Shown: positions 1 to 20,316 of the stretch, piece after piece | Position numbering within the stretch: the stretch's first letter is position 1 | Layout of the letters: every line of letters starts with the position of its first letter | From: a virus | Length of the DNA: 20,316 nucleotides | Direction: 5' to 3' (one strand) | Virus record (IMG/VR): IMGVR_UViG_3300032229_001122 | Span: 1-20,316 of that record | Notes under the pieces: model-generated | What the model saw: the letters and a program-made list of their open reading frames with translations, nothing else | Database searches by the model: none | Told to the model about the DNA's origin: nothing | Translations under genes and position numbers: made by a program

Positions 1-123
1 CCCTTCGCGCCGAGACCCTCAAGAATCACCTGGATACGGAAATTCCGCGTCGGAGTAAAGGTATTGAGAGCCTGAAGCGTCACATTGAACTGATAGAGAG
101 ATTCAATGTGTCTGAAGATGGGC
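1..123. repeat. Terminal direct repeat, copy 1 (circular overlap)
   Basis: These 123 bases are identical to the last 123 bases of the window. The repeat lies within the reading frame of the major capsid protein candidate, and joining the ends restores one uninterrupted frame. It is therefore best read as the overlap of a circular sequence, giving a unit genome of about 20,193 bp. A linear genome with direct terminal repeats would split the capsid gene and is less likely. Confidence 0.93.
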
Positions 124-800
124 AGACGATAGACATAGCCGAAACCGTTGTTGACCGCGGTTTCGTTCTGAATGATCGCTGTAGCCGCCGTTCCTGGAAT
201 GTAGGCCACGTTTCCGCTGTAGCCGCTCACGCCGTAGCGCGACGGGAACAGATAGAGCGGCCCCTCTTCAAAGGTCGTCTGGTTGTAGCTGAATTTGAGA
301 TAGATCGACTCAAAAGCCGCCTGAGCAAGGTTGGTAGCCTGGACATCATCAGAGGCTTTGAGCTGCGATCCGAGTCCGGGATTGTTGGCAAGACCGAGGT
401 TATTACCGGTCTGCGAGGTCGTATCAACCTGACCAGAGACCAGCACACGGACCTGGATTGACGTAATCCATGCTTCCTGGCTGGCAGGCAGCTGACGCGA
501 CACACTCATATTGGTGTCAATTTTCGTCTTTGTATACTGCGTCGTTCCGTTCATCTCGGTCGTCTGCTGACCGACCGGAGTCGCAAAAAGCTCAAACTCG
601 TTCGCGTTGAAAGCCGTCCCCGCCGTGACTCGCGCCACGTCGTACAAGCGAAGCCCGTAGAACGAAGCCAGACGAGCGCCGGGGTTGGCCTGAATGATCT
701 GCTGGATCATTCCATACTGAGCCGGATCGACATGATCCAACGTTGATTTTGGAGCCACGCCCGCGAAGTTCACGCGGTTGGCAACTGGCATATATGACAT
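1..800 (-). CDS. Major capsid protein candidate, double jelly-roll type (N-terminal and central part; gene continues across the circle junction)
   Basis: Read on the minus strand from ATG at 800 and continued after position 1 into 20193-20181, this gives a 270-aa protein with a TAG stop. GGAG lies about 8 bases before the ATG. Visible features are DTNM-like 'TNMSVSRQLP' at about 96-105, a beta-rich 'IQVRVLVSG' at 115-123, 'GPLYLFPSRYG' at 180-190, and a C-terminal 'LPIF..IESLYQFNV' then 'RIQVILEGLG' at 226-264. From memory, similar DTNM...LP and final Q-F-x-V / R-x-x-L-x-G strands occur in double jelly-roll capsid proteins of tailless bacterial viruses. The length is close to the roughly 269-aa PM2 P2. 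Neighbouring membrane and beta-rich proteins fit a virion operon. The fold is inferred, not shown. An alternative start is the ATG at 791. Confidence 0.66.
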   Translation of the reverse strand, partial: MSYMPVANRVNFAGVAPKSTLDHVDPAQYGMIQQIIQANPGARLASFYGLRLYDVARVTAGTAFNANEFELFATPVGQQTTEMNGTTQYTKTKIDTNMSVSRQLPASQEAWITSIQVRVLVSGQVDTTSQTGNNLGLANNPGLGSQLKASDDVQATNLAQAAFESIYLKFSYNQTTFEEGPLYLFPSRYGVSGYSGNVAYIPGTAATAIIQNETAVNNGFGYVYRLPIFRHIESLYQFNVTLQALNTFTPTRNFRIQVILEGLGAK

Positions 801-858
801 CTGATATTCTCCGCCTGTGGCTATTGCACGCCCTCAGGCATTAGGGGCCGTGAGGCCA

Positions 859-1515
859 TTACATTGACATGGCATGAGCTGACTGATCGTCAGCATACGC
901 GCCATAAGGGACCATCCCAGGAGTCTGAATTCCAATTCCATTCATGCCGCTCGAATAAGCACGGTAGGGGTTGAGTCCGGGATAAGCAATCCCGATGCCC
1001 TTCACGCCCTGCGCCGCTGGAGCAGTCTCGGCCGGTCGAGGCAGGAAGACGCTCTGAGCCGTCGGAAGGATGAACGAGTTGATTACCTTCCCGCCCGCAA
1101 CGGCCATGCCGCCCAGGGTGATATCCTGCGAGAATCGCGAGAGCGGGCCGATCTTGTTAGCCAGCATTCCGAGCAGGTAGGCAACGCCCGCGGTTCGAGC
1201 AGCATCCGCCAGAGCGCCAGGACCGCCGATTGACGGGACCATGGTTGTGACGAACTGGGTCAGAGCGCCGCCACCCGCGAGGGTGAGACCCTTCGTCAGC
1301 AGGCCAAAGCCGCCGCCAGGGTTGCGACGCCGCGCGCGCCGATGCATGACGCTGCGACGCCGTTTCGGAGCCGTCGAAGCTGAATATGGGTTATGTCGCC
1401 GGGTCCGCTTGACCCGGCTGGATGACTTGCGCTTACGCATTGATTTTCCTCCAGTAGGATTGACGATCAGCAGGGAAGCCGGTCCCGGATTGATCAGTTT
1501 GACTGTTTTGGCCAT
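859..1515 (-). CDS. Basic NP-motif protein with hydrophobic glycine-rich core, likely virion protein
   Basis: 218 aa. The start at 1515 is chosen because GGAGGG lies 6 bases upstream; a longer frame from 1551 lacks a site. Residues 26-65 are extremely basic (Arg/Lys/Ser). Asn-Pro occurs at 9, 19, 42, 65 and 182, several directly after arginines (RRHNP, RRRNP). Residues 67-150 are Gly/Ala-rich and hydrophobic, with two or three possible membrane segments (about 71-93, 100-120, 132-151). The C-terminus carries two tandem copies of a 20-aa repeat, GIGI..PG..PY.AY, at about 173-192 and 193-212. It lies immediately upstream of the capsid gene in the same operon. A nucleic-acid-binding or membrane-associated minor virion protein fits, but no function is known. 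Confidence 0.85.
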   Translation of the reverse strand: MAKTVKLINPGPASLLIVNPTGGKSMRKRKSSSRVKRTRRHNPYSASTAPKRRRSVMHRRARRRNPGGGFGLLTKGLTLAGGGALTQFVTTMVPSIGGPGALADAARTAGVAYLLGMLANKIGPLSRFSQDITLGGMAVAGGKVINSFILPTAQSVFLPRPAETAPAAQGVKGIGIAYPGLNPYRAYSSGMNGIGIQTPGMVPYGAYADDQSAHAMSM

Positions 1516-1547
1516 TATCGACCCTCCATCATTCCCGCGCGGGAATG

Positions 1548-2639
1548 TCAATTGTGAATGCCGTCCGCTTCGATGTGGTATGCTCCGCCGTCGATGTGCA
1601 TTAAGCCCTCTTCATCAATGCGAAGCGTTGGACGCTCTCCGGTCTCCTCTCCCAGCTCGTGAAAGTAAATTGCCGGGGTAGGTTGTCCCAGGTGCGGTTT
1701 ATCCGTCTCATATTCGACGCGAACGATCTCGCCACACTCTTCGCCCGCGGGGTTTGCCCTGTAGCGCCCGCCGACCACGTGAAGCCGTTGCTTGTGATCT
1801 GCTGCCAGAATCGGAGCAGCCGCGCCATTGAATTTCCATTTGCGCCCGTCGGCTGTCTCGATCAGACGAAGCGCGCCAAGTTTGGCGACATTTGCCGGAG
1901 TGCCAGTCGGAGCGCTCACCGAGTTTTGGCGCTTTGCACGTTTGCCGCTGAAGCGCTCAAATAGCTCTGTGGTTTTGCTTTTCGCTTTGCCAGGATTGCG
2001 CCGCGCACGTCCCACAATGCGAAGTGCACGGCCAGTAAAAGCATCTTGCAGCCGATGCCATTCACTTATCTCACGTGGAGACGCTTCGCCCGCCTCCACC
2101 AAATCACGGAGGAGGAGCGCGCGCGGGGAATCGATCGACCGCGCCGCACTAGTTAAACTGGCGGAACCCACGTAACGCCGGGTTCCGCGTCGGGGATTTT
2201 GACGATTCTTGGCCGCGCGACCTTGTGTGTACTTGGGGTTGATATATCTGCTATTACTCGGAACGTCCACCAACCATTCATCTGCATGTGTGTTCACGCC
2301 AGGCGGCTGTATGTTGGATGAAGAGCGCCATTGCTCGTCAGCTAAAATTAACTGCTTAACATCCCTTATTGCATAGTCTAAGGTAATCGCAACTTCTTCC
2401 GAAAGCTGATCCTTAGTGAGTTTATAACTATCAGTAGATTTTGGTAGCAAATATCTTAATTCACTAAACAGATTATTTTCCAAGTATCCCGTTGCATAAC
2501 GTTCAGCGTACGCACCATTCCGCTTGTACAGCTCTTTGAGTAGTCGGTAAAGCTCATTTGCTTTAGTTGGTTGAAGTTTTAGCAACTTTAGAAACTGTTT
2601 TTTTTCTGTGACGGTCGGATTATGTTTTCGTCGACGCAT
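1548..2639 (-). CDS. Modular NP-linker protein with a conserved phage-type C-terminal domain
   Basis: 363 aa, with AAGGGAAG just upstream of the ATG at 2639. The protein starts MRRRKHNP, and Asn-Pro recurs at 7, 134, 148, 215 and 296, mostly with neighbouring Arg/Lys. Residues 9-105 are helical and charged. Residues 165-210 form a second short helical block. Residues about 224-363 look like one domain ending 'GEETGERPTL....G....GGAYHIEADGI.N'. From memory this ending (G-E-x-x-G-x-R-P ... GG-x-Y ... GI-x-N, with an F-x-G near its start) recurs in uncharacterised phage proteins that also follow RRNP-like sequences; I know no function. The AT-richer 5' half (about 2230-2640) contrasts with the GC-richer 3' half, suggesting mosaic origin. 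It sits among virion genes. Confidence 0.88.
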   Translation of the reverse strand: MRRRKHNPTVTEKKQFLKLLKLQPTKANELYRLLKELYKRNGAYAERYATGYLENNLFSELRYLLPKSTDSYKLTKDQLSEEVAITLDYAIRDVKQLILADEQWRSSSNIQPPGVNTHADEWLVDVPSNSRYINPKYTQGRAAKNRQNPRRGTRRYVGSASLTSAARSIDSPRALLLRDLVEAGEASPREISEWHRLQDAFTGRALRIVGRARRNPGKAKSKTTELFERFSGKRAKRQNSVSAPTGTPANVAKLGALRLIETADGRKWKFNGAAAPILAADHKQRLHVVGGRYRANPAGEECGEIVRVEYETDKPHLGQPTPAIYFHELGEETGERPTLRIDEEGLMHIDGGAYHIEADGIHN

Positions 2640-2657
2640 GGATCTTCCCTTGTTAAC

Positions 2658-2774
2658 CTAAACTTCAAAAGTGATGTAATGCCCTGTTTTAGTGTAAACC
2701 GTAGGGTTGCCATACTCGTCCAGGTCTGAGCCGTAATAGGCTGGCATGCTATGCAAGCCGGGGCCGTATTTCAT
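2658..2774 (-). CDS. Small 38-aa protein between two NP-linker genes
   Basis: An uninterrupted frame from ATG at 2774 to TAG at 2658 fills the gap between its neighbours, starting 5 bases after the upstream stop and ending 18 bases before the next start. The product begins MKYGPGLHSMPAYYG and ends in YITFEV. It is rich in Tyr and Gly and contains a 'YGNPTVY' stretch, so it shares the Asn-Pro motif of its neighbours. No clear ribosome site lies before the ATG; translation could be coupled to the upstream gene. Tight packing on both sides and the non-random composition support it. It could otherwise be a decayed fragment of a neighbouring module. Confidence 0.6.
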   Translation of the reverse strand: MKYGPGLHSMPAYYGSDLDEYGNPTVYTKTGHYITFEV

Positions 2775-2779
2775 CGCAA

Positions 2780-3985
2780 CTAAAGTGTGTAGATTATGGC
2801 TGTCTCAACTTCCCCCCCTACTGGGCCGGTTACACTGTTTTTATACGAAAAAAACGGATGCCCGTCATACTCAATCACCGCCCCCGCGGGAAGCTTGGCA
2901 ACATACGCCCGAACCGCTGTCTCCTCTTCGTCACTCAGCCCCGAATAGTCCCCGTACTCAATAGCAGGGATTGCCCAGGTCGGAATCAATGCTTCGTCCC
3001 ACTCAGGGTTGTTGCGTCGAGCGTTTGATTTTACATACCGCGCTGGGTTTTCTTTATACCATGGCGGGCCGCTTATTGGAGTAGTCGCCGGAGCTTTATC
3101 ACTCTCTGTTATCGTATAACCATCACTGATAATCCGCTCTTCAGCTGCGTCAAAATAGGATTCAGCAACATCAAGCATATTATGGTCAAACCTGCGATAC
3201 ACTCCCCCATAGTACACATAATAATCTGTTTGAGGATCATTCAATTGCACCACGCCCAGCGTTAAAACAATCCTATTTCCATCTTCTAATCGTTCAAATA
3301 CCACCCTGCGCATTTGAAAAACTTCTCTAGGATTATGCACCTTTGCAACGTCTAGATGATCAATTTTTTCCGCGTGTATGTGAGTGCCATTTCTCCGCTT
3401 GCCGTTTGGCGTATACTTCATGGTCCCCAAGCTGGTATACAGCCCGGTATAGCTCTCAAAAATTGACCGCAATTGATCAGCATAGACGCCCTCAATCGCT
3501 TTGAGCGTTGTGAGCTTAAGACCGCGATATTTCGCAAATGTTACTGTGTACAAATCATCAGGAGTCAATTCAATCGTTACAAAATTTGCTCCGGATTTAT
3601 TCTGTGGAATTTTAAATTGTAGCTTGTTTGAGCTGCCAACAAAGCTGCGACTCCCTGTCATCGTCGCAAACCGATTTCCGCCTAGTTGCGCGAAAATAAT
3701 ATCAGCCACCGCCGGATTCGTTTTTCTTTTTCGCGCCGTCTCTAACCGTTCCGCATGATACTGTCTCTGACGTTCAATGCGTTCACGCGCCGCAATATCT
3801 TCTCCGCCTCGCCCCAAATACATATCAGAGCTAACTTTTTCCGCAACATACTTGCCAGCACCATATTGCGCTTTCGCGCGCTTCACTGCTTCGACACTGG
3901 TAAAGCCGGGATAGATGCCAACTTCCACGCCATCGCGTGAAATCAGATAACGAGGATTTGATCGTCGAGCCATTTTCCGTTTCAT
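2780..3985 (-). CDS. Multi-domain NP-linker protein (mosaic of mobile-element domains)
   Basis: 401 aa. The start at 3985 has GGAG 9 bases upstream. Asn-Pro occurs at 10, 90, 218, 313 and 326, usually after basic residues, and these sites appear to separate modules. Residues 12-88 are a charged block. Residues 92-187 contain 'AQLGGNRFATMTGSRSF', then N-F-V-x-I-x-L, DLY and TGLY, matching from memory a domain common in phage and plasmid proteins. Residues 220-310 are a beta-rich module with YYVYYGG. Residues 328-401 contain 'AIEYGDYSGLSDEEE' and '..PFFSYKNS', matching another small mobile-element domain I have seen as separate proteins. It is not a known enzyme. Its place between anchored virion proteins and the capsid gene suggests a virion component or packaged cargo. 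Confidence 0.88.
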   Translation of the reverse strand: MKRKMARRSNPRYLISRDGVEVGIYPGFTSVEAVKRAKAQYGAGKYVAEKVSSDMYLGRGGEDIAARERIERQRQYHAERLETARKRKTNPAVADIIFAQLGGNRFATMTGSRSFVGSSNKLQFKIPQNKSGANFVTIELTPDDLYTVTFAKYRGLKLTTLKAIEGVYADQLRSIFESYTGLYTSLGTMKYTPNGKRRNGTHIHAEKIDHLDVAKVHNPREVFQMRRVVFERLEDGNRIVLTLGVVQLNDPQTDYYVYYGGVYRRFDHNMLDVAESYFDAAEERIISDGYTITESDKAPATTPISGPPWYKENPARYVKSNARRNNPEWDEALIPTWAIPAIEYGDYSGLSDEEETAVRAYVAKLPAGAVIEYDGHPFFSYKNSVTGPVGGEVETAIIYTL

Positions 3986-3990
3986 TGATT

Positions 3991-4521
3991 TTATCTCCGC
4001 AAAAGAATCACCAGGCCAACCACGCCGAGCGCCGCCAATAACAAACCGCTGGTGGAGTCGACTCCAACCGCGCCGCCGATGGTCCCGCCAAGTTGATCGA
4101 GCACGTTGACCCCTGTCGAGCTGCGTGGCGCTGGGGTTGTCGTTATGGCCGTTGTCCCGCTGGCCGGGTCATATGTCTCCGCCGTAAATGTCACGCTGGC
4201 ATAATTCAGCTTTGAATAAAGCCCGGAGAGGACCGACAACACCGCATCTTTCAAGTGTTGATCAGACCCATACTCACGCCCGGAGTAGGATTCAACTACA
4301 ATGAACGGATTGACCACGCCCGCGAGTTGATAGACCTTGACCAGACCGCTGACATATCCGGAGCGCGAGAGCGCCGCTTCCATCCGCGTCATAAGATCGG
4401 GCAGCTCCTCAAACGACAAATCTGCGTACCAGTCAGACAATTCAACACCGAGTTGAAAAGGCGCGCCCTGATGGACCGGTCTACCTGTCAGCGCCCCAAG
4501 ACCATTATTTCCGCAACACAT
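3991..4521 (-). CDS. C-terminally membrane-anchored virion protein candidate
   Basis: 176 aa, starting directly after the stop of the preceding gene (TAAATG). An N-terminal CC-containing leader is followed by a mixed alpha/beta domain at about 20-120, a Thr/Ala/Pro-rich linker at 118-140, and a single C-terminal hydrophobic helix at about 157-174 ending ILLRR. The layout (folded domain, flexible linker, one C-terminal membrane helix, final arginines) is shared with the next three genes upstream. This is what I would expect for small proteins tying a protein shell to an internal membrane, as in PM2-type viruses. The sequence itself matches no family I recognise. Confidence 0.85.
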   Translation of the reverse strand: MCCGNNGLGALTGRPVHQGAPFQLGVELSDWYADLSFEELPDLMTRMEAALSRSGYVSGLVKVYQLAGVVNPFIVVESYSGREYGSDQHLKDAVLSVLSGLYSKLNYASVTFTAETYDPASGTTAITTTPAPRSSTGVNVLDQLGGTIGGAVGVDSTSGLLLAALGVVGLVILLRR

Positions 4522-5145
4522 TTACCGCCGCCTTCCCGAGGTCAGCGCGATCAACACCACGCCACCCGCGATTATTGCCCACCATGGGAACGCCGACTCC
4601 TGAACCGTATCGCCTGGCGTGATCTGTGAGACTGGTACACACCGCCCTTGAGTAATACTGAATTGCTGTCCCGCCGGACAAGGCGGAAGCTGACATTTTT
4701 TCGTTTTCGGATCGTACACAAACGGAGCAGGACAAGCACCCGCCGCGGTTGGTTTCGGTCTCGTCACTGGCCGCGCGGGGACCGCTCCTGCCGGTTGTCC
4801 TGGCCGCGTCGGAGCCGTAGGAGACGGAGCCGGGAAAGGCACACAAGCGTAGGGGTCATTGACAGGGTGATATTGGCCGCGAGGACAATAGCCCGGCAGT
4901 GGCGCTGTCGTCGGCTCTGTCGGACCATAGACCGGAAGATAATCCGCGGGATTGACGCTCGGTCCCCCGCCCCAAAATGAGCTACCAGAATCGAACGGAA
5001 ATCGATCCCACCATGCGCCCCAGTCCATCCCCGCGCCATCTCCGCCAGTGTCAGACGGCAAAAAGCCGAGTCCTCGCGCCGGTCGTGTCAGTACGCCAGG
5101 AACCATCACGGGTTGTCGGATTGGTCGTCGAGTGGGCCAGGCCAT
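4522..5145 (-). CDS. Proline- and cysteine-rich tail-anchored protein
   Basis: 207 aa. An Arg/Pro-rich N-terminus is followed by a Trp/Gly/Pro-rich stretch (about 40-75). There are three Cys-pair repeats of form C-P-x-G/P...C-x-P, with 12 to 13 residues between the cysteines, at about 87-101, 138-151 and 155-168; the first two are separated by a long Pro/Ala linker. The protein ends in a hydrophobic helix at about 186-203 followed by GRRR. The paired cysteines suggest disulfides, so the soluble part should face an oxidising compartment or the virion exterior. It belongs to the set of four consecutive C-terminally anchored proteins and is probably a virion surface or vertex component. Function unknown. 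Confidence 0.85.
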   Translation of the reverse strand: MAWPTRRPIRQPVMVPGVLTRPARGLGFLPSDTGGDGAGMDWGAWWDRFPFDSGSSFWGGGPSVNPADYLPVYGPTEPTTAPLPGYCPRGQYHPVNDPYACVPFPAPSPTAPTRPGQPAGAVPARPVTRPKPTAAGACPAPFVYDPKTKKCQLPPCPAGQQFSITQGRCVPVSQITPGDTVQESAFPWWAIIAGGVVLIALTSGRRR

Positions 5146-5149
5146 GAGA

Positions 5150-5617
5150 TTATCTCCGCATCAACGCAATAGCCGCGATAGCCGCGACTGGTATCCACAC
5201 CGGGACCGCAGTCCCGCCGAGATCAAATGTCGTCGAGAGGATGCCGCCGCCGCTGGCCGCGCTGGTTGCTGGCTGCGTCGAGATAGCAGGATAGACATTG
5301 AAGGTCGTCATGGCCGTGTAGATCTGGCCTTGTTCATCCTTGATCAAGATTTCCTTGATCCATGCTCCCTGCTGGTCCTCTGCCCAAGGCGCGCCCATCT
5401 CAATAGACGCGGTTCCATTGGCTTCCGTTTTATGGCCGTAACTGGCGTTTAGCTCACCGGTCGCTACGCCGTCTTTGTAGCTACTCCAAAATATTTCCGC
5501 GTTTGGTGGAGCGCCGATAATCAAATATCTGCCCTTCTGCCCAACGCGCTGCACCGGTGAATCAATCCGGAGTGTAATAGGTATAGCGCCGCCTAAGCCT
5601 CTCAAACGCCAAGCCAT
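5150..5617 (-). CDS. Ig-like beta-sandwich protein with C-terminal membrane anchor
   Basis: 155 aa. Residues about 14-108 look like an immunoglobulin-like beta-sandwich: 'GRYLIIGAPPNAEIFW', then YGHKT..NGTASIE, then G-A-W-I-K-E-I-L-I. From memory this GAP-N-A / YG-x-T-x-x-NG / GxW-x-E pattern is seen in adhesin-like and virion-decorating Ig domains. A Ser/Thr/Gly linker at 112-130 leads to one hydrophobic helix at about 136-153 ending ALMRR. It probably displays an Ig-like domain from a membrane, either binding the capsid shell or carbohydrate. The order and spacing with its neighbours indicate co-expression. Confidence 0.85.
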   Translation of the reverse strand: MAWRLRGLGGAIPITLRIDSPVQRVGQKGRYLIIGAPPNAEIFWSSYKDGVATGELNASYGHKTEANGTASIEMGAPWAEDQQGAWIKEILIKDEQGQIYTAMTTFNVYPAISTQPATSAASGGGILSTTFDLGGTAVPVWIPVAAIAAIALMRR

Positions 5618-5618
5618 A

Positions 5619-5924
5619 TTAACGACCCTTCTTTCCGATCAGGAACGCACCAACAACGATCCCGATCAAAGCCGCTGTCCACCAATTGATTGTAAATCCG
5701 CCCGCATTGACCGCGCCTGGCGACAGCGCCGGACCGCCTGGAGTGTTCACGATAGTTCCGCCAGGAACACCAACACCCCAACCACCGGAGCGAAATCGAG
5801 GATCATCGGGCGAAATATAAGCGCCCTGACCAACGCGCGCGCCAACGACATCAATTCCGCGATTGATGGTCTGACCCCACCAGGGCATGTCATACGAAGA
5901 AAACAAAGCGTTCGGATCTACCAT
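5619..5924 (-). CDS. Small tail-anchored protein
   Basis: 101 aa. The start at 5924 follows AGGA by 8 bases, and the upstream gene's TGA ends 2 bases before the ATG. The first 75 residues are Gly/Pro/Asp-rich and look extended. Residues about 78-97 form one membrane helix (WWTAALIGIVVGAFLIG) followed by KKGR. This is the first of four consecutive genes with the same C-terminal anchor plus basic tail, and it lies directly after the protease-like gene. A structural role in a membrane-containing virion is inferred. No family is recognised. Confidence 0.83.
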   Translation of the reverse strand: MVDPNALFSSYDMPWWGQTINRGIDVVGARVGQGAYISPDDPRFRSGGWGVGVPGGTIVNTPGGPALSPGAVNAGGFTINWWTAALIGIVVGAFLIGKKGR

Positions 5925-5925
5925 A

Positions 5926-6465
5926 TCAGAATATCCTATACGTCCATTCAGAGTGCGCGGGGTTACGCCAATTCACGCCCGCGAGATGCAAGCCTTGTTG
6001 GCCATCGGCTGTCGGATCGAGGGCCACCCATTCACCATTTACCAGCGCCTCACAATAGACATGATCAAATTCAGAGCCGTTGAACTGCGCCACAAATCGA
6101 GGATGATGGCCAATGGCCGCGAGTAGCGCCGCGAGAAGAGTACATTTGTCGTCACAGTCACCCGATTGCAATTCGAGCGTGGTCATCGGATCTTGAACAC
6201 GTTCGGTCTCGACCGGATCGAGCCGATAAGCGATCTGATCCCGACAATAGGCCAAAAGCGCGGCCAGCTCTGCATGATGGTGATGGCCGAGGATGCCAGA
6301 ACAAATTGAGAGAGCAGCGCGCCGAATGCGCTCATCAAGATAGCCCGCATAATCCGGAGCAATCTCACCGCGTACCGCTGCCGCCATTGTGGCCAGTGTT
6401 CGCCGCGTCCCTTCTGCGCCGTCTGCAAGCCGCTCTCTCTGAATTGAAACTTGCCTGTTAAACAC
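5926..6465 (-). CDS. Transglutaminase-like cysteine protease
   Basis: 179 aa from GTG at 6465, chosen because TAGGG lies 7 bases upstream; a TTG at 6534 (202 aa) is possible, and the frame is open further. Residues about 60-155 match the transglutaminase-like fold: 'LQSGDCDDKCTLLAALLAAIG' at 99-119 with catalytic Cys104, 'FDHVYCEALVNGEW' with His135, and 'VALDPTAD' with Asp150. All three triad residues are present. In phages such proteins are common near structural genes, and in bacteria the fold acts as a peptidase or amidase. Being first in the late operon suggests a processing enzyme for virion precursors or a peptidoglycan-active virion enzyme; neither is shown. It also carries an RNP motif near the C-terminus (167-169). 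Confidence 0.87.
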   Translation of the reverse strand: MFNRQVSIQRERLADGAEGTRRTLATMAAAVRGEIAPDYAGYLDERIRRAALSICSGILGHHHHAELAALLAYCRDQIAYRLDPVETERVQDPMTTLELQSGDCDDKCTLLAALLAAIGHHPRFVAQFNGSEFDHVYCEALVNGEWVALDPTADGQQGLHLAGVNWRNPAHSEWTYRIF

Positions 6466-6620
6466 ACCATTTGCCCTAACAAATGCGAACAATTCCGCAA
6501 GAGCAGACTCAACCCGTAAGACGTATTTTGTCAATGGCGTTTTTTTCGGAAGCGTGGCAACATCAATAGCGCGCGAATGGCGCGAACAATGGCAAAACAA
6601 TGTAATCACATGGTGAAAAA
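6466..6620. promoter_or_regulatory. Divergent intergenic region between the two transcription blocks
   Basis: These roughly 155 bases separate the first minus-strand gene from the first plus-strand gene and should hold both promoters. On the minus strand there is a perfect TTGACA beginning at 6534, but no acceptable -10 box at 16-18 bases. No sigma70-like pair is clear in either direction, so late transcription may need an activator or another sigma factor. A tiny frame ATG-GTG-AAA-AAA-TGA at 6610-6624 overlaps the start of the plus-strand gene. Confidence 0.5.
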
Positions 6621-7913
6621 ATGACACGAAAAAAAACTGTATTACCTGACGCCGAAAGCACTTCCCTGCCCTCTGAACCTGTCGCCGTGCAAACTCACGT
6701 CGTAACAACTCGATACAAAAAAGAAATTCCAGTGAGCGAGGTGGAACAATCGCCGGATGAGGATTCAGGGCTGATCGAGCCTGAAATCTATGTCGAGGAT
6801 TACGAGGGACCAGAGATCGAACCGCCCGCCCGCTTTGCTCCAACCATCGAGCCGCCGCCGAATGCAAATGATTCTATCGCTCAAATGCTGGCCGATCTGC
6901 AAATCGAGAAGCGCGCGCACTCCTGGACGATGGTTGTTGAACGTCTCCCAAATTACGATCGAGATGGGCGCGGGGATGTCGGAGCCAAACGAGTAAACTG
7001 TGGAACGCGCGCAATGTCCGAAGATTTCATCGAGGAGATTCGCCGCGAGTTTGCCAGGCCCAGCAAGCCAAATCATTTCCGAGTGACGATCAAACGAGAC
7101 GGAAAGATTTTCGCTCACTGGCCAGACGTGATCAGTCTCGAACCACCAGCGCCGGAAGAGTTGCCAGCGCTCGATGCGCAATTTGCGCCCGCGCCGCCAG
7201 TCTCCGCGCTTCCCGCTTCCGCTCCTCCGCCAGGGTTGACGGATCTGGTAAAACAGCTCAAACAGCTCAAAGAGATTCAGTCCCTTCTCTCTCCGGAACC
7301 GATTGCCAATCCTGCCGCCGGATCGCTGACCGAAGAGGCGGCGCTGTTGCGCCTATTGTCGTCGAGTGATGAGGTCATCTCGAAGGTAACAGATAGGATT
7401 TCAAAGAAACTCTTTCGTGACGATCATGCTACCGATGGCGCGGAATGGATGCCGCTTGTCAAGTCGTTTGTTGATAACGGACCCGCCATTGTGGCCCAAA
7501 TATTTCAAGGCCTTCAACAATTGCGCTCCGCGCCGGTTGCTGTAGAATCGCCAGGACAAGCGCCAATGGTCGCCAATCCCGCGCCGCTCCCGCCGCCGGT
7601 CTCGCCTCAACAACCTACGCCACCGGTCGAGAATGGCCCCGCGCCAGAGTTGGTGCTACTCGGGAATGTGATCAGATATCTCGAAATCAATGCACCGGTA
7701 GAGGCCGCTGCCACGTTTGTTGATGCATATACAGAGCAAAACCCAGCTTTGAATCCACTGGTTGAATCGTTCCTTGCAATGTCGCCGGACGATTGCCGCG
7801 CATTTATGAAAACCTTCTTCCCGAATGCCGCGCCAATCCTGGACCGTGAGACGGCAAGCGATTGGATCTCACGCTTGCAAAAGATTCTCTCCGTCGAGGA
7901 GGTAGATAAATGA
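6621..7913 (+). CDS. Proline-rich multidomain protein of unknown function
   Basis: 430 aa. The N-terminus (1-95) is acidic and disordered. Residues about 98-175 form a compact domain with 'VVERLPNY' and 'FIEEIRREFA', then V-T-I-K-R-D-G-K-I ... PDV ... LEPP. A Pro/Ala linker follows (178-206). Residues 207-300 are helical, with L-K-Q-L repeats and a hydrophobic stretch, then a second Pro-rich linker (about 313-345). A helical C-terminal domain spans 347-430 ('DDCRAFMKTFFPNAAPIL'). No Walker A, polymerase or nuclease motif is visible. Only a weak GGTG precedes the ATG. It opens the plus-strand block and overlaps the next gene by ATGA, so the two are translationally coupled. Modules joined by Pro-rich linkers suggest a scaffold or adaptor role. 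Function unknown. Confidence 0.88.
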   Translation: MTRKKTVLPDAESTSLPSEPVAVQTHVVTTRYKKEIPVSEVEQSPDEDSGLIEPEIYVEDYEGPEIEPPARFAPTIEPPPNANDSIAQMLADLQIEKRAHSWTMVVERLPNYDRDGRGDVGAKRVNCGTRAMSEDFIEEIRREFARPSKPNHFRVTIKRDGKIFAHWPDVISLEPPAPEELPALDAQFAPAPPVSALPASAPPPGLTDLVKQLKQLKEIQSLLSPEPIANPAAGSLTEEAALLRLLSSSDEVISKVTDRISKKLFRDDHATDGAEWMPLVKSFVDNGPAIVAQIFQGLQQLRSAPVAVESPGQAPMVANPAPLPPPVSPQQPTPPVENGPAPELVLLGNVIRYLEINAPVEAAATFVDAYTEQNPALNPLVESFLAMSPDDCRAFMKTFFPNAAPILDRETASDWISRLQKILSVEEVDK

Positions 7914-8200
7914 GATTCGTTCATCTGATCAATACGCTGCGAGAAATCGCAGAGAAGGCCGACCGTGAGCGCTTGCTGGTTTGGTATCCGCAATTTTGCC
8001 AAGAATACCCGGAAGCCGCCGCGGTGATTGACGAGTGCCTAGCGTTACCGCCTGAACGAGTACGCGGGAAACTCGAAGAAAAATTTCCTCTGCTGATTTC
8101 ACTGGCGCTCCTGGCAAACCCTGAATGGTCTAGCTCTTTTGACCGCGCGCTGATCTATCTCCATCACGTTTTGACTGAAAGGAAAAAGCTCAATGCCTGA
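7910..8200 (+). CDS. Small helical protein, unknown
   Basis: 96 aa; its ATG overlaps the upstream stop (ATGA), so translation is coupled to the 430-aa gene. The product is all-helical by composition: amphipathic 'LINTLREIAEKADRERLLVWY', then 'AAAVIDECLALPPERVRGKLEEKFP', then a hydrophobic C-terminal helix. It has no membrane segment or known motif. It resembles the C-terminal helical domain of its upstream neighbour in style (both contain P-E-x-x-x-x-ID-E / SP-DDCR-like capped helices), but homology is not established. It is probably a partner of the upstream protein. Confidence 0.8.
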   Translation: MRFVHLINTLREIAEKADRERLLVWYPQFCQEYPEAAAVIDECLALPPERVRGKLEEKFPLLISLALLANPEWSSSFDRALIYLHHVLTERKKLNA

Positions 8201-8471
8201 ATTGAAACCAAGTGAAAATCTAACGCCTCTGGCAATGTTTGGAATGATAATTCTGGGAAATACGGCCATCAATGTTGCTCATATTTGCTCAGTCATCGAG
8301 AACACGCCGCAAGATGAGCCGTCATCATTTTGGTTTGAAATTGAGTTGGTTAATGGTCATGTAATCGATCTACGAGAACAATTTGCCATTGGGTTTCGCG
8401 ATCAGTTGCAAACTATGCTACGCCATGCTCAATTCGCCGCACCCGCTGGAGGATCGTTGATCAAACATTGA
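8193..8471 (+). CDS. Small conserved-looking protein, unknown
   Basis: 92 aa, overlapping the upstream gene by 8 bases. It has a hydrophobic stretch 'FGMIILGNTAINVAHICSV' at about 16-34 that reads like a beta-strand/turn/strand, then a charged F-E-I-E-L-V-N-G-H-V-I-D-L segment typical of a small two-strand domain, then a helix 'REQFAIGFRDQLQTML'. This strand-NG-strand-helix layout is common in small phage and plasmid proteins of unknown role. It is the last gene of the three-gene set 6621-8471, which ends before the promoter and terminator at 8468-8571. Confidence 0.8.
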   Translation: MPELKPSENLTPLAMFGMIILGNTAINVAHICSVIENTPQDEPSSFWFEIELVNGHVIDLREQFAIGFRDQLQTMLRHAQFAAPAGGSLIKH

Positions 8472-8496
8472 TTTTCTTTTAAACTGCTGATATTGT
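8468..8496 (+). promoter_or_regulatory. Sigma70-like promoter with extended -10
   Basis: TTGATT (8468-8473), a 17-base spacer and TATTGT (8491-8496), with TG one base before the -10 (TGaTATTGT). The predicted start at about 8503 falls exactly on the first base of the long hairpin that ends in nine T, so the transcript would be about 69 nt unless it is read through. It overlaps the stop codon of the upstream gene. Confidence 0.55.
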
Positions 8497-8502
8497 CTCT
8501 TC

Positions 8503-8571
8503 CGGCTTAAACGTGGATCGCCTGGCTTTGTGCCAACCGGCGATTGAACCGCGTTTGAGCCGTTTTTTTTT
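8503..8571 (+). ncRNA. Candidate small RNA or attenuator ending in an intrinsic terminator
   Basis: CGGCTTAAACG (8503-8513) pairs with CGTTTGAGCCG (8552-8562) with one G-U pair. Inside, ATCGCC (8517-8522) pairs with GGCGAT (8539-8544) and TGGC with GCCA around a TTTGT loop. Nine T follow at 8563-8571. With the promoter just upstream the unit is complete: promoter, about 69 nt of almost fully folded RNA, terminator. It could be a stand-alone regulator, an attenuator for the membrane protein gene at 8607, or simply the terminator of the upstream operon. Confidence 0.55.
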
Positions 8572-8606
8572 GGCCGCTTCCCTTCCCGCCTGGAGAAAAA
8601 TACACC

Positions 8607-9296
8607 ATGAAGAAACCTGTAATGTCTGGCTGGGAAAAATGGCTCTTGATGTCCGTCATCATTTTGGGTCTGAGCGCCATTGTCGTCTATTTCAATCTTC
8701 GCGTTTTCGGCCTGATCGATGGCGCGCCTTATGTCGCTGTTGTGTCGTTGATGGCTTTGACATCATTGCTTATCACCCGACACGTCAAACGATACCCCGT
8801 CACTACGTCATTCGTTGTGGCTGCGTTCATTTATGAGATCCTGTTGACTGCGACGCTTGCCACAAATGCCGCTTATTCTCTCTCCGTAATGCGTGAAATG
8901 TCCGTAGCGGGCCAGGGCGAAGCCGCCTTATCCGCCAACCTGGAAACCGCAACAAAGTTCAAATCTGACCGCGCCCAGCGTGAAGCGCTTGCGTTGGTCT
9001 CCCATCAAGCGCCGACTGCGTCGAGATCCGCGATATTTGCGGAAAAAGAGCAAACCCTATTTCGACTTATGCTTCTCGAATTGTCTTTCGTTGGAGTGGC
9101 GATTTTCTCTCTGATCGGTCTCTCAATTTTCGGAGATCGGGACGGCAACGGCATCCCCGATTTTCTGGAATCCACCAAACCGGAGCGCCCTGAGCCCACT
9201 TCCCTGCCCTTGTCCAACGTCGGAGCTCTGGCCATGCGACACACCGCGCGCCGGTCCCCTGCTCCGCTGGTGGAGGGTCCGGAGCGCCCTCAGTAG
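8607..9296 (+). CDS. Four-helix membrane protein with DxDxNG loop
   Basis: 229 aa, GGAG 11 bases before ATG. Membrane helices at about 12-33, 39-57, 67-87 and 152-172. Between helices 3 and 4 is a roughly 60-residue charged, Ala-rich, helical loop. After helix 4 comes 'FGDRDGNGIPDFLE' (about 174-187), a DxDxNGxxD calcium-loop-like motif as in thrombospondin type 3 or dockerin repeats, then a Pro-rich tail that stops at TAG 9294. The -1 frame just downstream continues as a Pro-rich linker into a separate domain (see 9419-9619), so this gene may be the first half of a frameshifted or split gene. Function unknown. Confidence 0.82.
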   Translation: MKKPVMSGWEKWLLMSVIILGLSAIVVYFNLRVFGLIDGAPYVAVVSLMALTSLLITRHVKRYPVTTSFVVAAFIYEILLTATLATNAAYSLSVMREMSVAGQGEAALSANLETATKFKSDRAQREALALVSHQAPTASRSAIFAEKEQTLFRLMLLELSFVGVAIFSLIGLSIFGDRDGNGIPDFLESTKPERPEPTSLPLSNVGALAMRHTARRSPAPLVEGPERPQ

Positions 9297-9366
9297 CGCC
9301 GCCGGTACGAGTACAGACGCCCGCCACGTCTGGACCGTCGGCGCTTCCAGTATCGCCGCCAGTCAA

Positions 9367-9418
9367 CCCGCTACCGGAACGTCAAAAGAACGTTCTGACG
9401 GAAGGTTCCGGTAGCGGG
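9367..9418. repeat. Long perfect inverted repeat (14-bp arms)
   Basis: CCCGCTACCGGAAC (9367-9380) and its exact reverse complement (9405-9418) enclose 24 bases that contain a second perfect palindrome, AGAACGTTCT (9387-9396). No T tract follows, so it is not a simple terminator. The right arm ends exactly before the GTG at 9419. It could be a cruciform, a binding site, a packaging or single-strand origin hairpin, or an mRNA structure controlling the downstream frame. Confidence 0.7.
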
Positions 9419-9619
9419 GTGGAATTGCCAGAGATCGAGCAAATAGCATGGGAACGCAACGCCCGCGGAGGTTTTGAGGCCTGGTGGAATCCGGGAGGAT
9501 CAACAACACCGCGCCGGGATCGGATTTATCTGGGGTATCTTGGCAAGCGCTCATTGCACCTACCGCCGGACGAAATCCGGGAATGGGTAGCAGGGAAGAG
9601 AAACGCCAAAAATTTGTAA
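9419..9619 (+). CDS. C-terminal-type domain protein, possibly the displaced end of the upstream membrane protein
   Basis: 66 aa from GTG at 9419; the frame is open back to 9194. Read upstream of the GTG it encodes a Pro/Val/Ser-rich linker, so the coding sense extends well before any start codon. The domain reads 'IAWERNARGGFEAWW', then R-I-Y-L-G-Y-L-G-K-R, then a helix with 'DEIREWVAGKR'. From memory, G-G-x-x-x-W ... Y-L-G-K domains of this size are found in phage and plasmid proteins and resemble small DNA-binding or substrate-binding beta folds. The ribosome site (GGAAGG, 13 bases off) is poorly placed. A -1 frameshift or a one-base sequence error joining it to the 229-aa protein is plausible. 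Confidence 0.6.
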   Translation: MELPEIEQIAWERNARGGFEAWWNPGGSTTPRRDRIYLGYLGKRSLHLPPDEIREWVAGKRNAKNL

Positions 9620-9626
9620 AATTAAG

Positions 9627-9651
9627 GGGACCGGATTCCGGTCCCTTTTTT
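9627..9651 (+). terminator. Intrinsic terminator
   Basis: GGGACCGG (9627-9634) and CCGGTCCC (9638-9645) form an 8-bp stem around a three-base loop, followed by six T. It lies 7 bases after the stop of the gene ending at 9619 and directly before the next promoter, cleanly separating two transcription units. Confidence 0.85.
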
Positions 9652-9652
9652 C

Positions 9653-9680
9653 TTGACTTCTGACTTTTAGAGAGTATTAT
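9653..9680 (+). promoter_or_regulatory. Sigma70-like promoter of the replication operon
   Basis: TTGACT (9653-9658), 16-base spacer, TATTAT (9675-9680); the start would be near 9687, with the first ATG at 9706. A TGACTT direct repeat (9654-9659 and 9661-9666) overlaps the -35 and could be an operator for the ribbon-helix-helix protein encoded next. The segment TTTTTCTTGACT (9647-9658) recurs at the promoter at 12215. Confidence 0.7.
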
Positions 9681-9705
9681 CGAGAAAATTTAGAAAGGGG
9701 GCCAA

Positions 9706-9873
9706 ATGGCCAAGAAGAAAATCTACATAGCGATTACTTTAGCGGGCGAATTGGCAGAGATGTTTGAGCGCCTTAAACACGTTCGAGAGCTGAGCAACAA
9801 TTCAGAGTTTACAAGATCGCTTTTACTTTACGCGCTCAAGGCGCAACTCCGGAAGGAGAAGGGGAAGCAATGA
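9706..9873 (+). CDS. Ribbon-helix-helix DNA-binding protein, probable autoregulator
   Basis: 55 aa. GAAAGGGGG lies 6 bases before the ATG. The product runs from MAKKKIYIAITLAGELAEMF through 'SNNSEFTRSLLLYALKAQL'. A short beta-strand with alternating hydrophobic residues (K-I-Y-I-A-I-T-L), a first helix, a turn with N/S, and a second helix R-S-L-L-L-Y-A-L match the ribbon-helix-helix (Arc/MetJ/CopG) pattern and length. Such proteins act as dimers binding direct or inverted DNA repeats and often repress their own promoter. Being first gene after the promoter at 9653 and two genes upstream of the replication initiator fits a copy-number or early-gene repressor, as for CopG. It overlaps the next gene (ATGA). 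Confidence 0.8.
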   Translation: MAKKKIYIAITLAGELAEMFERLKHVRELSNNSEFTRSLLLYALKAQLRKEKGKQ

Positions 9874-10115
9874 AGAGACCAGCATGGGCAATGCGAGGAT
9901 GTTCATTTCCCGGTTGTCAATCACTGGCAAAAGCAGAATGCCAGGCATATGACAACGCGTTGCACCGCCCATGCCGGTTGCCGCTTTGCGATTGGCATAC
10001 GGGCCAGCGTGGAGGTTTTACATTTTGTCATCTGCACCGAACGGGGGCTGGAGTAGTCGCCAGTCCTGAACCACAACCAATTCAGGCCGGGTTATTTGAC
10101 CCGCCTGAATATTGA
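9870..10115 (+). CDS. Cys/His-rich small protein, probable zinc-binding
   Basis: 81 aa, overlapping the upstream gene by ATGA. The Cys and His pattern is C-x4-C at 11-16, then C24, H32-x2-C35, C40-x2-H43 and C53-x2-H56, which is enough for one or two zinc sites. The C-terminus is Pro-rich ('PEPQPIQAGLFDPPEY'). The fold looks like a treble-clef or ribbon found in small phage proteins, but no specific family is recognised. Its place between a repressor-like protein and the replication initiator suggests DNA or RNA binding. Confidence 0.78.
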   Translation: MKRPAWAMRGCSFPGCQSLAKAECQAYDNALHRPCRLPLCDWHTGQRGGFTFCHLHRTGAGVVASPEPQPIQAGLFDPPEY

Positions 10116-10165
10116 AGGGAAGGGAAGCCTAAGAAAAACTTGCTCTGACAAAACACGTTTAAGCC

Positions 10166-10188
10166 ACCGGGGGCCGCTGGTCCCCGGT
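10166..10188 (+). other. Hairpin in the leader of the replication initiator
   Basis: ACCGGGG (10166-10172) pairs with CCCCGGT (10182-10188) around a 9-base loop. It ends 18 bases before the ATG at 10207 and just before the ribosome site GAAAGGG. There is no T tract. It may modulate initiator translation. Confidence 0.4.
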
Positions 10189-10206
10189 TCATCATCGAAA
10201 GGGAAT

Positions 10207-11064
10207 ATGAATTTACTTCAAGTGTTGGATAGACCAATAGCGTTTCATCGGATCTTTGCCGAATTGACGGGATCTGTTTCTGCCGGATTGATGCTGTCCC
10301 AGGCTGTTTACTGGTCCGGAACAAACAAAGCCGGAGAGCGCCGAACGGCGAATTCTGATGGCTGGTTCTACAAGTCACAACAGGAGTGGTACGAAGAGAC
10401 CATGCTGACCCGGAAAGAGCAGGAAACCGCTCGAAAACATTTGCGGGATCTTGGAAACGCTGATATTTGGGTTGAGGAGATGAAAGGCATGCCGCGCCGT
10501 CTCTTCTATCGGTTGGATCTCGACAAGCTTCAGCTGCTCATTTTGGACATGCAAGCTGCGCAAAAGGGACATGCAAGCATGTCCGAAAGGGACATGCAAG
10601 CTGCGCAAAAGGGACATGCAAGCATGTCCGAAAGGGACATGCAAGCTGCGCAAAAAGGGCATGCTATTAATGAACAGAGATTACACAGAGATTACACAGA
10701 GACTACTACACCTTTTTTCGACAATCGCGCTCCGCGCGAGTCGAAGAAAAAAAGGGGGGGTAAATTCTCTTTTGATTATTCTTTTGAATCCCTCTCCGGA
10801 TTGTTTACGGAACATGAGCATGCGTGGTTGGTTGCCAATTGTCCCAGAATCGAGACCGAAGCCGCAAGCCGTGCTTTTCTGGCATATCACAATGAGAAAC
10901 AGACAGGGTTTCGCTCTGCGCGCGCCGTATTGGCCGCCTGGCGTGGTTGGATGGTCCGGGCAGAGGGTAGGGCAGGGGCCGCGCCCAAAAATTCAATAAC
11001 GGGCCGGTCTGGCTTAAATGCGGCCGACCTGGAGAGCCTTAGACTTGCCGGAATTATCGACTGA
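10207..11064 (+). CDS. Replication initiator, phage O-like winged-helix protein with internal origin
   Basis: 285 aa from ATG 10207 (AAAGGG upstream). Residues about 10-105 resemble the N-terminal winged-helix domain of phage replication initiators: 'SAGLMLSQAVYWSGTNKAG', then DGWFYKSQQEW, then L-T-R-K-E-Q-E-T-A-R-K-H-L-R-D-L-G. Residues 114-153 are a 15-aa tandem repeat (D-M-Q-A-A-Q-K-G-H-A-S-M-S-E-R, 2.7 copies) encoded by 45-bp DNA repeats that look like origin iterons. A basic linker (176-187) leads to a helical C-terminal domain (188-285). In lambda, protein O binds iterons inside its own gene and recruits the host helicase. The same logic is inferred here, but I see no helicase or helicase loader, so host enzymes are probably used. 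Confidence 0.8.
   Translation: MNLLQVLDRPIAFHRIFAELTGSVSAGLMLSQAVYWSGTNKAGERRTANSDGWFYKSQQEWYEETMLTRKEQETARKHLRDLGNADIWVEEMKGMPRRLFYRLDLDKLQLLILDMQAAQKGHASMSERDMQAAQKGHASMSERDMQAAQKGHAINEQRLHRDYTETTTPFFDNRAPRESKKKRGGKFSFDYSFESLSGLFTEHEHAWLVANCPRIETEAASRAFLAYHNEKQTGFRSARAVLAAWRGWMVRAEGRAGAAPKNSITGRSGLNAADLESLRLAGIID
10545..10664 (+). repeat. Iteron array, candidate replication origin
   Basis: A 45-bp unit is repeated at 10545-10589 and 10590-10634, with a partial third copy from 10635. The core GGACATGCAAGC occurs at 10545, 10567, 10590, 10612 and 10635, with a degenerate GGGCATGC near 10658. The spacing is 22 or 23 bases, about two helical turns, so sites lie on one face. Alternate cores extend to GGACATGCAAGCATGTCC, an 8-bp inverted repeat with a two-base centre. 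This is the classic layout of initiator-bound iterons, placed inside the initiator gene. Confidence 0.75.
10678..10711 (+). repeat. AT-rich 11-bp tandem repeats next to the iterons, possible unwinding element
   Basis: AGATTACACAG is repeated exactly at 10678-10688 and 10689-10699, followed by a degenerate AGACTACTACA. The period of about one helical turn, the position 14 bases past the last iteron, and the following purine and AT-rich tract (10739-10795) fit a duplex-unwinding region. It is part of the initiator coding sequence. Confidence 0.5.
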
Positions 11065-11076
11065 CGAAAGGACAAC

Positions 11077-11520
11077 ATGGAATATTCACACCATCAAAAA
11101 ATTTGCATTGCTCAGGCCGTAAGAATCGCGCGCCTTCGCGGGTTTGCCGTCGATGGCAATGACCAGAAATATATAAACATGGGGTTAACCTGGTCCGCCG
11201 AATTGCGTTCAATTCCTGAATCGGAATTGAATAGGTCGATTGATGAAGCATGGCGGTGGTCTGATCATTCGTCCCCGCTTACAACGATTCAGATTGAAGA
11301 CGCCTGGAAGGGGATGCAAAAAACGCGCGCTCCTGAGTCTGTGCAAATAATCGCTCGCATGATGAATTGCGCTCATGATTACCAGTGGTATCCAGAGCCG
11401 GGACCGTTGTTCGAGGGGTTTCACGAGTGTATTCGATGCGGACATGCGCGCCCCGTGTGGACTGCTGACGGCAACACGCCCGGAGCGCGATACCTGGCCG
11501 CGGGAGGGGTCACGATATGA
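11077..11520 (+). CDS. Zinc-ribbon-containing small protein, unknown
   Basis: 147 aa, AAAGGA 6 bases before the ATG and 12 bases after the initiator stop. The N-terminal 95 residues are helical ('QKICIAQAVRIARLRGFAV', 'ELNRSIDEAWRWS'). Residues about 98-125 carry C-x-H ... H-x-C-x-x-C-x-H ('CAHDYQW' then 'FHECIRCGHARP'), which reads as a single zinc ribbon of a type common in small phage proteins. It overlaps the next gene by ATGA. Its location directly after the initiator suggests a replication accessory role, but it does not resemble a DnaC-type loader (no Walker motifs). Confidence 0.8.
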   Translation: MEYSHHQKICIAQAVRIARLRGFAVDGNDQKYINMGLTWSAELRSIPESELNRSIDEAWRWSDHSSPLTTIQIEDAWKGMQKTRAPESVQIIARMMNCAHDYQWYPEPGPLFEGFHECIRCGHARPVWTADGNTPGARYLAAGGVTI

Positions 11521-11813
11521 AGCGCCCGCGCCAGTACAATCCACGACCGCCGAAACCTCAACGTAAATATTCCGATGCAACTTTCGAAGAGCAAGCGGAA
11601 TACCACGCTTATAAGACGCGCTTGAAAAAATTCAATCCACTGTTAGAGGCGCAAGAGTTTCGATTTTGGATAGAGGAGTTTCACGCCGTTCGAGCTGTGG
11701 AGAGCAATGAAGCGCCCTTCGATCCTAGTGACGAGTTTCACGGCGCTCGAAATTATGACCTGTCTACTCTGCCCGATTCACAACCTGTCAGAGACAAAAA
11801 GGAGAAAGCATGA
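11517..11813 (+). CDS. Small charged protein, unknown
   Basis: 98 aa; its ATG overlaps the upstream stop and its own stop overlaps the next ATG, so it is coupled on both sides. The N-terminus is basic and Pro-rich ('MKRPRQYNPRPPKPQRKY', with one Asn-Pro). Residues 20-60 are helical and rich in aromatic and charged residues (E-Y-H-A-Y-K-T-R-L-K-K-F). The C-terminus is acidic, then ends in DKKEKA. No known motif. The basic NP-containing start resembles those in the late-operon proteins, though there is only one. Confidence 0.78.
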   Translation: MKRPRQYNPRPPKPQRKYSDATFEEQAEYHAYKTRLKKFNPLLEAQEFRFWIEEFHAVRAVESNEAPFDPSDEFHGARNYDLSTLPDSQPVRDKKEKA

Positions 11814-12196
11814 GTGATCTGATCAATCGAGCCGAACAAATGCGAGACCTGGCCGCCGTCCGGAAAATGGCGGAGTTGGCCTATTATGCATATCAAGTGC
11901 AAACGCTGGCTTGGAAGGAAAAATATGACCTGCTGGTGACTCCTTCTCGTGTTTTTACGGAAAGAGATCCTGACGTTGATCAAGCAATAATCAAGCGCCA
12001 AGAATCAAGAGATTTAGAATTTCGCGCGCTCGATTTTATTGCGGAACTAAACGACAAATATGATCTCCTCCTTCGTCAGACCATCGAGGAGTTGACAGCC
12101 AATCCTGACGCACTAGGTGAAGTGCTGACTATGCTACAGCTCAAGGCGCTGCCATTGCCGATCGAAGATCTGATTAAAGGTGGAAAGGCCTTCTAG
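11810..12196 (+). CDS. Helical protein, unknown
   Basis: 128 aa with GGAG 5 bases before the ATG. The sequence is almost entirely helical with long amphipathic stretches (about 5-37 and 60-105), likely forming a coiled-coil or helical bundle. There is no membrane segment, Cys or catalytic motif. It is the last gene of a coupled chain (9706-12196, with overlaps or short gaps) before a new promoter at 12215. Function unknown. Confidence 0.8.
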   Translation: MSDLINRAEQMRDLAAVRKMAELAYYAYQVQTLAWKEKYDLLVTPSRVFTERDPDVDQAIIKRQESRDLEFRALDFIAELNDKYDLLLRQTIEELTANPDALGEVLTMLQLKALPLPIEDLIKGGKAF

Positions 12197-12214
12197 TTTT
12201 TAGAAAGATTTTTC

Positions 12215-12243
12215 TTGACTCATGGTGTACGTTGATTTATGGT
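12215..12243 (+). promoter_or_regulatory. Possible promoter giving a leaderless mRNA
   Basis: TTGACT (12215-12220), a 17-base spacer and TATGGT (12238-12243) in the gap between genes. The predicted start at about 12250 coincides with the ATG of the next gene, so the message would be leaderless or nearly so. It shares TTTTTCTTGACT (12209-12220) with the strong promoter at 9653, which supports it. The -10 box is weak. Confidence 0.45.
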
Positions 12244-12249
12244 TCACAT

Positions 12250-12462
12250 ATGAACACGACCTGGAACAATGAGCTGGAATTTCTTCGCGTGTTGATCGCG
12301 GACGCAACTCGTTTTGGTCAGACATCACTGGAATGTCCTACTGTTGTAGACGTGTCAGATCAAGTATGGCGGTTGCTTGGCGAGAAAACGCACGAACATC
12401 AACGCACGTACATCTTGATTTATCTGGCCGCTGCTGAAGTGGCTTGGAATTCAACTCCCTAA
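12250..12462 (+). CDS. Small protein, unknown
   Basis: 70 aa from ATG 12250; a TTG start at 12232 would add six residues and lies inside the promoter. No ribosome binding site is present before the ATG, in line with a leaderless message. The product is helical and soluble: 'NNELEFLRVLIADATRF', a polar middle with one Cys, then 'TYILIYLAAAEVAWNSTP'. No motif recognised. Confidence 0.72.
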   Translation: MNTTWNNELEFLRVLIADATRFGQTSLECPTVVDVSDQVWRLLGEKTHEHQRTYILIYLAAAEVAWNSTP

Positions 12463-12474
12463 CATTGAGACATT

Positions 12475-12705
12475 ATGCCAAGTAAATACACCGAACAATA
12501 TTTAAATGAAAATGCGCGCCGCGGAGGTGACGGGCATGGAATCACACCACAGACTTTTCTTGCAAAAACTCTAAAAGGTGAAGCAAAGCGATGGAGTTCT
12601 AAATATCGTCGCGTCCTAGAAGCAGATCTTGTGTCACGGGAAGATGTGATTAGAGGTCAATCCAAGTTTGGCGCAACTGCATATTACAGAAAGGATGTTG
12701 AGTAA
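12475..12705 (+). CDS. Small basic protein, unknown
   Basis: 76 aa. Rich in Lys, Arg and Tyr, with a Gly/Arg stretch (A-R-R-G-G-D-G-H-G) and a helical middle 'KTLKGEAKRWSSKYRRVLEADL'. No Cys and no membrane segment. The ribosome site is weak (GAGA). Its stop and the next ATG share bases (taATGG). The basic character suggests nucleic-acid binding, but there is no recognisable fold. Confidence 0.72.
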   Translation: MPSKYTEQYLNENARRGGDGHGITPQTFLAKTLKGEAKRWSSKYRRVLEADLVSREDVIRGQSKFGATAYYRKDVE

Positions 12706-12980
12706 TGGATTATCTATTTGCACTCATCATGTGTGGTTTTGTTGGTTGGCTCTGGTTTGGTGGGCCGCGAAAAGCGCGCCGCGATGATTCGCCTGACGTA
12801 AAAAGAGCGCTGGCCAGGCAAGAATTTTACAAAGCAATGATGGCCATAATTGCATTGCTTATTACGCTTGCATGGTTCGGAATGGATAACACAATCAAAA
12901 ATTTCCGTTATGTAGCAGAACAAACCCAAAAGGGAATTGAGGCGGACCACGCCGCCGAAAGGACTCAAAATGACAGATAG
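12705..12980 (+). CDS. Small two-helix membrane protein
   Basis: 91 aa, GGAT about 8 bases before the ATG. Membrane helix 1 at about 3-19, a short basic loop with an Arg/Lys cluster (22-38), helix 2 at about 43-61, and a charged C-terminal helix. The basic loop between the helices predicts it lies in the cytoplasm with both termini outside. It begins a run of four tiny membrane or exported proteins (12705-13773). Candidates are superinfection exclusion or host-envelope modulation; no family is recognised. Confidence 0.78.
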   Translation: MDYLFALIMCGFVGWLWFGGPRKARRDDSPDVKRALARQEFYKAMMAIIALLITLAWFGMDNTIKNFRYVAEQTQKGIEADHAAERTQNDR

Positions 12981-13422
12981 AAAATACACCTGTAACCGCG
13001 TCGCCTTACTGGCGCTGCTGCTGCTGACCTGCCTGGCGTGGTCTGTGTCAGCTCAGGACCGCGCTTGCTTTTATGCGCCTGCCGCGGTTGAGCGGTTGCC
13101 CGCTGACCTCGCGCCGGTTGCGATCTGGGTAAATCCCGCCGGAACGCCGCGCCTTGTTGACGCGCGCTCATATATCACCCGCATGCGGGCAATTGATCAA
13201 AGCGAGGCCGCCGCCGCCGCGGTCCAATACTCTATCATTCGCCATGGTATCGATGCGCGCTCTCTGCCAATACGGGAATATTTGCCAGATGCGCCGCCGT
13301 TGTCGCTGTACTCGGTAGGCTGGCGCTATCTGTGGTCCGGACATTTGCCGGAACGGAGTGAAATGGCGTGGTTGTTGCGCCGTCTGATCGAGACCGCGCC
13401 GTGTAGGGAAGGGGGGCGATAA
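12970..13422 (+). CDS. Secreted (signal-peptide) protein, unknown
   Basis: 150 aa from ATG 12970, chosen for AAAGGA upstream; it overlaps the previous gene by 11 bases. The N-terminus is a textbook signal peptide: basic MTDRKYTCNR, a hydrophobic core of about 15 residues, and V-S-A cleavage before QDR at about 28. The mature part of about 122 residues has two Cys (33 and about 145), which could form a disulfide, and 'AAAAAVQYSIIRHGIDARSLPIREYLP'. No catalytic motif is visible. An exported protein on the early strand is unusual for a small virus and suggests action in the periplasm or at the cell surface. Confidence 0.78.
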   Translation: MTDRKYTCNRVALLALLLLTCLAWSVSAQDRACFYAPAAVERLPADLAPVAIWVNPAGTPRLVDARSYITRMRAIDQSEAAAAAVQYSIIRHGIDARSLPIREYLPDAPPLSLYSVGWRYLWSGHLPERSEMAWLLRRLIETAPCREGGR

Positions 13423-13667
13423 TGACAGAACAGGAAATTCAAGAAGCGCGCCACGCTTGCGATCAAGCTACAATTCCAGTTGTTGGCCTTGCAATGCTGG
13501 TAGGTTATTACGTGCTATTTAACTCGTCTGATCCGTTAGCGCCGCTCATCGGGTTAGTGGGTGGAATATGGGGGTTATATCTCCTGCTGCAGTTTCGCTA
13601 TTCCTGGACTTTGCTGATTTCCGCATTGGTCATGATTTTCGGTGGCGCTTCACTAATATTTTCGTGA
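13422..13667 (+). CDS. Small three-helix membrane protein
   Basis: 81 aa. A very strong ribosome site (GGGAAGGGGGG) lies just before the ATG, which overlaps the upstream stop (TAATG). The N-terminus is acidic and soluble, then hydrophobic helices run at about 18-34, 39-56 and 60-79. The last codons and the TGA stop lie inside a 22-bp palindrome. Three short helices and small size also fit a holin-like or exclusion protein; nothing more specific can be said. Confidence 0.76.
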   Translation: MTEQEIQEARHACDQATIPVVGLAMLVGYYVLFNSSDPLAPLIGLVGGIWGLYLLLQFRYSWTLLISALVMIFGGASLIFS

Positions 13668-13679
13668 CGTCACGAAAAT
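13658..13679. repeat. Perfect 22-bp palindrome
   Basis: The half-site ATTTTCGTGAC is followed immediately by its reverse complement, centred on TGACGTCA. It includes the stop codon of the upstream gene and precedes a strong ribosome site and a 24-aa frame. With no T run it is more likely a dimeric protein's operator than a terminator. Confidence 0.6.
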
Positions 13680-13698
13680 GATCGAGAGGAGAGCGAGC

Positions 13699-13773
13699 AT
13701 GGAAGAGATGTTGTTGATTGGAGTTATTGCGCTTGGTGTCGTTTGGTGGTTGTTCGCTGACACCGTTTGTTGA
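13699..13773 (+). CDS. 24-aa single-helix membrane microprotein
   Basis: ATG at 13699 preceded by GAGGAGAG at good spacing. The product is nearly all one membrane helix ('LLIGVIALGVVWWLFAD') with an acidic start (MEEM) and ends in VC. Size and layout resemble known phage or host microproteins that sit in the inner membrane. It follows three other small membrane or exported proteins. The strong ribosome site is the main support. Confidence 0.5.
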   Translation: MEEMLLIGVIALGVVWWLFADTVC

Positions 13774-13784
13774 GGCTGAAGCGG

Positions 13785-13813
13785 TTGCCAGGCTGGCGAC
13801 AATAAGCTATATT
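13785..13813 (+). promoter_or_regulatory. Sigma70-like promoter
   Basis: TTGCCA (13785-13790), a 17-base spacer and TATATT (13808-13813), with a start near 13820. No coding frame of note follows before the terminator at 13876-13928, so the transcript appears to be a short structured RNA. Confidence 0.55.
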
Positions 13814-13819
13814 AAGTTT

Positions 13820-13928
13820 GTTGGAAGCGTTGAAAGAGCCGCAAAACCTACCAGTTGCAAACGGCTATTTCAGTTCAGGGCGTGTTCAGGGTTTGGTAGA
13901 CTTTGACGAACACGCCCTGTTTTCTTTT
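13820..13928 (+). ncRNA. Candidate small RNA of about 109 nt with two hairpins and possible loop-loop pairing
   Basis: From the predicted start to the terminator no convincing gene is present. Hairpin 1: AGCCG (13837-13841) pairs with CGGCT (13862-13866), extended by CAA/TTG. Hairpin 2: the 12-bp terminator stem. Loop 1 contains CTACCA (13848-13853) and loop 2 contains TGGTAG (13894-13899), which are exact complements and could form a kissing or pseudoknot contact. Promoter, structure and terminator together make a small RNA gene plausible; target unknown. Confidence 0.5.
13876..13928 (+). terminator. Intrinsic terminator with 12-bp perfect stem
   Basis: CAGGGCGTGTTC (13876-13887) and GAACACGCCCTG (13908-13919) pair perfectly around a 20-base loop, followed by TTTTCTTTT. 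It ends the transcript from 13820 and any read-through from the small membrane protein genes. Confidence 0.85.
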
Positions 13929-13997
13929 GTGGGATGCCCGGCGCTTTCGAGCTTTGGGGGGTACGTTTGATTTTTCTGATAGAGGAGGGGCCAACCT

Positions 13998-14342
13998 ATG
14001 GCCAAACGCCAAAAATTCAACGCTGGCCAATCTGGCGCGAAATCCGTAATTCCGCCGGTCGCCGTTCAACGAACCGCCGCCCGCGCGCTGGAGTGGAGAC
14101 GGGAAACAGGGAAGGGGGGAACCGCTATTGGTATCGCCCGCGCGCGGGATCTGGCGAACGGCCGAGCGCTGTCACCTCGGACTATTGCCCGGATGCGCTC
14201 ATATTTCGCCCGTCATGCTGTGGATCTTATCGCGGAAGGAAGTCGACCCGGAGAGCGGGGGTTTCCTTCTCCGGGTCGTGTGGCATGGGATTTATGGGGA
14301 GGGGATGCGGGGTATCGATGGCTGTCAAAGTTGGCGCGCTGA
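13998..14342 (+). CDS. Small phage-type domain protein (GGTAxGxARARDLANG ... LWGGD)
   Basis: 114 aa, GAGGAGGGG before the ATG. The core is 'AARALEWRRETGKGG', then A-R-A-R-D-L-A-N-G-R-x-L-S-P-R-T-I-A-R-M-R-S-Y-F-A-R-H, then 'PSPGRVAWDLWGGDAG'. From memory this domain is widespread in tailed phages, often fused to or next to prohead protease or head genes, and its role is unknown. Here it stands alone at the end of the plus-strand block in a genome without tailed-phage head genes, so a DNA-associated role is as likely. It ends directly against the convergent minus-strand operon. Confidence 0.85.
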   Translation: MAKRQKFNAGQSGAKSVIPPVAVQRTAARALEWRRETGKGGTAIGIARARDLANGRALSPRTIARMRSYFARHAVDLIAEGSRPGERGFPSPGRVAWDLWGGDAGYRWLSKLAR

Positions 14343-14355
14343 TTATTCGCGCGCC
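14333..14355. terminator. Hairpin at the convergent gene junction, possible two-way terminator
   Basis: GGCGCGC (14333-14339) pairs with GCGCGCC (14349-14355) around a 9-base AT-rich loop, exactly where the two transcription blocks meet and overlapping both stop codons. T-richness on either side is weak, so efficient intrinsic termination is uncertain. Confidence 0.45.
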
Positions 14356-14525
14356 TTCCACGTTTTGAGTAGTTCGGCAAATGCCGCCTCATTCGCCTTT
14401 GTCTGGCCGTCCGCCTGTTCGAGCAGCGCCGCGGCATCGAGACCGCGCCGCTTTAGTTCTCGCTGAAGTTCGACCAGCGCCCGGAGCAGCACAACTGTGA
14501 TCAAGTCGAGTGCCTGTCCTGTCAT
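14343..14525 (-). CDS. Small coiled-coil protein, end of the late operon
   Basis: 60 aa, ATG overlapping the upstream stop (ATGA). A hydrophobic start 'ALDLITVVLLRALVELQRELKRRG' is followed by 'AAALLEQADGQTKANEAAFAELLKTW'. Both are amphipathic helices of coiled-coil type. The first helix might dip into the membrane but is interrupted by Arg and Glu. As last gene of the lysis cassette it may be a lysis accessory. No family recognised. Confidence 0.72.
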   Translation of the reverse strand: MTGQALDLITVVLLRALVELQRELKRRGLDAAALLEQADGQTKANEAAFAELLKTWKARE

Positions 14526-14992
14526 TTGCCACCACCTTTCACCAGCTTTGCCGTTCTGATGGTTTCATCGAGCAGCGCAAGGATCGTTTCAACCTGGCGC
14601 AAATTGCGCGCAATCTCCGCCCGCTGGCCGTCGCTGAGTTTGGTAAATTCTGGATCTGAGAGACGCGACGTGACAACCTGACGCGCGCTGCTGACAATCG
14701 CCAGTAATCGCGCCTGGCCGTCACCCGTCAATCTGAGAGATCCATCCGGAGTGAGATATCCGCGGGCCGTCGAGATCAGATCTCCATTGAGCCGGTTGAC
14801 CTGCTGCAAGTCCTCGACGATCCGCGCGCCTGTCTCTTTGCTGATGGTCCCCGTCTCAACCTGAGAGGAGACCAGCGCGCCCGCCGTATCGAGATAGCCC
14901 GCAACACGATCGACATTCACGGCAAACTGTTTTGACTGGTCGCATGATCCGCTGACCAACAACAGAGCGATCATTACGAATTTACTAGCCAT
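14522..14992 (-). CDS. Lipoprotein-like helical protein of the lysis cassette
   Basis: 156 aa. The N-terminus is a short signal: MASK, a hydrophobic FVMIALLLV, then S-G-S-C-D. The Cys at about 17 could be lipidated, but the -3 position is Ser, so the lipobox is imperfect. The +2 residue is Asp, which in enterobacteria retains lipoproteins in the inner membrane. The rest is long helices (25-60, 60-80, 100-150) rich in Gln, Leu and Asp. Its position after a holin-like and a coiled-coil membrane gene suggests an outer spanin-like or related lysis role. It is larger than most outer spanins, so this is tentative. Confidence 0.75.
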   Translation of the reverse strand: MASKFVMIALLLVSGSCDQSKQFAVNVDRVAGYLDTAGALVSSQVETGTISKETGARIVEDLQQVNRLNGDLISTARGYLTPDGSLRLTGDGQARLLAIVSSARQVVTSRLSDPEFTKLSDGQRAEIARNLRQVETILALLDETIRTAKLVKGGGK

Positions 14993-15188
14993 TGTTGGAG
15001 GTCTCCGGAAGGGGCGATTTTTTCAGGTATGCAATCACGCCAATTAGCGCGCCCGCGCCCGCCACGCTGGCCAGTTTGCCGAGACCGGTCGAGAAGTTGA
15101 ATTCGACAGGATCGACTAGAATGACTGAAAGGGAATTGACCGCGCCGCCAATGAGCGCCGCCAGCAAGCCATGTAACCAAATATTCAT
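14985..15188 (-). CDS. Two-helix membrane protein, holin candidate
   Basis: 67 aa. GAGGAC precedes the ATG, which overlaps the upstream stop (ATGA). Two membrane segments: 'WLHGLLAALIGGAVNSLSVILV' at about 4-25 and 'KLASVAGAGALIGVIAYLKK' at about 38-57. A charged tail with two Lys follows. Size, helix number, Gly/Ala richness and position two genes from a muramidase match class II-type holins, which let the muramidase reach the cell wall. Function is inferred from context. Confidence 0.72.
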   Translation of the reverse strand: MNIWLHGLLAALIGGAVNSLSVILVDPVEFNFSTGLGKLASVAGAGALIGVIAYLKKSPLPETSNNG

Positions 15189-15469
15189 TTGTGGTCCTCG
15201 TGTTGAAGTAGGGTTTTCACATCCGCCTTGATCTCATCGAGCGTGTCAGATAACGACTCAAGGCGCTTTTCAAAATCCGCGTTTCTGTGAGCGCTGGTGT
15301 CTGTCACATGACCGCCCACGGTTGCTTCGAGAATCGACAAACGCCGGGAATGGTTTTTTGAGTGAAACACCAACCGCGCATAACCGATAATATTGCCGAC
15401 GATAATTCCCGCCGCCGTGAGCGCCTCGCCCACGTGATCAGATAGCCAATTCTCCATGCGAGTTTCCAT
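15185..15469 (-). CDS. Single-helix membrane protein with coiled coil, spanin- or holin-like
   Basis: 94 aa. A short N-terminal tail, one membrane helix at about 16-34 ('TAAGIIVGNIIGYARLVF'), then a long heptad-type helix from 42 to 90 ('RLESLSDTLDEIKADVKTLL'). This layout resembles inner-membrane spanins (N-terminal anchor plus periplasmic coiled coil) and also some phage hemolysin/holin accessory proteins. Lies between the muramidase and the holin candidate with overlapping genes. The exact role is open. Confidence 0.74.
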   Translation of the reverse strand: METRMENWLSDHVGEALTAAGIIVGNIIGYARLVFHSKNHSRRLSILEATVGGHVTDTSAHRNADFEKRLESLSDTLDEIKADVKTLLQHEDHK

Positions 15470-15470
15470 G

Positions 15471-16091
15471 TCAATCCCAGGCTAACGCCAGGAAGAGCAA
15501 GCCGCCAATAATCAGCACGGGGAGAATCTTCGAGCCGGTAGAGTCCTCTGACGCGATTGCCGGGGGTGGAGCGGAAACCGGAGCAGTAGCAGCCGGAGCA
15601 GAATCGCCGCGCGCCTGGCGTTCGAATTCCTGCATCTCCGCCAGAGTATAAATGCCATCACGCGCGAAAAGATCCGCCTCGGCCGCTCGCCTGTTTATCA
15701 ATCCCTGAGAGCGCTGGCCGCCGGACGTAATCGGATGTTCACGCAATCGCCGCGCCGCGCCTGCGTAGTCCCCGGAATTTAGCAACGCCAGGTGAGACGA
15801 GTTTCGAAAATTCCCCGCGCCCCAATTGAAAACGAGCGAAGTCAGCGCATCAAACTGAGAGGAGGTCAATGGAACCTGCACAAGCTGGTTTACTACACTG
15901 GCTGCCCACGCGGCATCTTTCGCCAGAAGCGCCGCCGCCTCTGGCTCTGACATTTCGGTAAATTTTTCGCCGGGAAGAATGACATGGCCATAACCAATAG
16001 TCATATTGCCATCGCCGTCATTATATGGTTTGCCGCGATAGCGTTCCCAGCGTTTTAGAAAATTTAGTCCGCCTTCGCTTAATGCCTGCAT
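15471..16091 (-). CDS. GH24 muramidase (T4-type lysozyme) with C-terminal membrane anchor
   Basis: 206 aa, GAGGT 6 bases before ATG. Residues 1-145 are a T4-lysozyme-type glycoside hydrolase that cuts the glycan strands of peptidoglycan. The catalytic set is Glu16, Asp25 and Thr31, with the same 9- and 6-residue spacing as E11-D20-T26 in T4, followed by IGYGH. Other landmarks are 'SSQFDALTSLVFNWGAG' and 'RLREHPITSGGQRSQGLINRRAAE'. There is no N-terminal signal. After a Pro/Ala linker (155-180) comes a single hydrophobic helix at about 186-204 ending LAWD. A C-terminal anchor is unusual for a soluble endolysin and suggests a membrane- or virion-attached enzyme. Confidence 0.95.
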   Translation of the reverse strand: MQALSEGGLNFLKRWERYRGKPYNDGDGNMTIGYGHVILPGEKFTEMSEPEAAALLAKDAAWAASVVNQLVQVPLTSSQFDALTSLVFNWGAGNFRNSSHLALLNSGDYAGAARRLREHPITSGGQRSQGLINRRAAEADLFARDGIYTLAEMQEFERQARGDSAPAATAPVSAPPPAIASEDSTGSKILPVLIIGGLLFLALAWD

Positions 16092-16093
16092 GA

Positions 16094-16390
16094 CTATACC
16101 TCTGGCGCATTTGTGACGGCTGACACCATGTCAATTACGTCCTGAGTCACCACAGTAAACCGCGTAGCTTCCACGCGCGCTTTTAGTGTCGACCATTCTT
16201 GTGAATCTAGCTCAATCTGATCATCGGCGCGCTTTAGCTTATTCGCCACGCTGACAAGCGAGGCTAGTTCGTTAACTGTTGCCCCGTCTGGCACAAATTC
16301 AAGGAATGCAATAAACTGCGTCTTATAGTCCAACACTTGCACTCCCGTTGACGTAACCATGTCTACACGTTTCAGCTTAATTGATTTCAC
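16094..16390 (-). CDS. Small protein following the spike gene, possible accessory
   Basis: 98 aa; the ATG lies 14 bases inside the end of the spike gene. The sequence begins basic (MKSIKLKRV), then reads 'LASLVSVANKLKRADDQIELDSQEWSTLKARVEATRFTVVTQDVIDMV'. The pattern of a helix, 'L-E-L-D-x-x-E-W-x-x-L-K', and a final helix is one I recall from small genes of phages, often near tail fibres or structural genes, without known function. Coupling to the spike suggests a chaperone or structural partner, but that rests only on position. Confidence 0.78.
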   Translation of the reverse strand: MKSIKLKRVDMVTSTGVQVLDYKTQFIAFLEFVPDGATVNELASLVSVANKLKRADDQIELDSQEWSTLKARVEATRFTVVTQDVIDMVSAVTNAPEV

Positions 16391-18497
16391 TGGTAATCAC
16401 CTTGCTTTCTATATCGGTCGTTCTAGCGTGTAACTCTTTAATGGCGTTTACACACGCATAAATTAAATCAGAGGCATTCAACGTGAAAATATTTGTTGTC
16501 TCTGTGTCACTTGGGTTTAACAGCGCCGGAATTTCCTGAATCAATTCCGGCATAATTGATAGGACATCCTGCGCAATTAGTGAAACATCTGTTCGGCCTG
16601 TCACCGTGCCTGCCAAGCCGTTATACTCAAACCTTTTCGGCGCTAACTGTAACAGTGTATCTAGTCCGCGTTCGTAATCGCGAATATTTGTTTTCACTCG
16701 CTGATCAGAAATCACCGTCCAGGTAGCAGATCCGGCATAATTTGTAAGACCCGCTGACACGTACACGCCCGCGGTAAATGAGCTGCCAAGCACCGTCCCA
16801 ACAAAAATGCCATATGCGTTTGTACTTGCAACGTAGTTCACGTTTAACCCGTAACCGTTTGTAATAGTTCCGGACCCGCGATTTACAAAAGCGCGGAAAC
16901 CATTTGCTTCTGGTGTTGTTCCCGTTGTGAGAATTTCTACTTGTCCTTGAATCCCGCTCATTCGGTTTGTTACCGATCCCGCGCCCAAGTACGCATAGCA
17001 GATCAGAGAGACAATTTCCGACACGCTTCCCGAACCATTATGGCGCGCGAAATTGGCTAACCCCTGCAACACGCCACCATTAAACGCGCTGTTATGAATG
17101 CAAGCATTTGCGCCGCCTGCGTACACTGCACCGGGGTTAGTGGCCGCCGTGTTGACTACCGTCAATTGTGTGCTTGCTGCAAAGGTTGTGCCAGTTGTGT
17201 TAGTGGTATTTCTGTTGGCGTTATATGCCAACATTTCCACACCGTTCACACTGCCAGCAATCTCAAGCGCCGCCGTCACGCCTGTTGTTGTCCCAAGGTT
17301 TAGCGCGCCTCCGTTCGCGCCAGAAAGAACGCGAATTCGACCGGTAGCCAATCGAGCTAACTGAACATCCGGAGCAACGGTGGGACTAGATGTCCACCCA
17401 AGTTCATACGCTTGGTTTAAAAGAAAATTGCCGTTGGCCGCGTGTCCCCAGGCAACATTAGTCCCGCCCGCGAATAATGTAAGATGGCTGCCTGACGAAT
17501 CTACGCCAATCCCGCTACCGGTAGCAATGCCGCCAACCACAAACCCCGGACTGCCTGCGCTTTGTCCAGGCACTACAAATCGATAATTGCCGGTTGCTGG
17601 CGTCGCCGCTATACCTGCGAGAAGCGTCCCGCTCGCGTTCTCATAACGGAAAGGGAAGTTATTTGTCAGACTCGACAACACTCCCTGTTGCAGGGTGAGC
17701 AGCGCCGCCGCATTGTCTCCGCCCTGACGCACCAAAATGATTTCCGCGGTTTGCGCCGCGTTGCCCGTCACTCGAAGCGCCGTCACCGCCGCGCCGGTAG
17801 TGACAAGATCCACCGTCGGAGATATGGCCGCGTTGAAAACAAAACTGTTCGAGCCGCCGAACGTCCCGCCACCCGCGTTATACTGAATGTTGGTGCTGAC
17901 TCCGCCAGGAGAAGCGCCGCCACTGGCCGTCAATTGGCCCGCTGCCAACGTGAGACCCGCGCCGATGCTGATCTCCTCGACCGCTCCCGTGCCCGCGGTA
18001 GTCCGTCCGAGTATTCTGGCTGTCGATTGTGTGAGGCCGCTCGATGTGATCAGACCGGACAGCGCCACACCCGTCACCGCCAGAGATCCCGCCGCCAGGC
18101 TGAGATTCGCGCCGACTGTGATCTCCTCGACCGCTCCCGTGCCCGCGGTAGTCCGTCCGAGTATTCTGGCCGTCGATTGTGTGAGGCCGCTCGATGTGAT
18201 CAGACCCGCGGTAACAACATTGGTCCACGCTCCACCATTCTCAGAGACCTTGAAATCTGTCCCATCAAAATAGATTCCGCCCTGACTCGCCCCCGATACG
18301 GCTGGCGCGCTTCCTGGCGCTTGAAATCGGATTGCTCTATCAGTGATGTTTTTAGTCACCACTGCAAACAGATCGTTCAGCGTCGATTTAACATTCTGGC
18401 TGGCCGGGACCGCTGACAGATCCACCAGAGGAACAAGATCTGTTGGAATCTGCCCGCCCGCCAAATCTGGCATGGCTGTAATTTTTTCGCTGGCCAT
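16377..18497 (-). CDS. Receptor-binding spike/fibre with C-terminal S74 self-cleaving chaperone
   Basis: 706 aa; the ATG at 18497 is preceded by GAGGA. The N-terminus (1-60) carries 'DLAGGQIPTDLVPLVDLS', typical of fibre attachment regions. Residues 98-197 are two tandem 50-aa repeats ('SGLTQSTARILGRTTAGTG'). The middle is a Gly/Ser/Thr/Asn-rich beta-structured shaft. The last 110 residues are a peptidase S74 intramolecular chaperone: 'SDQRVKTNIRDYERGLD' with nucleophile Ser597 and Lys602, then L-I-A-Q-D-V and a C-terminal coiled coil. In known fibres this domain trimerises the shaft and then cuts itself off before the Ser. Here it probably forms trimeric host-binding spikes at capsid vertices. 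Confidence 0.92.
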   Translation of the reverse strand: MASEKITAMPDLAGGQIPTDLVPLVDLSAVPASQNVKSTLNDLFAVVTKNITDRAIRFQAPGSAPAVSGASQGGIYFDGTDFKVSENGGAWTNVVTAGLITSSGLTQSTARILGRTTAGTGAVEEITVGANLSLAAGSLAVTGVALSGLITSSGLTQSTARILGRTTAGTGAVEEISIGAGLTLAAGQLTASGGASPGGVSTNIQYNAGGGTFGGSNSFVFNAAISPTVDLVTTGAAVTALRVTGNAAQTAEIILVRQGGDNAAALLTLQQGVLSSLTNNFPFRYENASGTLLAGIAATPATGNYRFVVPGQSAGSPGFVVGGIATGSGIGVDSSGSHLTLFAGGTNVAWGHAANGNFLLNQAYELGWTSSPTVAPDVQLARLATGRIRVLSGANGGALNLGTTTGVTAALEIAGSVNGVEMLAYNANRNTTNTTGTTFAASTQLTVVNTAATNPGAVYAGGANACIHNSAFNGGVLQGLANFARHNGSGSVSEIVSLICYAYLGAGSVTNRMSGIQGQVEILTTGTTPEANGFRAFVNRGSGTITNGYGLNVNYVASTNAYGIFVGTVLGSSFTAGVYVSAGLTNYAGSATWTVISDQRVKTNIRDYERGLDTLLQLAPKRFEYNGLAGTVTGRTDVSLIAQDVLSIMPELIQEIPALLNPSDTETTNIFTLNASDLIYACVNAIKELHARTTDIESKVITSEIN
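17969..18058 (-). repeat. Tandem repeat in the spike gene, copy 2
   Basis: Ninety bases nearly identical to 18119-18208, offset by 150 bp (50 codons). Together they encode two 50-aa modules at the start of the shaft. Near-identity at DNA level indicates a recent duplication and a likely site of length variation. Confidence 0.9.
18119..18208 (-). repeat. Tandem repeat in the spike gene, copy 1
   Basis: Partner of the repeat at 17969-18058; the two differ at only a few bases over 90. It encodes the first 50-aa shaft module of the spike. Confidence 0.9.
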
Positions 18498-18499
18498 TT

Positions 18500-18679
18500 T
18501 TAGCAGTCCTCAAGCAATATCACGTCATTAATCGACGCGGCATCTTCTAACAAAATATAATCAGGAGACCCGGTTTCCAGCAAAATACCGCACGTAGGAC
18601 CAAGCGCCCCAACTCCGCCGGGCCGAATTGGCCAGGCTTCGTCATTATCCGTGTGTCTCAACTCCCAGGCCGTTGGCAT
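18500..18679 (-). CDS. Small ILLE-repeat structural protein
   Basis: 59 aa from ATG 18679 (GGA upstream, 2 bases after the preceding stop). It ends one base-pair step before the spike start. The C-terminal half has three ILLE units ('GILLETGS', 'YILLEDAA', 'VILLEDC') at 11- to 12-residue spacing, like one face of a small beta-helix or needle. The N-terminal 'TDNDEAWPIRPGG' is polar. Similar I-L-L-E-D-G runs are common from memory in short phage structural proteins. A connector between the shell and the spike is a reasonable guess. Confidence 0.8.
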   Translation of the reverse strand: MPTAWELRHTDNDEAWPIRPGGVGALGPTCGILLETGSPDYILLEDAASINDVILLEDC

Positions 18680-18681
18680 GG

Positions 18682-19173
18682 CTAAAATCCTGTGGTGAGC
18701 GCCTGAGTCTCCTGCAACGAATCGACCACGCGTGCCGGGACAAAATACCCATAAGCGATCGTCCGGACAATCCATGTCCCAGTTGCCGGTATTGGCGTTG
18801 TCGGAGTGAAGATCAGCCGCGCATAGCGCTCTGATGGAAAAATCAGCAGTACATCAGTATCAAGATAGGCTGTTGCCCAATCTTGACCAGCAGCCGTTAA
18901 ACTTGGACTATCCGCAATATTCCACACTGACGCATGAGGTGGGAACGTGCGATAGAAACAATAATCGGGCATGGTCTCGTCAGCATTGGTGTAATAGACC
19001 TGAGTGCGCAACACCACCAAGCTCGAATTGGTTGGAACACGGGTCGCCGCCGCCACAAACGATCCGTAATCGGCCGTCAGATCATAATCGATGCCGAACA
19101 TGTGCGGGGTAATCTCATGATATTTGACCCCACTCATCTCCGCGAGTAGGCGCATGTGTCTAAGCTGCAACAT
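18682..19173 (-). CDS. Beta-rich minor structural protein
   Basis: 163 aa from ATG 19173, chosen for GGGGAGGTG upstream; it overlaps the previous gene by 14 bases. The sequence is beta-rich: 'SLVVLRTQVYYTNADET', 'VLLIFPSERYARLIFTPTTP', then T-G-T-W-I-V-R-T-I-A-Y-G-Y-F-V-P. The last two strands (aligned as R-x-x-x-L-x-F-T...T-W-x-V) resemble the C-terminal strands of the two upstream proteins. No enzyme motif. It is probably a penton, spike-base or other minor capsid protein. Confidence 0.84.
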   Translation of the reverse strand: MLQLRHMRLLAEMSGVKYHEITPHMFGIDYDLTADYGSFVAAATRVPTNSSLVVLRTQVYYTNADETMPDYCFYRTFPPHASVWNIADSPSLTAAGQDWATAYLDTDVLLIFPSERYARLIFTPTTPIPATGTWIVRTIAYGYFVPARVVDSLQETQALTTGF

Positions 19174-19594
19174 TGATTGCACCTCCCCGCAAGTCTCTGA
19201 CACCAACGAGAGTTAGAGTGTCTGCTGGATTCCCCGCCGGAATTATGTAGCCTGTTGGGACCGTTAACGCGATTTGAATCCGCTTGCCAGGTGAAATTAC
19301 ATAGGGAGCGGGCAACATCCGGACAGGTGAAACAGATCCGGTATCAATACCCGCCACCGCCTCAATAGGCGTACTGTAGAAGGGCGACCAGATATCCGGA
19401 GTCCGCGATTCACACAGCTGAACGGTGAATCTGGGCAGCGCGCCAGTGTACGAAATCACAATGTGAAAGCCCAGCAAATTTACAGCCTCGTCCACCGGGG
19501 TCGAATACCATAGCGAACGCCCTGAAATGGCTCTACGCACGGCGCTAGTGCCGAGCGGAATAGATTCAAACCACGGAATGAGAGACGCAATCAT
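19160..19594 (-). CDS. Beta-rich minor capsid protein candidate, paralogue of the upstream gene
   Basis: 144 aa, AGGTGA just before the ATG. The protein begins hydrophobic ('MIASLIPWFESIPLG'). The rest is beta-rich and ends 'APYVISPGKRIQIALTVP', then T-L-T-L-V-G-V-R-D-L. This ending aligns with the upstream protein's 'CPYFLSRQGKLQMDFTN', then S-I-T-W-V-G-L-K-L-F, indicating a paralogous pair. Both look like the final strands of a single jelly roll. In tailless viruses such proteins form pentons or spikes. The inference is from pattern and position. Confidence 0.83.
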   Translation of the reverse strand: MIASLIPWFESIPLGTSAVRRAISGRSLWYSTPVDEAVNLLGFHIVISYTGALPRFTVQLCESRTPDIWSPFYSTPIEAVAGIDTGSVSPVRMLPAPYVISPGKRIQIALTVPTGYIIPAGNPADTLTLVGVRDLRGGAINVAA

Positions 19595-19601
19595 AATTCA
19601 C

Positions 19602-20060
19602 CTAAACAAACAGTTTCAGGCCGACCCACGTAATTGACGCTGAAGCACCTGCCAGGCCGGTCGCGCTGTTCGTGAAATCCATCTGGAGTTTTCCCTGACG
19701 GCTCAGGAAGTAGGGACATACCAGAGACAGTATCGGCATCACTTGCGTGGACGCGCCTGCAATGGCTGTTACTGGCGTTCCGCTGGTCGTCGAGCCTGTT
19801 GCCGCCTGTAGCACATTCCAGCCGTAACCGTTACCAGTGTCAGTAATCCTGAGATTTACCTGACTGTTACTGAAATTAGCATGCGCGCCGAACAGGAGCG
19901 CATCACTGTCGACCTGTGGCGTGAAACAGGTGACACGCTCTGACGCCGTAGAACCATCGAAGCCGATCAGCGAAGTCAAATAGAGTGGTTGCCAGGTTTT
20001 ATACTTGCTGAGAATCGCCTTGACGTGATCCGCAAAATATCCCGAAAAAAGACCGTACAT
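19602..20060 (-). CDS. Beta-rich minor capsid protein candidate
   Basis: 152 aa, AAGGG 7 bases before the ATG; first gene after the major capsid protein. Residues 40-150 are beta-rich: 'FTPQVDSDALLFGAHANFS', 'RITDTGNGYGW', T-P-V-x-A-I-A-G, 'PYFLSRQGKLQMDFTNSA', and final S-I-T-W-V-G-L-K-L-F-V. From memory, DTG-x-G-Y, TPV-x-AIAG and T-x-VGLKL appear in unnamed phage structural proteins. The C-terminal strand pair also resembles the end of the major capsid candidate (Q-F-x-V...R-I-Q-V-I-L-E-G). It is likely a single-jelly-roll vertex or minor shell protein. Confidence 0.84.
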   Translation of the reverse strand: MYGLFSGYFADHVKAILSKYKTWQPLYLTSLIGFDGSTASERVTCFTPQVDSDALLFGAHANFSNSQVNLRITDTGNGYGWNVLQAATGSTTSGTPVTAIAGASTQVMPILSLVCPYFLSRQGKLQMDFTNSATGLAGASASITWVGLKLFV

Positions 20061-20180
20061 TGGATCGCCCTTTCATAATTGCCAGGCGTTGCACCTGGCC
20101 GGGGGTTTTGTCCAGTGAGAGGAAATTGACCGCGCACAATGCGCACCCCTAACCCGTCGAGCAGACTCACAAGGAGTCTA
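20061..20180 (-). other. Intergenic leader between the capsid gene and the next gene, with three small hairpins
   Basis: This is the longest gap inside the late operon (120 bases). It contains AGACTC/GAGTCT (20163-20179), GCGCA/TGCGC (near 20132-20145) and GCCAGG/CCTGGC (near 20081-20099) inverted repeats and no T run. It may be a processing or stability region that sets the ratio of capsid protein to downstream minor proteins. No promoter is recognised. Confidence 0.5.
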
Positions 20181-20316
20181 CTAGCCCGTGACGCCCTTCG
20201 CGCCGAGACCCTCAAGAATCACCTGGATACGGAAATTCCGCGTCGGAGTAAAGGTATTGAGAGCCTGAAGCGTCACATTGAACTGATAGAGAGATTCAAT
20301 GTGTCTGAAGATGGGC
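20181..20316 (-). CDS. Major capsid protein candidate, C-terminal end (same gene as 1-800)
   Basis: On the minus strand this stretch enters from the terminal repeat and ends with TAG at 20183-20181. In the closed circle only 20193-20181 adds new sequence (last residues GVTG-stop) to the frame that starts at 800. The rest duplicates 1-123. It encodes the final beta-strands 'TPTRNFRIQVILEGLGAKG' of the 270-aa capsid candidate. Confidence 0.66.
   Translation of the reverse strand, partial: PIFRHIESLYQFNVTLQALNTFTPTRNFRIQVILEGLGAKGVTG
20194..20316. repeat. Terminal direct repeat, copy 2 (circular overlap)
   Basis: Exact copy of bases 1-123. See the first copy for interpretation. Confidence 0.93.

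Follow-up and report, generated by a model that had tools for sequence, protein, structure and literature searches.

The window, by which we mean the entire IMG/VR record IMGVR_UViG_3300032229_001122 (20,316 nucleotides), is probably (at about 0.72) the genome of an uncultured, tailless prokaryote virus with a membrane and a single jelly-roll shell, akin to Salisaeta icosahedral phage 1 (SSIP-1) and replicating in theta mode with a lambda-O-like initiator, as judged from its genes and from a predicted structure of a relative's capsid protein. Membrane and jelly-roll shell would probably lie around the DNA. A previous sequence-only reading had proposed an undescribed tailless lineage. The tailless lineage is supported, and sequence searches of 50,697 phage records with four of its proteins (capsid, transglutaminase-like, 152-aa and 363-aa) yielded no match; however, the lineage is not entirely without relatives, as its gene order and several of its proteins match SSIP-1.

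That reading had also taken the genome to be a complete circle of about 20.2 kb closed inside a gene, and both points were confirmed. An exact terminal identity reduces the record to a circle of 20,193 bases, and the open reading frame of the capsid candidate crosses the junction, running from 800 to 1 and then on to its stop.

1 to 123, no strand: terminal repeat, copy 1, exactly identical to 20194 to 20316, closing the circle
20194 to 20316, no strand: terminal repeat, copy 2, exactly identical to 1 to 123
1 to 800, continuing over the junction to 20181, minus strand: major capsid protein candidate, 270 aa, motif DTNMxx[AS][GR]QxP; a relative's protein was modelled
20181 to 20193, minus strand: final codons of the capsid gene past the junction, in the frame reading across it, stop at 20181

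Exact terminal repeats (62–427 bases) were also found in five of six close IMG/VR relatives of 18–22 kb. Contig G001 is not closed. The breakpoints of the closed relatives differ in position relative to the capsid gene, which fits circles that were cut open and not a fixed terminal repeat. Rfam families and tRNA genes were not detected in the window.

Upstream of the capsid gene lie the mosaic, membrane-anchored and transglutaminase-like proteins.

859 to 1515, minus strand: basic membrane protein rich in Asn-Pro, encoded immediately upstream of the capsid gene, with a counterpart in deep relatives
1548 to 2639, minus strand: 363-aa Asn-Pro mosaic protein whose C-terminal domain recurs in the 36.8-kb relatives
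2780 to 3985, minus strand: Asn-Pro mosaic protein, 401 aa, with a phrog_9437 module and a DUF6926-like module (sub-threshold)
3991 to 4521, minus strand: 176-aa protein, C-terminal membrane anchor
4522 to 5145, minus strand: 207-aa protein, C-terminal membrane anchor
5150 to 5617, minus strand: 155-aa protein, C-terminal membrane anchor
5619 to 5924, minus strand: 101-aa protein, C-terminal membrane anchor, ending GKKGR
5926 to 6492, minus strand: transglutaminase-like (papain-fold) protein, Pfam PF01841, 5e-11
6621 to 7913, plus strand: 430-aa protein; its counterpart adjoins the transglutaminase-like gene in deep relatives

Several window proteins carry one C-terminal hydrophobic segment each. 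The transglutaminase-like protein retains the Cys-His-Asp triad, with an uncertain start codon (GTG 6465 or TTG 6492 likely), and the 430-aa protein is perhaps a scaffold or late regulator. On the other side of the junction, the virion operon continues to the spike and lysis genes.

14522 to 14992, minus strand: 156-aa lipoprotein-like protein, lipobox-type N terminus
14985 to 15188, minus strand: 67-aa membrane protein, lysis region
15185 to 15469, minus strand: holin-like protein (weak; phrog_10340, E 0.004)
15471 to 16091, minus strand: phage lysozyme, C-terminal membrane anchor, Pfam PF00959, 4e-33
16094 to 16390, minus strand: conserved 98-aa protein
16377 to 18497, minus strand: 706-aa spike/fibre with an S74 chaperone domain at its C terminus, Pfam PF13884, 6.6e-12
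18500 to 18679, minus strand: conserved 59-aa protein
18682 to 19206, minus strand: virion-operon protein, 163–174 aa (orthologues begin at MLQL)
19160 to 19594, minus strand: virion-operon protein, 144 aa
19602 to 20060, minus strand: virion-operon protein, 152 aa, weakly like SSIP-1 gp47; candidate penton or minor capsid protein

The proposed search for relatives sharing the capsid gene was run and identified, besides the six close ones, deeper relatives by capsid profile, about a dozen in total. In seven genomes the order is strictly conserved: transglutaminase-like, small C-terminally anchored, Asn-Pro mosaics, Asn-Pro membrane protein, capsid, proteins of ~150 aa, spike with lysozyme. The deeper relatives comprise linear genomes of 15.7–17.1 kb, which encode a viral family B DNA polymerase and bear inverted terminal repeats, as well as one circular genome of 16.8 kb and two genomes of 36.8 kb. 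All of them share capsid and transglutaminase-like proteins and most also the Asn-Pro-rich basic membrane protein; the transglutaminase-like gene was present independently in four of four records recovered by capsid profile or motif and in contig L034.

The capsid candidate is conserved at 70–91%, and relatives' capsid proteins are shorter (215–238 aa). One relative's capsid protein gave a predicted structure with pLDDT 70.5 and pTM 0.67, and single jelly-roll capsids made up many of its matches in a fold search against the PDB. The top PDB match was 6oj0 (SPV1; E 3e-3, TM 0.31/0.39), with all TM-scores below 0.5 and none in the PDB reaching E 0.001, and the top BFVD match was I1ZBH9 (211 aa, E 1.1e-6), which may be SSIP-1 gp46. 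Going by this model, the capsid fold of the lineage is likely a single jelly roll. SPV1 (Sulfolobus polyhedral virus 1, Portogloboviridae) has circular double-stranded DNA of ~20 kb; it differs from the window in its archaeal host, and its score is weak although it is the best PDB match. A model of the window's own capsid protein, built with eight close homologues, was unusable (pLDDT 48.6), and a fold search from it is meaningless. A PDB sequence search with the 8-sequence capsid profile found no match, SPV1 included, and neither did a capsid search in plasmids.

SSIP-1 has two types of major capsid protein (MCP) and a membrane, and has so far been an orphan with hardly any relatives and almost no sequence similarity in GenBank (review, PMC6356626). 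Like the window, it has a circular genome with transglutaminase-like, small anchored, ENP-motif and capsid-type proteins in matching order; unlike the window, it is 43.8 kb long, carries an ATPase (gp40), an integrase and an invertase, and has two capsid-type proteins of ~211 aa, and the early genes are unrelated. Its gp34, labelled structural, is transglutaminase-like by Pfam and ranked first of 57 in hhalign with the corresponding profile of the window lineage (E 7e-19), with the caveat that transglutaminase-like proteins form a large superfamily. The 152-aa family placed gp47 at rank 1 (E 0.0013). Capsid similarity is barely above noise: the alignments ranked gp46 first or second of 57 at E 0.03–0.05, noise level by sequence alone. 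With the largest alignment it ranked first of 57 (E 0.03; one of 60 column shuffles scored higher), and this weak match (E 0.03–0.04) was register-consistent over ~160 columns. The motif [RHK]ENP is limited in SSIP-1 to gp41, gp43 and gp44, just upstream of gp45/46, and the window counterpart is 859–3985. Profiles of the 430-aa and Asn-Pro membrane proteins did not recover gp33 and gp44 from SSIP-1. The orphan salt-lake phage is now tied to environmental genomes as small as 15.7 kb.

The description of a virion operon without tailed-phage genes was borne out. Lysozyme, an S74 spike-like protein and C-terminally anchored proteins are present, and portal, terminase, tape-measure or tail-tube matches, such homologues having been named as evidence against it, were not found in a PHROGs search of 30 window proteins; significant tail-labelled matches were limited to fibre-type (S74 protein) and baseplate-lysozyme (lysozyme domain). 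By PHROGs and Pfam, neither the Caudoviricetes markers (terminase, portal, HK97 capsid) nor, with a Walker A scan in addition, the FtsK/HerA packaging ATPase that marks Helvetiavirae was found in the window. The scan detected no Walker A/P-loop motif in the conserved genes and thus no P-loop ATPase or counterpart of gp40 there; SSIP-1, which has gp40, is the single isolated representative of its assemblage. Nor was an ATPase found in contigs G009 and L034, which have DNA_pol_B_2 and inverted terminal repeats of 123/149 bases; the single long-ORF Walker A match of L034 sits inside the DNA polymerase, as does the motif in G009. The missing ATPase poses a packaging question.

PM2 and FLiP, which had served as yardsticks, are not supported in that role and are not the closest relatives. 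A much enlarged corticovirus- or finnlakevirus-like genome with a double jelly-roll capsid, possibly single-stranded as in FLiP, is unlikely. FLiP (Finnlakeviridae) and PM2 (Corticoviridae) are circular and tailless, the 270-aa capsid is near the 269 aa of PM2 P2, the order of capsid, several ~150-aa proteins, spike and lytic enzyme is that of FLiP, and a packaging ATPase is also missing in FLiP and Odin groups (PMC5894146). However, hhalign of the capsid profile, a comparison of sequence profiles only, matched neither the FLiP nor the PM2 P2 MCP (E 0.34 and 0.22), the window is twice as big, its initiator is O-like with iterons with no rolling-circle initiator found in the window, and the relatives have a type B DNA polymerase and capsids of just 215–238 aa, one of which resembles single jelly-roll capsids.

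It is quite improbable that the window is a phage satellite or phage-plasmid dependent on a helper for capsid and packaging. In that case the absence of portal and terminase would be uninformative on morphology. The 20-kb size, the packaging genes not found and a replication gene of phage-plasmid type fit this reading, but the window encodes a late operon of its own, in which lysozyme, spike and anchored proteins accompany a conserved capsid candidate and which matches structural genes of the isolated virus SSIP-1. The terminase large subunit requires a P-loop. A tailed or otherwise known virus with hallmark genes too divergent for HMM search is very improbable: most proteins lack a family match, and S74 and fibre-type matches are typical of tail fibres, but portal, terminase and tape matches were absent among the 30 proteins, no conserved gene has a P-loop motif, and the layout is conserved with tailless SSIP-1.

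Among other known systems, Matsushitaviridae and Sphaerolipoviridae (P23-77, SH1; Helvetiavirae) are tailless with an internal membrane and single jelly-roll capsids, and their genomes, circular or linear with inverted terminal repeats, are of similar size to those of the window lineage (PMC8328091 and general knowledge). They have two single jelly-roll MCPs and the FtsK/HerA ATPase; the window has at least one capsid family, likely single jelly-roll. The Tectiviridae set (protein-primed DNA polymerase, inverted terminal repeats, FtsK-type ATPase) is absent in the window.

The remaining genes lie on the plus strand.

7910 to 8200, plus strand: conserved 96-aa protein
8193 to 8471, plus strand: conserved 92-aa protein
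9870 to 10115, plus strand: 81-aa Cys/His-rich protein
10207 to 11064, plus strand: lambda-O/DnaD-like replication initiator, phrog_9773, 7.5e-36; the frame opens at TTG 10096, likely start ATG 10207
10545 to 10664, plus strand: iteron array within the initiator gene, made of 5.4 copies of a 22-bp unit; candidate origin
12475 to 12705, plus strand: conserved 76-aa protein
13998 to 14342, plus strand: conserved 114-aa protein, phrog_2859 domain, E 8e-28

Replication looks theta-type, with iterons of ~22 bp inside the initiator's own gene; iterons of 22–23 bp occupy the matching place in seven genomes. Across the lineage the replication modules differ, and one virion module goes with at least two strategies, an O-like initiator or a B-family polymerase with inverted terminal repeats.

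The most novel element is the mosaic proteins with their Asn-Pro-separated building blocks. The phrog_9437 module of the 401-aa protein is a stand-alone protein in phage phiM12, and module borders fall at basic-Asn-Pro motifs (median 4 residues, versus 26 by chance), which suggests that the mosaic proteins form a polyprotein that the transglutaminase-fold enzyme might cleave. A literature search on an Asn-Pro cleavage motif in virions gave nothing relevant.

In the tailless, SSIP-1-akin virus, the capsid protein would stand on an internal membrane held by anchored proteins, with the spike at the vertices. Double-stranded DNA would be replicated from a lambda-O-type start with host helicase and polymerase and packaged without a virus-encoded ATPase or with a borrowed host one, and lysozyme, holin-like and lipoprotein genes would lyse the host. 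The mosaic proteins may be virion cargo that enters with the genome, basic-Asn-Pro linkers being cut or joining them. More tentatively, a widespread membrane-containing lineage can be envisaged in which one virion module unites O-like circular, B-polymerase linear and 36.8-kb genomes, a virion transglutaminase-fold protease cuts a polyprotein of interchangeable small proteins into swappable delivered cargo, and packaging of the ~20 kb of DNA needs no viral ATPase. It is a testable idea that a small tailless virus might bring an exchangeable protein set into its host by way of the Asn-Pro mosaic.

Among 380 genomes of one phylum sample, the capsid profile matched one, a 2-Mb bin titled Patescibacteria that holds two all-viral contigs. 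This likely reflects binning or co-occurrence, and therefore no host is assigned. Charybdis elements are 4.6-kb marine elements without a link to the window in the abstract of PMC12324425. The DTNMxx[AS][GR]QxP capsid motif, the transglutaminase-like gene and the Asn-Pro proteins provide markers for finding more members.

The first and last 123 bases of the window, an IMG/VR record, were identical in a terminal comparison, and the molecule is therefore a circle of 20,193 bases. The open reading frame of the capsid candidate continues across the circle junction and yields a product of 270 aa. Exact terminal repeats of 62–427 bases were found in five of the six close relatives, and the seven contigs open at different points relative to the capsid gene, which is the pattern of assembled circles. 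These circles span 17.7–22.4 kb, and G001, a close relative of 21.6 kb, is unclosed. The sequence-only reading of a molecule closed inside a gene by its terminal repeat was thus right. A 171-codon open frame at 20139–461 on the plus strand lies antisense to the capsid gene, has partial counterparts in several relatives and probably just mirrors conserved coding of the capsid on the opposite strand.

The late gene order is fixed across the window and its six close relatives.

Genes of the window (late genes on the minus strand, in order downstream from 6492)
From 6492, minus: transglutaminase-like protein (Pfam, 5e-11)
Next, minus: four proteins, each with one C-terminal hydrophobic segment, then basic residues
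Next, minus: two Asn-Pro-rich mosaic proteins
Next, minus: basic Asn-Pro membrane protein
Next, minus: capsid candidate, 270 aa
Next, minus: proteins of 152, 144 and 174 aa
Next, minus: 59-aa protein
Next, minus: spike, 706 aa, with S74 chaperone domain
Next, minus: 98-aa protein
Next, minus: lysozyme (4e-33)
Next, minus: holin-like protein, small membrane protein and lipoprotein-like protein, in that order
Plus: 430-aa protein and small conserved proteins
Plus: replication initiator (phrog_9773, 7.5e-36)

Searches of PHROGs with 30 window proteins matched neither a portal or terminase nor a tape measure or tail tube. The earlier proposal of a tailless virus is well supported. No Walker A motif was found in any conserved gene. 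A 229-aa membrane protein (8607–9296) is shared by the window with its nearest relative alone; this region holds different genes in the other genomes and is a possible swap site.

The same reading had used PM2 and FLiP as yardsticks. This comparison was not borne out, and Salisaeta icosahedral phage 1 (SSIP-1, NC_017983, taxonomically unclassified) should replace both, as indicated by matches of several proteins and the gene order. SSIP-1 gp34 is transglutaminase-like and ranked first of 57 proteins against the transglutaminase profile of the window family (E 7e-19), and gp47 was the top match for the 152-aa family (E 0.0013). SSIP-1 gp46 ranked first or second against the capsid profile (E 0.03–0.04, about 160 columns in register), with one of 60 column shuffles scoring higher. 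The order in SSIP-1 is gp33 (420 aa), gp34, small anchored proteins, the gp40 ATPase, gp41–gp44 and gp45–gp48, many products of this stretch being labelled structural, and the [RHK]ENP motif is confined to gp41, gp43 and gp44. According to a review, SSIP-1 combines two types of capsid protein with a membrane and is almost without relatives (PMC6356626). With moderate confidence, the window, its relatives and SSIP-1 belong to one assemblage.

The capsid candidate is common to the six relatives (77–91% identity). A structure model of the window capsid alone was too poor for use. With a wider alignment, the capsid of the deeper relative G010 gave a model dominated by beta strands (pLDDT 70.5, pTM 0.67). 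Its best PDB match was 6oj0 of Sulfolobus polyhedral virus 1 (E 3e-3, probability 0.93, TM 0.31/0.39), and many further matches were single jelly-roll capsids, with legume lectins among the weaker ones. The best BFVD match was I1ZBH9 (211 aa, E 1.1e-6, probability 1.00, TM 0.42/0.47), which may be SSIP-1 gp46, a protein of equal length; gp35 likewise has 211 aa. The model points to a single jelly-roll fold, which is at most likely because the TM-scores lie under 0.5.

In a 2-Mb metagenome bin titled Patescibacteria, the capsid profile detected two members of the assemblage that are different viruses, the closely related L023 and the more remote L034 (E 4e-5); a binning error is likely, as most other listed genomes of the sample have about 0.5–1.1 Mb. 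A pattern search for the motif shared by these capsids, DTNMxx[AS][GR]QxP, led to four further IMG/VR genomes, all four of which encode the transglutaminase-like protein, which was not part of the pattern. The alignment of eleven capsid sequences has ten invariant columns, and the lysozyme, the C-terminal domain of the mosaic proteins and, weakly, the Asn-Pro membrane protein recur in deep relatives. G009 (15,658 bases) and L034 (17,149 bases) end in exact inverted repeats (123 and 149 bases, respectively) and encode a DNA_pol_B_2 polymerase; they combine a tectivirus-like replication module (viral B-family DNA polymerase, inverted terminal repeats) with the same virion module. Terminal repeats measure 97 bases in G010 (16.8 kb) and 127 bases in G011 (36.8 kb), and G008 (36.8 kb) is unclosed. 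Both 36.8-kb relatives have more than one capsid-motif protein each; G008 also encodes an integrase and a resolvase, and G011 a DnaB helicase together with a P-loop-like protein of large size.

Across eight genomes, the mosaic proteins contain 1.18 Asn-Pro pairs per 100 aa, where their composition predicts 0.21; for other conserved genes the observed and expected values are 0.41 and 0.24. At least one Lys or Arg lies within the four residues before the pair in 67 of 70 sites. At 859–3985 of the window and in relatives, these basic-Asn-Pro motifs are regularly spaced and mark module borders. Borders, defined as the ends of local alignments between genomes, lie a median of 4 residues from the nearest Asn-Pro (26 for random positions) and within 12 residues in 75% (28% for random positions), statistics that are descriptive only because the genomes are related and the edges not independent. 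Independent support for the motif as a border comes from phrog_9437, which Sinorhizobium phage phiM12 encodes as a separate protein of 100 aa, as this module begins exactly at an Asn-Pro site: its residue 2 pairs with residue 89 of the window protein, right at Thr-Asn-Pro (51% identity). The simplest reading is that the mosaic consists of small proteins linked by a common boundary motif. Asn-Pro would be a putative cleavage site and the transglutaminase-fold protein, which keeps the catalytic Cys, His and Asp in the window, a candidate protease acting on it. Alternatively, the motif might be a targeting tag or a recombination-prone linker.

A repeat array with units of 22–23 bp lies at the corresponding position of the initiator gene in all seven close genomes, and the unit sequences differ. 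In the window (10545–10706), these in-gene iterons (22 bp, 5.4 copies) are followed by 11-bp ACAGAGATTAC repeats. The lambda O gene likewise carries a repeat array inside the gene. This arrangement points to a theta-type double-stranded replicon and makes a FLiP-like single-stranded lifestyle less likely.

Follow-up and report, generated by a model that had tools for sequence, protein, structure and literature searches.

Tailless membrane-type phages of bacteria with single jelly-roll capsid proteins are represented by very few isolates (P23-77, IN93 and SSIP-1), and PMC6356626 assigns all of them to extreme habitats. P23-77 encodes two single-barrel capsid proteins, one small and one large, in adjacent genes (PMC4958249); P23-77 and IN93 are Thermus phages (Matshushitaviridae, Helvetiavirae) with circular genomes of 17-20 kb and an encoded packaging ATPase. 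For SSIP-1, a tailless membrane phage of 43.8 kb with the P-loop ATPase gp40, the labels "two-MCP" and "single jelly roll?" are used in PMC6260650, PMC4958249 and PMC6356626. The archaeal virus SPV1 (Portogloboviridae; host Sulfolobales) has a circular dsDNA genome of about 20 kb, the single jelly-roll proteins VP4 and VP10, an inner membrane and a nucleoprotein core of VP1 and A-form DNA, and there is no ATPase among its nine assigned genes (PMC8459092). In double jelly-roll viruses (Bamfordvirae) a packaging ATPase is usual, and it is absent in FLiP and the Odin group (PMC5894146).

The virus analysed here, a circle of 20193 bp known from sequence alone, shares its circular form with SPV1, P23-77 and IN93, and the SPV1 capsid protein is also the best PDB match of the full-length model of its putative capsid protein. 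It differs from SPV1 by the lack of a sequence match to this protein and by the possession of a lysozyme, a fibre and an O-like initiator. With SSIP-1 it has in common a homologue of gp34 and several C-terminally membrane-anchored proteins, whereas no packaging ATPase comparable to that of SSIP-1, P23-77 or IN93 was recognised in it. The resemblance to PM2 and FLiP concerns the length of the capsid protein (PM2), the jelly-roll fold of each barrel, the presumed membrane and, for PM2, a virion endolysin that is also annotated with a membrane segment; unlike these two, only one barrel is predicted here, and no profile match was obtained. The virus probably represents a new lineage of phages that lack a tail, build their capsid from a single jelly-roll protein and, again probably, contain a membrane. 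In the literature covered, on jelly-roll metagenomic viruses, SSIP-1, SPV1, Helvetiavirae and tailless prophages of Acidobacteriota, we found no paper that describes this group in its title or the beginning of its abstract.

A gene split by the ends of a circular record

The window, i.e. the whole stretch of 20316 bases that was analysed, is a virus record whose bases 1-123 are identical to bases 20194-20316, and these identical ends indicate the circle mentioned above. On the minus strand, an ATG-initiated ORF starts at position 800 and runs off base 1 after 266 codons; resumed at 20193, it gains four codons (GVTG) and a TAG stop, leading to an intact protein of 270 aa. The stretch AGGCGGAG directly 5' of the ATG resembles a ribosome site. 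Five relatives were read whole (G001, G002, G004, G005 and G006; G003 is close to G002 and was left out). End repeats were detected in four of them (0, 127, 62, 127 and 87 bases, respectively), and in all five the gene is internal to the record, intact and identical in its end (GLGAKG[VI]TG before the stop), so that the junction-spanning gene can be regarded as real.

The initial annotation had proposed exactly such a gene, and circle closure as well as the relatives bear this out. Its remark that gene callers would miss the gene on the linear sequence was overstated, as the linear record already contains the open-ended ORF of 266 codons, and a gene caller allowing run-off at contig ends would report such an ORF as partial. 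The likeness in size to PM2 P2 (269 aa), the positions of the motifs DTNM (residues 95-98), LP (104-105) and FPSRYG (185-190), and the location within a structural module (Table 1) were all found as it had described them.

Table 1. Positions of the features in the window, with the basis of the assignment or further details
Feature	Position	Strand	Remarks
Putative major capsid protein gene, main part, 266 codons	1..800	-	last 13 bases at 20193-20181 across the junction
Small basic RxNP-motif protein, immediately upstream of the capsid gene	859..1551	-	basic RRRNP protein at the same place in Acidobacteriota elements
xNP-module protein, 363 aa	1548..2639	-	family upstream of the capsid gene in 3/3 distant elements (E 2.5e-37, 2.4e-33, 1.4e-29)
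Second xNP-module protein, 401 aa	2780..3985	-	phrog_9437 domain of unknown function
176-aa protein, C-terminal transmembrane segment	3991..4521	-	hydropathy
207-aa protein, hydrophobic C-terminus ending RRR	4522..5145	-	under the hydropathy threshold used
155-aa protein, C-terminal transmembrane segment	5150..5617	-	hydropathy
101-aa protein, C-terminal transmembrane segment	5619..5924	-	hydropathy
Transglutaminase-like protein	5926..6867	-	conserved part 5926-6438; homologue of SSIP-1 gp34
430-aa protein of unknown function	6621..7913	+	one block together with the 96-aa (7910-8200) and 92-aa (8193-8471) proteins
O-like replication initiator	10096..11064	+	45-bp direct repeats 10545-10679 within the gene
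156-, 67- and 94-aa small proteins, likely remaining lysis set	14522..15469	-	94 aa: weak holin/anti-holin match, E 0.0038
Phage lysozyme (PF00959), C-terminal transmembrane segment	15471..16091	-	segment by hydropathy
706-aa fibre or spike, C-terminal Peptidase_S74 chaperone	16377..18497	-	
174-aa conserved protein, same module	18682..19206	-	relatives begin at internal MLQL
144-aa protein, probably paralogous to that of 152 aa	19160..19594	-	hhalign probability 57-67%
152-aa protein, second in conservation among structural proteins, candidate second capsid or penton protein	19602..20060	-	
Final four codons (GVTG) and stop of the 270-aa gene, circle closed	20181..20193	-	
Duplicate of bases 1-123, terminal direct repeat of the circular assembly	20194..20316	.	

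Conservation and module

Six IMG/VR records encode the full-length 270-aa protein with 77-91% identity, and when the 37 window genes were compared with the five relatives it was the best conserved protein across the set, followed by the 152-aa protein (64-90%). G001 is the closest relative, and there some short proteins equal or exceed the 270-aa protein in conservation (up to 100%). The relatives also preserve the order of the genes within the module. An alignment of nine sequences, including three homologues at 23-27% identity, revealed TNM as well as P, G, SG and G of FPSRYGxSGxxG as invariant in all nine. Sequence searches gave no match of the protein to any known capsid protein, no family in Pfam, PHROGs or NCBIfam, none among PDB sequences (best E 0.29 and 0.37), and no match in 50,697 phage records or in the genome contig collection. 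Repeated scans of IMG/VR with the family returned the same six records only, and none with the proviral protein. Class-wide searches of 385 and 369 genomes (the classes of Telmatospirillum and of a beta-proteobacterial MAG) gave 0 matches, which carry little weight without a positive control.

Upstream of the capsid gene, the proteins of window 1548-3985, and likewise those of L065 604-3495 and L066 4109-5914 from distant relatives, consist of small domains joined by basic [KR]xNP linkers, and the way in which these modules are joined into fusions varies from relative to relative (363, 401, 680, 696 and 964 aa). For the transglutaminase-like family, comparison with SSIP-1 gp34, which is annotated as structural, led to an HMM E value of 9.1e-19 and an hhalign probability of 97.7%, and the presumed Cys-His-Asp triad is invariant in 6/6 rows; such domains are common, with a match in 10 of 14 control genomes. 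Relatives of the block of 430-, 96- and 92-aa proteins adjoin the transglutaminase gene in the G199 element (see below) as well. The fibre with the S74 domain is present only in the window and G001 among the ten records tested. The direct repeats in the O-like gene comprise three 45-bp units, two of them identical and one with 73% identity, and are likely an iteron-type origin. The repeats inside the initiator gene are arranged as in the lambda origin.

A Walker A motif was not found in any ORF of at least 100 codons in the window or in G004; in the other relatives such ORFs are few, short and not common to them, and in the new Acidobacteriota elements the matches are isolated and chance-like. 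The same script was positive for all five controls (SSIP-1, P23-77, IN93, PM2 and FLiP). By motif, the group thus has no recognisable P-loop packaging ATPase. Taken together with the C-terminal membrane segments and the gp34 homology, this points to a tailless single-barrel phage whose virion would contain an internal membrane.

Relatives in Acidobacteriota

A search with the lysozyme led to the Acidobacteriaceae assembly L050 (G007), whose capsid match (E 0.0058, two stops) was taken as chance. When a profile of the capsid family was run against 396 genomes of Acidobacteriota, one match was obtained (G199, E 1.2e-6), as again with a wider profile (1/396), and a search of the 119 genomes of the order of G199 gave three, namely G199, G1216 and G1185. 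All three homologues are 23-27% identical to the 270-aa protein and have the same neighbours.

The G199 copy lies in an element of about 10.7 kb within a 177-kb contig, with ordinary chromosomal genes on either side. It carries the capsid gene (E 2.5e-9), an xNP-module protein (2.5e-37), the transglutaminase-like gene (1.1e-21), counterparts of the 430-, 96- and 92-aa genes (1.1e-3, 1.3e-4 and 8.5e-3, respectively), membrane-anchored small proteins, a basic RRRNP protein and, after the capsid gene, a tyrosine-recombinase-like gene identified by eye. As replication or lysis genes were not seen in these 10.7 kb, the element may be decayed or satellite-like. The G1185 contig C80 (L066 and L068; 24,023 bases) has a 119-base end repeat and therefore represents another complete circle, distantly related to the window. 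Its capsid protein shares 23% identity with that of the window, and the same module is present. Two DNA-methylase-like genes were identified by eye on this circle. G1216 contributes an 8.9-kb fragment with the same gene order. A 319-aa protein is encoded directly after the capsid gene at L065 5052-6008 and L066 7506-8462. Possibly, it is a fused counterpart of the 152- and 144-aa pair.

As evidence for a host, the integrated copy in G199 is better than a circular contig assigned to a genome bin, which is weak in this respect. The link to Acidobacteriota concerns distant relatives of the window virus, and their occurrence in these assemblies speaks against a Sulfolobales host.

Predicted fold of the 270-aa protein

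AlphaFold was applied to 266 aa with seven sequences (model 1, mean pLDDT 43) and to residues 59-266 (model 2, mean pLDDT 46). Both models are of low confidence (zero residues at pLDDT of at least 70; pTM 0.43), and both contain the same eight strands (approximately residues 71-83, 93-100, 109-122, 166-172, 175-181, 220-232, 236-244 and 253-265) together with a helix at about 150-164, while the approximately 60 N-terminal residues are predicted to be helical. Foldseek with the full-length model gave the SPV1 capsid chain 6oj0_Z as first PDB match (E 2.9e-4, probability 1.00); with model 2 the same chain was found only at rank 4 (E 0.019), and every match had an E value of at least 0.01. Against BFVD, 51 matches with E of at most 0.001 were obtained, chiefly unnamed or uncharacterised proteins and some circovirus-like capsids, with no decisive family. 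With VIA, residues 70-266 of the model were matched to one barrel of PR772/PRD1 P3 (34-240 of 390; Z 8.7 and 7.9, down to 7.7) and one barrel of the STIV capsid protein (2-160 of 344; Z 7.2), and model 2 with one barrel of the FLiP capsid protein (1-159 of 310; Z 6.9), where according to the tool's own note Z below 8 may reflect merely a common arrangement. For model 2, the highest-ranking rows were jelly rolls of the subtilisin family, with Z 8.5 for Kex2 and 8.0 for furin. The absence of a family from these lists does not exclude that family.

The homologues at 23-27% identity fit this strand assignment. Each has 22-24 deleted residues, none of them in a strand of the prediction, which assigns 84 of the 266 residues to strands, and the internal deletions fall at 133-147, 199-205 and 213-218, all predicted loops; in two homologues, insertions of 1-2 residues occur at strand residue 220. 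A single eight-stranded jelly roll after a helical arm is supported, albeit weakly, as the predicted fold.

Identity of the 270-aa protein

From its conservation, the synteny of its neighbours even at 23-27% identity, the jelly-roll matches to viral proteins and the absence of a tailed-phage head gene among the 30 window proteins scanned, the assignment of the 270-aa protein as the major capsid protein is supported, indirectly. We consider it rather probable that it serves as a single-barrel major capsid protein in a lineage of tailless phages whose circular genomes measure about 18-24 kb and whose virions probably contain a membrane. The initial annotation had called it a double jelly-roll major capsid protein. 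Of this, the second half is supported and the first is not: the fold comparison it had proposed was carried out and yielded eight strands and one-barrel alignments instead of two tandem barrels. A compact double barrel of the PM2/FLiP type, forming trimeric pseudo-hexamers, would agree with the length of PM2 P2, with the ATPase-free examples FLiP and the Odin group (PMC5894146) and with the occurrence of PRD1-type, STIV and FLiP capsid proteins among the VIA matches. Each of these matches takes one barrel, yet uses up the whole of 70-266 of the model, and the helical N-terminus and the long, indel-rich loops leave little chain for 16 strands. Moreover, hhalign to PM2 P2 and the FLiP MCP gave probabilities of 0.1-0.2%, and neither protein was among the ten best capsid rows for the enlarged profiles. 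As the models are of low confidence, these results count against a double jelly roll and lower its probability without bringing it to zero; we judge it quite unlikely.

The shell could also be formed by the 152/144-aa pair, with the 270-aa protein as a non-shell jelly-roll component such as a penton, spike base or cement protein. The 152-aa protein is nearly as conserved, both members of the pair look paralogous, and the first half of the 319-aa protein weakly resembles the 152-aa family (hhalign 37%), as expected if it were a two-domain counterpart of the pair, whereas the match of the 144-aa protein to it is negligible (2.1%). The 270-aa protein is larger and more conserved, and its gene comes directly after those of the basic xNP proteins, both in the window and in each of the three elements. 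We regard the non-shell role, with the 319-aa protein as the two-domain counterpart of the pair, as unlikely. Finally, the S74 fibre, lysozyme and O-like initiator are also common in tailed phages (Caudoviricetes), which would be compatible with an HK97-fold or other head protein. This was rejected as highly improbable due to the lack of head or tail-tube genes: no terminase, portal or HK97 match was obtained with PHROGs and Pfam for 30 window proteins, no Walker A ORF of the above length is present, the record is a closed circle and both models are beta sandwiches.

Profile comparison of the favoured single-barrel capsid protein with known single-barrel systems showed no capsid similarity to SSIP-1 gp45-gp48 and at most 0.7% hhalign probability to VP16/VP17 of P23-77/IN93 in the capsid rows listed. 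Vertical single-barrel viruses (Halopanivirales, Helvetiavirae) have two single jelly-roll capsid proteins encoded next to each other; in the window, the gene of the one predicted single barrel adjoins those of the 152- and 144-aa proteins.

Proposed assembly and implications

In a possible infection cycle, the fibre with its S74 chaperone would serve attachment, and loading of the host helicase would fall to the O-like initiator, with the repeats in its own gene. On the model of vertical single-barrel viruses, copies of the 270-aa protein, perhaps with the downstream 152-, 144- and 174-aa proteins, may form pseudo-hexameric capsomers, which would assemble on a membrane patch or around an internal membrane, held by the small proteins with C-terminal anchors. 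Packaging by an ATPase may be replaced by condensation of the genome through the basic xNP proteins, reminiscent of the SPV1 nucleoprotein core (PMC8459092), and the transglutaminase-like protein is a candidate maturation enzyme. Release would involve the membrane-anchored lysozyme and the small lysis proteins.

A module of about ten conserved genes, present on free circles as well as integrated into a chromosome of Acidobacteriota, would bring the single-barrel architecture to another bacterial phylum, and the 270-aa family would provide a marker protein for finding more such viruses. The group would also add to FLiP and the Odin group another PRD1-type capsid filled without a recognisable ATPase. 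The most far-reaching proposal is an undescribed tailless Acidobacteriota phage lineage of family rank or higher that combines an ATPase-free single jelly-roll shell, genome condensation by xNP proteins, maturation by a transglutaminase-like protease and both states of a capsid-gene fusion (152 + 144 aa and the 319-aa two-domain gene); as a whole it is speculative, and we would not expect all of it to hold.

Motifs, repeats and a shared domain

A cleavage motif of the type G[LMI]G was considered for the window and rejected, as its occurrence in 6/14 module proteins was not significant (shuffle mean 4.27, reached in 107/500). In G1185, the motif GQLG occurs in 5/17 module proteins (shuffle mean 0.13, reached in 0/500) and looks like a processing site, which would be that of the transglutaminase-like protein. 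In four cases within L066 883-6552, it lies close to the N-terminal end of a membrane-anchored protein.

Two further observations concern other window genes. The fibre gene contains two 119-bp direct repeats with 92% identity (17938-18206). A domain related to the 114-aa protein encoded at 13998-14339 is found within an annotated major capsid protein gene of Roseobacter and Synechococcus phages, and in another phage within a gene annotated as capsid maturation protease.

Follow-up and report, generated by a model that had tools for sequence, protein, structure and literature searches.

The window, i.e., the whole stretch of 20,316 nucleotides that was analysed (IMG/VR virus record IMGVR_UViG_3300032229_001122), carries on its minus strand a group of genes whose proteins contain repeated Asn-Pro (NP) dipeptides. 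The array formed by these genes has membrane-anchored late proteins on one side and the capsid gene on the other. The features are as follows.

3-800, minus strand: putative major capsid protein, jelly-roll (weak model), truncated by the window edge.
859-1515, minus strand: 218-aa protein (p218), with a basic N-terminal tail containing an NP doublet (INPGPASLLIVNP) and RRxNP repeats, followed by a hydrophobic region.
1548-2639, minus strand: 363-aa protein (p363), an NP-joint protein ending in a constant F(N/H/S)GRP...GIHN module.
1749-1754, minus strand: NP296 of p363, within the C-terminal (last) module; an exception, not a joint.
1992-1997, minus strand: NP215 of p363 (ARRNP), joint between module B and the C-terminal module.
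2193-2198, minus strand: NP148 of p363, start of module B; homology to the relative G001 runs from residue 147.
2235-2240, minus strand: NP134 of p363; the 18 residues up to NP (HADEWLVDVPSNSRYINP) match the end of a module of the relative G004 (HSDTWIEDVPSSSKYVNP).
2616-2621, minus strand: NP7 of p363 (MRRRKHNP), N-terminal.
2658-2774, minus strand: 38-aa ORF between the p363 and p401 genes, with NP at residue 23.
2780-3985, minus strand: 401-aa protein (p401), an NP-joint protein with an N-terminal NPRYLIS module, a phrog_9437 domain, a third domain and a C-terminal DUF6926-like module.
3005-3010, minus strand: NP326 of p401 (ARRNNP), opening the DUF6926-like module (334-380).
3044-3049, minus strand: NP313 of p401, within a low-confidence linker (301-333, AlphaFold).
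3329-3334, minus strand: NP218 of p401 (DHLDVAKVHNP), closing a low-confidence linker (189-220).
3416-3712, minus strand: phrog_9437 domain of p401 (profile match).
3713-3718, minus strand: NP90 of p401 (RKRKTNP/AVADII), joint between module 1 and phrog_9437.
3953-3958, minus strand: NP10 of p401 (ARRSNP/RYLIS), directly ahead of the beta strand that opens module 1.
5926-6867, minus strand: transglutaminase-like ORF (PF01841, 43.2 bits against a cut-off of 23).

The weak model of the capsid protein (pLDDT 58.5) has its best PDB match in Sulfolobus polyhedral virus 1 (E 5.6e-4), and most of the matches that follow are other viral jelly-roll capsids. The virus group consists of small, uncultivated and probably tailless phages. 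Named phages yielded no close relatives in a DNA search, nor in a protein search with the module proteins except for the phrog_9437 domain and the swapped-in phrog_2579-type domain. Plasmids contained no relatives of the module proteins, the full-length 401-aa protein found nothing in a viral scan, and NCBIfam gave no match. The single match in the genome collection was a MAG labelled Patescibacteria (L017), evidence too slight for naming a host.

Five NP are present in each of p218, p363 and p401, against 0.62, 0.89 and 0.81 expected from composition. The initial annotation had given the same counts and positions, and was also correct in listing one NP in the 38-aa gene and one near the end of a 'protease', here the transglutaminase-like ORF (residue 302). 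In the remaining window genes the count is close to expected; the biggest outlier, p430, has four NP against 1.7 expected, and these lack a basic context. Among 15 module proteins from the window virus and related viruses, 76 NP were counted against 12.7 ± 3.5 in shuffles (z 17.7), and NP is the most enriched of all 400 dipeptides, followed by RN (z 5.0). A second, independent set of 22 proteins has 88 NP against 17. The enrichment is genuine and far above chance. In the 15 module proteins Arg and Lys occupy specific positions before NP (0.47, 0.55 and 0.36 at -3, -2 and -1 against 0.17) and acidic residues are scarce just before it. NP had been described as usually following Arg/Lys clusters, which holds for about 9 of the 15 sites in p218, p363 and p401 but not for the rest; NP19 and NP182 of p218 and NP218 and NP313 of p401 are among those for which the preceding six residues include no more than one basic one. 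A shared NP-x8-NP doublet makes up 22 of 136 NP spacings and is among the NPs found at N-termini and in the p218 tail, where they join nothing. The basic surroundings and the avoidance of acids ahead of NP would suit a turn-forming nucleic-acid-binding motif that ties the modules to the packaged genome, as would the repetition of NP in the basic tail of p218, a membrane-associated protein. Such a DNA-binding tag is nevertheless improbable, since the basic enrichment is found mainly upstream of NP and the conserved doublets INPGPASLLIVNP and NPAELVLMGANP are hydrophobic inside.

The NP sites of p401 at 10, 90, 218 and 313/326 had been proposed to fall between domains, and the AlphaFold model agrees, with all five sites in linkers or at domain edges. 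The NPRY at residue 10 is invariant among aligned relatives. The phrog_9437 profile matches residues 93-186 of p401 (E 1.3e-29, profile positions 3-98) and covers the full family of about 98 aa. In the relative G001 an unrelated domain, of phrog_2579 type, comes after the NP homologous to NP90 (residue 99 there). The initial annotation's statement that RRNP stretches stand before unrelated domains elsewhere among phage proteins was borne out. The linker 189-220 is also present in G002 and G003, where it stands ahead of differing modules. The C-terminal module is probably only a distant relative of DUF6926 (PF21977), judging by a match of 24.1 bits (E 4.5e-5) below the Pfam gathering cut-off of 27. 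A Foldseek search of the PDB with the p401 model gave nothing at E ≤ 0.001.

Comparison with relatives shows exchange of whole cassettes at these sites. At the site of p363 NP215, G001 carries two extra cassettes, and in G002 module B is missing and the RRNP repeats abut. G003 and G004 differ by one cassette, outside of which DNA identity is 98.9% and 96%; identity stops a few codons after one NP (NPKRRGN/) and restarts at the first base of the next. Between G005 and G006 one cassette is inserted and one swapped, with breakpoints at KKQNP/, /QNPTPDQ, RE(N/S)NP/ and /SNPSVK. Further NP breakpoints were observed in the sets L135/L136/L141, L049/L140 and L154/L156, and in near-identical relatives the cassette DNA breakpoints lie on NP or at most 5 codons away. 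The ends of homologous segments (HSPs) are concentrated at NP in two sets of proteins. In one, 55% of them lie within 5 aa of NP, compared with 25% when positions are circularly shifted (p=0.0002); the corresponding values in the second, independent set are 58% and 20% (p=0.0003). This evidence is partly non-independent, as a single constant C-terminal module recurs across many pairs. The sharing of HADEWLVDVPSNSRYINP and HSDTWIEDVPSSSKYVNP at p363 NP134 is probably a recombination scar. NP in p363 and p401 is almost certainly a joint between exchangeable modules and a shuffling seam.

A precision of a few codons could also be expected of a DNA recombination site, in which a sequence recognised by a recombinase would be conserved and NP would be merely its translation. 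However, the NP codons match background usage (AAT 32, AAC 29; CCG 24, CCT 15, CCC 13, CCA 9) and the DNA flanking NP varies between sites. The site was rejected as very improbable on the basis of this codon usage, and therefore selection acts on the peptide, which is what is kept.

Strong support for the domain-shuffling joint suggested by the initial annotation thus came, for p363 and p401, from homologues, a fold prediction, the DNA breakpoints and stand-alone relatives of a module. It does not hold in three other cases. NP296 of p363 lies inside a module, and distant homologues have a longer insert at its position. The 38-aa ORF shares 87% identity with the C-terminal 38 aa of a 297-aa module protein found in a relative and, on this similarity, is a remnant, the tail of a longer module; its NP reads DP in relatives and is therefore a chance occurrence, which rules it out as a copy of the motif. 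In p218, described as membrane-associated, the NP sites (9, 19, 42, 65 and 182) sit in the basic N-terminal tail and the C-terminal tail, where they separate no modules, and no module exchange was seen. Close to the N-terminus of p218 and its near relatives is an NPGP (...INPGP...), at which 2A-like ribosome skipping might be imagined. Skipping by 2A acts on eukaryotic ribosomes, and the D-x-E found upstream in 2A is absent from p218. As NPGP is confined to p218 and its close relatives and does not occur at module joints, the probability of skipping is practically negligible and the candidate was rejected.

The basic NP peptide could be simply a good hinge. As a pure linker it would act as a hinge or helix cap for independent folding, with no partner that reads NP, and the seams would coincide with it only because breaks elsewhere damage domains. 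NP is a classical former of turns and helix N-caps, every NP of p401 is predicted to lie at a domain edge, and the breakpoints match domain ends. On the other hand, linkers do not generally need one invariant dipeptide with a z of 17.7, and the basic residues are one-sided and position-specific. NP is also found at extreme N-termini (MRRRKHNP, MARRSNP) and in the basic tail with which p218 begins, places where nothing is joined and no joint is needed. We consider a pure linker rather unlikely and a functional peptide signal rather likely.

Relevant to the nature of such a signal is phrog_9437, usually a stand-alone gene of about 95-100 aa present in many tailed phages. It lies between joints in three proteins, i.e., p401 (after NP90), L140 (residues 284-380, flanked by NP280 and NP385) and L049. 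It is preceded by KRKTNP in the window and by KRNPRN or GRRN in L140 and L049, the pattern in L049 being RRN...NP. In ten T4-like fusions the same domain follows a few residues after L/I-x-E, the T4 prohead-protease motif cut by gp21 (PMC9026906), and a gp21-type S77 protease gene (PF03420) is present in 9 of these 10 contigs. T4 internal head proteins such as IPI-III and Alt carry a capsid targeting sequence and are cleaved by gp21 (PMC9026906). L/I-x-E does not stand directly before the mature domain in the window, L140 or L049, and a search for PF03420 found none in 11 NP-joint viruses, whose records may be fragments.

During maturation the modules may be freed as separate packaged proteins by a virus-encoded enzyme that cuts at NP or close to it; the transglutaminase-like cysteine enzyme encoded nearby is a candidate. 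This protease signal, a special case of the best explanation given below, is possible but doubtful. In its favour, the transglutaminase-like gene accompanies NP-joint proteins in 18 of 20 viruses tested and is missing from both T4-like contigs tested, and L/I-x-E with gp21 occupies the equivalent position before this domain in T4-like phages. The array, moreover, forms a single 696-aa ORF in G005 and is split over three ORFs in the window, and therefore covalent linkage of the modules looks dispensable. Against it, PF01841 proteins are diverse in function, most proteases handle Pro-adjacent peptide bonds poorly, and co-occurrence inside one virus group is weak evidence; the gene, known only to co-occur, may have another job. 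Its true start is probably well downstream of the listed one, beyond the NPs at residues 23 and 35 of the listed ORF.

The best explanation, which we regard as somewhat probable, is that NP, besides being the shuffling seam, acts in each module as a signal for virion targeting or for processing. Together p363 and p401 are parts of a single hypervariable cassette array in a late/virion cluster just upstream of the capsid gene, with a basic-x-Asn-Pro peptide at the head of each module. Whole cassettes are exchanged because the seams fall at this peptide, the step visible in the breakpoints. The peptide itself would most likely be a short linear signal with one reading per module, marking modules for incorporation into the virion and/or proteolytic release there, as do capsid targeting and L-x-E in T4, and the modules would be accessory cargo that the virion carries to the next host. 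By analogy, the T4-like parallel and the N-terminal NPs lead us, short of proof, to favour a tag or processing signal. A virion cargo signal has an even chance; in its favour, the array adjoins the capsid gene and phrog_9437 stands behind L/I-x-E in T4-like fusions. Actual cleavage at NP is clearly more doubtful. Counted against the best explanation were the lack of an S77 protease, the mere co-occurrence of the transglutaminase-like gene, and the NPs of p218, the 38-aa ORF and p363 NP296 that are not joints. More tentatively still, the array may belong to a second, independently evolved system of injectable cargo, in which modules of putative jelly-roll phages are targeted to the virion and released at basic-x-NP by a viral enzyme (perhaps transglutaminase-like), with a cargo domain shared with T4-like phages and a different address label.

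No prior description of the NP-joint motif was found in the open-access literature on RRNP in phage, linker-based intragenic mosaicism or domain shuffling, Asn-Pro capsid cleavage and DUF6926. As a simple sequence label, NP divides phage proteins that could not otherwise be annotated into modules and predicts module starts. If it is a packaging or processing signal, it would represent a new address label for proteins inside the phage particle; if the second cargo system is real, RRNP could be used computationally to flag virion-delivered domains in viral dark matter. The widespread phrog_9437 is linked to two unrelated signal systems, NP here and L/I-x-E with gp21 in T4-like phages, so that whether it is packaged and ejected can be tested directly in culturable T4-like phages.

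Similar mosaic proteins with exchange of whole domains exist in domain-shuffled phage endolysins, for which we know of no universal joint peptide. Polymorphic toxins have a conserved motif ahead of an exchangeable C-terminal domain (VENN of CdiA, the Rhs core motif). Like these delivery proteins, the NP array has a short conserved peptide at the exchange point of unrelated domains; unlike them, it has the motif at most joints and modules that are internal as well as terminal, and a toxin/immunity pair is not evident. The T4 internal head proteins resemble it in that variable accessory domains encoded among the head genes are preceded by a short signal. Unlike in T4, the signal is basic-x-NP, with several copies per protein, at most joints, and no S77 protease was found in the 11 viruses; the virus is a putative jelly-roll and probably tailless one, and packaging and cleavage of its modules are conjectural. 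Common to the NP viruses and T4-like phages is the phrog_9437 domain, which in the latter stands behind L/I-x-E.

The initial annotation had read basic Asn-Pro (NP) dipeptides as linkers between modules of late proteins, and its NP positions and three proteins (218, 363 and 401 aa) were recovered exactly. The features of the window referred to here are as follows.

3-800: putative capsid protein (weak, model-based jelly-roll)
859-1515, minus strand: p218, 218 aa
1548-2639, minus strand: p363, 363 aa
2780-3985, minus strand: p401, 401 aa
3991-5924: four small consecutive proteins
5926-6867, minus strand: transglutaminase-like (TG-like) ORF

Each of p218, p363 and p401 contains five NP dipeptides, compared with 0.6–0.9 expected from composition. 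In 15 module proteins from the window and related viruses, none of the 400 dipeptides was as enriched as NP (76 vs 12.7, z 17.7), the runner-up being RN (z 5.0). Arginine and lysine make up 47, 55 and 36% of the residues at positions -3, -2 and -1 (background 17%) and acidic residues 1–5%, and the motif is roughly (R/K)(R/K)xNP, mostly one-sided. A recombinase DNA site underlying NP is unlikely, since the Asn codons (AAT 32, AAC 29; background 70 and 63) and Pro codons of 61 NP sites are at or near background and the flanking DNA varies from site to site; the conserved entity is the peptide.

The clearest cases of cassette exchange at NP are near-identical pairs of close relatives. G003 and G004 (98.9% and 96% DNA identity) differ in a single cassette, identity ending after NPKRRGN and restarting at the first base of the next NP. 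Between G005 and G006 one cassette has been inserted and another swapped, the breakpoints lying after KKQNP, at QNPTPDQ, after RE(N/S)NP and before SNPSVK. Alignment of p363 with its relatives also showed whole blocks gained or missing between NP motifs, and in G002 one module is missing and the RRNP repeats adjoin (SNPTKRGRRNPRKRSRRNPP). The same pattern was found in the wider set (L135/L136/L141, L049/L140 and L154/L156). Of the BLASTP homology ends, 55% lay no more than 5 residues from an NP vs 25% for circularly shifted NP positions, a null that retains the partial redundancy of these ends (one constant module recurs); a second, independent set (22 proteins) gave 58% vs 20%.

Residues 93-186 of p401 match phrog_9437 (E 1.3e-29), which in tailed phages is a gene on its own, with a start that aligns with NP90. 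In L140 this domain (residues 284-380) is flanked by NP280 and NP385. In G001, the p401-type N-terminal module extends as far as the homologous NP, beyond which lies a phrog_2579-type domain, common in mycobacteriophages. A cassette in L002 (6914-7231) matches phrog_2579 "ParB C-terminal domain", which also occurs in 168 records of named phages, chiefly mycobacteriophages, and presumably resembles an ADP-ribosyltransferase-like domain. The first NP-delimited module of L140 and L049 is an HNH/endonuclease VII-like zinc domain. Usually an NPRYL module comes first and an F(N/H/S)GRP...GI(H/V)N module last. The array is a single 696-aa ORF in G005 but is split over three in the window, which suggests that the modules need not be covalently joined; the 38-aa ORF between p363 and p401 is the tail of a module intact in G003.

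In an AlphaFold model of p401 built with 44 sequences, NP10 lies directly ahead of the first strand and NP90 in the loop joining helix 64-88 to helix 93-101, which starts the phrog_9437 domain (pLDDT 90–98). Low-confidence stretches 189-220 (NP218) and 301-333 (NP313, NP326) set off the third and fourth domains. No NP of p401 is thus buried in a predicted fold, which would have counted against the initial annotation; NP296 of p363 is an exception, lying inside the last module where distant homologues have an insertion.

No named phage closely matches the 20,316-base window, an IMG/VR record. Seven close relatives (G001-G006 and the MAG contig L017) were identified by scanning with p218, the capsid protein and the last p363 module, which also brought in a wider set of contigs from viruses, most of them 32–50 kb long. 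The identical ends of G006 (L009/L019), an 87-bp terminal overlap, would fit a genome that is circular and roughly 18.6 kb long. Because the capsid profile found relatives in 4/4 and 14/17 of the wider set and 18 of the 20 NP-joint viruses tested have the TG-like gene (PF01841), these look like one broad virus group. Nearly all top matches of the weak capsid model (pLDDT 58.5) are viral jelly-roll capsids, the best being Sulfolobus polyhedral virus 1 (SPV1). The group is probably tailless. Searches of window proteins in PHROGs gave no tail, portal or terminase genes, although an S74 chaperone domain is present in one of the late proteins. The four small proteins each have a terminal hydrophobic stretch followed by Arg/Lys and are probable C-terminally anchored virion membrane proteins. 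The annotated N-terminus of the TG-like ORF is over-long, overlapping the divergent 430-aa gene, and homologues, which have the C-terminus WRNPxxxEWxYxIF/W in common, start later.

Two observations speak against NP being just a hinge. It is also present at N-termini and within the basic p218 tail, places with nothing to join, and p218 relatives (INPGPASLLIVNP) and module proteins (NPAELVLMGANP) share a recurrent 10-residue NP-x8-NP doublet, a spacing of exactly 10 accounting for 22 of 136 NP-NP spacings. This spacing was seen at window 1456-1491 and in L135, L136, L139, L141, L149, L147, L148 and L030. The second observation is that phrog_9437 lies behind L/I-x-E, the cleavage motif of the T4 prohead protease gp21 (PMC9026906), in ten T4-like fusions, a gp21-family protease being present in 9/10 of these contigs and in 0/11 NP viruses. 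In the ten (L060, L061, L062, L067, L069, L072, L092, L097, L098 and L105), phrog_9437 is the last module, preceded by EGKLTE repeats or other L/I-x-E sites, and the proteins are candidate multi-cargo internal head proteins. NP thus stands where T4-like phages have a head-targeting or processing signal. There is perhaps an even chance that the NP-headed modules are packaged cargo; that NP is cut, as also suggested initially, is rather doubtful. The TG-like gene would be the natural candidate for a partner, given its co-occurrence with NP-joint proteins, although co-occurrence within one virus group is weak evidence. Among open-access papers, none on the basic-NP motif was found. Two defining features of T4 internal-protein targeting were tested in NP viruses and neither was found, so that the likeness is by analogy of working and not of membership. 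Polymorphic toxins exchange domains delimited by motifs, and the NP system would resemble them in this motif-delimited exchange.

Follow-up and report, generated by a model that had tools for sequence, protein, structure and literature searches.

Results

The window, by which we mean the whole stretch of viral DNA analyzed here (20,316 nucleotides), carries an exact 123-bp direct repeat at its two ends (positions 1-123 and 20194-20316) and therefore represents a complete genome, circular and about 20.2 kb in size. A search among the window proteins scanned recognized no terminase, portal, or known capsid. A conserved protein of ~267 amino acids, a capsid candidate, is encoded across the left end; its structure model was unusable (pLDDT 33). 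The minus strand at 859-6867 encodes a series of proteins that have membrane segments at the C terminus and RRNP-rich stretches, among them a transglutaminase-like protein (PF01841, E 5e-11). Through the transglutaminase and capsid-candidate genes we found six sibling viruses (G001 to G006) on contigs of 17.7-22.6 kb, which form one lineage with the window virus and of which the capsid candidates are 76-87% identical to the G001 copy. No relatives were found by a search with a 401-aa ORF.

The gene examined here (Table 1) encodes a protein that matches PHROG_9773, annotated as "replication initiation O-like", over residues 2-164, corresponding to its N-terminal half (E 7.9e-36), whereas the match to PHROG_678 (E 7e-6) marks it as only distantly O-like. 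Its relatives in IMG/VR were identified by protein search. The AlphaFold model consists of a predicted winged helix, a disordered linker encoded by the repeats, and a weakly predicted C-terminal helical domain. Per 10-residue block, pLDDT is mostly 86-97 across residues 11-120 (74 at 41-50), compared to 63 for residues 1-10 and values below 50 for residues 134-190 of the linker. Initiator N-terminal domains are among the best solved folds for the winged helix (4pql, Z 8.3; 4pt7, Z 8.1; 5kbj, Z 7.9), and DnaD and plasmid-type initiators are among the closest, all at a Z level that is also common for unrelated folds; the best Foldseek match of the model is weak (E 0.075). A PDB sequence search with the profile of the initiator family gave no match. 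An overlapping ORF in another frame (10571-10999) is also open in a sibling but shorter there, and is thus probably incidental and was not retained as a gene. No λ P-like loader was recognized among the window proteins scanned; the proteins encoded at 11077-11520, 11517-11813, and 11810-12196 had no matches to family profiles, which may miss a diverged loader.

Table 1. Features of the initiator locus, in window coordinates
Feature	Position	Strand	Description and basis
Replication initiator gene	10207-11064	+	285 aa; PHROG_9773 match, 41 relatives in IMG/VR, AlphaFold model
Predicted winged-helix domain, putative iteron binder	10207-10575	+	aa 1-123; AlphaFold, fold matches, iteron covariation
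Iteron array	10545-10664	+	GGACATGC cores starting at 10545, 10567, 10590, 10612, 10635; degenerate GGGCATGC at 10657; period 22/23 (45) bp
Reverse core 1, GCATGTCC	10577-10584	-	part of palindrome 10567-10584 and inverted repeat 10577-10597
Reverse core 2, GCATGTCC	10622-10629	-	part of palindrome 10612-10629 and inverted repeat 10622-10642
Putative melting element	10674-10706	+	ACAGAGATTAC, ACAGAGATTAC, ACAGAGACTAC; stability minimum, paired motif in initiator genes
Hairpin TTTTTTCGACaaTCGCGCtccGCGCGAGTCGAAGAAAAAAA, then G7; possible third origin part	10713-10753	.	DNA/RNA fold z, G001 third positions
C-terminal helical domain, putative host helicase/primase contact	10783-10974	+	aa 193-256; pLDDT about 54-73

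Within this gene lies the strongest tandem repeat array of the window, with no other of comparable score (TRF; period 45 with 97% matches, and period 22). An earlier note made from the DNA sequence had described five clear cores and one degenerate core at a spacing of 22-23 bases, and we reproduced these positions exactly, with successive core-to-core distances of 22, 23, 22, 23, and 22 bp. The inverted repeats that it had mentioned are likewise present, and are built by two reverse cores that it did not itemize: these form 18-bp palindromes, GGACATGC-AA-GCATGTCC, and 21-bp inverted repeats centered on an A-tract, GCATGTCC-GAAAG-GGACATGC. The first two 45-bp units are in frame and identical at the DNA level, indicating that the array arose in part by recent duplication. 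Overall, GGACATGC occurs 8 times in the window compared to 0.87 expected, a count reached in 0 of 100 shuffles. With such an expectation, the eighth exact copy, at 11440-11447 in the next gene and 0.8 kb downstream of the array, is probably a chance occurrence.

The iteron core is translated as DMQ, as GHA and, in reverse orientation, as SMS, so that a peptide repeat cannot explain the 22/23-bp period. Compared to 2000 synonymous-codon shuffles of the window gene, both out-of-frame 7-mer pairs (54 versus 3.6) and inverted 7-mer pairs (20 versus 3.0) are in excess (p <= 0.001 for each). Similarly, in 151 related genes the linker preceding the melting element contains 15.8 out-of-frame 7-mer pairs versus 1.0 expected from synonymous shuffles, an approximately 15-fold excess that is confined to the linker: 82% of these genes reach p <= 0.05 there, compared to 4-8% in control stretches before and after it. 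Dyads, of which the centers are 50% A, are four to five times as frequent in the genes of the relatives as under the null (0.96 versus 0.21 per gene). The earlier note had anticipated conservation of the DNA repeats and not of the encoded amino acids, and had named retention of the 15-aa repeat as protein, with loss of the DNA repeat, as one outcome that would speak against an origin. We observed the opposite. None of the siblings or relatives examined keeps the 15-aa repeat, and most of them have an array of ~22-23-bp DNA repeats of other sequences at the same place. These comparisons confirm, at the level of sequence, that the repeats are conserved as DNA and not as protein.

All six siblings possess the initiator gene and an array, with iterons that differ from those of the window in every case: GGCGGAATCCGCC dyads in G001, CCGGTCGGCAGGATTCTGCCAT at 22 and 45 bp in G002 and G003, a 23-bp GGAAAACCAGCAAACAGGCAAGC unit in G004, and GGCGGAAAACGCC in G005 and G006. 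An AGAGA(Y/A)TAC motif follows each of these arrays. In G001, the nearest sibling, the winged helix is 63% and the C-terminal part 76% identical to the window protein, whereas the linker is unrelated; three copies of AGAGACTAC are kept, and the iteron repeat of the window is absent. Among 32 distinct genes, the 6-mer similarity of linkers is associated with identity in the winged helix (partial rho 0.43, p 0.001) but not in the C terminus (0.075, p 0.19); correlations of this kind are inflated by common descent, for which comparing the C terminus controls only in part. Based on these sequences, iteron sequence thus appears to correlate with the predicted winged helix, and not with the C terminus. 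In one relative (L068), a family match identified an HNH endonuclease domain in frame between the winged helix and the iterons, and insertions of this type were seen by eye at the same position in the initiator linkers of L008, L013, and L015.

Directly downstream of the iterons there are three copies of an 11-bp repeat of the ACAGAGAYTAC type (36% G+C). In a scan of duplex stability by 30-bp windows, start positions 10660-10690 fall in the lowest 2-4% of the contig, which places a low-stability region next to the iterons, as a λ-type in-gene origin requires. In 93 genes, duplex stability dips sharply to a minimum at the element. The three AGAGAYTAC copies of the window gene occupy reading frames 1, 0, and 2, and copies in more than one frame are present in 14 genes. 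In relatives selected by protein search, codon usage in the encoded TETT stretch departs from that elsewhere in the genes, with 96% versus 36% ACA/ACT for Thr and 96% versus 62% GAG for Glu. The earlier note had listed 11-bp AT-rich tandem repeats; the repeats are there, but "AT-rich" is an insufficient description of an element of which the sequence itself is conserved.

A DNA-only scan for paired AGAGAYTAC returned at least 119 loci, which among the matches listed were almost always inside initiator genes of diverse phages. The listed matches formed 86 clusters, of which 84 representatives were scanned with profiles: a match to PHROG_428 (replication initiation protein) was obtained for 72 of the 84, and one to a DnaD-like loader family for 70. 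The two clusters left out, L129 and L144, are long repetitive ORFs in which the paired motif looks like chance. Stretches resembling AGAGACTAC also occur in small Acinetobacter plasmids, outside annotated initiator genes (L164:2500-2530 and L165:1255-1290). We found no description of the AGAGAYTAC element in the literature searched, which is weak evidence since most subscription journals were outside the search. One of its sequence strings occurs in 111 papers, and the 15 of these that were listed appear unrelated judging from their titles.

In the Bacillus plasmid pBSG3, a segment of ~160 bp aligns to the initiator gene of phage PM1 and contains three copies of TACAGGGAAA at 22-23 bp and two of AGAGATTAC. 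Its frame is broken by indels and stops and there is no long ORF, and the unit thus persists outside coding sequence. The exact pattern of the pBSG3 iterons was not found in IMG/VR; phage PM1 matches by alignment. Such non-coding copies of a phage-PM1-like origin are located in Bacillus plasmids at L163:735-850 (pBSG3) and L167:1440-1540 (pEA19), and the initiator of an infecting phage may replicate these plasmids.

Past the melting element, a hairpin (DNA fold z -5.3, RNA fold z -3.5) is flanked by a T-run (10713-10718) and an A7G7 tract (10747-10760). The AT/purine tract of the earlier note is present, but these two runs lie just beyond 10711, where the note had ended the origin. Between 10708 and 10785, 24 of 26 third codon positions are identical to sibling G001, compared to 55 of 92 in the rest of the gene, and the hairpin region is nearly invariant in G001; a T6/A7 hairpin is also present in G002 and G003, though its sequence is different. 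As a general feature of the family the hairpin was rejected (13% of genes versus 8% in the control), as were a programmed frameshift at A7G7, since the hairpin precedes the tract instead of following it, and an intrinsic terminator, since A's and G's come next and not T's. A stretch of 47 bases in the following gene (11464-11510, close to its end) is also identical to G001, a run as long as that in the origin.

Discussion

We propose that this small circular phage has its replication origin within the gene that encodes its initiator, the winged helix binding the iterons, the adjacent element opening, and the C-terminal domain recruiting host helicase or primase, and assign this reading a probability of about 0.87. 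We infer that replication starts at this in-gene site. By analogy with λ-type O and pSK41 Rep (PMC7466680, PMC5703833), the N-terminal winged helix would bind the array of ~22-bp iterons, in which GGACATGC half-sites face alternately about one helical turn apart, with dyads centered on the A-tract. With several protomers bound, the DNA may be wrapped or bent by them and its strands parted at the neighboring low-stability tandem AGAGAYTAC repeats; the C-terminal domain would then recruit the host helicase or primase to the strand exposed in this way. The protein stretch encoded by the repeats is likely to act as a flexible linker under little constraint, which would leave the DNA repeats free to change provided that the winged helix is matched. 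The GC-skew minimum that the earlier note had expected near 10.6 kb was not observed, the cumulative minimum being near 9-9.5 kb; GC skew is confounded by gene direction and not diagnostic of the origin.

Alternatively, the iterons could mainly constitute a control site, such as an autoregulation operator or a site for copy control or handcuffing, with the strands opening elsewhere. Palindromic sites can act as operators, and plasmid iterons commonly serve both as control sites and in origins. However, the array is located ~340 bp inside the gene and not at its promoter, and a conserved low-stability element is found directly 3' of it, which makes this alternative improbable. Less probable still is that the repeats are a feature of the protein, in which selection would act on a binding or spacing role of the 15-aa repeat itself within a disordered linker, with the likeness of the DNA resulting from recent duplication. 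Although the segment is translated and its 45-bp unit is in frame, with two first copies identical as DNA, the 22/23-bp sub-period means that neither the frame nor the orientation of the core is constant, siblings have a DNA array without the peptide repeat, out-of-frame and inverted pairs exceed those in synonymous shuffles, the copies of the melting element fall in three frames, and pBSG3 contains a non-coding copy. Taken together, this explanation is largely refuted. Neutral expansion without any role, in keeping with the tolerance of linkers for expansions and the recent look of the two exact copies, can be dismissed almost entirely because the arrays of relatives share period and place though their repeat sequences are unrelated, the repeats correlate with the winged helix, and palindromes exceed the synonymous null.

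An origin within the initiator gene accords with phage λ (NC_001416), where the origin is likewise mid-gene. The λ iterons (~18 bp, spaced by 20-24 bp) consist of inverted arms around AAAA (ATCCCTCAAAACGAGGGA), comparable to the A-tract-centered inverted arms of the window, and are followed 3' by a low-stability stretch and then an inverted repeat, in the same order as here. The comparison to the λ ori-in-O layout made in the earlier note thus holds, but not the contrast that it drew from the translation of the repeats: λ iterons are translated as well, and translation is therefore not distinctive of the window origin. The λ low-stability stretch starts with CTATTACAAAAGA, which resembles CTATTACAGAGA of relatives of the window gene. 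By contrast, the iteron sequence differs, the window has six iterons in which perfect and half palindromes alternate, its melting element consists of a tandemly repeated sequence instead of an A-rich tract, and there is no recognizable P gene among the window proteins scanned. The inverted repeat of λ is at the place matching the window hairpin, which is possibly a third part of the origin and should be taken as a lead.

In the Stx phages P27 and 933W, six iterons in the O gene adjoin an AT-rich tract, and O binds both the iterons and single-stranded DNA of that tract (PMC7466680). These are close relatives of λ by sequence, whereas the window initiator is only distantly O-like. In pSK41 rep, the winged-helix N terminus binds Rep boxes located centrally within the gene, the central part encoded by the origin is a dispensable linker, and the C-terminal domain contacts DnaG; in pPR9 the N terminus and origin have been swapped naturally with the C terminus kept (PMC5703833). 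The latter resembles the pattern between the siblings of the window virus. The window initiator differs from RepA_N proteins such as that of pSK41, however, in that none of the Pfam families, RepA_N included, matched at E 0.1, and fold similarity is weak.

In-gene replication origins have long been known. Judged from the sequences, the less expected part of this origin is that AGAGAYTAC is conserved irrespective of reading frame among phages with differing iterons and C termini. We consider it somewhat better than an even bet that tandem AGAGAYTAC is an undescribed, frame-independent origin element of phages with different iterons and C termini and with both Gram-positive and Gram-negative hosts: a common signal for melting and helicase or primase loading that would be read on single-stranded DNA, could be combined with freely changing pairs of iteron and winged helix, and would be carried in non-coding form by plasmids. 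In Bacillus subtilis oriC, DnaA-trios and the DnaD recognition element exemplify a short repeated single-stranded DNA signal in the unwinding region that is read by the initiator or a DnaD-like loader (PMC10201434). On its lower strand, every AGAGAYTAC reads 5'-TART-3', a TnnT sequence comparable to the B. subtilis signal; TnnT is a very weak motif, and a link between the two signals is only an idea.

In conclusion, a small unclassified circular phage lineage gains a mapped candidate origin. Many genes show how the linker of a replication protein can become a fast-changing address while the putative melting signal beside it stays fixed. Should AGAGAYTAC serve generally as a loading signal, a single DNA pattern could locate origins in many phage genomes, and the identity of its reader becomes directly testable.
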